The position numbers and the translations under genes are program-made. Positions 1 through 64,000 of a stretch of DNA of 64,000 nt are shown piece after piece (position 1 is the first letter of the stretch; each line of letters begins with the position of its first letter). This stretch comes from Prostheceraeus crozeri (lineage: Eukaryota > Platyhelminthes > Polycladida > Euryleptidae). The stretch is taken from NCBI GenBank assembly GCA_907163375.1, contig CAJQUW010008605.1, positions 310,001 to 374,000 of the forward strand, given 5' to 3'. A model generated the notes under the pieces. The model ran no database searches and had not been told where the DNA came from. It saw only the letters and a list, made by a program, of their open reading frames with translations.

Positions 1-2256
1 TTTGCATTCAATATTATTCTCCTGGTGTCTGCTTTTTGATTTGAAATCAAATTATGTGCTACTCTGAGAGATAGGCGAAACACTAATTTGCGCTATGCTT
101 TCGACAGCAAAATGCAGCTTCAAAATCTGTTTCACGGCAGGCCTATGTGAAATGGAGAAGATCCTTTTCAAGAACTCATACCTAAAATGCTGCTTCGTTC
201 CTATGCCGCTAGTTGACTGCTTCTTGACAAGCATCCTTCCTTTCGGTCCATATTTCTCTACAACCAAGTTTGTGTACATACGCATCAGGCTAATTGTATT
301 GCTTAAATCGATGAATTAATTTATAGATCATTTGCTGGTGTTAACGATGACTTTACTGTGTTTTATAAGCTCACTGCTATATAGCCGTTTTTCATTTGAA
401 GCAAAATATAAATTTATTAGATTAGAAATGTATTATAGTATGAAATTATTTTCTTGTCCATTCCTGCAAATGCGAATATGCATGTACCTATGTAACACTA
501 TGCATATAAGGCTTATATTCGTAGCAGTAGGATGTTGACAATTTTATGTTGCATTTAAATTCCAATGAACAGACAGGCGGAACATGCCCATACACGCTTT
601 CCAAAAGTTATATGTAATTGAAGCAGCTGCAAAAACGTGAATTGTGGTAGACGCCATTCTATGACACTAGTATGTAGAAATGACCAGCATGCAGCTACTT
701 TGCCTTGGGGCTGGAAATGGACTTTCAATTAAGATATTGTTGAAATTTTGTTTCATAAGCATTAGAATGATAAGGTTGACCGGGGCATGCTGTTAACAAA
801 GTGACCTTGTAGAGAAGAATGTCGAATAAAAGCACCTTAATTGACAAAGATGTCCCCTAGCTTTGTTAAAGTATAGGCCTTAATATTCAATTCATAGCAC
901 TATTTGTAAATTGCAGATAGAATCTATGTTTTTCGTAGTGAGTAGTTCGGCATTTTTTTACTTTTTTGCCCACGTTATTACTGTATGCGTATCAATTCAT
1001 CATCTCAAACTAAAGGGTCATTTTCACAGTTTTCTGCTTGAGGCTCATGTGTGCTCTTAAGATTGCAGGTTTGTCAATTTTTCATGATTTTTATTGATTT
1101 CAGCTGTAGAGATTTTGCTATGGGAATGCTATTGTGCAAAATTCACAAGTGTGACGTGGCAAAATTCTTTCCCTGAGGAAGCGTTTTTTCAATGTGACAA
1201 ATAAGTGGAGATTGGATTCGCGCACGAGTCGACATTGAGAATTAGGCTTAGCTTAAAATGTCACGCTTGTGATTACAGAACATTCAAGAAATCGTATGAG
1301 ACTTGGCAGTTTTACTACCCGTTTGTTTATTTTCTGCACCCAGAAACTATGCAAATATTTTTATATTTTGTAGACCATTGAATATTGATACTTTGCGAAC
1401 TTCTGACAAATTATGGTTGCATTATTGTGTAAGGTGACCATTTGATCAAGATGAATAATTCTAGGATTTGTATGGCAACTTGCCCTGAGCATGCTGACGC
1501 AGTTTTCATTTTCTGTTTTTACTGCATTTGTGCAAAATTTCTGCATGTCGCTAAGTGACGACTAAAAATTGCTGAGAGTTATTTGCCAAATCTGTCTAGT
1601 GCTCTATCATCAGTGTCTAACATACATTGGAAAAAACTAATTTTTCGATTTAACATGATGCATTTATGCAAGACAGGCGGTCACCCTACTATACTGTATA
1701 GTCATGGAATTCGGCACCTTGAAATTTACCCACTTCAATTGGATTATGGTAGCCTATTTATTGACTATCTTGAATAATAAATTCTAAGGGGACCTCGTCA
1801 ACCAGTCCCTCTGATTCTACCAGGCTATATTTGCATGCAAGCCTAATCTATATGCTGAAGAGGTAGAGACGTTCTGTAACTTACTCTGTGATGGTTGATC
1901 GCGATTATGAATGCATAATTCTCCCCTCCAACTTATTATGCAATCGTGAGTCAAATATTCAATATGCGTCAAAACGTCTGACTTGCGTCTAATAGTCCAA
2001 CGTGTCAGAATACCGTCGTGAGTCAAAATATATGACTTGCGTCAGTAAGAACGAAAATCTGGAGTCTCCGAAACCGAAACCGGCGGAAAGTATTGAATGC
2101 ATATATTGAATACATCTCAGCAAAATTCACCTGTACACCAAATTTGGTGAGATGCGAGCGTGCGGAACAAAGTCCATTTGCGTCAAAAAGTCTGACTGCG
2201 TCAAAATGTCCAACTTGGCGTCATTTTGTCTGACTTGCGTCATCTACTGACTAAAT
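1..2256. other. Left flank, no gene recognised
   Basis: This stretch precedes the duplicated block and resembles nothing else in the window. Short ORFs occur on both strands but none carries a motif I recognise. The minus-strand ORF at 52-285 (77 codons, basic) could be an exon, but its acceptor context is weak. A degenerate repeat occupies 1938-2244 and is listed separately. The rest appears to be non-coding. Confidence 0.5.
1938..2244. repeat. Degenerate interspersed GCGTCA repeat
   Basis: Short related units such as GACTTGCGTCA, GCGTCAAAA and CGTGAGTCAAA recur about ten times. One group lies at 1945-2047 and another at 2178-2244, with about 130 bases of other sequence between. Units are not perfectly periodic and spacing varies, so this looks like a decayed satellite or a transposon end with multiple short repeats. 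It stops just before the duplicated block begins. Confidence 0.5.
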
Positions 2257-2694
2257 GGAAATCATTCTCAATAGGCCTAATCATGGAATTCTAGATAATA
2301 ACACCTGGAATGGACACTCGCATTTCCCTAATACGGTGCGAGGCCAGTTATTCACGACGCATGCCGTCATTCATTTCAATGAAACTGTTGAGAATGAATA
2401 TCTTCCTACGTTAATGCATGTATTAACATCTCATATTCTAAAACAAGTATATGTACAGTACATGTATCATCTATTTTGCAATATGTTCATTTACCTTTTA
2501 AAAGCTCTAAAGTAGAGGACATGCCTAGTAGGTGCGTTAAATCAATAATATTCTCAACTTCTAAAAAACTTAAACTTCTTTTCTTTGCAGTTGCTTTTGC
2601 TTTTACGTCAATTTCAGACAGCCCCTGGAGAACTAATTTTGCGAAGCAATCATAGTAAAGATAGATCATTTCACACACACGATATCCGATAGTA

Positions 2695-3132
2695 CACTAG
2701 GTGACATGTCACGCGTAATTACGGAACACCCCAAACATTCTACGCGCGTACATACGCGCTGCACTGTCAGAAATCACTTGATCTGATGCTGTTAAAACAT
2801 GGGAATGTTTAGGAATACGCACGGGGGAGCTTTTATACAGTAGTTTCGCGTCGTCCACGGTTGTCTGCCGCTTGAACCACGGATGAACCGCTAAGCATGT
2901 TCTGTCTTCCCTGAACATGAAATTGAGGTCCTATCACATTGTTTATCCTCTGATACATGCAGACACATGAGACGCAAAGTCTATATAACAGGACTGCCAA
3001 CAAAAGTATACTAACTTATACAACAGATATTGCAGCAATGTCCCGCATAGCCACGGATGTTTGGGGTCATGTGTAATTATGCGTGGTTTACGCGTGAATT
3101 ACGTGTGATTGAGCGTGGCATGTCACCTAGTG
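2695..3132. mobile_element. Small non-autonomous TIR element (MITE-like), copy A
   Basis: The ends are inverted repeats: CACTAGGTGACATGTCACGC on the left, and on the right its near-perfect reverse complement ending in CACCTAGTG. Similarity continues inwards through GTAATTAC-type motifs to CCCCAAACAT, so the arms are about 45-80 bases with gaps. The length is 438 bp. No convincing target-site duplication is visible. A 69-codon minus ORF inside (2709-2918) has no recognisable domain. A 63-codon minus ORF just outside (2487-2678) stays open in both copies but is also unrecognised. Confidence 0.7.
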
Positions 3133-3319
3133 AAGCTTTCATAGAAAATGTTTGATTTGATACAGCATGATCACTAAAATCAGGCTCAGGTAAGGCCCAT
3201 AATCATCTGATGTAGCTTACCAGAACTAAGAGGGAGAGAGAGAGACGTTTATTGATTCTTGAATGCTAATCAAAATATATCGAAGTGAAGATACAAATTG
3301 AGATTTGAAAATCATAAAA

Positions 3320-3890
3320 TAAGTAAGTGACTCAATCATGAAGTGTAGATGACGCGATTATACACACTGATGGTAAAAAAGAATTGCGACGCAAGGAGTT
3401 CTGCAAAAAGGCACTGAGATGCGACCACTTGGTAGAAACACTGGATTCAGAAAATGCAACAGAGTTTTGGCATTGGAATTATTTCGCAGAATGTTCTGCG
3501 ACAAGCTAGACCTTCTCGAAGAAAGATCTTTAGACATAGTAATGCCCTTGATTTTTAGGCATCGTCTTTGAATTTTGTCTACGGAGTTTGACTGTTCTTG
3601 AGATAGTCCGATGAAGGCAGGACAGGCATACTCCGTGATAGATCTTATGATTCCATTGAATATCATCAAGAATTCCTCGTCGCTGGTAAAAGATTTAATT
3701 CTCCGCAGAATATAGATGCGCTGAGCACATTTTCGTTTAATCAGCTGGATATGACTTTTCTACTTCAAATCACTGTCCATCATAACTCCTAAAAACCTCA
3801 CACTGTTTTTCAAAGATCACCAACGGAATCTTCGATTCGACATGCAATTGATTATAAAATGTACCTCGATAATAGACGAAGCCTCTATCG
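3320..3890 (-). pseudogene. LINE (non-LTR) reverse transcriptase C-terminal fragment, copy A
   Basis: Minus-strand reading frames encode the segment that follows the RT palm in non-LTR retrotransposons. Recognisable pieces are a FLGVMMDSDLKW-type motif, an IRSITEYACPAF motif and VDKIQRRCLKI. These match the region after the reverse transcriptase domain in jockey/CR1-type LINEs. The endonuclease and RT core are absent, so this is a 5'-truncated insertion, the usual outcome of target-primed reverse transcription. A short GA-rich tract at 3230-3246 lies beyond the 3' side. The reading frame is broken near 3660 relative to copy B, where the same region is open. Confidence 0.7.
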
Positions 3891-4190
3891 TCCTATTCAG
3901 CCATGTAACTGAGAAGTAATTGCAATTACTTTACAGTCAGAACTGTTAAATATTCTTTTTTACGCACTTTAAATTACTTTACTCTCCTGGTCGATGAGGT
4001 GGTCGATATTTAGATGTGTACCCGGTGTGTACAACCATGGAAAGTTTCATTCAAAGAATTTTACGACGAAACTTCCTGATTACAAAATGTAAATCAGAAA
4101 ACTACCATGACTTAATTTTCCCATCGGTAAAAGAGAGGCAATTAGTGATTTCTTCTACAGTAGATACCTGGGTGTGTTTTATATCCTTAA

Positions 4191-7115
4191 CCCATTTTTG
4201 ACCGAATTTTTGATTTTTATATTAGCAGTAATTTTGATATATTTTACCTTGGTACATATCGAATTCACGATTTTTTCTTTCGGAATTTCATTATTGCGCT
4301 CAATATTTGAAATTCAAATTTTGTTCCATAAGTGGAACTGTGAGCATGAAAGGTAGCATTCACTTTGTTCCACAAGTGGAACTGTGAGCATGAAAGGTAA
4401 CATTCACTTTGTCCTCCAGAAGTGGAACGATGAGCTCTGAAGGAACAGTCAATTCAAAGATATTCTCATTGACGTTAAGTTTTCAAAATTTATTGATTGC
4501 TTAGAGACAACACAGACGGTGATAAGCAACACATTATAATCAATGAAACCCAATTCAGTTTTCAAATATCAATAGACCATTATCAAACTTAATTTTTTCA
4601 ATGAAACAACAGAATCAAGAATAAACACAAATTATCTAAACACAAACTAACACTAAGGTTTTAAAAGTTCACTTCAAAATTAGTTTCCAACAGAATGAAA
4701 ATCAGCAAAACTTCGTTCATGCAAATTCACTGAGCATTTCAAACACATCTTCTTAGTGTTTGCTCGACACAGAGCACACCTATTCTGTTTAAATGCTGGT
4801 CCAATGTTATGATCACCCACATTGGATTTCCTCAAAGTCAAAGGCACTCGTTTTTCGAGGCTCATGTGCTTTGCTTGTGGAGGTCTTCCTCGACATGGTC
4901 GTTTTGTTCGCGCCAGAGACAGATAATTCTGAACGATATTTCTTCGAAACGCAAGTTGATCCAGATCATGTCCGGATTTTCGATGTAATTGCCATGCATT
5001 TTGCATTGCCGACTACTCTATCGCAAATAAAAACAACGGCCACCACCACTTCTTCGAACGAATGGAAGTGGCGTAATATGACATATTCTGGTCCATCCTG
5101 TCTACACCGCCCATGTATTTGTTATACTCATGGATCAATCGTGGTGGTTTTATTGTTACCTTTTTCTTCGACGCCGCTGACCATCGGGAAGCTGCAGACA
5201 TAGGTTCGATGTCGTGTGCCGTGCTGACGACGTGAAAAACTTTATTATCGTTAAAAACAACTACGATGGTCTCAGTAATAGTGTCAACACGAAAAAGAGC
5301 CCCTTGGTTCTTTTTTAAGTTCCTTTTGATCTTTCAATGGGCATTTCTTTGTTCTGTTCGACATGATGGTACCTGTGAAACCAAGATTTTGCCGGAGAAG
5401 TCGATTACATAACTTCAGCGAAGAAAAGAAACGATCACAATAAATATTGTAGGGAAGATATGGTACACTTTTTAACAAACGCAAAACTACACTTGCTCCC
5501 AATCCAAGCTCAGGATCAATCTGCGATTTACCTTGATAAGGATCAAAATCAATTAAGTAACCTTTCGAGTCACATAAACACCAAATCTTATACCCATATT
5601 TCAGAGGCTTATTATGAATGTACTGCTTACCACTGTGTTTGCCGTAATATTTTGCCATTGCTTCATCAACACACAGGTTTTCTGGAATGTGATCCTTGAT
5701 TAAATTTGAATAAATGGCTCTCAGCTTGTCGAATAAAGGACGAACTTTGGCATACTTGTCGTTTTTATCCAATTGATCATTGTCACTGAAATGTGAATAC
5801 TTTTTCAGCAGTTCGAAACGAGCTCTGGACATCGCATTACAAACGAAGGAATTTGTTGTTTCAGTATCATCTTCCCACATCATCCTCCATCGTAGAACAC
5901 TGATGTAACCGGAGATAAAAAGAATTCCGAGAAAAGCACGAATTTCGACCTTGTCAGTCTGAAACGTAAAATCATGGTAGCGCTGCGCAGCATAGAATTT
6001 GAACATGTCCACTATCCACTCAATCATTTCATCAGTCATCACCGATTCAAAACATTCAACAGGATTATTTGGAAACTGTAAAGAATTTTCAGTTGGAAAA
6101 GTCCCCGCTCTTTTGGATTTAGGTCACGCTTGACCCAGGAGATCACCGACTCTGACATACATGTAGGCACATCAGCATTCGTATGAACCGAAGGTAATTC
6201 GTTGATTTCATGTGATCGTGTACAGAAATGTCCTTCAACCGGAGCAGTCAGTTGTCGTCTTGATAAATTGTTCACACTAAAACACTCATCCTCACTCCCA
6301 CTGTCCTCATCAGACTCTTGGCCGTCACCTGGCGGTTCCATCATAATCTGGGCGCTGGCAATATCATCGTCGTTTTCAATAATGCTGACTTCATCGAGCG
6401 TGTATCTTTTCGACATCTTAGTTAAAAAATGAAGATAGATAGCGTTTATGCACGGCAATGGAAAGCCTAAATATCAGAGATGCCTATTGGCTATCGAGTG
6501 ACAGGTAATTTCTTTCAACAAGCGCTGTGGTGGCAGACGTCAGATTCCAGCGTCATATGAAGGGAAGATATCCATGCACCTATGAGAGTTTCGAAAGGCT
6601 TATTCCATCTGTGGCGTAGATATTGCACGTATGATAACTGATTTTATTCAATCTTTCAACGATCGCTGAGTCAGCAGAAGTAGCTGTTGATAATATCATG
6701 TTTCGAAAGTACTGATACCTACCATGCCCACAGTTCCACAAGTGGAACAAATTTTGAATTTCAAATTTAACAGCGTAGGATCTGTTTCAAGACTGAGATT
6801 GCATTAAAGCATGACAACCTCAATACGAACAATACATTTAAAGTGCTATTTCGTTGTTAAACATATTTTTTTATATCAGATTAGAAACAAAAAGAAAAAG
6901 ACGTATTTAATCTTATGAAATTTTTGGAATAACTCAGGTATTCATGCATTTCAGAAGCATTGTGGTTATGAAGAATGTCATGTTTTAGATTTTATATCAT
7001 CGGCTGCTTCAATTATTATGTCTAGTATACAAATTTTTATACAATCAGTTTTCATTGCCTCTCTAACTTAATTTTAAAATTTTGTTCCACTTCTGGAACT
7101 GTGGTCAAAAATGGG
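4191..7115 (-). mobile_element. piggyBac-1, full-length element with TTAA target duplication
   Basis: The element is bounded by TTAA at 4187-4190 and 7116-7119. Its terminal inverted repeat is CCCATTTTTGACC, perfect at both ends. Copy B has a single TTAA (46283-46286) with both flanks joined, which proves the 2925-bp boundary. Near-identical subterminal units of about 44 bp, TTGTTCCANAAGTGGAACTG followed by TGAGCATGAAAGG, repeat at 4320-4440. The same GTTCCAC/GTGGAAC palindrome recurs at 6729-6752 and 7083-7100 near the other end. It carries a nearly complete but broken transposase on the minus strand. Confidence 0.95.
4680..6416 (-). pseudogene. piggyBac-1 transposase, broken by two frameshifts and one stop
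   Basis: The protein would be near the usual 550-600 residues. The likely start is at 6416 (MSKRYTLDEV); the N-terminus is acidic. The catalytic core includes CVDEAMAKYYG, the first Asp in CLCDSKGY followed by FDPYQGK, the second Asp in IYCDRFFSSLKL (the family usually has DNFF or DNWF) and the third in GGVDRMDQ. The C-terminus carries a cysteine-rich zinc-binding tail, CALC-x7-CLKC, then FADFH. Frames are lost near 6110 and 5285, and an in-frame stop sits at 5010-5012. The enzyme excises and inserts at TTAA in the nucleus; this copy cannot make it intact. Confidence 0.92.
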
Positions 7116-7524
7116 TTAAATCAATTTCAAGGGGGCATACTTAACTTAATAAAGTTTCCTAGAATCCAGAAGTCTTGATATGTCAGCACCGCATTTTCAC
7201 TTTGAATCTTAGATGTAAGGCGGAAGCACATGAGGAAAAATGCGGCAATTCTATATCAACGCTACAAGCGTGTTTGGTTTTTCGGGGAGCAATTGTAATT
7301 AACATAAGAATAACCCGGACAAAGAAATGATGGGAAGACTTATAGTGTAGCAGAGGCAATTATCGAAAGTGATTGAAGTGTATTTGAACAAAAAAACGGA
7401 ATAATTTGCAGTTGTTATCAATTACACTTCATAAGTAATTGACACAAGTATATACATCATATACCTGTAAAATGACAGTGCCAGTATTTAGCCAGTTTTC
7501 TGCTGATGAGTTGCTATAATCGCG
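7116..7524. other. Non-coding spacer after piggyBac-1
   Basis: This stretch is shared with copy B (about 46283-46693). I see no ORF with recognisable content. Runs of short AT-rich words are the only structure. Confidence 0.5.
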
Positions 7525-7845
7525 GTGTGTGTTTATGATCAAGTCAGTTGTCATAACAATTCCTGCTGCAATACATTACATGCTGGTTTTGTATATTTGG
7601 TTCATGAAATCACATCCAACATTTTGGCGTCGCATATTGTATCGCAGATGACCAGTCCTCCTATTCGTAAGCCCCAGTTTCCTTCTAATCCAACGCTTCA
7701 TGATTTTTTCTATTTCAAACGCAAATTTGAGAACTTTCATGTACTTGCAAAGTTGGAAAATAAGTTCAAATTGCAGATGCTACATAACTGTCTTGTCAGG
7801 AATGGCGGAGACATCTTGGCTTCTCCCAAATCGAAGTATTCGTAG
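7525..7845 (+). pseudogene. Possible retrotransposon gag-like fragment, copy A
   Basis: Codons from the internal Met near 7648 read MTSPPIRKPQFPSNPT, then an LHDFFYFKRKFENF-type segment and LQMLHNCLVRNGG. A short proline-rich lead followed by a helical aromatic/basic segment resembles the N-terminal part of LTR-retrotransposon gag proteins, but I see no zinc knuckle and no major homology region. A frame change near 7800 passes into an overlapping frame. The call rests on general resemblance only. Copy B has the same frame with a stop at 46976-46978. Confidence 0.3.
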
Positions 7846-8531
7846 GTTAGACATAGACTTGTGGAATATTTTCGGACATCCTCGTCTCTTCTACTATACA
7901 GACACTGAATTCCACATTGCTAGACAATGAGTGGTGCGGTTAATTCTGGTATATTATTTGGTTCAATAATCCAAAATCACATCCTCGTTGCCATTTTGTA
8001 ATGCTTCTCACGTCAAATCTACAGCTTTTATAATGCGACTTTTATAGCCATAGAAATAAGAAGCATGAAATAATTTTACATATGGAAGAAAGAGGCTCTC
8101 CTAATTTGCCAGCGATCATGAACAAGAATTATTCTTTTATTTTATGTTTTATTTCATTTCTATTTTTCATGCCATACTACTTGGACCTATGTTGAGATGG
8201 CCATTGCGATGCATATAAATATTTTCTGTTTATACGCAATTGCTTCCTTAGATATTTCTTTCAATTGGCTTTGTTAGTAGTAACTATTTGTTATCTTGAC
8301 TTTCACCGGTGATGGTAACACAGAAATCCAATGCAAACCTTCAGTTGTTGTGTTTTGCCCTCTATCTTTTCAATGCAAATCACACTCATTTCACACTCAT
8401 TTCACATGTTTGCACCTCTTGACTTCTAATAAAAACCATTGTCTAATTATATTACAGCAAATAATATTGAAAATTTTCAGTGCAAATCATTTAGTTCGTC
8501 CTCTGCACAAAGGCAACTGGCATCAATAATA
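7846..8531. other. AT-rich non-coding spacer
   Basis: No recognisable coding sequence. The stretch is present in copy B at about 46979-47692. Short overlapping ORFs on the plus strand have no motif. Confidence 0.45.
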
Positions 8532-9260
8532 ATAGTCCGGCAGCCAGAACGAGTTTCTGCAGGGAACGAGGCCCACAATGAGACTTTCACAGAATAATGT
8601 ACACCCTATGCCTACTACGAATTCGCGCGTCTGCCGAGTTCTAGTGAATTTCCCTTCTTGTCAGACAGGATCAAAGAAATACACATGTAAATCCAATGGG
8701 AGGCAGATTGCAGTTTTTGGTCAAAATGAAATTTTCAATGTTTTCGCTTATTACGGTAAAAATACTCAGTCAAGAGCCATAATTTTTGGCATGAAATGTC
8801 TTCAAGTCATTTCTCATCAAGTTCATGAACATTTATCTATGAAACTACATGCATTCAGATTTGACAAGCCTCCTACTGTCGGCAAGCACCAATATGTTGG
8901 CCCACTTTATCCATATTCAACCACATTATCGTATACATCGCCGATCAGAAGCATGATAATATGACATACACATGGTAGGAAATGACCTGAAGACATTCCA
9001 TGCCAAAAACTGTGGCTCTAGACCCAGTACTTTTTAATTGATAAGAGAAAACACAGAAAATTATATTGTTGACAAAAATTGCAATCTGCCTCCCATTGGA
9101 TTTACATGGGTTTTTCTTTGATCCTGTCTGACAAGAAGAGGAACTCACTAGAACTCGGCAGACGCGCGAATTCGTAGTAGGCATAGGGTGTACATTATTC
9201 TGTGAAAGTCTCATTGTGGGCCTCGTTCCCTGCAGAAACTCGTTCTGGCTGCCGGACTAT
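8532..9260. repeat. Fold-back (inverted repeat) element, copy A
   Basis: The left arm, 8532 to about 8820, and the right arm, about 8975-9260, are reverse complements of each other at high identity. The outer ends are ATAGTCCGGCAGCC and its complement. Both arms, read outside-in, encode the same peptide start, MRLSQNNVHPMPT, followed by SRVCRVLV and CQTGSKK. The spacer is about 150 bp. No target-site duplication is evident. The peptide is not one I recognise; it may derive from a mobile-element ORF or be incidental. Confidence 0.85.
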
Positions 9261-9715
9261 AAGTGACGTGTTCTTGTTATCCTGACGCTCTTATAAGCAC
9301 ATAGCTAGACAGGTCGTCTCTTGTTTTGTTCGTCTTGAAAGGAAGCGTCGCACCGCGTAGTGCTGATGAAAAGGCACACTCTGTTGACATGATACCATAG
9401 CTATCGAACAATAAGCAACCAGTTCAACATTAAACACGCCAAATTGTGTGAAGTTTCAGTAACTGTTAACAACTGGGTCACACAGCAATGAGACGCAGAC
9501 GACTTCAAGTTCTACAGAGAAGTTTTGTGAACGTTGTTTGTACTCCTTCTATCTTTTTAATAATAATTGGAAGGGCTAACAATATAGATGAAACTTTTGA
9601 ACAATTATCTCAATTCCTTGAATATGAAGGAATCGTGGCAATCAGAGCATTTTGGAGGAATTCAAAGGTCAATCCGCATGCGATGAAAGACTATTTTTCC
9701 TATCTCAGGAAGGCC
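9261..9715. other. Spacer with unrecognised short ORF
   Basis: A 79-codon plus ORF at 9488-9727 (copy B 48900-49139) begins MRRRRLQVLQRSF. It stays open in both copies, with several amino-acid changes and no recognisable domain. It abuts the opposing Penelope-like fragment. I cannot assign a function, and it may be chance. Confidence 0.25.
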
Positions 9716-10147
9716 TTAAGAATTTAATTTTGCCCACTTACTTATATGTAGTAAGTTCCTGCATGTGCCATCGCTTTGAATCAGTTTGCCTTCTAGTAAA
9801 GTGATGCTCTTATACAATTTAATTGTGTGGCCATTAGCTTCATGACGACACGCCAAGTGTAAGCGAAAGATTTTGCAAATTGCCTTCAATCCAACTTTCT
9901 TTGCCACAACTTGAATCTGCTCATGTACACCAGGCATATAAAAGATTCGCAATACTAGAGCTTTTTCTTCTCCTCTCTGTCTTGGACAATCGTTAACTAT
10001 TATTTCCCTTACAACACCTTCTGGATATCCATTTTTCACAAAAATGTCCTTCAGTTTCATCTGTTGTTCTTGAATCTGTGGACCTTCATGATTGTTTTTA
10101 CCCGCTTTCTCAAACACGAGATGACCCCCAACTTCATCTCGTATCAT
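9716..10147 (-). pseudogene. Penelope-like element, segment between RT and endonuclease, copy A
   Basis: The minus ORF contains IFVKNGYPEGVVREII and, further on, LRIFYMPGVHEQIQVVAKK. Penelope-like retroelements have a NGYP motif near the end of the reverse transcriptase and a later Y-x-PG-x-x-E-x-I stretch (the usual form is PYIPGVSEKI-like) before the GIY-YIG endonuclease. Neither catalytic domain is present, so this is a fragment. It lies head-on against a plus-strand GIY-YIG piece starting at about 10150, so the two come from different insertions or from an inversion. Confidence 0.65.
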
Positions 10148-10149
10148 CT

Positions 10150-10545
10150 CGTATCGTGTGGCTAAGAAAAGTTGGATTGATGGTGCGATGTTCCAGATCC
10201 CAGTCTCTGGGGGATGTAGTCAGCCATCAGAAGGTGGACAAGGCAGATATGATGGACATGGGAGGAGTGATTTACAGACAGAAATGTGGAGACTGTGACA
10301 AATGGTATGTGGGCGAGACGCCACGAAAAGCAGGGGTGAGGGAGAAAGAGCATGCAGAGGATACGCGTGAGATGAATCCTCGATCGGCTATAAGTGAATA
10401 TTGTCACACAGCATGATCGCCGGCCCGAATTTGAGACTTTTGAAGTAGACATCGGAACAGAGACGGATTGGAGGAGATGACAAATCAAGGAAGGAAAACA
10501 TATCCGCAGCAATATCAAATAAGGCTGCACTCAAACAGTTTTTAA
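10150..10545 (+). pseudogene. Penelope-type GIY-YIG endonuclease fragment, copy A
   Basis: The plus-strand frame encodes GGVIYRQKCGDCDKWYVGET, the hallmark of the Penelope-type GIY-YIG nuclease: a VIY strand, a Cys-rich insert, then YVGET. An Arg/Glu-His stretch (RKAGVREKEHAE) follows and ends in EYCH. After a stop near 10414 the reading continues one frame over with a PEFETFEVD segment and the tryptophan-containing tail usual in this family. The nuclease nicks target DNA for insertion. This copy is isolated from any RT on its strand and is frameshifted. Confidence 0.8.
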
Positions 10546-10605
10546 CTAATAGACCAATTAAATTGATGAAGAATACTTGAGAAAATGCTGTCTAATGAAA
10601 ATGTA

Positions 10606-11370
10606 CCCTCACGAACATTTTTCATGAGAACTCATGAAATTTAATGCGGATTCATGAGATTTTTATGAGAGCTCATGAGGTTATGATGAATCTCATGATA
10701 TTCTCATAAGATAGTATTTAACTCATGATGTTCTCATGATGCCTTTATGAGAATATAATGAGTGGTAATAAGAACATTCATGAGGATAATATTTCATGAT
10801 GCGTTCATGAGAAAATCATGAGCATTCATGAGGTTTTTGTGGAAATGAGCTTATAAGTAGCAAGGTATGCATGTCAGCCGCGAAAGGGTAATGACATAAG
10901 AAGGCTTATTCAATCGATAAGAATCTCCAAGTTTTGTCTGTAAAGGATAAGAAGCAACAATATAGAATGTATCATAACGATCTGCAACAGCCGTCTCTAG
11001 ATGATGCATAGATAATTTGACTTTACAATTATATGCTGAAAATAGAGATATATACAATCACAATTCAAAATCTTGTCATGATAACAATACTGATTCTTTA
11101 TTGTGAATTCTGAATTAGCATTGTGAACATGGCGTGGTAATGATCAGGAGAAGGTGGTGGCGAGGCCAAGAATGCCTCAATGACTAAATGCCAGAAAAAT
11201 AAGTTCAGAAGTATGAAAGAGCAACTGTTAATTTATTAATGAGATTTTCATGACAAAATCATGAAAGTTTATGAGATATTTTCTGCGAAAAAATTCCAAA
11301 TCCGCATGAATTTTTATGAGATATATATGAGAAAAAATCTCATGAAAAATCATGAGGAATTTTCGTGGGG
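10606..11370. mobile_element. TCATGA-rich non-autonomous TIR element, copy A
   Basis: The element is flanked by TA at 10604-10605 and 11371-11372. Its ends, CCCTCACGAACATT and the complement of TTTCGTGGGG, form an imperfect inverted repeat. Inside each end lies a dense array of the palindrome TCATGA and its extensions CTCATGA/TCATGAG. More than a dozen occur in 10620-10850 and about eight in 11240-11365. The middle has no transposase. The TA duplication suggests Tc1/mariner-type mobilisation, inferred from the TSD only. Confidence 0.7.
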
Positions 11371-11530
11371 TAATACACACGGAATTCTTTAAAACAAAAG
11401 CTCTGATTTTCTGAAAATTGACTTTTTTATTGAAATTTTGGGGAATTAAGTGAAAATAATGATGGAGAGCATAAATAATTTAAATTATCAGAGGAATCAT
11501 GTTTATTTGTTACAATAAACAATATCTTGA

Positions 11531-12907
11531 CACTAGAAAGACCGAAGCTGTGATTAACCTAGGAAGACCATGGTGTCAATTTTGTTACCATCCATAAAAT
11601 TCTGAGTATTTTATATTATCAGAGGGTTTTATTAAAAATTTGAGCTCTAAATGCGATTTGATATTCAAACTTGAAGTCTTCAAGTTCAATTTCATCACAA
11701 TTTTCCATGACATATTGAGTGTGTGCTCAACTGTAAGCTGATAGGCCTAATGAGACATAATCACGCAAAACTGAAGTTGTTACCAGTATCAACCATGCAT
11801 TTTTGCTATCTACCGTTACACACGTATGTGCATACTATTTCCAATAATATCCACAATATTGACAATAGCTTCAAGGTATCCCTTCTCTTATTTCAACTGT
11901 TTGGATAAAACATTGTAGGCCCAGTGACTTCAAAGTTTGCCTGCATCATGGCACTACACATTCCCTTCGTGGATCGCGTACATGATACCCTCCACAATTT
12001 CTGCAAGAACATCATTAATCGTAGAGCTTCTTACAACCTGCCTGCAAGGATTTCCTTCTTATGTGGCAGATGAAGCAGATGGATGATCATACTCATGACA
12101 TCAGTACACATGCTTTCCATTGAGAATTTTACCAACTCATCGATGAGCAAGAGAAAGAAACTCCTTCGCGAAATTGTATACACTTTGACAATTCTTTTAT
12201 GAAAGTTCAACTGCTGAACCCGAGGATGTTTGACCATTCGATAAAAGGCCATCAACGTGAGGCTGAATGAACCGGTGACGTGACATATGGTTGAAACGTC
12301 AACACGACCATTTTATTCACTTTGCAGAAGTACAATTATGGAGACATTTTTGCCATCAGATGAAAATGAAGATCAGCGACAAACCGACATCCAATTTTGC
12401 ATTGGTAATGCACAAGCATATATGAATTATCTTGTTGCCTATAGAAATTTGTTATACGAGCTAATTGCTACGTAGAGACTGCAGAAACTATCTATGCGGC
12501 GAGTTTACATTGTTCGATCTAAATGTACCAACTAATACAGTGTAATTGACTTCAGGTACCGAGCAAGGCGTGAGGACATGAAAAAATTGTCAAATAAAAC
12601 ATTCCATCCGAAGCCAAGAATATGTGTAGTTACACTACACTCCTTGTATATGACCGATTCTAAATTGCTCAATGCTTCATAAACAAATTCAATTGTGGTA
12701 TCAAAACTGATAACATGGTCTTTGTAGGTAAACGTGTTGTCATGGACCCCAAAAATACAAAAGTAGTTTTTAGTGTATCCGATATGCTTAGCACAGCAAA
12801 TCAGGAAATTTCTGGACGCCAAATAATGATTCGACTCGATCTGCTACTGTTTTGACATGTCAACAGTTGGTTTGGTGTCAAAAAGAGACACGTTATTCTT
12901 TCTAGTG
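11531..12907 (-). mobile_element. Decayed, internally deleted piggyBac-2 relative, copy A
   Basis: The left end, CACTAGAAAGACC, is identical to the 13-bp terminal repeat of piggyBac-2, and the right end TTCTTTCTAGTG is its complement with changes. Flanks are TTGA (11527-11530) and CTTA/TTAA, decayed from TTAA. The total of 1377 bp is about half of piggyBac-2. Degenerate transposase reading frames on the minus strand confirm the family. Confidence 0.75.
12031..12822 (-). pseudogene. piggyBac transposase remnants, copy A
   Basis: Two minus ORFs remain. The upstream one (12532-12822) has HIGYTKNYFCIFGVHDN, resembling the strand around the first catalytic Asp, although that position reads CAKH rather than CDS. 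It then has VLFDNFFMSSRLARYL, the second-Asp motif. The downstream one (12031-12255) has FYRMVKHPRV and SRRSFFLLLIDELVK, like the helical C-terminal part of the transposase (a shReFxxxLxxxLi-like motif). The region holding the third Asp is not identifiable. No functional enzyme is possible. Confidence 0.65.
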
Positions 12908-14028
12908 CTTAATCATAAAGTTGCCACTATTTATAGTTTCGGAGAAGAGGCTGGTAGTTCAATGTTTCCCCTACATATAGTCAAAGCACTGACCATAATT
13001 TTGCTCAAATCCTGAGCACTATCATTATCACAGGCGAGATAATGAGTATAAGTCAGATACATGTGAAAAGAAAATGCGGAATCAGAAGAGTCTTTCTCAA
13101 GTCCCGAATCGCATGGAGATGACAGAAACACGGTACGACAGAAGGAGGGACATTGCATTCTGCTCAATATCGTTCGAATTCAAAACTATCGAATTCGTCT
13201 CAATTTACAGCAGGCGATCAATAAAGACTGGGCGATTATTCGTAAATTCCTTTTGACTTATGAATAAATTAAAACATTTACATTCATGAATCGGTTGCAA
13301 ATACTGCAGATATTTGATTTTTTTCAAAATTTGAATACAATATTTAATATTGTATTATAAAAATATAAATTATGTAATTATAATATTGTAATATTTAAAT
13401 ACACTCAACTGTAACGTTTTCCTCCATATAAATGTTCGTTACGCAATCAATCTTTGCATGCAGCATCAGCTCAGTATCAAGGAATTCTTATATGAATCTC
13501 AAAGGGTGACTGGCATGTAGAACGGAGCTACATGGCTCTAAAGATGGTGGAAACATAGGGTCCGCTAAAAGACACAGAAAAATTAAACTTATCTCACAAC
13601 TTCATGTATTCTTGTTACCCGCAATAACTATGATAATTGTGCTGCTGTATATCAGTATGGTTCACATTTGTGATATTAAGCGGTAACCAGAATATTGAAA
13701 GCTACATCAGGCTTTCGAAAAACGTGCTTTTTCAAAAAATGCCGAAAATGGTTGTTTTCAAGATGGGCTATCTTTTTTCTATATACCAGTTTTGACTCCA
13801 AATTGATGCTGAAACTCAGAAACATGGCCAATTCCTTTTAGAAGAAATTTGATCTGCTATCCGATAGTTAGAGTGGTATCAATTGGCCAATTTTGATTTT
13901 GCTCATTTTTTCAATATATGATGTCAACATTTTATAAGTAGTATCGAGATGTAGCATTTATAGTACAATAGCACTTGAAAACCTTAAGTTGGTGTGCAGA
14001 AAGACATTATTCCTTTTGATAGATATTA
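12908..14028. other. AT-rich spacer including palindromic tract
   Basis: No recognisable gene. The tract at 13310-13410 is almost pure A/T with overlapping TAATATTA-type palindromes (copy B 52720-52815). A 78-codon minus ORF at 12931-13167 is shared with copy B but has no motif. Confidence 0.5.
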
Positions 14029-14030
14029 TA

Positions 14031-15531
14031 CAGATTGTTTCATAAAAATGGATCACCCTTAAACATCGCATTAACTTCAACTTTGTCTAACTCCGCCAAA
14101 CTTGAACGAATTTCTCTGAAATTTGGAAGATGTGTCAGTTGTGCTTACTAATATCATTGTTGGAAATTTCAAGCATGAATATTGAGTTGTTTTCCTGTTA
14201 TAGATAAAAAAGTAGTAGATAATTTGATCTTCATTTAGCAATGTTACACAAAATCATACCTCACTCTTATGAAATTACATTTGTTTCCTTTGTTATGTAA
14301 TATGTTGTTCTACAAGCCAAAAGCTATCAAGCAAAACAAAGATAAAGAAAATCGGTCAATCAGAGCCAGTATAGCACCATTATTCATCAACAATAATGTA
14401 ACTGCTACATGTGATTAACTGGACTTCATGTTCCATAGCTTCCTGACTTCGTTGCGGTGGTGTTGGCAGCACTCCTGATTGCTTTCAGCTAGAAATCTAT
14501 CTCTTACCGGTTGAAAACAATACAAAGCACAAATGAACAATAGCGAGATCGCATTCACAAAAGGCAAAGTGTCAGCCTTGCCAGAACTAGGTTTTTCTTT
14601 GCGAGCTACAAGCAAGCGACTAAATGTCCCTTACACAAATGTGCATCGATGGCATAATGATGATTTTCGACTCTGTCGTAAAGAGGGCTCTGGCCGTCCA
14701 CGCAAAACATCCAAACGTAGAGACCGCCTAATTTTGAGATTTGTTAAAGTTGATCCAAGTCTCTCGTTAACTGAGATGGCTGCACTAGACTCGTCTATTT
14801 CTAAGTCCATTATTCGTAGAAGACTTATTGAGTCGAATTTCAAGAGCTGTAAGAGGCCCTCTCAGATCGAATTATCAGATCACCATACAAAAAGACGTCT
14901 CAGATGGGCAATGAGTCATTGTCACTGGCGAAATCAATGGGATCGGGTTGTCTGGTCTGATGAGGCATCAGTCCGTCTGAAGGATAGTGATGGTCGATTG
15001 AGATTATGGATAAAATCTGATCAGGAAATTCCGAGACATTTACATCGTCCCCGGGTACAAGGTGGTTATTTATGGATGATAATGCTACGTGTCACAGGAG
15101 TAGTAGAGTCAACTTATGCAAGTCTCAATTAGGGCTTAGTCTCACTCTTGGCCAGCTCGTTCTCCTGATCTGAATCCCATAGAAAATGTATGGAGTATTC
15201 TAAAACGTAACGTTCGTGGTTCACTGCTACCTACAGATGGCGTATCACAACTTACGTCACTGTTAAAAAGAGAGTGGAGAAAGTTAGATCCGTCAAAAAT
15301 CAACGATATCATCGAATCAATGCCTAGACGAATTGGTAATGTCATTGACAATAAGGAGGGCCACAAAATATTAGCTTCTTAAGAACCGTTGCTGTATCAT
15401 AGCTTATCAGATTATTTTAGGACATTTAAATATATTAGGGACATGAAATAATATGAACAATGCTTTCTGTATCATACTTATGTTTTATTTAGTCAAATTT
15501 TAGGATGATCCACTTTTTATGAAACGGACTG
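14031..15531 (+). mobile_element. Tc1-like transposon with TA target duplication, copy A only
   Basis: TA at 14029-14030 and 15532-15533 flanks a 1501-bp element. Copy B has a single TA at 53440-53441 with joined flanks. The TIRs start CAGATTGTTTCATAAAAATG on the left and CAGTCCGTTTCATAAAAAGT on the right, about 28 bp with a few mismatches and an indel. It carries one transposase pseudogene on the plus strand. Confidence 0.95.
14533..15382 (+). pseudogene. Tc1-like transposase, internally deleted and frameshifted
   Basis: The N-terminus is a helix-turn-helix pair (LGFSLRATSKRLNVPYTNVH) followed by a GSGRPRKTS hook between the two DNA-binding subdomains. The first catalytic Asp is in VVWSDEASV. 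After VQGGY the usual 40-50 residues are missing, and the sequence resumes one frame over with the second Asp in DDNATCH. A further shift gives the third acidic site in WPARSPDLNPIENVW. The normal length is about 340 residues; the first frame stops at 15132. The deletion and two shifts make it inactive. The D-D-E spacing suggests a DD34E Tc1-like enzyme. Confidence 0.9.
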
Positions 15532-15533
15532 TA

Positions 15534-15790
15534 TATGAAACTTTGATATATTGCAATAGAGCCAGGTATGGCTTTCGATGTTCGAGTTTTGTTGAATTAG
15601 ATATACTTTATCAATCAACATTCGACATACAAGAAGTCTTCTACCATTACGCAGACGCTGAGCGACCTATTATAACTCTTTTGTAAAATACTCGATGTAT
15701 ACATGACTTTGCCTTTGTGTATTTCACCTGTCCTGTCATTACCGCCTTTTGTTTTGACAAAATAAAGAATTATTATTATTATTATTATCG
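15534..15790 (+). repeat. Possible LINE-type 3' tail ending in (ATT)n, copy A
   Basis: The sequence ends with AATAAAGAATTATTATTATT, a polyadenylation-like signal followed by a short ATT microsatellite, the usual 3' end of many non-LTR elements. A short plus ORF just before it is unrecognised. The Tc1-like element sits immediately upstream, and copy B (53442-53700) keeps the tail without it. Confidence 0.4.
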
Positions 15791-17165
15791 ACATTGTGCT
15801 TTTGAATAGTCAAGTTTTTGCGAAATACTCAGGATAGATTTAGCATACTGTTTTCTGAAGTAATCAATTGCTTTTAAGAATTTCAATTATCCTAATAATG
15901 AGATATCATTCGCAGCGAACCTGAGAAGAGCCAAAATGAATGAATTTCATGTTGTGATCATGTAAATAGCTTTTGACTGACTCACTATTGCAGAATGTTT
16001 TCTGAGTGAAACCCACGAACCATTGATATTGTTGGTAATATATATAGTTGGTAATCTTTTAGGCTGTTGACAGATCTGATATCTATGAATGTCACCAAAG
16101 TAAAAGGATCTGATTAATTGCAATCAGCAAACCAACCTGCTCAGTTATCAGTCTAACATTAAAACAAGAATGATAGGTTCAACTATAGGTGCAAACGATC
16201 AGTGCAATATCATGTTATTAACCCTTTCATGCATATTGTACTCTGTTGAGGACATTTTGACCACATGTTTTGGGAAATATTGATCCCAAAGCGGCAAAAA
16301 TTTGTAACCAAAAGAATGAGGAGATCAATGCGCTTCTAATGGCATCTCTCTTGACTTCGTACAATCCCTAGAACGCCCGCAAATTGCATTTGGAGAAAAT
16401 CTTTTCAGTATATTCCCTTCGGACGAAAGACGTGGTTGTGATCTCATCTGAAGTACTAAACATAGTGTCACATCAATCACGTATAAACAAATTATGGAAT
16501 TCTACCGAATCTTGGTGTTCGAGTCAGATGCATGCATTCATTGGAGAACGCTCATCATTTGATCGCAGTCTTGCCTGAACGTCAGACATCTGCTACTGTT
16601 GACGTAGTGGCCTCTCTGACATAAAGCGAATCCAGGAACAATTGGGTTGCGCTTCCCTTACTATATTTAGATACCGCTCTTCGATCAATAATCGTGTAGA
16701 ATTACATTGCAAAAATTGGAGAAGGCAAAGCATCATGTCTACCGGAAAAGTCAAAATTGGCGCGGGCGCGTGCGCTTACTGCTTCACGCACACACAACTC
16801 TATTTCGCTCTGTCTGAACATCAATGCTCCGTCTGAACACACGACCAGCTTGTGTGTCTAATTGTTCGAAGAAAGCAGCTGTGATTCGAGCACCCTGTTC
16901 AATGAGGTTGAGAATCTGACTTTGAGACGGACAGCTGTGCACAGCTGTCACGAGAAGCTATCGAATTTAAATGAATGATGACACTTTTCATTTTTATAAT
17001 TGTTGGAAAATTATTTTTTAAGGATGCGCCGAAGGCCTCGCAGGTTCGGAGAAGACGCCACTGATTATATTGTTTCTATTTACAACAACGCAAAGGTGCA
17101 ATGATGGTATTTTGAGATTATCAGACGTTAACAACTGTAATAATATTATCCATAAATTCCATTAA
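15791..17165. other. Spacer, mostly without recognised genes, copy A
   Basis: No confident gene. Minus-strand reading opposite 16384-16578 continues the zinc-finger-like frame seen complete in copy B at 54753-55022, but copy A lacks the finger itself. A GC-rich patch at 16756-16790 is notable against the AT-rich background. Confidence 0.4.
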
Positions 17166-18080
17166 AAAAGCGGACCACCTAAATTTCACTGAGATTCAAT
17201 CGATTCTCAGTCGTGTCGCACAACAACATGCCATACATCATATAGAGCGTGCATTTTCAGCTTTGAAATGAGCTATGATAGACTTGCATCCATTATTGTA
17301 TTTTCTGAGCAGTTCTCAAAAAATGAAAATCATTCAATTTACAACTCACAATTTTTCAAAAAGAAAACATATGAGTGTGATAATGAATCAGACACGGAGA
17401 GAACGAACATTTTCTGAGCTATCCTTTGCCATACTGGTCATCAAAATTGGTAAACTGATGAAAAATGAGTGATATCGTGAAGTTATCACAAAATTATGAC
17501 CTTTTTGGTTGAAAATGTTATATTCTCAATTTTCATCAAAAATGTTCATCTTTGGTATCTTCAGAATCCTTGCGATGTAAAGAGTATGAATATATAAGTT
17601 CAATAGTTCTTTTTTCAAACTTCTTCAACATTTTTTCTCATTTCCGCAAAAATAGACAAACACCATAAGCTGAATTAATGTTCAAAACAAGACAATTGAG
17701 GCAGGGTTGTCTTTGTTCATTCATAGCAGCTGGCGATTGCTTACCTTCATTTTTTGTTTACTTTGTTTAATTTTTTATCAGTTCACCGATTTTGATGAAC
17801 AGTATGTCAAAAGAGAGCTCAGAAAATGTTTGTTCCCTCCGTATCTGATTCATTATCATACTCATTTGTTTTCTTTTTGAAAAATTGCGATTTGTAAATT
17901 GAATGATTTTCATTTTTTGACCACTGATCAGAAAATGCAATAACGAATGCAAGTCTATCATAGCTCATTTCAAATCTGAGAATGCAGCTCTCGAATAATG
18001 TATAGCATGTTGTTGTGCGACACGATTGAAAGGCATGAGAATCGACTGAATCTGAATGAAATTTAGGTGGTCCGCTTTTT
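17166..18080. repeat. Long-arm fold-back element, copy A
   Basis: Arms of about 300 bp, 17166-17466 and 17771-18080, are inverted copies with outer ends AAAAAGCGGACCACCTAAAT. The spacer is about 300 bp. Each arm, read inwards, encodes a frame starting MIDLHPLLYFL (left) or MIDLHSLLHFL (right), and in another frame FEMSYDRLA. This may be a relic of an ORF, but I do not recognise it. No target-site duplication is clear. Confidence 0.85.
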
Positions 18081-18199
18081 ATGTTCATCTCGGTAGAAGA
18101 CATAGAGATCAAGTTAAGTTGTTTCCTTATAATTCTTCTTTTCTTCCGACTTCTTAGACACACCTACACATCTCACACATTGCACATCAAACTCATGCA

Positions 18200-18490
18200 A
18201 TGCAAAGCACTACTCCTGTATCCAATCTAGCGGTTCCTATACTTTCGGCAATACCGCCAGTTGCTGATGTTCCGATTATGCCTCATTCTGAAGTCTCAGC
18301 TACAGCAGATACCTTGCCACCTGCTGTTCCAATGCCTCCATCGACAGTTCGAGCATCTCAGCCACAGGCTTCATCTCCTGTTTCCTCTAGTCCCAATGTA
18401 AAAAAAGTACCGCATCAAATGTGCCGCAGTCAGAGAATGCACAAGCCTCCTGTGAAGTTAAGTGACTTCCCTAACGGAGGGGAATTGTGA
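18200..18490 (+). pseudogene. Possible C-terminal tail of an LTR-retrotransposon Pol, copy A only
   Basis: A 96-codon proline/serine-rich frame ends CRSQRMHKPPVKLSDFP. An RxSxRxxKPPxxL-type motif commonly closes gypsy-like integrases, and the sequence after the frame (GGAGGGGAATTGTGACAA) could be a polypurine tract and LTR start. The integrase core is missing. Copy B has deleted most of this stretch (junction near 56757-56790). The evidence is a single short motif. Confidence 0.4.
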
Positions 18491-18627
18491 CAATGGAGCT
18501 TCAGCTGATAGAAACGAAACTCACTTTTGAATTTAATGCAAATATTCAAGTATCATTTTTCCTCGATCATCGCCTCCTCGTTGAATTCGCTATATTTTAT
18601 AATGGAAGTTAGTGCATTTGATTTTAA

Positions 18628-21203
18628 CACTAGAAAGACCAACTTTTTTTATTACCGTTAAAGACCGTTGGGTCAATTGACCCCTTATATTGAAAAGCAT
18701 TATGTATGAATTGAAGTTTTGCTATATTGATGTGAAAACGCAAAAAAATCACGATACTGATTACAATTCAGTTTTAAATTTATTGGGATTGTTTGCAAAA
18801 GTTATAGCTTTCAAACCTTCGGATCGGATTGAATTACTCCGATGGTAGAATGCACAAATGATCGATTGGTGAGGAGCACTTGCCACATACGAACTTTTCA
18901 CATGAGGAGCACAACAATTTTTTTTGTTTGACTTGCAAATCTCACATCTTGTTCGCAAATTGGATAAATCACTGCGATTGACTTGAAGGCGCAATGTAGA
19001 AATATGGTAATGCGGTCGTTTTCTGGATTTTGCTTTGGAACAAAGTACTTGTCCAATGTGCAACATGAAATCACGTCGGGATTTTGCATTTGGCATAATA
19101 ATCTCTCGTGCCAAGACGAAAGAGTTCAAACACAAAATGTCTAACAAGTTGTAGAATACAGCGAGAGTCCATCTTCTTGAGGCGCATTTTGTCGAATACA
19201 ACCGTAGCATCTGATCTGCAGTATCTACTTTTACAGTTATCATTTTTGGTTTTTTCTTCGGATCATTTCTATCGACAATGGCTGATCGATGTTCTGTTGA
19301 CAAAACAAACACGGTCTGGCTTGGCTTGCCTTTATAAGCAACGATCAGTTGATCTTCCGATTTCAAGAATGTGGATGTATGAACTGGTACCTGCTTTGAA
19401 GAGAATTGTTTCACAATTTCTCGTGGAATCTCGCATGTATTTGGTCAGACAGTTCCAAGAAGGGTCACGTTTTTTGCTGAAGACTTTTAGCCAATGAACA
19501 CGAGGTGAAAAAGTTATCAGATGTCACAGAAATTCCACTGCCAAAATATGATTCATTCAAATTCAAAACAGCGGACTCGATCGGGAAGAGAAACTCGGCT
19601 ATCACTCTGATCATCTCTTCCGGTGCATGGTATCGCTTTCAGAACATACTTTGTCAGTAAGTCACATATAATCCAAAACTTTATTCCAAGCTTATCGGGT
19701 TTGGTTGCATTATACTGCAAAAAGGGACAACGACATTTACATGGGAATAATTGCTCATCCACAGTAGCATGTTCTCCAGGAAAGAAAGCTTCTTCACATT
19801 CTTTTTGATTACTGTATCCCATAACTGCTGTATCGTGGCATCTTTGTTCACATGCCTTCTTTCAGCTCTGCTGCTCTTATCGTCAAATTGGATGTAACGT
19901 TTGATTTCTTTGTATCTATTTCGACTCATCGTCTGTTGAAAAATATTTATACCATATTCTTGACTCCAGAAAGATGAAAGAGGTTGATTCTTTCCTTGTA
20001 GTACACCTCGTATTATAATCAAGCCAACGAATGCAAGCATGTAATTTTCTGTTGTGTTTCAAAATTGTTGTTTCCTTGGCGCGTAGCCTCGGCCATTGTG
20101 AAGTCACGAATTTTGACGCATATTATCTTTTCCAAGAAGTTCTATGAAGATATCATGCTCGTCATCCACCCGATTCAATATATAACGTGTAGGACCTGCT
20201 TCGTGTCTTACTATATTTCTCGCAGGAGTTCTTTCTCTTGTATTGGCACTATCAATATTCACTTCAGTCCAACAAGTACCGTCAGGTGACGTGAAATGTA
20301 GAATTTCATCTGTATGATTCGCACTGTTATCTGTTTCAGAAGAAGATTCGCTTCTCTCCATAACTTCGTCATCTTCGCCGTCGCTCACTACAGGAGATAG
20401 AATGTAGTGGAGTCATTTTCATTTTCGTCATCGTCACTTTGATAACTATCGTCGTAATCAGAGTCAATGCTCGAAATAAGCTGTTGAGCTATTTCAGCAG
20501 CTGTACGTCTTGAACGTGAAGCCATCAAACACCAAGTGAAGCGTAGAAACTGACTAAGTGACTAACACGCTGAGTGCAACAAAAAGGATCGATAAACCAC
20601 TTCTAAACTCTCAATATCTGCTAGCTCGCAGTTATCACATGACAGAATGTCTGTCACGTGTTGTCATAGAAATCGGACGATGTGAAGTCAGCTCTTCATA
20701 CAAAAATCTGTCATTCATTTCATCCATAGAGATCGGATCTAACTCTTTACATAAAAGTCATCACTACATTCTTAGCCGCATGTTGAGTTCAAACAGGATA
20801 ATGTGAATCTACGATCGAATACCATGAAGAACAAACATGCATGAAAACATTTTCAAAATACGTCATAAAGAAACATCAATCAGAACTAAACAAATTCGGT
20901 TTGACGCATCAATCAATTAGTCAGGACACTCTGATTTTGAATTACATTGCTTCTACAAGTTGACTTGCCTTCGTCGCCTTGAGAACATCATTTATGGGTC
21001 AATTGACCCATCGGTCATTGACGTACAATCACAAATTTAAATCGAAACTAACGGGAAAATGAAGGAATTACTATGTTGATTTTGTGTAACTTAAAGTTTT
21101 AGGAAACGTCAAGGAAGATCGGTGCGCTACAGTTACTCATCACATTTTTATGAATATGCTTACCATCAATTCTGGGTCAATTGACCCAACGGTCTTTCTA
21201 GTG
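18628..21203 (-). mobile_element. piggyBac-2, full-length element with TTAA target duplication
   Basis: TTAA at 18624-18627 and 21204-21207 bounds 2576 bp. The TIR is CACTAGAAAGACC, 13 bp and perfect. Copy B shows the unoccupied site (TTGA, 56888-56891) with joined flanks. The palindrome GGGTCAATTGACCC occurs at 18670-18683 near the left end, and at 20996-21009 and 21174-21187 near the right. The left subterminal region is longer by about 26 bases than the right. It carries a broken transposase. Confidence 0.95.
18761..20525 (-). pseudogene. piggyBac-2 transposase, multiply frameshifted
   Basis: The start at 20525 (MASRSRRTAAEIAQQL) opens an acidic N-terminus. Next come SPDGTCW and ARNIVRHEAGP, then a domain with FVGLIIIRGVLQGK and SRNRYKEIKRYIQFDD. 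The core has TVDEQLFP, the first Asp in IICDLLTKYVLKAIPC, the second in VTSDNFFTSCSLAKSL (about 19520) and the third in KVDTADQML. The C-terminal Cys pattern begins RCEICKSNKKNCC. The expected length is near 580 residues. Frames change at least four times and a double stop follows residue 45, so it is inactive. It shares N-terminal motifs with piggyBac-3. Confidence 0.9.
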
Positions 21204-21372
21204 TTAATAAATATTGCCACATTAAAGTTGAGTGACATCATTCTATCAATTATTTTCTTACAAATGTTTAATGCTATCATAAGTTGTGTTCATTAAATTC
21301 TCGTGTATAGCAGCTGCCCGACAACAAAATAAACATAGCGCACTGATATGATTCTCTGTACGGGAAGTCAGT

Positions 21373-22783
21373 CATGATGAAGTCGAAAGAAAATTCTCTC
21401 CCACTTTTGCGACTGCTAATTTTATTTCAAAATACTCGTAAATACACACGACACGCTTCGTCTACTGACTATTTCAGGGGTTACAAGCTGCTGCTGCTCT
21501 GCTAGTGGGTTTATGTACAAATTTGCCAATGAAAGCAGCTCATCTGTTCAGCTCATGTCGTCTGTTTGGTTTTGGCATGTTCGTCGCAATTAACCGAGAT
21601 TCAGCGACCCTAGTAGAAATTGTTGTTTGCTATTTATCAATCATTTTGCAGTCGAAATTGTTAATGGTCATCACTTTATCACTGTGAGCTATCATCTCAT
21701 GTTCACTCAGTGCACTTTTCTTGATTTCATACCGTAAAGTGCGCTCATGTTCTCTATAGCGAACTTGAAATTGGCGACAAGCTTGACCTACGGAATTCCA
21801 GGTAATCTGAAATTCGAAGCTAGCATTTTTCCAGGTTTAGTAGTGATGCGCATTGGAGTATCATATTTATTTTTCATTTCATTGACTTTTCTCAGAACAC
21901 CATCATCTCCAAGGAAATCAAGTGTCAAATTCACCTTGTTTTCTTCAATGTTTTTAAAATTTTGATTTCTATTTTTGCGACCAAACTCGCTAGGAACCAA
22001 AATCCTCATTCCTAGCGATATAAAATCATTTTTGAGTAATGGTCCTAAATTTCAGCTTCCTCATCGTTTTGACAATGATTTTCATAATGGTAATGAAATT
22101 GCTATTGACAATTTATCCTATAAATTACGTTGGTCTCATTCATCACTTAAACAACTGCGGGGTATCGGACATAAATAGAATGCACATTCCTTTTGATAAA
22201 AATACCGTAGACTTACCTCCACGAATGAGCGAACCCTTAGAAAATAATTTTAAACTGTTTGAAATAGAAGGTAAACGTGTTCTGTACACGAAGAAGCTAA
22301 AATTCTTCAGAAAAAATAAGAAATAAAAAAGTATCAATAGTATAAATAAAAAAAATTGAACCTTTTTGAAACAAAGCAAATTATCTGTTGTTCCGTCGGA
22401 TAAATCTAATCGCATAGCAATTTGTGAAGAAGATAGTAGAAAATGCCACACTGAAAGTCTCCTTCATGATACAAGCACCTACAAAACTAGAGATGCTTCA
22501 AAAAAATTCAGCAATAGAAAACCAAGCTAACCGCTTAGTTAGAATACTAATCGCTTAGTTAGAATATTAAAATACTGCTCGTAACAGATAGCCACCCAGC
22601 CAAATTTCAACTGAACATAAAAGATCACAAAAACAAAGAAAATAGATTTTCCCATTGCTCCCAATAGCGTCTACACTGTAAATCGCTCAATGCGAATCAC
22701 GTACGAAGGATGCATACCAAAATCTTTTTTGGTATATTCCTGTATTCTCTTGGTATATATTTGTATGCTTTTCGTATGTTGTT
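21373..22783. mobile_element. Head-to-head Penelope-like composite, copy A
   Basis: The unit has a minus-strand half (21373 to about 22010) and a plus-strand half (about 22020-22700) meeting at a perfect 10-bp hairpin, TCGCTAGGAA...TTCCTAGCGA, at 21989-22020. The minus half encodes a degenerate GIY-YIG nuclease: GQTCRQFQVRYREHERTL, then SALSKHAMIAHS and VAESRLIA. The plus half encodes the N-terminal part of a Penelope RT (VVPSDKSNRIAICEED, LLHDTSTYKTRDAS). The same two-part unit recurs inverted at 27569-29007. The catalytic YVGET site is not intact. Confidence 0.7.
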
Positions 22784-23023
22784 TCAAATGTAGCATGCTT
22801 TACATACCAAAGGCATACCATCACAATGTTAAAAGAAATCATAAATCATGTCCAAAGTGTGTTGATTTTAGACCTTTTGTCAATAAAGATCACAATAATG
22901 TTGTTCAAATTTAGCAAAAAATTGAATTTTTTTGCTGTACATTTTGCGGCTATTGCTGCTTAGCATATTTTTCAGAATATCGTGCGATTTTTCTGAAGGG
23001 TCAAAGCATTGAATCTCGACGTA
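22784..23023. other. Spacer between Penelope-like pieces
   Basis: AT-rich with no recognised gene. GGTATA-type words recur to the left. Confidence 0.4.
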
Positions 23024-23410
23024 TCAAGCACTATTTTTTGTAAAATTATTTTTCACGTGATTCGGCAACCAGCTATCCTTGCGTAAAGATATGCCAGAAT
23101 GGCAAGGTTTACTGCACCAATTATGTTTTAATTTTTCTTTTACTGAAATGCTAATGTCTAGGAAATTTAGAAAGTCAGTTTCTGGAACTTCTAAAGTAAT
23201 TTGTATGTTATCATCTATGGAGTTAGAAGTATCTTGGATAGTCTGAAGTGCATTCTTACCTTTCGGGAATGGATCCAAGATGATGTCGCCGATATATCTT
23301 TTGTAAATTGTTGAGCAAATATTGCGATCATTCATCAATTTTTCTAGGGCTTTATTTTCTACACTGCTCATACAAATTATTGCAAACGGAGGTGCAAGGT
23401 GTGTCCTCAT
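23024..23410 (-). pseudogene. Penelope-like reverse transcriptase C-terminal half, copy A
   Basis: The frame reads LAPPFAIICMSSVENKALEK (the RT motif after GTAMGS, usually LAPIFANIYM), then KRYIGDIILDPF, where the catalytic box is normally R-Y-V/I-D-D; here the second Asp has become Gly-Asp order YIGD. It continues with NIQITLEVPE and FLNFLDISISV, the FLD motif, and a tail HSGISLRKDSWLPNHVK typical of these elements. Upstream fingers and downstream nuclease are absent. It is non-functional because of the active-site change and truncation. Confidence 0.8.
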
Positions 23411-23570
23411 CGGGCAACTATTTATTTGTAGGTATATCTTGTCATTATACGTTATTTCATAATGATACGAGACAAATTTTTAAAGATCTACGACATCTGT
23501 AGAACTGAAACCATACATGTAAGTCTCGATTTGATTCCAATGTTGCTTAGCAAACTATTCTGTCACTGTT

Positions 23571-23787
23571 TGTAGAGAACAACCGCTCTGACGGACGACA
23601 AACTTTATTGTGACATGCAGCATGAATAACATTCAATCGAACACGTACAAATGATTCAACAAAGCGATTAACCTTTTCTATAGACAAATATTCAAGAGCA
23701 GAGATACTATTTACTACAACGACAGTAACATGGATGCACGTTATATTCTTAACAGAGTATGAGAGCTTGACCATAATATACAACAAC
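23571..23787 (-). repeat. LTR of gypsy-like element, left (3') copy in A
   Basis: A 217-bp sequence from TGTAGAGAACA to ATATACAACAAC recurs at 25450-27409 (interrupted) and in copy B at 59210-62786 (interrupted). It lies just past the pol stop on the minus strand, as a 3' LTR should. Flanking CTGTT (23566-23570) matches CTGTT at 27410-27414 beyond the far LTR, giving a candidate 5-bp target duplication. If the LTR follows the TG...CA rule, the right limit moves in by two bases. Confidence 0.75.
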
Positions 23788-23816
23788 CTTATACGTCCCT
23801 TAAGTTTTTACAAAAC

Positions 23817-25278
23817 TTAGCTTACAGTTTCGCAGTCCGGGTACCAAGGCGGCCTTCGAATCCTTGAACTTCTTCGTACTACTACCGATTCTTCTTCAGC
23901 ATCTTCATAGGACATATCGCGATCTTCATCTGATAGGTATATCCTTGCCATTGAGTCTTCATCTATCGTCATCGTTGAACGAGGAACCGGACGAATGTGA
24001 GAAACATGTCTGCAAATGCCGTCGTAATTCAGAACAACCGTAACATCAGATCAAATGTCTGTTACCATCTCTGGACCGCTCCACAGTTTGTTACATTTAC
24101 CGCTAGGAACCCACTCGTAAGGACTCAACTTCTCACCGGGACTCTTCGTGTTATTTATCCAGAATACGGTCTCTTCGACTGTTCTACCAGACCGCCTCAC
24201 TGCTCTCTTAACGGTCCTATGCATTCTTTCAATTATCCCATTTCCTTGAGGCCTATATGCGCACGTGAGGATTTGTTCCACATTCCATCTCCGCAGGAGT
24301 TCGAGAAACGGTCGGCTTCGAAATACTGTTCCATTATCTGATACACTTTGGTGGTCCGAATTCTGAGAACACTTGATTGAATTTAGCCACGACTTCCACG
24401 CTTGATTCTCCAGATAATCGATGCCATATCGTGAATCTTGAACAAGTGTCAACCAGACTAAGATAGACAGTGTTATCGACATGCGTTAGGTCAGTTGCAA
24501 TCCGATGCCACTCGGCGCAAGATCAATTCTACTACACGAATCGCAGTTCGAAATAACTTTCTTAACTAGACCTTTTGAGACATCACCAAACTTTTCTTTC
24601 ATTAAAGCATACGTCCTTTCAATGCCGAAATGACTGATCTCATGTACCTCTTCTTGACTTCTTCCTCCGATATCCCTGTAGCAACACACGCAACTTCTGA
24701 ACTCATCTTTGTCCAGTTACGAGGGATTCGCGTGAGACAATCCGCTCTGTTCTTAGCCGACGCTATCCATTTGACTGTGATAGATAATCTACGTTCTTGT
24801 ATGATGTTCTCAATGATGTCTAATCGTCTTCGTATCAACAGTTCATACAGGGATCGGGTCTTGATGCTGCTTGACTTGCTTATAATTGCTTCCAGACATC
24901 TAAAAACAGAAGTAGATTCGGTCATAATCCAAATTTCTCGATCACCCCATCTCAGGGCCGTATTCAGACCTCGAATGACGGCCTCTAATTCGCATACGTT
25001 GATGTGATGACGTTGTTCACGCTTAGGACGTAGCCAGGATGCGTCCTCTACCACCCTCCATCAATTTCGACAGCAATACCAATAGCTAGAGAACTGGTAT
25101 CGACCCAGAGCGTAATAGGAGAAACAAATGAGACCAACCATGAACTTTTTACCGGATCTGACTTGGACAAACGCAGTTTGATGTCATCCACAATTTTCTT
25201 AATGTGGCTAGATACCGGCTGATCCCACTCTGTGTTTTCTTCAGCTAGCTGTACATCTTTGAACAAATGCAGTCGCAA
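23817..25278 (-). pseudogene. gypsy-like Pol: RT end, RNase H and integrase, copy A
   Basis: On the minus strand: a connection segment with DPVKSSWLVSF, then RNase H with WVDTSSLAIGIAVEI, HINVCELEAVIRGLN and CLEAI. The zinc finger of integrase follows (HEISHFGIERTY, then CDSC). The integrase core has the first Asp in ATDLTHVDN, the second in SVSDNGT and the Glu in NGIIERMHR. The C-terminal tail ends RRSSRIRRPPWYPDC at the stop 23817-23819. Frames shift near 25050, 24600 and 24400. Protease and RT palm are missing. These domains copy and integrate an LTR retrotransposon; the family is best described as Ty3/gypsy-like. Confidence 0.8.
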
Positions 25279-25350
25279 CTCTGACCCATGACGCTAGGGC
25301 CGAGACATTCTCCGACCAACCTATGAACCAGCCTTCGAGTTATCACGGCT

Positions 25351-25470
25351 ATGTCCCTAAAGTTGATTGATGTAGTGAAGAGGTTCAAAGGGGATCCAGC
25401 CGAAGATATCAATATGTGGCTCGACAGATTTGAAACGGCCGTGATAGCTTGTAGAGAACAACCGCTCTGA
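25351..25470 (+). pseudogene. gag-like fragment in opposite orientation
   Basis: The plus frame reads MSLKLIDVVKRFKGDPAEDI, then MWLDRFETAVIA. An F-x-G-D-P-x-E-D-x-x-x-WLDRFE motif is typical of the gag (capsid) start in gypsy-like elements. It opposes the minus-strand pol next door and runs into the LTR, so the element has been rearranged here. It is too short to be functional. Confidence 0.55.
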
Positions 25471-25648
25471 CGGACGACAAACTTTATTGCGACATGCAGC
25501 ATGAATAACATTCAATCGATCACGTAAAAATGATTCAACAAAGCGATTAACCTTTCTATAGACAAATAGTCAAGAGCAGAGATACTACCTACTACAACGA
25601 CAGGAACATGGATGCACGTTATATTATTAACAGAGTATGAGAGCTTGA

Positions 25649-27395
25649 CTGCCGTGCAATGACAAAGCAACCTAAGTCCAAATTTTTGAAAATTGACTTT
25701 TTGACGCAAAAGGCATTTGGGTGTGTCTGTCTATTATGTGTCAACTGCTTAAGGCCAAAGACAAATTGCTTAGTGTCCAAAATGAGAATTCAAAGTTTTA
25801 AAAACCTTAGTCCATGGAGATACAGTGACAGAAAAACCTAAGTCCAGAAAAATTTTTTTAGACTCATGCCGTCCCACGTTTTTATAAGCAGTGCACTGCA
25901 TTGGGTTAAGCTGTCTGGTGAGGAATTTGAAGTATGTGTGAGCCATAACAACCACATCAAAGAAAATGCTTGTTTCGAGCCATTTCAATCCTGTCTGAGT
26001 TTTGCCTAACACGAAGTAAGGTATCGAGCTGCTCGAAGGGAGTATGAAGATTGTAAATTTCTTCATGAAACTGGTCACGTTAAGGCATGTGCGGATATGA
26101 TGAAGGTTACAATGCTTCCTCAGATGCCGTTCAATATTTGCATATGCACACCACGAATTATTGCATTCAATGAGACTTTTACATGTATTGGAGCAGAGGG
26201 AGAATCATTGGCAGTCATTTGGGATGAATCTGTAGCCGGCAGAAACTCCGAAGATGTAGCGTGTGCCTACTTGAAGTTTTTTCGTGCTAACAGGGACGCG
26301 GATGAATTCACCATTTTCCTTGTTTAACTGTTCTGCACAAAACAAAAACTGCAACTATTTTCATTTATCTTGCGCTGTGTTCATGATGAAGAATTTGGCA
26401 TGAAGACAGTGACCCTAAAATATTTTGAGCCAGGCCATACGTTCATGAGTGCTGACAGTGAACATGCTGCAGTCGAGAAAGCTTTGAAAAAGAAAGGTTG
26501 TGTGTATGACTTGCAAGAATTCAAGCTTTGTTGTTCAACTAAGAAGAGCACTGCAGTGATCATGCAGACAGATGACTTCATGCACTCTAAAGACAATGGG
26601 TACAAATTGGACCTAGTATCGCAATATAAATTGTCAAAGACCAATCGACCACATCTTTCAAATGTCGTTGTGGCTCAATTTCGTCGTGGATACAATCGAT
26701 TCTTTTTCAAATCATCATTTGATTCAACTAACTTTAGGGCTGTGAGTGTCGTGTCGAAGTCTTCTTCGGAGCTTTTTCTGGAGAAGCTATAGTCTTCAAA
26801 AAAGAGGCACATGGAATAACTTCAAAGAAAAAAGCAGTCATTTTGAAAACCCTGATTCCCTTGATGCCTCCACACAGGAGACATTCGTGGGTTGAGATGC
26901 CCGAAAGCAACGTTTCAATGGACTTGATAAATTCCCGATTCTGATTTAAATGTGTAATTTACATTGTCCTCGTTTTAGTAAAGATATATCAGTTTTTGAA
27001 TCCAGATAGATTTTTGATACAAGGATTTTGAGATTGTTTTTCAATAGAGTTATCTGTTTCTATACAAGTTAAAATATTCTTTCTCTTGTCTGATGGGAAT
27101 GCAACTTATCTTGCTGAAAAATGGGGAAAGTGATGGACTTAAGTTTTCATACAAGGTAATTGCAGTTAAATGGTGAAGGAAAAACAGTGACTAAAAAACC
27201 TAATTCCATAAAAAGCACTTTCCGGTGCGTGCACTAGTGCAAACCTTTTTTGTATAACTAGTGTTGGTATAGACATGCCATATGTAAAATATTGGCATTT
27301 GTGATAAGGTATTTTTTTCCATTAAAGTTTTCACAAAAGTTGCTCTACTGAAAAATCACAAATTTGGACTTAGGTTGTTTAGTCACTGTACGGCA
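25649..27395 (+). mobile_element. 1.75-kb TIR element of unassigned superfamily
   Basis: The ends are inverted repeats of about 35 bp beginning CTGCCGTGCAATGAC (left) and CTGCCGTACAGTGAC (right), followed by AACCTAAGTCCAAATT in both. A related motif, CAGTGAC/GTGACAGAAAAACCTAAGTCC, repeats subterminally at 25826-25850 and 27186-27210. It interrupts an LTR whose intact version is known, so insertion is certain. The LTR lacks four bases and no target duplication is clear. It encodes a transposase-like gene with no named superfamily I can assign. Confidence 0.8.
25900..26792 (+). pseudogene. Transposase-like protein with NCSAQNKN motif, broken
   Basis: Segments in order: a His/Cys stretch HETGHVKACADMMKV, FNETFTCIGAEG, VIWDESVAGRNSEDVACAY, then NCSAQNKN at 26326-26349, and TVTLKYFEPGHTFMSADSEH with VYDLQEF. 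This pattern (a D-N-C-S-x-Q-N-K-N box, a GHTxMxxDxxHxxVE box) occurs in a large group of uncharacterised metazoan proteins; I believe it is catalogued as a DUF rather than a named transposase. RNase H-like acidic residues are plausible. The Asp expected before NCS is lost, and frames shift on both sides of it, so the copy is dead. Confidence 0.55.
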
Positions 27396-27568
27396 GAATA
27401 TACAACAACCTGTTATGCCTTCGGCATAACTTATCGGTATACTAGGGTAGAGATTTTTGACGTCAAGCGAGACGAAAACTTAATCAACTTCAGTAGCAGA
27501 TCTTGACTTTTCCTTTTCAATTCAGTTGTCAGTGTGTTAGTGCAGTTGATGTGTGCTGGGATATAGTT

Positions 27569-29007
27569 AACAACATACGAAAAATATACAAATATATACC
27601 AAGAGAATACAGGAATATACCAAAAAAATTTTGGTATGCATCCTTCGTATGTGATTCGTATTGAGCGATTTACAGTGTAGACGCTATTGGGAGCAATAGG
27701 AAAATCTATTTTCTTTGTTTTTGTGATCTTTTATGTTCAGTTGAAATTTGGTTGGGTGGCTATCTGTTACGAACTGTATTTTAATATTCTAACTAAGCGA
27801 TTAGTATTCTAACTAAGCGGTTAGCTTGGTTTTTCTATTGATGAATTTTTTGAAGCATCTCTAGTTTTGTAAGTGCTTGTATCATGAAGGAGACTTTCAA
27901 TGCGGCATTTTCTACTATCTTCTTCACAAATTGCTATGCGATTAGATTTATCCGACGGAACAACAAATAATTTGCTTTGTTTCAAAAAGGTTCAAGTTTT
28001 TTTATTTATACTATTGATACTTTTTTATTTCTTATTTTTCTGAAGAATTTTAGCTTCTTCGTGTATAGAACACGTTTACCTTCTATTTCAAACAGTTTAA
28101 AATTATTTTCTAAGGGTTCGCTCATTCGTGGAGGTAAGTCTACGGTATTTTTATCAAAAGGAATGCGCATTCTATTTATGTCCGATACCCCGCAGTTGTT
28201 TAAGTGATGAATGAGACCAACGTAATTTATAGGATAAATTGTCAATAGCAATTTCACTACCATTATGAAAATCATTGTCAAAACGATGAGGAAGCTGAAA
28301 TTTAGGACCATTACTCAAAAATGATTTTATATCGCTAGGAATCAGGATTTTGGTTCCTAGCGAGTTTGGTCGCAAAAATAGAAATCAAAAATTAAAAAAC
28401 ATTGAAGAAAACAAGGTGAATTTGAAACTTGATTTCCTTGGAGATGATGGTGTTCTGAGAAAAGTCAATAAAATGAAAAATAAATGTGATACTCCAATGC
28501 GCCTCACTAGTAAACCTGGAAAAAAATGCGAGCTTCGAATTTCAGATTACCTGGAATTCCGTAGGTCAAACTTGTCAGATCTTTTGTTGTCTTATATTAA
28601 AAACTTGTCGCCAATTTCAAGTTCGCTATAGAGAACATGAGCGCACTTTACGGTATGAAATCAAGAAAAGTGCACTGAGTAAACATGCGATGATAGCCCA
28701 CAGTGATAAAGTGATGACCATTAACAATTTCGACTGCAAAATGATTGATAAACAGCAAACAACAATTTCTACTAGGGTGGCTGAATCTCGGTTAATTGCG
28801 ACGAACATGCCAAAACCAAACAGACGACATGAGCTGAACAGATGAGCTGCTTTCATTTGCAAATTTGTATATATACCCACTAGTACATCAGCAGCAGCTT
28901 GTAACCCTTGACATAGTCAGTAGACGAAGTGTGTCGTGTGTATTTACGAGTATTTTGAAATAAAATTAGCAGTCGCAAAATTGGGAGAGAATGTTCTTTC
29001 GACTTCA
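27569..29007. mobile_element. Head-to-head Penelope-like composite, inverted third copy
   Basis: The sequence is the reverse complement of 21373-22783, ending at AACAACATACGA on the left and ...TTTCGACTTCA on the right. Both half-genes and the central hairpin (28332-28364 region) are retained. The GIY-YIG half is on the plus strand here (28350-28845), with QFQVRYREHERTLRYEIKK readable. Because the flanks differ from A and B, this copy moved independently, showing that the two halves travel as one unit. Confidence 0.75.
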
Positions 29008-29074
29008 CCAATACGTGCTCAGTACGAGGTCAGGTTGTTTTGACATTACGTCTGTTAGTTGCTGGAACATTGCA

Positions 29075-29302
29075 TTAGTCAGGCAACTCACTATCAACTT
29101 CATCACCTTGCTGATGCAGCGTATACTCCGGATGACCCTTGACCATCCGAAGTAAAAAGGCAGTAGTTTCTTCAGTAACTTTAATGCGCTGCTGATGTAG
29201 CCCTCCTCGAGGCAGTGCAACTGTCCCATTATTCTCGTGTACTCGACTTATGATATTCCAGGTAGCTGTTCTTTTGATCCTCATCTGTTCTGCAAGAGTC
29301 AC
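29075..29302 (-). pseudogene. Tc1/mariner-type transposase N-terminal fragment
   Basis: The frame has MTLAEQMRIKRTATWNIISR, then VALPRGG and a KGHPEYTLHQ motif. This is the helix-turn-helix region of a Tc1/mariner-like transposase family in which the second helix-turn-helix follows an xPRGG linker and a HPxYTLxQ box. The next frame (29005-29229) carries its continuation. No catalytic residues remain. It abuts the inverted Penelope-like composite at 29007. Confidence 0.6.
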
Positions 29303-29589
29303 ATAATCTTCATCTTCACCTCAAACATAAACATCATAGAATCGCTGCTTTTCCGGGATAGAAATTGCATTGTAACAAGACAGTATAGTAACAATAACTG
29401 TGCGTCGCTCGCATTTGATAGAAATACTTCACAATTGTTCAATATTCGTCGATCAGATATCATTCCAGCTGGTGAAAATTGTCACACAGTTTGCCCTTTT
29501 CGTATTTGATCGGAAAATCTACATTAGATTGGAACTATTCACATTTGCAAAAATAAACTCGATATTTGATCGGTAAAACCGGCTTGATG

Positions 29590-30000
29590 CATGCCAGAAA
29601 CGAGAAGAGAGAGGTGATTTCATTTTAAAAGTTCCTATTATATTTCTCGACGGTTTCTGATGTATTTTTGTATGAAAATTTCGAAAATCATGGTTTAAAA
29701 ATCGTACGACTAGCCCTTTTCGAGAAAATTGCGAAAATTCAAAATGGCGGACATAAAACCGAAACTGCATTCTGGGGCTAGAGTAAAAAAATCTCAATTA
29801 TTTCGTCAGCAACTTTCCTTGTAGTTTGACACGCTCTTTTCAGTTATCATTGTTGGAGTATCATGCGGCTTTGCACTTTTCGAGAAATGATAAAATTCAA
29901 AATGACGGGCATAAAGCCGAATCAGCAGTCTGGTGCTCGATTAATATCCATTATGCGTCAACAAGTCTTGGAGGTCCTAGGTTCTTAAAATTTCTTGGAA
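29590..30000. repeat. Left inverted-repeat arm flanking piggyBac-3
   Basis: Matching the complement of 33015-33180 are stretches near 29613 (GAGAGAGGTGATTTCATTTT), around 29740 (CAAAATGGCGGACATAAAACC), 29765 (CTGCATTCTGGGGCT) and 29938-29985 (CTCGATTAATAT, CAAGTCTTGGAGG). A second diverged unit of the same repeat (CAAAATGACGGGCATAAAGCC) lies at 29895, suggesting a partial tandem duplication in this arm. Confidence 0.65.
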
Positions 30001-30507
30001 GTATCATGTTCGCTTGTGCACAAACCAAAATATATGAACGGTTGTCCTGCGCGCCAATAACCCGTGCTAGTGTTAATACATTTTGCCTCTTCTTATCGTT
30101 CTGTTTTGAGTGCTTTCACTAGTAAATGGGTCAACATGTGTAAAGATTGCCTAAAAGAAAGATCTGCATATAGAGTATGGGTGATGATGCCCAATAAATA
30201 TCAAATATGTGTAAATAGGCTTACAGGTACATGTATTCTGCTGATCAAATGCAGTGCCTACTTCTTTTTGCGTTATCGCAGTCTAGCATATTCAAGAGTA
30301 GTTGAAAATCACTGGTGCAGATATTTATGCCAGTTAAACATGTAATAACCCCGGCATGTACCGGTAGTCTATACATGTCAATTATATTCTACGCATGTAT
30401 TGTACATGTACATTTTACATGCATGTATGACATTTTTGTAATCATGAATAGAATTGTAAATAAAACACATAATTCCTGTAAAGACGTGTAGTTACAAGTT
30501 TCAAAAG

Positions 30508-30693
30508 ATGATAGATAAGGAAGCTACATGCATTCCTTACAAAGGTCTAATCGACGACTATTGCAACGAGGCTTTTAATACTTGGCACAACAAACGAATG
30601 TCTTTCGATAAATTTGTGAAGGACAAAGAGCACATCAAACACTCTTTTCCAAACGACGTCCCTCGATATGTTCTGATTGAGAAAACGTATAGC
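30508..30693 (+). other. Unexplained open stretch beside piggyBac-3
   Basis: The plus ORF 30508-30972 overlaps the piggyBac-3 C-terminus only from about 30694. Its first 62 codons, starting MIDKEATCIPYKGLIDDYC, are not an antisense shadow of a recognised domain. I have no family for them; they may be chance or the decayed element end. Confidence 0.2.
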
Positions 30694-32183
30694 CTAGGGG
30701 TTTATGGTAAGTTTTGTAGCTTCGCGCAGATTTACTGGTGTCTGGAGGCGTCTTTGAATCTGCCTACTCACCAACTGGTATCCTACATTCACAAGAAACT
30801 TGTATTGGTGTTGAGATTTTCCGGTCTCATCGGGATGCCTGCTGAAGTACACAATGCAGCTATTATTTCCAGCAATATCTACCATGTTGGAAAATATCGA
30901 GACCGGCCAACGTCGGCACTTCCGCTTGCAACCGACTCCACGAAGTCGTTTGTCTGCGTTGTCGACACCTGATTTCGTCCTGTTGTACTCGAGAACAGTA
31001 CATGCTTTCGTATTTATTTCGGGTTCATGAACATGTCGATGAAAGTTATCAACGAGCAACACAGGTTTTCGTCCTTTGTCCCAGAATGAAACAATAGCAC
31101 TACCCGGCTCATCGTAGAAAACGTTCGTGTCATTTCTTTGATGACCCTCGATGGACTTGGTCGGTGCTCCTAGATTATTATTCCGGACGGTACCAATATA
31201 GGCCTACGTGGTATTATTTTCTCTAACTGCATCAACCAGTTCAATGGAAGTATACCAATTATCAGCAGTTAGCTGACGACCTGTGGCTAGGTAGGGTGCC
31301 ATCAAATACATAGTGACGCCGACTGTTGTGACATTTACTTTTGGCCTGTCATGACGGTTCCAACTCCAATGTAAAAAATTCCATTTAAGATATAGAATGT
31401 CTCAGCACAATTAACACAGCGGCAGAAATTTCATCACGAACTTTCCAGGCTTTGAGCTTTTATATTGCTGGAATCGGATTCTCCGGTGGAACTCAAGAAC
31501 CTGCTCGTCTACTGTCAAGTAGAGACTGGTAATGAAGAAGCGATACAGATCTGCGTTGAATTCTTGAAATACATCTCGTACCGGTGCAAGTTTGTCACTG
31601 CGATCGAGACGTAATGGGTCATCAAATCGTAGCACTGATTTTATTTGCAGGAATCTTTCGCTTGTCATGATTGACTTGCAAATAGGAGAGCAATCACGTA
31701 CACCCCAAAGTTCCGTCACATCGTGATATCTCGCACGAAGCGCTCCAAGTAAAATAAGCAATCCTACAAAGGTTTCAAGTTCTGTCAAATCGATGGAAAC
31801 AAACTTTTTTTGTTGTCAGGGTTCGCTCGATTGCAGTTTAGTGTGATTCAGCGATCTTGCAAATTGGAATAAATCAACGTGGTAGCAAGAGTCTTTGAAT
31901 AGAACATCAATGCAGCCTCTAGTTCAGTCGATGGATCCACACCAGCAGCAGGTCCTTGCGTAAAATGTACAATGTTTCTAGCAGGTTCTCTGCTCGTAGC
32001 AGCACTAGTATTGGCGGTCTTCCACACACGTCCGGAGGGAGACACATATGAATCTGATTCTGTAGGTACATCGGCGCTTAGCTCATCGCCTGATTCACTT
32101 TCCGAATCGTTGTCCATGACCAAATCATTCTCATGTAGAGATTCGTCGTCCGAAGGCAACCCGTCGAACTGTTCCTCATGCAT
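30694..32183 (-). pseudogene. piggyBac-3 transposase, frameshifted
   Basis: The N-terminal frame (31848-32183) is acidic and contains SPSGRVWKT and ARNIVHFTQGP, the same motifs as piggyBac-2. The core (31411-31788) has FVGLLILLGALRARY, RFDDPLRLDRSDKLAP and TVDEQVLEFHRR. Then the second Asp occurs in TADNWYTSIELVDA (near 31250) and the third in YNRTKSGVDNADKRLR. The conserved RRWPVSIFSNMVDIAGNN follows. Frames break near 31800, 31400 and 31180. The C-terminal cysteine tail is not evident. TTAA ends could not be located. Confidence 0.85.
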
Positions 32184-33014
32184 GATTTATTTGAACCTGT
32201 TCATCACCAGCGATGTTGTCCAATATCTGCATCGAGGAATCGTCCTTATAACTATCTTCGATACGCCGTTGTACAAGTATATTCATAGCCTCAATCGCAC
32301 GGTCTTTGCACTGATGCTTAGGACGGGAACCCATGCTACCACACGAAGAAATAATATGCGAGGTGGCTATTCACTGCTTTCCTGTTCTATACTTCGAATT
32401 AAAACGGTCTAGAACCCTCATCAATGCTTCTGATTGGTCGCTTCGCGGCCACGGCGTCATTTCACAAAAGCGTTGTGCGGTCGTTGTGTTCCAGCAGTGC
32501 GCATTTTTTCATCACAGAACCTAAAAGTCATTTCTTGTTACGAGTCGAAGAAGCAGTTTGCGTATACTACCAAGTCAGTATGCTTTGTCTTACATATGAC
32601 AAAACATTGAGATAAACTGCCATTCAAATTTTTAAATTTTGTTTATGTTTTTATGTTAAATAACGTTGTCTTTTAATGGCTTCTCACTCAACTTTTATGA
32701 TGTACTATTTCGTAGATTATTGGACATCAATCACTGCAGAGTTGGTCACAATTCCAAGATTGAACTGAAAACGAACTACGGAAAATACTCGGGCATGACT
32801 CACCCGATCCGTTCTTAAACCATTATCTAGTTTTATTTAGTTACATGTCTAGAACTGCGACGAAAGACTTCATGGTTTAATGAGCTCATATATTCATTAA
32901 AAGTCACTAACTTGGCTGATAGAATCACAATCGAAAATATCTTGCGTTGAAGATGGCGTCGGGTGCTGTTTATACCCGTAAAGTAGGACAACAGTTTATC
33001 AGTGGTCTGCATCA

Positions 33015-33180
33015 TATCAATCAGACCTCCAAGACTTGTTCCTGATGCATAGTGAATATTAATCGAGCCCCAGAATGCAGTTTCGGTTTTATGTCCGCCA
33101 TTTTGATTTTCCGTAATTTTCTCGAAAATTATTCGAAATTTCTCGAAATTTTCAAAATGAAACCACCTCTCTTGGCATAC
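33015..33180. repeat. Right inverted-repeat arm flanking piggyBac-3
   Basis: The sequence is the complement of parts of 29590-30000: CCTCCAAGACTTG, AGCCCCAGAATGCAG, TATGTCCGCCATTTTG and AAATGAAACCACCTCTC. Arms and interior together span about 3.6 kb. Confidence 0.65.
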
Positions 33181-33216
33181 CGTGACACGAGCTCGGCCAG
33201 CCCTCGAAGCGAGGAC

Positions 33217-33250
33217 AGTAGATGAAGAAGAAGCAGAAGAAGAAGAAGTT
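33217..33250 (+). repeat. (GAA)n microsatellite
   Basis: An impure run of GAA/GAT/GCA triplets just outside the right inverted-repeat arm. Confidence 0.7.
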
Positions 33251-34480
33251 TAAATCTAAGTTGGGTCAAACCCAAGACTTTTGAGATAGATATAAATAGA
33301 GCAACAGATACTCTGCATTGTTGCTAAACACCACGTGAGAATTAGAGTGGGATAAATAGAGCTCGTCCACATGGAAAAGTAGCGTACTCCTGAATGTGCA
33401 TCCGAGTATGAAAAAGGAACATTTGTACGCTAATCGGAATATCTAAAATACTATTTTGTGGTTTTAGAACTGCTATTGAAAACCTAACATACTTTTTAAC
33501 AAAATCAAGAGCTTCTCGAATCCGTCCAAAATGGTCTTCATTCGATTATAACATCGATAGTAGTATCATATCTGTGTCGCTAGAGTTGAAACTTTACTTT
33601 TTAAAGACTTAGTTTACGCAATTTTACGCATAAAAAGTATAGCAGAAGCTGCAACAAAATGACCGCCTCTAAGTTATTAATAGATTTGTAATAATATTCT
33701 CATTGTATCTTATATCACAATAGTTCCAAACAAGCCGCAATAATTGTTCTATGTTTCAATTAGATCGATGCTGAATGTTCGATACAGCATGACCACTCAA
33801 AATAGATGCAATTTTTTGCGTCAAATGATTAAAGACACATATTATTTCATATTACGTTATATAAAAATTGTATCACTATTGATCAGATGGCCGCAAGACT
33901 CACCGTTCTCGATAACATTTTCAAAACGAATCCATTTTTTTCAGCCGGCGTTTTACTGACAGAGCCTATTGGAAAATGATCCCCTGACTTTCTTTGTGAT
34001 CTTTATTAACATTAAAAGGGACAAATGTCGTGCTTGCTATCTCTTTGCTTTGAGAAGGACTGTCCTTGATGACGGATTTTTATAAATTCGCATTATTTCA
34101 CATTGTGCGTAATTGAGCTATGGTACAATGTGGAAAAAAGAAGGCAACAATGTATCCCGAAATGATCCCGATATCTATGAACGTGAAAGACATTTTGAGA
34201 TCTCAATCAACTTATATCTACATAAGTAAAATCCAATGTTTTAGTGGCCATCGTGGAGTAAAATGATTTCTTTAAAATGATAAAATGACTTCTTTGGCTT
34301 AAAATTTGGCTTAGTGGTCCTTCTTCCGCGCAAAATCAAGAAATAAAAACTAACTAGATTTATAAGCAACACAAATTTTCGCACTGCGGCTTGATCACGG
34401 GCAATACAAATTATGTGTACATAAAGATTTGAAACTTGAATCATAACATAAGAAATACTTAGAAATATTATGAGATATCA
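33251..34480. other. No gene recognised
   Basis: AT-rich sequence with only short random ORFs; nothing matches other parts of the window. Confidence 0.5.
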
Positions 34481-34631
34481 CTAAATATAGCATAGACCTA
34501 GTTTATGCTTATTTCAGAATGAGAAGTGAAACAAAAAAATATAACGAACATAGAGATAGGGATACACATAGAGAGATCAACATATTAGAAATATAGATAA
34601 AGAATGTACTAAATAGAAGAGAAAGCATGCA

Positions 34632-34988
34632 TCAAGTCAAGAATTCAGGGACCTGACAACCTTTGCATTCATTCATCAAGTAGTTTGGATTGGCCCTTTG
34701 AATGTAGATGCTCTCAATAGATTTTCTTTTTACACTGTTGTACTCTTTAGCTAATAGTCTCCACTCAAAACCACTAATGTTGTTATGATGTTCTTTCATG
34801 TGAATTCTTACATGTGATTGTTCTTGTTTGCTATGTTCTAAAATTATTTGTTGTATAGTCCTTCCTGTCTCACCAATGTAGATTTTCTTGCAGATGTTGC
34901 ACTCGATTTCATATACGACACCTTTTAATAAACATAGACCTTCTTTCTTTGCAGTTTGGCAGCTAACACAATTACTGGTACACGGCAC
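34632..34988 (-). pseudogene. Penelope-type GIY-YIG endonuclease
   Basis: The frame opens with CTSNCVSCQTA, a Cys cluster, then LLKGVVYEIECNICKKIYIG and ETGRTIQQ: the VVYxIxC...C...YIGETGR signature of the Penelope-type nuclease. Then comes HVRIHMKEHHNNISGF, and later KRKSIESIYIQRANPNY, whose Glu is the expected metal-binding residue. It reads to a proper stop. It is linked to the RT through a frameshifted segment at 34990-35122. Of all the nuclease pieces in the window it is the least damaged. Confidence 0.85.
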
Positions 34989-35093
34989 GGACGTTTCTCT
35001 TTGTCTGCTCTCAGTTTCCGTTGTAAAGGTTCATTAGTTACAAAAACAAAATTCATATAATCCTCCAGTCTCCATGTTCGTTTCTTAGTGTCA

Positions 35094-35747
35094 TCATTTT
35101 CCTTTTTCATATTCATTGACATACGGGACTTTCATAAAAATTCGATTATCTCTCTGTCGTTTATCTTTTCTTTCCTTAACTTCCTTTTCAATGAAAAACT
35201 TCCTCAAAAAGTCTTTTGGATAACCATTTCTTCTGAATCTATTCAAAAGAATATTCATTGAGATATCTAAATTAAGATCGTCTGATGATAATCCTATTGC
35301 TCGTAATTTTTCTGAATGTAATAGACCAATTTTTCTGGAAGTAGGAACAGCTGAATCAAATGGTAGACACGTATCACTATGAAGTGTTTTCACATACAAA
35401 TGATATGAAAATAAATTTTCTGAATTCACCTCTATCCATGTATCAAGGAAAGGCATTCCACCACAAACAGGTTCTTCTGAGGTAAATTTGATATTTGGAT
35501 GATACTGATTTGTCGGTTGTTCTATTTCTTTTATGTTGATATTCTTCTCAAAAATTATAGAAATGTCATCAATATAGCGTCTCCAATAAATAATTTCATG
35601 ACGACTGCGAAGGAACGATTTTTCTATGTTATCCGTGAATGCGATTGCAGCTGGTGGTTCACAATTGCTTCCCATAGCAATGCCAGTACTTTGTTTGTTG
35701 ACCTTTCCATTTATGAGATATGTATCTGATGTCAGTGCCATCCGCAA
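35094..35747 (-). pseudogene. Penelope-like reverse transcriptase, C-terminal two thirds
   Basis: Motifs in order: GIAMGSNCEPPAAIAF (normally GTAMGSxLAPxxAN), WRRYIDDISIIFE with the catalytic YIDD intact, KFTSEEP, GGMPFLDTWIEV (the FLD box), then KTLHSDTCLPFDSAVPTSRKI and NRFRRNGYPKDFL, the NGYP thumb motif. The enzyme would copy the element RNA at the target site. The upstream fingers/palm are split off by the palindromic rearrangement and the frame ends before the nuclease, so it is defective. The length is 217 residues of an expected 450-500. Confidence 0.87.
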
Positions 35748-35914
35748 TAGTGTGTTGAAATCTTCTCATCTTATATCTGTAAGGCCTGTCTTTTCACGGT
35801 GATCCATGAAAACTTTCGTCACAATTGAAATGGCTCTGTCGTAATCTGCTGTATCTTCTGTAGGTATCGAACCGTAGAGATTTGTGTCATCAAGCAGGCA
35901 AAAACGTTTATTTT

Positions 35915-36245
35915 CAATCGACCAATCATTGACACTACTGAAGCACTTGGTCGGAAATTATCGATCTCAATTGCTAGTCTTCCAAATGATTTGATAAAGA
36001 AGCACGTCAATGGTCATCTGTCATCAACCACTGAATTTCTTGCATCCATAACAGACATTTAGATGGAAAATAAACGTTTTGTTTCGCTTGATGTTACAAA
36101 TCTCTACGATTCGATACCTATAGAAGATACAGCAGATTACGACGGAGTCATTTCAATTGTGATAAATGTTTTCATGGATCACCGGGAAGAGACAGGCCTT
36201 CCAGACATAAGAAGAGAAGATTTAATACGCTATTGATGATGCCAC
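35915..36245 (+). pseudogene. Penelope-like RT N-terminal part, opposite strand
   Basis: Plus-strand frames read RPIIDTTEALGRKLSISIAS, a stop near 36059, then VSLDVTNLYDSIPIEDTADY. These are the RPIxS and SxDVTxLYxxIP boxes at the start of the RT palm. The latter's Asp is the first catalytic acid. The complementary minus strand at 35760-35915 carries the same palm segment, giving the palindrome. Confidence 0.75.
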
Positions 36246-36634
36246 TTACATCAGATACATATCGGCCGTGAAATGGCAAAACAACGTATTTTGAAATACG
36301 CTGTTTGCCTTAACATGGTCATACGGGTAATTCAGTATGTGTATTTTCGTCTAAGATTAGTCAGCTACGAGCGTATTTTAAACAAGAAAAATCATGCTTC
36401 TTTTTGATAAAACAATTAGGAATTGTAAGCTACACGTCAATAGAACTACCTCATCGAGGTCCGAAGAAATATCTTTTCTAATGAAACTATAAAACAACGT
36501 ACTTCAAAATACGTTTCATCTGATTGGTACGTTACAAAATACGTTACAGTTTCTGTGATACTTAGTTGACTTCTGCAAAGGCAGAACAATCACTTTGGCT
36601 TTTGTATTGATGTAACTTATATTAAAGTATAGGC
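36246..36634. repeat. Cluster of ACGTATTTTGAAATACG-type palindromes
   Basis: CAACGTATTTTGAAATACG at 36284-36302, GAGCGTATTTTAAA near 36370, CAACGTACTTCAAAATACG near 36494, and ACGTTACAAAATACGTTAC near 36528 share a CGTAtttt core. These may be inverted ends of a small element; limits are unclear. Confidence 0.4.
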
Positions 36635-36659
36635 CTAGTGCATAAAGGTTGTATAATTA

Positions 36660-36800
36660 ATATGATACCGCAGAGTTGACGGAGATTGTCTAAAGGATAC
36701 CTTGAAGACAGAGTCACAATACACACATTTCACTGACTTTTGATCACAAGGGCACTGTCGAAAATGATCCCATATGCTTGAACGTTTTTTGTTATTGGTA
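36660..36800 (-). pseudogene. BED-type zinc finger fragment (hAT-associated)
   Basis: The frame reads RSSIWDHFRQCPCDQKSVKC, then VYCDSVFKVSF and STLRYHIN. An aromatic W-D-H-F, C-x2-C, then H spacing is the BED finger that hAT transposases use to bind their ends. No transposase core follows on the same strand nearby; the hAT pseudogene at 38950-41240 lies upstream on that strand, so this is a separate piece. Confidence 0.65.
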
Positions 36801-37425
36801 ACCATTTTGCTTCTTCGATGTCGCTGTCGTTGTCCATCACTAGAGTCACGCTCCCATTTGATGATTAGGGATCTGCTATAAATATGATGCGGTTTTGCAT
36901 TGCATGCCAACGGTGGGAGCAGGAGTGGGGGACTGTCCAATCAGGGCTGTCGCACCCGAAACCGCCTATATGGAATATCAGTGCAGTCTAATATGCTACC
37001 AGAAGACTAAAAATGAAGCATAGTGACTGAATCAAGTGAGTCATTTATTTCCACACCTTTTTGTTCCGCACCGGAGAATTCGAATCTTCACACGACACGC
37101 ACTAATAGAATAATCGATTGATTAACTTAATATAAAATTCATTCATTAAGATTTGAGAGCATCCACATGGCAAGAATGTGACCTGAAGTCCGGTGTTGTG
37201 AACAAGAAGTGTCCAGACCCATCAAGGGAATCATCAAGCATGCGATGTGTGAGAAGGGTCAAACAAGCGAGAACGCCAATGTGCCACGAGAAGCGGAGGG
37301 TTTAATGGAGAGAACAGATGACACAGAGCGAAGTGAAGGAGCGGAAAATATCAATCAACGGAACATCTCAAACTGGTCCAGCGGAGAATTCGACGGTAAA
37401 TTCACGCAGCAGGCAATCAGTGTGT

Positions 37426-37600
37426 GAACCACAGAATTAGATTCATCTGCGCCCGCTTCGGTTTCTTAGAAAGGAAGAGTTATATGCAACCTTAATATCG
37501 AAATGGCACATCACAGAATTAGACAACTTGCTTCTTCTTGAATGGACAATTCGTGTATCGCCTCAGAAATTTGAAATTGAAGCGGGTGAGGATGTTCCGT
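37426..37600. repeat. Inverted repeat, left arm
   Basis: The segment ACCACAGAATTAGATTCATC, the CTTCGGTTTCTTAGAAAGGA word, and AACCTTAATATCGAAATGGCA through CAATTCGTGTATCGC recur as the reverse complement in 43300-43450. The CACAGAATTAG word occurs twice within each arm. Confidence 0.75.
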
Positions 37601-38226
37601 GATGCCTTCTTAATATAATGCAGCATGACATTTTGTATATATAGATCACTTTATTCTTGTATATGTTTTTTAAAGTTACAAATGAGAGTTTCAATAGAAA
37701 GCAAGCTTCTCATCTGATAACCCTGTTTTCTCTCATCTCACGCGCAACAGTTGACATGCATCATAGAGCGCCAATAGCATTTCGATGCACTTTTGACTAG
37801 TGACACGAATTTTGCGTGCTAATGACAGCTGACAAATTTAACACTTTCATGTTTTAAGATGTCGTAGGAGACCTATTTGATTCTACTTTAAATTTTAATT
37901 GTCGGCATCAATATCAGGTGTCTCACTTGGTCATGGAGTGAATTTACTTGTTTTTTTCGAGCCGTAATGAGTTGATTCAATAATGTAGTAAGAGTTTGGA
38001 GATCAGTTCGCAATTTAAATCGACGACCCAACAGATACTTCACCAAAAGTGCAATAGGCCTATATCTAAGGCTTTCTGATCACCAATGGAGTAATTACTG
38101 TGACAGGAGTCTCATTTATTGTGACCAAAGGCAATTAGAACTTCTTTATAACTTTGAATCTCGGTTGATGAACCACCAATACCTGCAACAGAACTATCAG
38201 TCATTAAGCTAGTCTTCGCTTTAGGA

Positions 38227-38735
38227 CAGGGATGCGGAGTCAGAGTCCCGGAGTACTATCATTCATGCCGGAGTCGGAGTTCCCGCCTGTAACTAGACCC
38301 GAAATATAATACAAGCAAATTATTTATCCTCGTGCATAGCTGTCACTGTCTTGATGTCAACTTTCTCCGTCAAACAAAAGTGCAGAAACAGCAGTGCATG
38401 CAGAGCTTGTCATATAGTTGAGGGAATGAACCGTGATAATGAAAAAAGATTGTCACTTCACTCGGTGATTTAGCAGAGAAGACGAGCCTTCCTACCCTCG
38501 ATCACACGCACCAAATGTCACATCGCAGACAAAAGTAAAATATCAACTTGTTTGAGAACATCACCTCCTGACCTAGTATCAATCGTGTGTGATGGCTCCT
38601 TCACAGCGCATACTAAAATCGAAAGTGCACTCATTTTTTTGGAGGATGATGGGGAATTTTCCTGCCTGGTAGAGACTGGAGAAACCGTGTTAAGCACACA
38701 CCAACAAATGGTAAAAGTTGGTGACATTCATTAAA
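38227..38735. mobile_element. Truncated non-autonomous hAT element
   Basis: It starts with CAGGGATGCGGAGTC, the same terminus as 39933-40724, and its interior (CACTGTCTTGATGTCAACTTT, GTAGAGACTGGAGAAA) is an inverted match to that element. The match stops near 38735 without a second terminus, so one end is lost. Confidence 0.75.
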
Positions 38736-38949
38736 AAAAGATTCACTTCACAAATCATAATTGCACGCTTTCTTTACCAAGCTTTAGCATCTCTTTTTTG
38801 CAAAATTTAGCACAGTATTTTGCTACCATAATTTATATCTTTTTACAAACTTCGAAGTACTACAGAACTAAAACATGATAGAAAACTACAAAAACAATCA
38901 TGAATCGATACAAAGTTATTGGCATGAAGTATAGTATGCGAATATGTTC

Positions 38950-41240
38950 ACTGTCTCGCAGGATGGGTTGATGTGGTTTGATAAGCCTGTTTATGTCCGG
39001 TATCGGCTTTGTTAAAGAGTCTCAAGTCTCCGCGTTTCTCAACGTTTAGCATATTTCACTGTTTATTCAAAAGATAAGTCAATGGAGAAAATCCGTTCTC
39101 AACCAAGTACAGAAATGTAGGGCGATGATGTAGGAAAATATCCATATTCTTGCTTCTTTCAATAATATCGAATATAGATCGGTTAATCTGCACCAAATAT
39201 TCTCGTAATTATCGGCTTTGAATTAACCTTTGGCCTCGATGTCATTTTTCAAATCGATGATATGTTCTTGGAGATGAATATCGAAAGTAGCGGGGTCAGC
39301 ATCGAATGGTTGGAGTATTCTCTGCGGAACATCTTACGAGACATGCTCTTGCGGAACATCTCGTATTGCAACAGATCCTCGTATCGCTCTTTCAAATAAT
39401 CAATCAACTTTCGTAGGTGGAAGGAATAACGAGAACACTTCTGCCGCCGAGATCGTGTTTCCGCTCAGGTTTATGGAATGGTGATACTGTTCCCTTGCCA
39501 ATTTTTACTCATAAAGAATGAGCTTTTCAATAAAACTCACGACAGCATTTCTGTATCTAATGTGAGTGGACATAGATACCTGCAACTCTTTATTGACCTA
39601 ATTCATAAAGTGAAAGATGTCTGCCAAGTATGCAATATCATTTCTCATATTATCAGCGGAGTTGGCTAATGATGGATCAGATGTTTGTCTCAGGAATACA
39701 CTAACAGAGTCCAATATTTAATAAAATCTTGTCAGACATTGACCCCTAGAGAGCTATCTTGCTTCAGTATGAAGAAGGAGACGTTCATCATTTTCCTGAC
39801 ACAGTTTGGGAAATGCGTATTCAGAGCATGTGCTTTGATTTTATTCACGATAACAATTTAAGATAACAATTTTCAGTGTGTAATGGAGTTCTGGGCTTAA
39901 TTCCTTGGCAACCAAGTGCTGTCTGTATATAACAGGGATGCGGAGTCCTATCACTCCGACTCCGACTCCGGGGGTTGATAGGACTCCGGCTTTCGATAGG
40001 AATCCGACTCCGGGTGGCAAGCATATAGCCTAGTTTTTTGAAAAAACGTTTTTACCTACATCATATCATAGGCTTACCTGAACCTATCTTTAGTGATTAT
40101 TGCTTTATCAATTATCAATCATTTTCGATGAAAGTTTGTCAAATGTCGCTTTCAGTTTGATGCATACGACTCGGCTCCTCCCATCTTGTTGATGTGTTTT
40201 TCACACGGCTTTTCTCCAGTCTCTACCAGGCAGGAAAATCCCCATCCTTCTCCAAAAATATGAGTACACTTTCGATTTTAATATGCCCTTTAGAGGAGAA
40301 ATCACACACGATTAACGTGAGGGTGAGAGGTGATGTTCTCAAACAAACTAGTATTTCATTTTTGTCTCTGATGTTACCTTTGGTGCGTTTGTGTGATCGA
40401 GGGTAGGAAGGCTTGTCTTCTCTATTAAATCACCGAGTGAAACGACAATCCTCTTTTCACTGCCACGGTTCATTCCCTCAACTATAACAAGCTTGCAGAT
40501 TATATATTGCAAACTATAGACAATGCATGCAGCATTGTCTCTGCACTTTTGTTTGACGGAGAAAGTTGACATCAAGACAGTGACAGCTTTGTACGAGGAT
40601 AGATAATTTGTTTGTATTTTATTTCGGGTCTAGTTACAAGCCGGAGTCCGGCGTCATATCATTTGATAGGACTACGACTCCAGCAAAAATGAAAGGACTC
40701 CGGGACTCCGACTCCGCATCCCTGGTATATAACGCAATGAATAGTTATGACGTCTGGTATTTCCCTTTTCAAAAAGGCGATGAGCCCTTGGTGTTTATTG
40801 CAAGGGCACCATCCGTAGCACATCGAATAATGTTTCTTTATTAATTTGTTTTGATGCATTGGAAACCGTACTGCCTTTTGTGTCGGTTGGAAGTTTCAGA
40901 GCAAGGAGCATTCCTCCTGAATTTCTGATTTGAAGACAAATCGAAAAAAGCCAAGAAGTAAAGATTCATTATCTCGTAAGGTTGATTCGTCGATTTGCAA
41001 TGAATGTTTTGTCTTCGCTAGAATTGTAGCCAGCTGATTTTCAACATCATTTATGCCGAAAATATAATATATCTTTCTCCCAAAATATTTCCAAAAATTC
41101 TGAAATATTTTAGAATATTTATCTTTACCCTTTGAGAAAAAATTTCCACTTAGTACATGTATAGTTGTTTCATCCATAAATACGGCATTTTTCCGCATCT
41201 CTCCTCTATGAATTTTAGTTCGAGCATGTGGTGAGCTCAC
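38950..41240 (-). pseudogene. hAT transposase (FAM200/ZBED5-like), interrupted
   Basis: Read right to left: SLQIDESTLRDNESLLLGFF (41000s) with the first catalytic Asp; GLIAFLKREIPDVITIHCVI (40740s); then, beyond a nested element, RQHLVAKELSPELH, FPKLCQENDERLLLHTEAR and a stop where Trp is expected, then SRGQCL. AYLADIFHFMN, PLTYLLNKQ and NVEKRGDLRLF close the C-terminal dimerisation region near 38950. The pattern is that of hAT transposases related to FAM200/ZBED5/SCAND3 proteins. Several stops and shifts occur. No BED finger is visible at the N-terminal side (right of 41240). Confidence 0.85.
39933..40724. mobile_element. Non-autonomous hAT element with 8-bp target duplication
   Basis: GTATATAA at 39925-39932 and 40725-40732 flanks 792 bp. 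The termini CAGGGATGCGGAGTC and GACTCCGCATCCCTG are perfect inverted repeats, followed by repeated CTCCGACTCCG words at both ends. There is no transposase ORF. It has landed inside the hAT transposase pseudogene, splitting the HCVIY/RQHLVAK junction. Confidence 0.95.
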
Positions 41241-43299
41241 AAAATGAGTTAAAGTTTATTCAATTTCTAGCTGTTGTTAGGCAATTTTTTATAATGCACT
41301 GTATGTCAAATGAAGAGGAAAAATATTTGGAATCAGAAAACATCACTTTTGTGATTCTTCATATTTACGGTGAAAAAGTTTGAGTGCACCCTCTTAGTAA
41401 TCCTTTACTCGATGGTCATTACGTTTTAGATCAATAATGTGTATGCTTATGCAAAGTTATTCAGAAGGACAGATTATCTCACAATTATTTCTTCTTCAAT
41501 ACGTTAACAATAAGGAAAATAAATTGAACGTCTTGTTCACTACTCGCATGAGACTTAAAAGTGAATCTTCATTTAGGTCCTTAATGTTTAATTTTGAGTA
41601 TTTTTTAAAATGTCAGTTTTTGCCATCGCCCGCCAACTAAGCATCGCTCCCTTTATCGCCCCGTAAAGTATTTTCGCCCATCAGAATCATTTCGTCGCAC
41701 ACCTTGAGAATCACTGGTCTAGATATTCCTTTATTATAGCGCAGATTATTTCGGCAATTGTCATTCATATCTTGATATCCAAATCACTTTCTGCTATGCT
41801 TTTGATTTAGCTATTTTTCTGGCTGCAATTTTTCAACTGTACAAATCAAGAAAAGCAATTGTACATTTGAATTTAGAGCTACACAAATTATGTCCAGTTG
41901 CAGATAAAAAAAGCCCTGAGATGTTGGATTAAATTGATGCTGGTGCTTAGGACAAACGCCTTTAAAGGACTTCATATATTGTAGCTAATTTTCAGGTATG
42001 TTCAATGACTTTCCTCAGCCTAGAAAACATTGTCTCGTTTTATACACTTATCAAAAAAGATCGAAAAAGTGGAAATATGCCGTTTGATCCATTTTTGCGA
42101 AGTAATCATTAAAAGACTTATTTTGTTCAGAAAGTGGGAGAAAAATCCGGATTTACCCAAGTACACTATCCAAAAATGCAACAAATTAGGAGATTAATAC
42201 TGTGTTGACTTAAGCAATAAAAATCATATTGTGCGTTGTAGATACTTAAATGTAATAATTACAGGTATGTGACAACTAAATGATAATGTAGAAATGTTTC
42301 CAACAGGTGCAAAACAGCGGCAGAATTGCAGAGGGTTAACGCGAGTTACCAATAAGCAGGCGATAACTCCTGTTGACAGCAATCCTATAAAGGTAGAATT
42401 GTTTTATCTTGAAGCGTTAAAGGACTGCATTACAGTGCTACATTCTGAAAATCAAGAGGAATTTGAATCAATAGCAATATTGAACTGTAGGAACGGCAAA
42501 TCTCTGCATTCTCGATAATGTTGTATAAAACAACAATAAGATATTGTGAATCATTTTGAGCGTGACTTGTGTCCTGCATGTCAAAAACAAGTCAATTTTC
42601 AAGAATAAGACTTTAGAAGAAAAGATTTGATATGTACACTTGCATGTTGACTTGGAGTAAGTCAAACCTTATGAAATAAAGAACAATGGTAAACATGTCT
42701 CAGATAACTTTGATTATATCCTTTCATGGTCATCATCATAATTTCAATGACGATTGTTATTCTATTTCACACCTCAATAATGATTTTTTTTGAAATTTTT
42801 TTTATTGAAGCGCTTTATGCGTAAAGACAGCTGTTTTAATCACAGAATTAAATATCTTGTTTATCTGCTTCGGTTTGCTAGAAGTGTGATTAATACCAAA
42901 TTGATGGCACATAGAGGAACCTTTTAAGTGGGCAAAAAAGGAATTCCTGATGCCTTTCAGAGATAGGAAAAAAGTCGTGCGTCGCTTGCGGATTAATGTG
43001 AGTTACAGCAAAGTGCTTCGATTGCCAAAATTCCTTCAGATTCGAAGAATTCAGATCACTGCGCACAAGTGCTCTCCATAATGTTGGCCCTTCCCGATCA
43101 TTATTAAAAAAAGTAGCAGGCGTAGGAATATTACTTCAGTTGATGATTTCACCATCATCTCGGCATTGCTCACTGTATAGTGCATACATTGAATCGATGC
43201 CAGGCATCGATGTGTGTTTTGGTGTGTGCGAAGTGATATCACAGCACGCACGCATCTCTCACTGGCTCTGGTGTCCTCTGCTGATAGCTTATTGTTTGC
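41241..43299. other. No gene recognised
   Basis: AT-rich sequence. A 74-codon plus ORF at 42294-42518 (TGAKQRQNCRGLTRV start region) is unrecognised. No repeat of other window sequence except the weak CACAGAATTA unit near 42842. Confidence 0.45.
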
Positions 43300-43450
43300 C
43301 ATTTCCAATAGCAAGTGATACACGAATTATCCATTTGAGAAGGAGCAAGTTGTCTAATTCTGTGATATGCCATTTCGATATTAAGGTTACATACAATTTT
43401 TCCTTTCTAGGAAACCGAAGCGCGCGCAGATCAATCTAATTCTGTGGTTT
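43300..43450. repeat. Inverted repeat, right arm
   Basis: The sequence is the reverse complement of 37426-37600 with about 10% differences by eye. Arms about 5.8 kb apart enclose the hAT material. A third, weaker unit (CACAGAATTAAATATCTTG) is at about 42842. Confidence 0.75.
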
Positions 43451-44352
43451 TAATACTTCCGTAGTCTGTCTTTTATCACAAGACGGATAATGACGAGTAA
43501 TTTTAGACAAGATATTCAATACTGCACTTGAAAAATTGAAAATTTATCTTTTTGGGATTATCGTTCATGCATTATATTGTTCAAACCAATGCTAAGACAA
43601 ACATGAAAGTTTTTCAAATTTCAAAAGTTCATACATTGTAGTAATTGGCGTAAATCATTTAGAAATTGTCAAATGTTTGTAATTATCAAAATCATATGTC
43701 CTTCATGTTAAAAACTGCATTGTATACATTTTAATAGGAAAAGCCTGAAAGCATTATGTCTTTTATTAGATTTAATTGTATCAGACTTGTGAGAGCGTTG
43801 GTGGTATGACAATATCGGGAAAGAATAAGGAGACTATGGCTATCATTTGCTTACAGTGGGGTAACATGACTGAGCAGAGCTGGGCGTCAATCCAATCAAA
43901 AATTCAAAGTTTCTATTCGCGATTTTCGTCTGCTTGATGAATTTTCTTGAATATCAATAATAAATACTGAACATACGACGCGTGTATCAGGGTTGGAACC
44001 GGAACCGACTGACCGGCCCGGTCGACCGGTTGGATTGTGTCGATGTAAGTCGATCGGAAGACCGGCCCTGTTCGAAAACCGGTCTGTCAATCAATTGGCA
44101 ACCATTATTGAGATCGATCAGACAAGAATTATGATGTATACACAACTGCACACGATTACATTACCATTTACGCAATTACATGATTTGCATCCAAAATCAA
44201 ACAGGCCTGCTTCACTCCACCTACTAACGATGAGATCTCCCTCTCTCGAACTTGATCTCCTATAACCCCCGCTGCGTGCCCTGATGAAAGCACTTGAGAT
44301 AGCATGACTGACAGACCGAATTTGTTTACATATCACCTAAATTTCTCAATAG
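43451..44352. other. Spacer before copy B; possible hAT-like terminus at 43988
   Basis: At 43988 a CAGGGTTGGAACCGG start begins a GC-rich patch with repeated CCGGT words (to 44085), reminiscent of hAT ends. CCCTG near 44279-44283 could be the partner, but flanking 8-mers do not match. The rest is unremarkable. Confidence 0.3.
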
Positions 44353-44790
44353 GGAAATCATTCTCAATAGGCCTAATCATGGAATTCTAGATAATAACAC
44401 CTGGAATGGACACTCGCATTTCCCTAATACGGTGCGAGGCCAGTTATTCACGACGCATGCCGTCATTCATTTCAATGAAACTGTTGAGAATGAATATCTT
44501 CGTACGTTAATGCATGTATTAACATCTCATATTCTAAAACAATTATATGTACAGTACATGTATCATCTATTTTGCAATATGTTCATTTACCTTTTAAAAG
44601 CTCTAAAGTAGAGGACATGCCTAGTAGGTGCGTTAAATCAATAATATTCTCAACTTCTAAAAAACTTAAACTTCTTTTCTTTGCAGTTGCTTTTCCTTTT
44701 ACGTCAATTTCAGACAGACCCTGGAGAACTAATTTTGCGAAGCAATCATAGTAAAGATAGATCATTTCATGCACACGATATCCGATAGTA

Positions 44791-45233
44791 CACTAGGTGA
44801 CATGTCACGCGTAATTACGGAACACCCCAAACATTCTACGCGCGTACATACGCGCTGCACTGTCAGAAATCACTTGATCTGATGCTGTTAAAATATGGGA
44901 ATGTTTAAGAATACGCACGGGGGAGCTTTTATACAGTAGTTTCGCGTCGTCCACGGTTGTCTGCGCTGCCGCTTGAACCACGGATGAACCGCTAAGCATG
45001 TTCTGTCTTCCCTGAACATGAAATTGAGGTCCTATCACATTGTTTATCCTCTGATACATGCAGACACATAAGACGCAAAGTCTATATAACAGGACTGCCA
45101 ACTAATGTATACTAACTTATATAACAGATATTGCAGCAATGTCCCGCATAGCCACGGATGTTTGGGGTCATGTGTAAATACGCGTGGTTTACGCGTGAAT
45201 TACGTGTGATTGAGCGTGGCATGTCACCTAGTG
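44791..45233. mobile_element. Small non-autonomous TIR element (MITE-like), copy B
   Basis: This is the counterpart of 2695-3132 with the same CACTAGGTGACATG ends and the same flanks, so it was present before the block was duplicated. It differs by a six-base insertion near 44966 and scattered substitutions. Confidence 0.7.
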
Positions 45234-45436
45234 AAGCTTTCATAGAAAATGTTTGATTTGATACAGCATGATCACTAAAATCAGGCTCAGGTAAGGCCCA
45301 TAATCATCTGATGTAGGTTACCAGAACTAAGAGGGAGAGAGAGAGACGTTTATTGATTCTTGAATGGTAATCAAAATATATCGAAGTGAAGATACAAATT
45401 GAGATTTGAAAATCATAAAATAAGTAAGTGACTCAA

Positions 45437-45910
45437 TCATGAAGTGTAGATGACGCGATTATACACACTGATGGTAAAAAATAATTGCGACGCAAGGAGT
45501 TCTGCAAAAAGGCACTGAGATGCACTTGGTAGAAACACTGGATTCAGAAAATGCAACAGAGTTTTGGCATTGGAATTATTTCGCAGAATGTTCTGCGACA
45601 AGCTAGACCTTCTCGAAGAAAGATCTTCAGACATAGTAATGCCCTTGAATTTTAGGCATCGTCTTTGAATTTTGTCTACGGAGTTTGACTCTTCTTGAGA
45701 TAGTCCGATGAAGGCAGGACAGGAATACTCCGTGGTAGATCTTATGATTCCATTGAATATCATCAAGAATTCCTCGTCGCTGGTAAAAGATTTAATTCTC
45801 CGCAGAATATAGATGCGCTGAGCACATTTTCGTTCAATCAGCTGGATATGACTTTTCCACTTCAAATCACTGTCCATCATAACTCCTAAAAACCTCACAC
45901 TGTTTTTCAA
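45437..45910 (-). pseudogene. LINE reverse transcriptase C-terminal fragment, copy B
   Basis: This 157-codon minus-strand ORF is the better-preserved partner of the copy A fragment. It reads through from a FLGVMMDSDLKW motif near residue 8, via an IRSTTEYSCPAF motif near residue 57, to the QRRCLKF motif. These motifs belong to the region downstream of the palm domain in jockey/CR1-type LINEs. The upstream endonuclease and RT catalytic motifs are missing. The sequence upstream (to about 45985) stays similar to copy A but has no clear coding. It is a truncated, non-functional LINE end. Confidence 0.72.
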
Positions 45911-46693
45911 AGATCACCAACGGAATCTTCGATTCGACATGCAATTGATCATAAAATGTACCTCGATAATAGACGAAGCCTCTATCGTCCTATTCAGCCA
46001 TGTAACTGAGAAGTAATTGCAATTACTTTACGGTCAGCACTGTTGAATATTCTTTTTTACGCACTTCAAATTACTTTACTCTCCTGGTCGATGAGGTGGT
46101 CGATATTTAGATGTGTACCGGGTGTGTACAACCATGGAAAGTTTCATTCAAAGAAATTTACGAGGAAACTTGCTGATCACAAAATGTAAATCAGAAACTA
46201 CCATGACTTAATTTTCCCATCGGTAAAAGAGAGGCAATTAGTGATTTCTTCTACAGTAGATACCCGGGTGAGTTATATATCCTTAAATCAATTTCAAAAG
46301 GGGGCAGACTTAACTTAATAAAGTATCCTAGAATCCATAAGTCTTGATATGTCAGCACCTCATTTTCACTTTGAATCTTAGATGTAAGGCGAAAGCACAT
46401 GAGGAAAAATGCGGCAATTCTATATCAACGCTACAAGCGTGTTCGGTTTTTCGGGGAGCAATTGTAATTAACATAAGAATAACCCGGACAAAGAAATGAT
46501 GGGAAGACTTATAGTGTAGGAGAGGCAATTATCGAAAGTGATTGAAGTGTAATTGAACAAAAAAACGGAATAATTTGCAGTTGTTATCAATTACACTTCA
46601 TAAGTAATTGACAAAAGTATATACATTATATACCTGTAAAATGACAGTGCCAGTATTTAGCCAGTTTTCTGCTGATGAGTTGCCATAATCGCG

Positions 46694-46978
46694 GTGTGTG
46701 TTTATGATCAAGTCAGTTGTCATAGCAATTCCTGCTGCAATACATTACATGCTGGTTTTGTATATTTGGTTCATGAAATCACATCCAACATTTTGGCGTC
46801 GCATATTGTATCGCAGATGACCAGTCCTCCTATTCGTAAGCCCCAGTTTCCTTCTAATCCAACGCTTCATGATTTTTTCTATTTCAAACGCAAATTTGAG
46901 AACTTTCATGTACTTGCAAAGTTGGAAAATGAGTTCAAATTGCAGATGCTACATAACTGTCTTGTCAGGAATGGCTGA
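46694..46978 (+). pseudogene. Possible retrotransposon gag-like fragment, copy B
   Basis: This is the counterpart of 7525-7845, nearly identical, and terminated earlier by a TGA where copy A has GGA. The shared frame in two copies reflects the duplication and is not evidence of selection. The function is unproven. Confidence 0.28.
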
Positions 46979-47692
46979 GACATCTTGGCTTCTCCCAAAT
47001 CGAAGTATTCGTAGGTTAGACATAGACTTGCGGAATATTTTCGGACATCCTCGTCTCTTCTACTATACAGACACTGAATTCTACATTGCTAGACAATGAG
47101 TGGAGCGGTTAATTCTGGTATATTATTTGGTTCAAACCAAAATCACATCCTCGTTGCCATTTTGTAATGCTTCTCACGTCAAATCTGCAGCTTTTATAAT
47201 GCGACTTTTATAGCCATAGAAATAAGAAGCATGAAATAATTTTACATATGGAAGAAAGAGGCTCTCCTAATTTGCCAGCGATCATTAACAAGAATTATTC
47301 TTTTATTTTATGTTTTATTTCATTTCTATTTTTCATGCCATACTACTTGGACCTATGTTGAGATGGCCATTGCGATGCATGTAAATATTTTCTGTTTGTA
47401 CGTAATTGCTTCCTTAGATATTTCTTTCAATTGGCTTTGTTAGTAGTAACTGTTTGTTATCTTGACTTTCACCGGTGATGGTAACACAGAAATCCAATGC
47501 AAACCTTCAGTTGTTGTGTTTTGCCCTCTATCTTTTCAATGCAAATCACACTCATTTCACTCTCATTTCACAAGTTTGCACCTCTTGACTTCTAATAAAA
47601 ACCATTATCTAATTATATTACAGCAAATAATATTGAAAATTTTCAGTACAAATCATTTAGTTCGTCTTCTGCACAAAGGCAACTGGGCGAAA

Positions 47693-48672
47693 ATGAGACT
47701 TTCACAGAATAATGTACACCCTATGCCTACTACGAATTCGCGCGTCTGCCGAGTTCTAGTGAGTTCCTCTTCTTGTCAGACAGGATCAAAGAAATACACA
47801 TGTAAATCCAATGGGAGGCAGATTGCAGTTTTTGGTCAAAATGAAATTTTCAATGTTTTCGCTTATTACGGTAAAAATACTCAGTCAAGAGCCATAATTT
47901 TTGGCATGAAATGTCTTCAAGTCATTTCTCATCAGGTTCATGAACATTTATCTATGAAACTACATGCATTCAGATTTGACAAGCCTCCTACTGTCGGCAA
48001 GCACCAATATGTTGGCCCACTTTATCCACATTCAACCACATTATCGTATACATCGCCGATCAGAAGCACATGGTAGGGGGATTCAAAGCCGGAGGCATTG
48101 AATCATTAGATCGATTGTCCGAGGTCGCCTGGAAGCGGTTGCTATTGTTATATAAACAAACCAGGAAGGTAACGTCATAATGCGCGCTGAAAGCTCGTAC
48201 TTGCTCTTGACGCGATCATGGAGGGTGTGCTTCGCTGGTCTTGGTGATCTTCATGCCGCGTTAGCAGTTCGAAGACTGGGTTCGATTCCCAGCCGGCAAG
48301 CCATTTTTCATGGTGGTACCAAGAGCAAGGCGCATTGAAATATCATTTCGACCTCGTGAAAGCCAGAGGCATTGAATCATTAGATGGTAGGAAATGACCT
48401 GAAGACATTCCATGCCAAAAACTGTGGCTCTAGACCCAGTACCTTTTAATTGATAAGAGAAAACACAGAAAATTATATTGTTGACAAAAATTGCAATCTG
48501 CCTCCCATTGGATTTACATGTGTTTTTCTTTGATCCTGTCTGACAAGAAGAGGAACTCACTAGAACTCGGCAGACGCGCGAATTCGTAGTAGGCATGGGG
48601 TGTACATCATTCTGTGAAAGTCTCATTGTCGGCCTCGTTCCCTGCAGAAACTCGTTCTGGCTGCCGGACTAT
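47693..48672. repeat. Fold-back element, copy B, with SINE-like insert between arms
   Basis: The left arm runs from 47693 to about 47945, and the right arm from about 48388 to 48672. The left arm lacks the outer 40 or so bases that copy A has, where CAACTGGG joins directly to the MRLSQNN-coding start. The right arm is complete. A 306-bp insert with its own target duplication separates the arms. Confidence 0.85.
48078..48383 (+). mobile_element. tRNA-derived SINE-like insertion with 8-bp target duplication
   Basis: The insert is flanked by ATGGTAGG at 48070-48077 and 48384-48391. Copy A has one ATGGTAGG at 8972-8979, so the boundary is well supported. Inside, a perfect T-arm (CTGGG TTCGATT CCCAG) contains an RNA polymerase III B-box core GGTTCGATTCC. 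An acceptor-like CCGGCAA followed by GCCA pairs with TCGCTGG upstream with one mismatch and one wobble; the tRNA-like part is about 69 nt. Unusually, a sequence of about 22 bases (GCCRGAGGCATTGAATCA-type) occurs near both ends as a direct repeat. Confidence 0.75.
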
Positions 48673-49135
48673 AAGTGAAGTGTTCTTGTTATCCTGAAGC
48701 TCTTATAAGCACATAGCTAGACAGGTCGTCTCTTGTTTTGTTAGTCTTGAAAGGAAGTATCGCACCGCGTAGTGCTAATGAAATGGCACACTCTGTTGAC
48801 ATGATACCATAGCTATCGAACAATAAGCAGCCAGTCCAACAGAAAACACGCCAAATTGTGTGAAGTTTCAGTGACTGTTAACAACTGGGTCACACAGCAA
48901 TGAGACGCGGACGACTGCAAGTTCTACAAAGAAGTTTTGTGAACGTTGTTTGTACTCCTTCTATCTTCTTAATAATAATTGGAAAGGCTAACAATATAGA
49001 TAAAACTTTTGAACAATCATCTGAATTCCTTGAACATGAAGGAATCGTGGCAATCGGAGCATTTTGTAGGAATTCAAAGGTCAATCCGCATGTGATGAAA
49101 GACTATTTTTCCTATCTCAGGAAGTCCTTAAGAAT

Positions 49136-49555
49136 TTAATTTTGCCCACTTATATGTAGTAAGTTCCTGCATGTGCCATCGCTTTGGATCAGTTTGCCTT
49201 CTAGTAAAGTGATACTCTTATACAATTTAATTGTGTGACCATTAGCTTCATGACGACACGCCAAGTGTAAGCGAAAGAACTCGCAAATTGCCTTCAATCC
49301 AACTTTCTTTGCCACAACTTGAATCTGCTCATGTACACCAGGCATATAAAAGATTCGCAATACTAGAGCTTTTTCTTCTCCTCTCTGTCTTGGACAATCG
49401 TTAACTATTATTTCCCTTACAACACCTTCTGGATGTCCATTTTTCACAAAAATGTCCTTCAGTTTCATCTGTTGTTCTTGAAGCTGTGCACCTTCATGAT
49501 TGTTTTTACCCGCTTTCTCAAACACGAGATGACCTCCAACTTCATCTCGTATCAT
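49136..49555 (-). pseudogene. Penelope-like element, segment between RT and endonuclease, copy B
   Basis: This is the counterpart of 9716-10147, with the same NGHPEGVVREII and YMPGVHEQIQ motifs. It is still open for 139 codons. The adjoining opposing GIY-YIG piece is also conserved, so the arrangement predates the block duplication. Confidence 0.62.
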
Positions 49556-49557
49556 CT

Positions 49558-49955
49558 CGTATCGTGCGGCTAAGAAAAGTTGGATTGATGGTGCGATGTT
49601 CCAGATCCCAGTCTCTGGGGGATGTAGTCAGCCATCAGAAGGTGGACAAGGCAGATATGATGGACATGGGAGGAGTGATTTACAGACAGAAATGTGGAGA
49701 CTGTGACAAATGGTATGTGGGCGAAACGCCACGAAAAGCAGGGGTGAGGGAGAAAGAGCATGCAGAGGATACGCGTGAGATGAATCCTCGATCGGCTATA
49801 AGTGAATATTGTCACACATCATGATCGCCGGCCCGAATTTGAGACCTTTGAAGTAGACATCGGAACAGAGACGGATTGGAGGAGATGACAAATCAAGGAA
49901 GGAAAACATATCCGCAGCAATATCAAATAAGGCTGCACTCAAACAGTTTTTAACT
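49558..49955 (+). pseudogene. Penelope-type GIY-YIG endonuclease fragment, copy B
   Basis: This matches 10150-10545 almost base for base, with KCGDCDKWYVGETPRK and the same EYCH stop context. The break in the C-terminal part is shared with copy A, so the fragment was already dead before duplication. Confidence 0.78.
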
Positions 49956-50013
49956 AATAGACCAATTAAATTGATGAAGAATACTTCAGAAAATGCAGTC
50001 TAATGAAAATGTA

Positions 50014-50778
50014 CCCTCACGAACATTTTTCATGAGAACTCATGAAATTTAATGCGGATTCATGAGATTTTTATGAGAGCTCATGAGGTTATGATGAATC
50101 TCATGATATTCTCATAAGATAGTATTTAACTCATGATGTTCTCATGATGCCTTTATGAGAATATAATGAGTGGTAATAAGAACATTCATGAGGATAATAT
50201 TTCATGATGCGTTCATGAGAAAATCATGAGCATTCATGAGGTTTTTGTGAGAATAAGCTTATAAGTAGCAAGGCATGCATGTCAGCTGCGAAAGGGTAAT
50301 GACATAAGAAGGCTTATTCAATCGATAAGAATCTCCAAGTTTTGTCTGTAAAGGATAAGAAGCAACAATATAGAATGTATCATAACGATCTGCAACAGCC
50401 GTCTCTAGATGATGCATAGATAATTTGACTTTACAATTATATGCTGAAAATAGAGATATATACAATCACAATTCAATATCTTGTCATGATAACAATACTG
50501 ATTCTTTAGTGTGAATTCTGAATTAGCATTGTGAACATGGCGTGGTAATGATCAGGAGAAGGTGGTGGCGAGGCCAAGAATGCCTCAATGACTAAATGCC
50601 AGAAAAATAAGTTCAGAAGTATGAAAGAGCAATTGTTAATTTATTAATGAGATTTTCATGACAAAATCATGAAAGTTTATGAGATATTTTCTGCGAAAAA
50701 ATTCCAAATCCGCATGAAATTTTATGAGATATATATGAGAAAAAATCTCATGAAAAATCATGAGGAATTTTCATGGGG
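50014..50778. mobile_element. TCATGA-rich non-autonomous TIR element, copy B
   Basis: This is the counterpart of 10606-11370 at the same relative site with TA at both ends. It carries the same repeated TCATGA arrays with few substitutions. The right end reads TTTTCATGGGG where copy A has TTTTCGTGGGG. Confidence 0.7.
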
Positions 50779-50943
50779 TAATACACACGGTTTTGGCTTC
50801 TTTAAAACAAAAGCCCTGATTTTCTGAAAATTGACTTTTTTATTGAAATTTTGGGGAATCCTGTGTAAATAATTATGGAGAGCATAAATAATTTAAATTA
50901 TCAGAGGAATCATGTTTATTTGTTACAATAAACAATATCTTGA

Positions 50944-52317
50944 CACTACAAAGACCGAAACTGTGATTAACCTAGGAAGACCATGGTGTCAATTTTGTTA
51001 CCTTCCATAAAATTCTGAGTATTTCATATTATCAGAGGGTTTTATTAAAAAATTGAGCTCTAAATGCGATTTGATATTCAAACTTGAAGTCTTCAAGTTT
51101 AATTTCATCACAATTTTCCATGACATATTGAATGTGTGCTCAACTGTAAGCTGATAGGCCTATTGAGACATAATCACGCAAACTGAAGTTGTTACCAGTA
51201 TCAATCATGCATTTTTGCTATCTACCGTTACACACGTATGTGCATACTATTTCCAATAATATCCACAATATTGACAATAGCTTCAAGGTATCGCTTCTCT
51301 TATTTCAACTGTTTGGATAAAACATTGTAGGCCCAGTGACTTCAAAGTTTGCCTGCATCATGGCACTACACATTCCTTTCGTGGATCGCGTACATGGTAC
51401 CCTCCACAATTTCTGCAAGAATATCATTAATCGTAGAGCTTCTTGCAACCTGCCTGCAAGAATTTCCTTCTTTTATGCCAGATGAAGCAGATGAATGATC
51501 AGTCATGACATCAGTACACATGCTTTCCATTGAGAATTTTACCAACTCATCGATGAGCAAGAGAAAGAAACTCCTTCGCGAAATTGTATACACTTTGACA
51601 ATTCTTTTATGAAAGTTCAACTGCTGAACCCGAGGATGTTTGACCATTCGATAAAAGGCCGTCAACGTGAGGCTGAATGAACCGGTGACGTGACAGATGG
51701 TTGAAACGTCAACACGACCATTTTATTCACGTTGCAGAACTACAATTACGCGAGGCATTTTGCCATCAGATGAAGATGAAGATCAGCGACAAACCGACAT
51801 CCAATTTTGCATTGGTAATGCACAAGCATATATGAATTATCTTGTTGCCTATAGAAATTTGTTATACGAGCTAATTGCTACGTAGAGACTGCAGAAACTA
51901 TCTATGCGGCGAGTTTACATTGTTTGATCTAAATGTACCAACTAATACAGTACCAATTGACTTCAGGTACCGAGCAAGGCGTGAGGACATGAAAAAAGTG
52001 TAAAATAAAACATTCCATCCGAAGCCAAGAATATGTGTAGTTACACTACACTCCCTGTATATGACAGATTCTAAATTGCTCAATGCTTCATAAACAAATT
52101 CAATTGTGGTATCAAAACTGACTCCTTGATCTTTGTAGGTAAACGTATTGTCATGGACCCCAAAAATACAAAAGTAGTTTTTAGTGTATCCGATATGCTT
52201 AGCACAGCAAATCAGGAAATTTCTGGACGCCAAATAATGATTCGACTCGATCTGCTACAGCTTTGACATGTTAACAGTTGGTTTGGTGTCAAAAAAGACA
52301 CGTTGGTCTTTCTAGTG
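50944..52317 (-). mobile_element. Decayed piggyBac-2 relative, copy B
   Basis: The ends are CACTACAAAGACC and GGTCTTTCTAGTG. Between the copies, A has kept the better left end and B the better right end. The target flanks are TTGA and CTAA. Remnant transposase frames lie at 51366-51665 and 51898-52233. The second-Asp motif, DNFF in copy A, reads YTFF here, so the Asp has been lost. Confidence 0.75.
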
Positions 52318-53441
52318 CTAAATCATAAAGTTGCCACTATTTATAGTTTCGGAGAAGAGGCTGGTGGTTCAATGTTTCCCCTACATATAGTAAAAGCACT
52401 GACCATAATTTTGTTCAAATCCTGAGCACTACCATTATCACAGGCGAGATAATGAGTATAAGTCAGATACATGTGAAAAGAAAATGCGGAATCAGAAGAG
52501 TCTTTCTCAAGTCCCGAATCGCATGGAGATGACAGAAACACGGTACGACAGAAGGAGGGACATTGCATTCTGCTCAATATCGTTCGAATTCAAAACTATC
52601 GAATTCGTCTCAATTTACAGCAGGCGATCAATAGAGACTGGGCGATTATTCGTAAATTCCTTTTGAGTTATGAATAAATTAAAACATTTACTATTCATGA
52701 ATCGGTTGCAAATACTGCAGATATTTGATTTTTTTCAAAATTTGAATACAATATTTAATATTGTATTATAAAAATATAAATTATGTAATTATAATATTGT
52801 AATATTTAAATACACTCAACTGTAACGTTTTCCTCCATATAAATGTTCGTTACGCAATCAATCTTTGCTTGCAGCATCAGCTCAGTATCAAGGAATTCTT
52901 GTATGAATCTCAATGGGTGACTGGCATGTAGAACGGAGCTACATGGCTCTAAAGATGGTGGAAACATAGGGTCCGCTAGAAGACACAAAAAAATTAAACT
53001 TATCTCACAACTTCATGTATTCTTGTTACCCGCAATAACTATGATAATTGTGCTGCTGTATGTCAGTGTGGTTCACATCTGTGATATTAAGCGGTAACCA
53101 GAATATTGAAAGCTACACCAGGCTTTCGAAAAACGTGCTTTTTCAAAAAATGCCGAAAATGGTTGTTTTCAAGATGGGCTATCTTTTTTCTATATACCAG
53201 TTTTGACTCCAAATTGATGCTGAAACTCAGAAACATGGCCAATTCCTTTTAGAAGATATTTGATCTGGTATCCGATAGTTAGAGTGGTATCAATTGGCCA
53301 ATTTTGATTTTGCTCATTTTTTCAATATATGATGTCAACATTTTATAAGTAGTATCGAGATGTAGCATTTATAGTACAATAGCACTTGAAAACCTTAAGT
53401 TGGTGTGCAGAAAGACATTATTCCTTTTGATAGATATTATA

Positions 53442-53700
53442 TATGAAACTTTGATATATTGCAATAGAGCCAGGTATGGCTTTCGATGTTCGAGTTTTGT
53501 TGAATTAGATATACTTTATCAATCAACATTCGACATACAAGAAGTCTTCTACCATTACGCAGACGCTCAGCGACCTATTATAACTCTTTTGTAAAATACT
53601 CGATGTATACATGACTTTGCCTTTGTGTATTTCACCTGTCCTGTCATTACCGCCATTTGTTTTGACAAAATAAAGAATTCTTATTATTATTATTATCGAC
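53442..53700 (+). repeat. Possible LINE-type 3' tail ending in (ATT)n, copy B
   Basis: Same AATAAAGAATTCTTATTATT end as copy A. Here it is uninterrupted with the upstream 53400s, showing the empty Tc1-like target. Confidence 0.4.
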
Positions 53701-54330
53701 ATTGTGCTTTTGAATAGTCAAGTTTTTGCGAAATACTCAGGATAGATTTAACATACTGTTTTCTGAAGTAATCAATTGCTTTTAAGAATTTCAATTATCC
53801 TAATAATGAGATATCATTCGCAGCGAACCTGAGAAGAGCCAAAATGAATGAATTTCATGTTGTGATCGTGTAAATAGCTTTTGACTGACTCACTATTGCA
53901 GAATGTTTTCTGAGTGAAACCCACGAACCATTGATATTGTTGGTAATATATATAGTTGGTAATCTTTTAGGCTGTTGACAACCTAAAAGTAGGAGAAATA
54001 ATGACTCATCTGATATCTATGAATGTCACCAAAGTAAAAGGATCTGATTAATTGCAATCAGCAAACCAACCTGTTCAGTTATCAGTCTAACATTAAAAGA
54101 ATGAGAGGTTCAACTATAGGTGCAAACGATCAGTGCAATATCATGTTATTAACCCTTTCATGCATATTGTACTCTGTTGAGGACATTTTGACCACAAGTT
54201 TTGGGAAATATTGATCCCAAAGCGGCAAAAATTTGCAACCAAAACAATGAGGAGATCAATGCGCTTCTAATGGCATCTCTCTTGACTTCGTACAATCCCT
54301 AGAACGCCCGCAAATTGCATTTGAAGAAAA

Positions 54331-54957
54331 TTTTTATTTTTCGAAAAAACTTTAATTTTGAAAAAGATTTATGCATCAATGAGCTAAAAAATGATTTCAC
54401 ACTTTAATGCCAGCCTTTAATTATGAGAAACGCCAAGACATGGAATATAATGGACAAGCGAGTGTTATGTGGCAAAGCAAGCGATAAGTGGTTTTTGTTG
54501 AATATTTTATCCTCTACGCTTACACGGTTTATGACATTATATTCAGTGGCGTCGCATGCGCCAGACCATGGGCCTTCCCTCGGCATTGGAATACTATTTC
54601 TATACCAGACATTTTTACGTTACAACATTAATTTTCATAAAAATTGAATTTTTAATAACAATTTCCTGAACATTTTTTAGGGCCAAATGAAAGTGCACAT
54701 GAGAAGTGACTGCTCATGTCTCTTAACCGCCTTACTCAAGGAGCAGAGATCACTATATCCCCTCTCTGTCTAGACCACAATTTCTCGAGAAAAAAGGAGG
54801 CAAGGCCAACAATTTCTTGCGTTTCTCATGGCCGGTCAGCCACTCACATGTTTGAAACTTTGATGCATTAAAATGTCTTGTGTATTTCTTATTTCTTTCT
54901 CTGTGAGGACTTTCAATTTTTATATCAGTTGTTGGCATACCTTGCTTGACGACTGTC
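54331..54957. other. 627-bp segment present in copy B only
   Basis: Copy A joins GGAGAAAAT directly to CTTTTCAGTATATTCC at about 16395-16410, whereas copy B has about 627 bases between the equivalent points. Copy B's extra sequence completes a reading frame that runs into shared sequence, so a deletion in copy A is more likely than an insertion in B. No target duplication or terminal repeat is visible. Confidence 0.7.
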
Positions 54958-55022
54958 ATCTTTTCGGTATATTTCCTTCGGACGAAAGGCGTGGTTGTGA
55001 TCTCATCTGAAGTACTAAACAT
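54753..55022 (-). pseudogene. TTF-type zinc-finger fragment of a hAT-like transposase
   Basis: The minus-strand frame has NKKYTRHFNASKFQTCEWL followed by GHEKRKKLLALPPFF. This matches the TTF zinc finger of hAT/ZMYM-type transposases (W-x2-CeWL-x-G, then L-C-x-PC-LF), except that the second pair of cysteines is lost (LALPPFF). It would bind DNA at the N-terminus of the transposase. No RNase H-like core follows on this strand. In copy A the finger part is deleted. Confidence 0.5.
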
Positions 55023-55731
55023 AGTGTCACATCAATCACGTATAAACAAATTATGGAATTCTACCGAATCTTGGTGTTCGAGTCAGATGCATGCATTCAT
55101 TGGAGAACGCTCATCATTTGATCGCAGTCTTGCCTGAACGTCAGCCATCTGCTACTGTTGACGTAGTGGCCTCTCTGACATAAAGCGAATCCAGGAACAA
55201 TTGGGTTGCGCTTCCCTTACTATATTTAGATACCGCGCTTCGATCAAGAATCGTGTAGAATTACAGTGCAAAAATTGGAGAAGGCAAAGCATCATGTCTA
55301 TCGGAAAAGCCAAAATTGGCGCGGGCGCGTGCGCTTACTGCTTCACGCACACACAACTCTCTTTCGCTCTGTCTGAACATTAATGCTCCGTCTGAACACA
55401 CGACCAGCTTGTGTGTCTAATTGTTCGAAGAAAGCAGCTGTGATTCGAGCACCCGCTGCAAAACTGTTCAATGAGGTTGAGAGTCTGACTTTGAGACGGA
55501 AAGCTGTGCACAGCTGTCACGAGAAGCTATCGAATTTAAATGAATGATGACACTTCATTTTTATAATTGTTGGAAAATTATTTTTTAAGGATGCGCCGAA
55601 GGCCTCGCAGGTTCGGAGAAGACGCCACTGATTATATTGTTTCTATTTACAACAACGCAAAGGTGCAATGATGGTATTTTGAGATTATCAGACGTTAACA
55701 ACTGTAATAAAATTATCCTTAAATTCCATTA

Positions 55732-56648
55732 AAAAACGGACCACCTAAATTTCATTGAGATTCAATCGATTCTCAATCGTGTCGCACAACAACATGCCAT
55801 ACATCATTCGAGAGCGTGCATTTTCAGCTTTGAAATGAGCTATGATAGACTTGCATCCATTATTGTATTTTCTGAGCAGTTCTCAAAAAATGAAAATTAC
55901 TCAATTTACAACTCACAATTTTTCAAAAAGAAAACATATGAGTGTGATAATGAATCAGACACGGAGAGAACGAACATTTTCTGAGCTATCCTTTGACATA
56001 CTGGTCATCAAAATTGGTAAACTGATGAAAAATGAGTGATATCGTGAAGTTATCACAAAATTATGACTTTTTTGGTTGAAAATGTTATATTCTCACTTTT
56101 TCATCAAAAATGTTCATCTTTGGTATCTTCAGAATCCTTGCGATGTAAAGAGTATGAATATATAAGTTCAATAGTTCTTTTTTCAAACTTCTTCAATATT
56201 TTTTCTCATTTCCGCAAAAATAAACAAACACCACAAGCTGAATTAATGTTCAAAACAAGACAATTGAGGCAGCGTTGTCTTTGTTCATTCATAGCAGCTG
56301 GCGATTGCTTACCTTCATTTTTTGTTTACTTTGTTTAATTTTTTATCAGTTCACCGATTTTGATGAACAGTATGTCAAAAGAGAGCTCAGAAAATGTTTG
56401 TTCCTTCCGTGCCTGATTTATTATCATACTCATTTGTTTTCTTTTTGAAAAATTGCGATTTGTAAATTGAATGATTTTCATTTTTTGACCACTGATCAGA
56501 AAATGCAATAACGGATGCAAGTCTATCATAGCTCATTTCAAATCTGAGAATGCAGCTCTCGAATAATGTATAGCATGTTGTTGTGCGACACCATTGAAAG
56601 GCATGAGAATCGACTGAATCTGAATGAAATTTAGGGGGTCCGCTTTTT
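55732..56648. repeat. Long-arm fold-back element, copy B
   Basis: This is the counterpart of 17166-18080 with arms at about 55732-56035 and 56338-56648. The left tip has lost one G (AAAAAACGGACC). The arms in A and B are closer across copies than left versus right, so the fold-back is older than the duplication. Confidence 0.85.
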
Positions 56649-57056
56649 ATGTTCATCTCTGTAGAAGACAGAGAGATCAAGTTAAGTTGTTTCCTTTTAA
56701 TTCTTCTTTTCTTCCGACTTCTCAGACACACCTACACATCTCACACATCACACTCCTGTATCCTATAGTTTCGGCAACACCGCCTCACTTTTAAATTTAA
56801 AGAAAATACTCAGGTATCAGTTTTCCTCGCTCATCGCCTCCTCGTTGAATTCGCTTTATTCTATAGTGGAAGTTAGTGCATTTGATTTTGATAAATATTG
56901 CCACATTAAAGTTGAGTGACATCATTCTATCAATTATTTTCTTACAAATGTTTAATGCTATCATAAGTTGTGTTCACTAAATTTTCGTATATAAGCAGCT
57001 GCCCGACAACACAATAAACATAGCGCACTGATATGGTTCTCCGTACGGGAAGTCAG

Positions 57057-58452
57057 TCATGATGAAGTCGAATGAACAGTCTCTCCCAATTTTGCGACTG
57101 CTAATTTTATTTCAAAATACTCGTAAATACACACGACACACTTCGTCTACTGACTATTTCAGGGGTTACAAGCTGCTGCTGATGTACTAGTGGGTATATA
57201 TACAAATTTGCAAATGAAAGCAGCTCATCTGTTCAGCTCATGTCGTCTGTTTGGTTTTGGCATGTTCGTCGCAATTAACCGAGATTCAGCCACCCTAGTA
57301 GAAATTGTTGTTTGCTGTTTATCAATCATTTTGCAGTCGAAATTGTTAATGGTCATCACTTTATCACTGTGGGCTATCATCGCATGTTTACTCAGTGCAC
57401 TTTTCTTGATTTCATACCGTAAAGTGCGCTCATGTTCTCTATAGCGAACTTGAAATTGGCGACAAGTTTGACCTACGGAATTCCAGGTAATCTGAAATTC
57501 GAAGCTCGCATTTTTCCAGGTTTACTAGTGAGGCGCATTGGAGTATCACATTTATTTTTCATTTTATTGACTTTTCTCAGAACACCATCATCTCCAAGGA
57601 AATCAAGTGTCAAATTCACCTTGTTTTCTTCAATGTTTTTTAATTTTTGATTTCTATTTTTGCGACCAAACTCGCTAGGAACCAAAATCCTGATTCCTAG
57701 CGATATAAAATCATTTTTGAGTAATGGTCCTAAATTTCAGCTTCCTCATCGTTTTGACAATGATTTTCATAATGGTAGTGAAATTGCTATTGACAATTTA
57801 TCCTATAAATTACGTTGGTCTCATTCATCACTTAAACAACTGCGGGGTATCGGACATAAATAGAATGCGCATTCCTTTTGATAAAAATACCGTAGACTTA
57901 CCTCCACGAATGAGCGAACCCTTAGAAAATAATTTTAAACTGTTTGAAATAGAAGGTAAACGTGTTCTATACACGAAGAAGCTAAAATTCTTCAGAAAAA
58001 TAAGAAATAAAAAAGCATCAATAGTATCAATAAAAAAACTTGAACCTTTTTGAAACAAAGCAAATTATTTGTTGTTCCGTCGGATAAATCTAATCGCATA
58101 GCAATTTGTGAAGAAGATAGTAGAAAATGCCGCATTGAAAGTCTCCTTCATGATACAAGCACTTACAAAACTAGAGATGCTTCAAAAAATTCAGCAATAG
58201 AAAACCAAGCTAACCGCTTAGTTAGAATATAATCGCTTAGTTAGAATATTAAAATACAGTTCGTACCCAGCCAAATTTCAACTTAACATAAAAGATCACA
58301 AAAAAAAGAAAATAGATTTTCCCATTGCTCCCAATAGCGTCTACACTGTAAATCGCTCAATGCGAATCACATACGAAGGATGCATACCAAAATTTTTTTG
58401 GTATATTCCTGTATTCTCTTGGTATATATTTGTATGCTTTTCGTATGTTGTT
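57057..58452. mobile_element. Head-to-head Penelope-like composite, copy B
   Basis: This is the counterpart of 21373-22783, including the hairpin centre (57673-57704) and both half-genes. The right half has a few deletions (near 58230-58265) relative to A. Confidence 0.7.
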
Positions 58453-58676
58453 TCAAATGTAGCATGCTTTACATACCAAAGGCATACCATCACAATGTTA
58501 AAAGAAATCATAAATCATGTCCAAGCCTTTTGTCAATAAAGATCACAATAATGTTGTTCAAATTCAGCAAAAAATTGAATTTTTTTGCTGTACATTTTGC
58601 GGCTATTGCTGCTTAGCATATTTTTCAGAATATCGTGCGATTTTTCTGAAGGGTCAAAGCATTGAACCTTGACGTA

Positions 58677-59063
58677 TCAAGCACTATTTTTTGTAAAATT
58701 ATTTTTCACGTGATTCGGCAACCAGCTATCCTTGCGTAAAGATATGCCAGAATGGCAAGGTTTACTGTAGCAATTATGTTTTAATTTTTCTTTTACTGAA
58801 ATGCCAATGTCTAGAAAATTTAGAAAGTCAGTTTCTGGAACTTCTAAAGTAAATTGTATGTTATCATCTATGGAGTTAAAAGTATCTTGGATAGTCTGAA
58901 GTGCATTCTTATCTTTCGGGAATGGATCCAAGATGATGTCGCCGATATATCTTTTGTAAATTGTTGAGCAAATATTGTGATCATTCATCAATTTTTGTAG
59001 GGCTTTATTTTCTACACTGCTCATACAAATTATTGCAAACGGAGGTGCAAGGTGTGTCCTCAT
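58677..59063 (-). pseudogene. Penelope-like reverse transcriptase C-terminal half, copy B
   Basis: This is the counterpart of 23024-23410 with the same KRYIGDII active-site lesion and an intact 128-codon frame. The shared lesion predates the duplication. Differences are scattered (for example NIQFTLEVPE here). Confidence 0.8.
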
Positions 59064-60689
59064 CGGGCAACTATTTATTTGTAGGTATATCTTGTCATTA
59101 TACGTTATTTCATAATGATACGAGACAAATTTTTAAAGATCTACGACACCTGTAGAACTGAAACCATAAGTCTTGATTTGATTCCAATGTTGCTTAGCAC
59201 TGTCACTGTTTGTAGAGAACAACCGCTCTGACGGACGACAAACTTTATTGTGACATGCAGCATGAATAACATTCAATCGATCACGTACAAATGATTCAAA
59301 TAGGCGATTAACCTTTTCTATAGACAAATAGTCAAGAGCAGAGATACTATTTACTACAACGACAGTAACATGGATGCACCTTATATTCTTAACAGAGTAT
59401 GAGAGCTTGACCATAATAGGGTAAACTTTCCTAATTCGGACACTTTCCTAATTTGGACACTTCTAAGTAAAATACGAATATTACTAAGTCAAGATCAGCG
59501 GAATTGAAATTTTCGAAGACGCAGCCTGTATTCTATGCCATTCTAGTATATAAACCTTTAAAAGAAATTTTCTAAGTGATTAATATCACCACTGTATGAA
59601 CCAATTTTCATCCGAAAAGTCGTTCCTTTGTGTGTAAGAGCTAAGGATTGGCGAAAAATTCCTTAAGTTCAGAGTACAATTACGAAGTCAAACTTAAGTC
59701 TTTTCCATGAGTATTTTATATGAATTGACAGAGAAATTTCTGAAGTTTCTTTTGCAATTTGTCGCATGTTTCTAGGGAGCGTACTTTTTCTTCTAGAGGA
59801 CTTTGTGTATTTTTTTGTCATCTTTAACTCCGCTTGCCTAATTTGGACACTTTTTCAATGAATGACGACCCCACTTGCCTAATTATGGACAGTTTTATAA
59901 AAATCTTTTTGATGTAGTTTTTTCTGATAAATTCGAGTCATATGAAGTGATAGAGCCTTGAATGGGGATCGCAAAGAAGTAGCGATAAGTAAGTCATAAA
60001 ATTATCTAGACCGAGGGTGTCAACCACATTAATTCAACCACAGCTTTTGGAGGCTGTGGCCGATGGGTATACCATCCGTAATGTTACCAGATGCATTTAG
60101 TCCTCGTGCTACTAGGGTATAATGTACAGTCCATATATATTTTGTTAAAATGCTTTCATTTACATGAAACAGTGAGCTTCTTCCAAAGGAAATGACATTA
60201 GGGCGTAATACAAATCTCGTAGGCCTATTACAAATTCTCAACTATTAATTGGTTGAGGCTACACAGTTTATATCTAGTTTCCTTTAATAATCGACGATCT
60301 AGACGTAGATATTAAACAGTAACATCAAAATTTTGACACATATTGTCACATCCTATGTCACATGAAATTATTCTCAATAGACCTGAGTCTGAGCATTTTT
60401 TAGCTTGCTGAAGCAACGTATAGCCTAATAAGTATATTTTAAATTAATAATTTCTTACTGTGTCATCAGCTCTGAAGATCTTTTGTGCAACGATCGAAGT
60501 ACTAAGCTACATTGTAGAACAATAGATAGCTACTGTTAATATATAAATCATATCATTCGCTCCACTCATTGCCATGGCTTGATTGGAATTGCTTTTCTAA
60601 ACGTACAGTGTGTTCTTGATAGAGACGTGCTCAAAGAACATGTTCTATATTACCTCTTAGATAAAGTCTTTCACTTCAGGTCTACGGAA

Positions 60690-62477
60690 GGTCCGCTTAC
60701 AAAGAATTGCCAAAGCACACTCCGTGCCTCGAACAACGTTGCGAAGAGCATGGCTTTGCGAAGAGAATGATAATTCAAGATCATCAATAGGCCGTCCAGT
60801 AACAGTTACTTGTGAACAAGAGAAATGTCTTTGTGAACTTATTTTTGATCGTCAGAAAAGAGGCTTCCCAATGATGGTTGATTCGGCTAGGAAACTCGTC
60901 TTTGAATACTGTGAAATAAATCGTATTCCACATCGCTTCAATCGGACTGAAAAACGAGCAGGCTGGAAATAGTGGTCAGCCTTCAGGAAGCGAAATCCAA
61001 ATGTGACATTGAGGCAACCAGAGAATTTGTCGCGAAACCGAGCCTTGGGAATGGAAGAAAATCGAATCAAAGCATATTATGAATGTCTTGAGGCTACTTT
61101 GTCTGAGAAAGGATTACTTAACTCTCCAAGTCGCATCTACATGTACAATGTCGACGAAACCGGCATTCAAATTGTGACTAAGGGTGGCAAGGTTTTAGGT
61201 CAGAGAGGAGCAAAGAATGTTCAAATACTTTCATCTGCTGAGCGAGGCTCAAACACGATAATTGTTGGTTGCTGCCTATGCAGAGGGAGACTATATACCA
61301 CCAATGATTATTTTCAAAGGGACTAGGAAATCCACGATTGAATCACTACCTCCAAGATCACTGATTGAAGTTTCCAAATCTGGATGGATCGACAAAGAAT
61401 TGTTCCTCGCATGGTTTCGGCATTTCGTCAAACATCTTCCATATCGCTCTGATAATGAGAGAGTAGCTCTAATCATGGACGGTCACACAAGCCATGAAAG
61501 TGTTGTCTTATCTGAAGAAGCAAACAAGAACAATATGGACATTTTGAGGCTTCCGTCTCACACCTCAAATTATCTTCAACCCTTGGACGTAAGTGTCTAC
61601 GGACCCTTCAAAAGATCTTGGAGAGAAAGATGTCGTATTTACATGGATAGCAATCCTGGGTCGGTGATTTCAAGGGCAAATTTTTGAGAAGTCTTCACTG
61701 CGGCTTGGAATAAAGCATGTAAGCCTGAAAATGCCATCTCTAGATTTCGAAAGAGTGGTTTGTGCCCACTCTCATTCGATGCGATTCCTAAGCAAGCCTT
61801 CATCATTTCAAAGGAATTGTTGGGATCGTCTGCTGATGTGATATGTTTCGAAAATGTTTATTCCGAATTTGTATCACAGAATGATACCAATGTACTGGAG
61901 AACGATGTTCCAATCATACCGATAAATCCAATCGAAGAGGTAGTTTTGGAAATCGAATACAACACAGATCCGCCTGTAACCGATGACTCAGTCGTGAATC
62001 ATGTTGAAGAGACATCGTGTATGAGTGAGAGTTCTATGAACATCACCGACAGTCGAGCAGATGAAATTGTTGTCGATAATGATGGTTCCTCATACCTCGT
62101 ACTGGAACCAAGTACACGTATGGAGCCTCAAAGATCGACTGGAGAAATTTCCTTTACAGAGTTGCTGCAGCTTCCCATACAGTCAAGTCGGAAAGCAGCT
62201 CAAGATGCCTTCAAGCGAATGAAGAGAGCCTGCTTTAATTACTAGCTACCGTTTCAATGTTAATGTTAATGAGATACCATCAACATCAAGCATTCAAACG
62301 GATGAAAGTACATGTCCTCAATGTCTGATCTCATACTACAATGATGCAAGCGGAGATGACTGCCTCCAGTGCATGGAGTGTCAGAGGTGGGAGCATGCAA
62401 AATGCGGTGGAAAAAGTACTATCGGAACATTTTTTGTAAGGCATGTGTCAGAAACGTTATTGACTTCCTGACAAAAT
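60690..62477 (+). pseudogene. pogo-like transposase with C-terminal PHD-type finger, broken
   Basis: The N-terminal helix-turn-helix is HSVPRTTLRRAW. The second DNA-binding (CENPB-type) region includes GFPMMVDSARKLVFEYC, and after a stop (60970-60972, where Trp is usual) WSAFRKRNPNVTLRQPENLS. The DDE core has YNVDETGIQ, IMDGHTSHES and LQPLDVSVYGPFKRSW, all three acidic sites. The frame shifts near 61265 and has a stop at 61685-61687. A C-terminal PHD-like finger (62313-62460) shows CPQC, CLQCMECQRWEHAKC and FCKAC, with shifts before and inside. The gene is dead, but all catalytic positions are readable. Confidence 0.88.
62313..62460 (+). other. PHD-type zinc finger coding segment
   Basis: The cysteine/histidine order is C-x2-C, then C-x2-C-x2-C-x4-H-x2-C, then FCKAC, matching the C4-H-C3 spacing of PHD fingers within tolerance. 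A frame break near 62425 separates the last pair. It lies downstream of the DDE domain, in the frame of a continuous EIPSTSSIQTDEST linker. Confidence 0.65.
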
Positions 62478-62815
62478 AGCTTGACTGAATTTCATTGACA
62501 GAGTTTGACTAGTCCTATGCTACACGTACATCAATATAATTAATACGAAGTTGGATGACCTTTTTTACTTTCTCAATTCATAATTTCAGATAGTGATCGA
62601 GACTTCTTTGGACTTAATTTTTGTGTCTTACTGCTTGATAGGCAACAAAATAAGTGTCCATATTTAGGCAAGTAGTGTCCATAATTAGGAAAGTGGAGTA
62701 TTCAAATTAGGCAAGTGAGATGTAATGCTTTAGATAGGGTGTAGTCAAAAGTGTCCGAATTAGGAAAGTTTACCTTATACAACAACCTTATACGCCTCCA
62801 AGTTTTTACAAAACT

Positions 62816-64000
62816 TAGCTTACAGTTTCGCAGTCCGGGTACCTAACAGGCGGCCTTCGAATCCTTGAACTTCTTCGTACTACTACCGATTCTTCTTCAG
62901 CATCTTCATAGGACATATCGCGATCTTCATCTGATAGGTCTATCCTTGCCATTGAGTCTTCATCTATTGTCATCGTTGAACGAGGAACCGGACGAATGTG
63001 AGAAACATGTCTGCAAATGCCGTCGTAATTCAGAACAACCGTAACATCAGATCAAATGTCTGTTGCCATCTCTGGACCGCTCCACAGTTTGTTACATTTA
63101 CCGCTAGGAACCCACTCGTAAGGACTCAACTTCTCACCGGGACTCTTCGTGTTATTTATCCAGAATACGGTCTCTTCGACTGTTCTACCCGACCGCCTCA
63201 CTGCTCTCTTAACGGTCCTATGCATTATTTCAATTATCCCATTTCCTTGAGGCCTATATGCGCACGTGAGGATTTGTTCCACATTCCATCTCCGCAGGAG
63301 TTCGAGAAACGGTCGGCTTCGACATACTGTTCCATTATCTGATACACTTTGGTGGTCCAAATTCTGAGAACACTTGATTGAATTTAGCCACGACTTCCAC
63401 GCTTGATTCTCCAGATAATCGATGCCATATCGTGAATCTTGAACAAGTGTCAACCAGACTAAGATAGACAGTGTTATCGACATGCGTTAGGTCAGTTGCA
63501 ATCCGATGCCACTCGGCGCAAGATCAATTCTACTACACGAATCGCAGTTCGAAATAACTTTCTTAACCAGACCTTTTGAGACATCACCAAACTTTCTTTC
63601 ATTAAAGCATACGTCCTTTCAATGCCGAAATGACTGATCTCATGTAGCTCTTCTTGACTTCTTCCTCCGATATCCCTGTAGCAACACACGCAACTTCTGA
63701 ACTCATCTTTGTCCAGTTACGAGGGATTCGCGTGAGACAATCCGCTCCGTTCTTAGCCGACGCTATTCATTTGACTGTGATAGATAATCTACGTTCTTGT
63801 ATGATGTTCTCAATGATGTCTAATCGTCTTCGTATCAACAGTTCATACAGGGATCGGGTACTTGCTTGGCTTGCTTATAATTGCTTCCAGACATCTAAAA
63901 ACAGAAGTAGAATCGGTCATAATCCAAATTTCTCGATCACCCCATCTCAGGGCCGTATTCAGACCTCGAATGACGGCCTCTAATTCGCATACGTTGATGT
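62816..64000 (-). pseudogene. gypsy-like Pol: integrase and RNase H, copy B (runs off the window)
   Basis: This is the same gene as 23817-25278. The tail reads RIRRPPVRYPDC because of a 3-bp in-frame difference. In the core GIIERMHR has become GIIEIMHR; the catalytic Glu is kept. The zinc-finger region has an extra frameshift near 63595 (a missing base in a T run). The RNase H part is cut by the window end. Confidence 0.78.

Follow-up and report, generated by a model that had tools for sequence, protein, structure and literature searches.

A probable head-to-tail segmental triplication with mosaic units and single-unit transposon insertions in Prostheceraeus crozeri

Two near-identical copies (A and B) in the window, the 64,000-nucleotide stretch of DNA analysed here (C7161:310001-374000, in a 2.05-Gb assembly), very probably represent units two and three of a genuine segmental triplication, arranged head to tail within a single contig. 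Contig C7161 carries three head-to-tail collinear units (U1, U2 and U3) of about 41, 50 and 41 kb. Tandem segmental duplications are collinear copies longer than 1 kb, over 90% identical, adjacent and in the same orientation; the three units lie next to each other on the same strand, exceed 1 kb and share more than 90% identity. Pairwise mismatches between units are 2.14-2.68% in chained alignments that include one 74.6% piece at the tail of U3. The parts of the array are as follows (C7161 coordinates are marked; all others are window positions).

C7161:256492-297428: U1, left of the window.
C7161:297425-347149: U2, which includes copy A.
C7161:347146 to about 388040: U3, which includes copy B and runs past the window end.
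1-2256: right-hand part of an insertion (7,793 bp; C7161:304464-312256) in U2 only; the site is empty in U1 and U3.
2257-25005, plus strand: copy A, part of U2.
25006-37145, plus strand: end part of U2, the former 'spacer'; its partners, about C7161:287000-297424 in U1 and 374000-388040 in U3, are both outside the window.
37145/37146 (feature 37145-37149; C7161:347145/347146): U2/U3 head-to-tail junction.
37146-44352, plus strand: start part of U3; its U2 partner, C7161:297425-304463, matches at 99.0-99.3% and lies left of the window.
44353-64000, plus strand: copy B, part of U3, cut by the window end.

A first-pass annotation, made from the window, had described two backbones of about 15 kb in tandem, near-identical and in the same order. 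The similarity is real: A and B align in seven collinear blocks, all on the same strand; of 15,173 aligned columns, 348 are mismatched (2.29% substitution summed over the blocks; 1.49-2.65% per block). The anatomy is different, as A and B are parts of directly abutting 40-50-kb units, and the contig has another such unit to the left. The start of copy A at 2257 is not a duplication edge but the right end of the 7.8-kb insertion found only in U2, and U1 and U3 run uninterrupted there. A 3-kb piece of the supposed spacer was found in three copies, and an arrangement of two copies plus a spacer is ruled out, since the spacer is unit sequence and a third unit is present. Because of the limits of the window, an array of three units had been read as 'two copies plus spacer'. 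Within the window, A and B alone do look as if a 15-kb backbone had recently been duplicated around an unrelated spacer, with later transposon hits and no exchange between copies. This reading can be discarded given the nature of the spacer and the third copy, together with a SINE-like insertion common to U1 and U3 yet absent from U2 and local topologies that switch along the units.

The junctions between units are repeated. U1/U2 and U2/U3 are identical but for one substitution in 121 printed bases, and the whole junction query matched only at these two places among 40 scored candidates. No N occurs in the 264 kb of the contig that were read, which include all three units. Two more unit starts lie upstream (C7161:79226 and 121091), giving five unit starts in two clusters on this 531-kb contig. 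The contig also holds a second tandem duplication (435983-473648) with 1.42% divergence, and a diverged relative of the units is found on contig C10180.

The earlier annotation had offered a young segmental duplication or two haplotypes placed side by side, which was the right pair of options. To judge the second, we used contig C1095 (21,166 bp), which matches the left flank of the array (243790-252812) with 111 mismatches in 8977 columns (1.24%), carries its own TTAA-flanked insertion and is likely the allelic contig of this flank. The divergence of the second tandem duplication is close to this presumed allelic level. C1095 indicates that the assembly seems to keep some alternative-haplotype sequence, and it differs from C7161 in insertions too; false heterotype duplications, in which the assembler places two haplotypes of one locus side by side, have been reported to be frequent and linked to heterozygosity (PMC8081667). 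Such an error would give two copies only, at allelic-level divergence. Here there are three units rather than two, with an identical junction occurring twice and no N. A and B differ by 2.29%, above the 1.24% of C1095 (Fisher p = 3e-9, with sites treated as independent), and no unit pair keeps to the presumed allelic level along its whole length. A simple two-haplotype artefact is therefore highly improbable, and duplication is the favoured option. Among 40 scored candidates per search, we found no allelic contig of the units; this says little, because the right flank also had no second contig among its 40 scored candidates.

The relationships among the units change along their length. In the first block, U2 and U3 differ by 0.65%, against 2.57 and 2.85% for the other pairs, while in the last block U1 and U2 differ by 0.37%, against 3.18 and 3.10%. 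U2 is again near U3 in the third block (1.22%). In the largest middle block, U2 is 2.46% from U1 and 2.24% from U3, with U1 and U3 1.66% apart; the odd unit is U1, U2 or U3 at 127, 207 and 97 sites, so that U2 is most often odd but none dominates. Over 969 informative columns, the odd unit switches 357 times, compared with 632.6 +/- 14.5 in shuffled data, and none of 5000 shuffles was as low. With C10180 as outgroup (2963 columns), derived states are shared by U1 and U3 at 22 sites (U2 odd), by U2 and U3 at 8, and by U1 and U2 at 4. We also compared 14 structural differences, picked by hand, with the nearest 2000 columns; 12 agree (one of them narrowly), while two (the U2 mariner and the U3 pogo, below) go against the local SNP majority. 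The insertions thus mostly agree with a local topology that itself switches along the unit. This pattern fits units that are mosaics produced by unequal crossing-over or gene conversion, although a single crossover would not by itself account for the largest middle block or the third block.

Since the left flank has a likely allelic contig and the units showed none among the scored candidates, one of the three units may stem from the other haplotype. A mixed case, in which a true two-unit array is joined by a unit from the other haplotype or by a phase-switched consensus, would suit the 1.66% between U1 and U3 in the largest middle block, which is near the presumed allelic level, and the lack of a separate contig with alternative units among the scored candidates; phase switches could also account for part of the block switches. 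We nevertheless consider it unlikely, as the close pair differs at the two ends (U2-U3 and then U1-U2), both values there are below the presumed allelic level, and U1 and U3 are 2.85 and 3.18% apart at these same ends.

The units differ at the following insertions and segments:

4191-7115, minus strand: piggyBac-type, U2 only; TTAA at 4187-4190 and 7116-7119; DDE_Tnp_1_7 (Pfam).
14031-15531, plus strand: Tc1/mariner-type, U2 only at its site; TA target site; HTH_Tnp_Tc3_2 (Pfam).
18628-21203, minus strand: second piggyBac-type, at a TTAA target site in U2 only; U1 and U3 have empty sites, that of U3 (copy B) reading TTGA.
48078-48383: 'SINE-like' insertion, 315 bp, with an 8-bp target duplication (ATGGTAGG); in U1 and U3, absent from U2.
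54336-54957: 622-bp A/B difference; in U3, absent from U2.
59419-62775, plus strand: pogo-type, with inverted ends and DDE_1 (Pfam), at a TA target site in U3 only.

The DNA transposons resemble known piggyBac, Tc1/mariner and pogo elements in their target sites, inverted ends and matching transposase domains, and nothing unusual was found in them. In the copies seen, their coding regions are split into several open pieces. Both piggyBacs in A have a TTAA target duplication, inverted ends and DDE_Tnp_1_7; the mariner has a TA duplication, inverted ends and HTH_Tnp_Tc3_2 (from a scan of the part upstream of its open piece at 15140-15379); and the pogo in B has a TA target duplication, inverted ends and a DDE_1 transposase, with no Pfam match in its two upstream open pieces. 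Relatives of the mariner at 95-98% occur in a 7,095-bp insertion in U1, in U3 (C7161:381748-383076) and on C10180. Reciprocal clean insertions with empty partners, as first annotated, hold for the two piggyBacs and the mariner in A and the pogo in B, and insertion after the copies separated fits these four single-unit elements; neither statement extends to the SINE-like element, which U1 shares with U3 while the U2 site is empty. The suggestion that the locus is still receiving active transposons is not borne out: the likely coding region of the pogo lies in at least four open pieces, and its nearest relative, of 40 candidates scored, shows 97% identity.

SINEs have a tRNA-, 7SL- or 5S-derived head with pol III boxes and end in a simple 3' tail. 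The SINE-like insertion gave no Rfam match and no tRNA by ARAGORN; it contains a string that looks T-arm-like by eye. It is a single member of a dispersed family of 273-bp repeats, and its genomic relatives form tandem and inverted arrays, unlike a plain SINE. A B-specific SINE is ruled out by this membership and by the U1 copy, which has two differences from that of U3 in 315 positions. A probably lost sequence at the 622-bp difference: a relative (C7161:463342-464304) continues across the right-hand A breakpoint, and for this reason we favour a deletion in A and reject an insertion in B. U1 lacks about 840 bp at this site and cannot arbitrate.

No host gene was recognised by Pfam in the 30 of 147 open frames (at least 75 residues) that were scanned. 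Matches above the curated cut-off were to transposase and reverse-transcriptase-like domains; those below it were rve, rve_3, RNase_H, GIY-YIG, HTH_32, DDE_3, DUF4846, DUF4093 and CooC_C. Rfam and ARAGORN gave nothing useful on the window. The genome around the array is large and transposon-rich.

A possible history begins with a first tandem duplication, in which the end of a dispersed repeat (C7161:296864-297428) and the start of the unit would have come together at a 3-4-base TTA(A) match, perhaps by a non-homologous or microhomology route. We reject recombination between homologous repeats as the origin of this duplication, as the left flank and the unit end share no match of more than 12 bases. 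Unequal crossing-over between units may then have made the third, which would explain why U2 resembles U3 at its start and U1 at its end. The patchwork middle could stem from later exchange or gene conversion. Single units would also have received DNA transposons, some of which exchange may have moved to a neighbour or removed.

Duplicated units with private transposons are a clear but ordinary case of segmental duplication, and the array leaves the general view of genome evolution unchanged. If real, it illustrates unequal exchange on a small scale, with SNPs and transposon insertions giving largely concordant accounts of the mosaic. It also shows how a third copy can make transposon presence or absence informative on duplication versus haplotig. 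Tentatively, this genome region may grow by tandem segmental duplication of 20-50 kb and stay mosaic because its units exchange sequence repeatedly, with transposon insertions serving as datable markers of exchange between repeats that appear non-genic.

Similar arrangements have been described. The duplicons of C. elegans chromosome V are two nearly identical copies flanked by Cemar1 copies (PMC2728738), and they share with our array large direct head-to-tail units, a proposed role for unequal crossing-over and transposons nearby. In contrast to that pair, there are three units here at 2-2.5%, with no homology found between the original breakpoints and with mosaic topologies. False heterotype duplications (PMC8081667) likewise present near-identical but diverged copies within one assembly, whereas this array has three gapless units, shows the same junction twice and is more diverged than the presumed allelic contig.

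The assembly comprises 14,165 contigs (2,048,925,868 bases), and contig CAJQUW010008605.1 (C7161), which carries the window, has 531,503 bases. Window 10000-11000, within copy A, gave three full-length matches, all on C7161 (best 40 of 1843 first-look candidates scored): itself, C7161:359408 (copy B, 99%) and C7161:269925 (98%), outside the window on its left. This contig carries three units in head-to-tail order:

U1: C7161:256492-297428
U2: C7161:297425-347149 (contains copy A)
U3: C7161:347146 to ~388040 (contains copy B)

The U2/U3 junction falls within the window (37145/37146); in the printed bases, it is identical to the U1/U2 junction over 61 start-side bases, with one substitution over 60 end-side bases. 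What the first-pass annotation took for a separate spacer between two copies consists of the last part of U2 and the first part of U3; a 3-kb piece of it (window 31400-34400) has three occurrences on C7161, at the query itself, at 291679 (listed at 100%) and at 383084 (94%). Window 1-2256 holds the final part of a 7.8-kb insertion confined to U2, the site being continuous in U1 and U3. The joined 264 kb of C7161 (window, 210001-310000 and 374001-474000) is N-free. The annotation had also offered haplotypes of one locus laid side by side, the heterotype duplication that PMC8081667 describes in assemblies; in its plain form, the three units, the same junction occurring twice and the gap-free sequence all speak against this.

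U3 terminates in an inverted repeat (385949-388040 vs 392311-390223, 98%), a palindrome across C7161:385949-392311 with ~2.1-kb arms, of which the inverted one runs back from the end of the unit.

Copies A and B align in seven collinear blocks (window 2257/44353 to 25005/64000), with 348 mismatches in 15,173 aligned columns (2.29% summed over the blocks; block range 1.49-2.65%). They differ by these insertions, whose transposase domains match the piggyBac, mariner and pogo assignments:

Window 4191-7115: piggyBac, A only, TTAA target
Window 18628-21203: second piggyBac, A only, TTAA target
Window 14031-15531: mariner, A only, TA target
Window 59419-62775: pogo, B only vs A, TA target
SINE-like segment, 315 bp: B only vs A, 8-bp duplication ATGGTAGG

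That each copy has its own insertions holds for the two piggyBacs, the mariner and the pogo, but not for the SINE-like segment, which is also in U1 (2 differences in 315 between U1 and U3) and absent from U2. The second piggyBac site reads TTGA in B, and ~260-300 bp beside it, present in A and U1, are missing there. For the pogo copy, the best match besides itself is only 97%; therefore no near-identical source was seen among the best 40 of 136 first-look candidates.

The SINE-like segment (window 48078-48383) belongs to a dispersed family (best 39 of 1793 candidates scored) with units head to tail every 273 bp and also in inverted pairs (C1666:22129-23792 and C4575:52360-53203, among others), and its terminal direct repeat (~26 bp) corresponds to the overlap between successive units. 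In B, as in U1, it sits inside an inverted-repeat element (window 8532-9215 and 47685-48672; arms 238-283 bp, 89-90%), which seems missing from the copy on contig C10180.

Over 28,987 three-way columns, U1-U2 differ by 2.29%, U1-U3 by 2.51% and U2-U3 by 1.96%, and a penalised segmentation gave four blocks.

Pairwise differences by block (U1-U2, U1-U3, U2-U3)
Block 1: 2.57%, 2.85%, 0.65%
Block 2: 2.46%, 1.66%, 2.24%
Block 3: 3.61%, 3.81%, 1.22%
Block 4: 0.37%, 3.18%, 3.10%

The odd unit (the one differing from the other two) switches 357 times across 969 informative columns, vs 632.6 +/- 14.5 when shuffled (0/5000 shuffles as low). In block 2, the largest, U2 is the leading odd unit without dominating (127 sites for U1, 207 for U2, 97 for U3). 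A middle unit that resembles its right neighbour at the start and its left neighbour at the end would be expected from unequal crossing-over in an array of two units; to account for blocks two and three, at least two exchanges, or a partner haplotype that was not sampled, would be required.

Twelve of 14 structural differences, counted without a shuffle control, single out the unit that is most often odd in the nearest 2000 columns; they are not independent, because they were hand-picked from chained unit alignments and their column sets overlap. The U2 mariner and U3 pogo are at odds with their local majority, the U2 7.8-kb insertion agrees narrowly (16 vs 14 and 9 sites), and at the SINE-like site U2 is most often odd (39/65 nearby sites). 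Left out were a 622-bp difference and the U1 gap covering its site, the gap in U3 next to the second piggyBac, further gaps (90, 108, 170 bp and smaller), and the U3 tail.

C7161:79226 and C7161:121091 are two additional unit starts, each preceded by left-flank sequence (broken by ~3.7 kb at 79226), with a partial match to window 2257-3085 at C7161:116310. On C10180 (76,970 bp), the left flank and unit start are present at 92-97%, the 288-bp tandem array that stands before U1 is missing, and the longer pieces of unit sequence match at 93-95%; this contig appears to be an older duplicate. Used as outgroup over 2963 columns (two stretches from block two, one from block one), C10180 sided with the majority at 22 U2-odd sites and with U2 at 22; the corresponding counts were 22 and 8 for U1-odd and 29 and 4 for U3-odd sites.

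Contig C1095 (21,166 bp) differs from the left flank (243790-252812) at 111 of 8977 columns (1.24%) and carries a private ~3-kb insertion flanked by TTAA. It is probably the other allele of the left flank, though possibly a paralogue, so some haplotigs appear to be kept separate in the assembly. Divergence between A and B exceeds the 1.24% of C1095 (Fisher p = 3e-9 with sites taken as independent). The right flank (404001-405500) also had no second full copy among the best 40 candidates scored, so the absence of separate unit contigs is not informative.

C1095 stops at the edge of the 288-bp-unit array directly left of U1 (C7161:252820-256013; 99.7-99.9% between shifted copies). Its positions 1-8829, adjoining the presumed allelic flank, are a ~303-bp satellite array whose orientation flips near 4.5-4.7 kb.

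One assembled unit is possibly extra. The most likely explanation, which we hold with considerable confidence, is a real tandem segmental triplication with exchange between units; the annotation's true-duplication option is favoured as a real tandem array, but of three units rather than two copies. C7161 carries a second tandem duplication (435983-453764 vs 453765-473648; 198 of 13,969 differing, 1.42%), each copy again with its own insertions. The array is a fresh example of an already known kind of feature.
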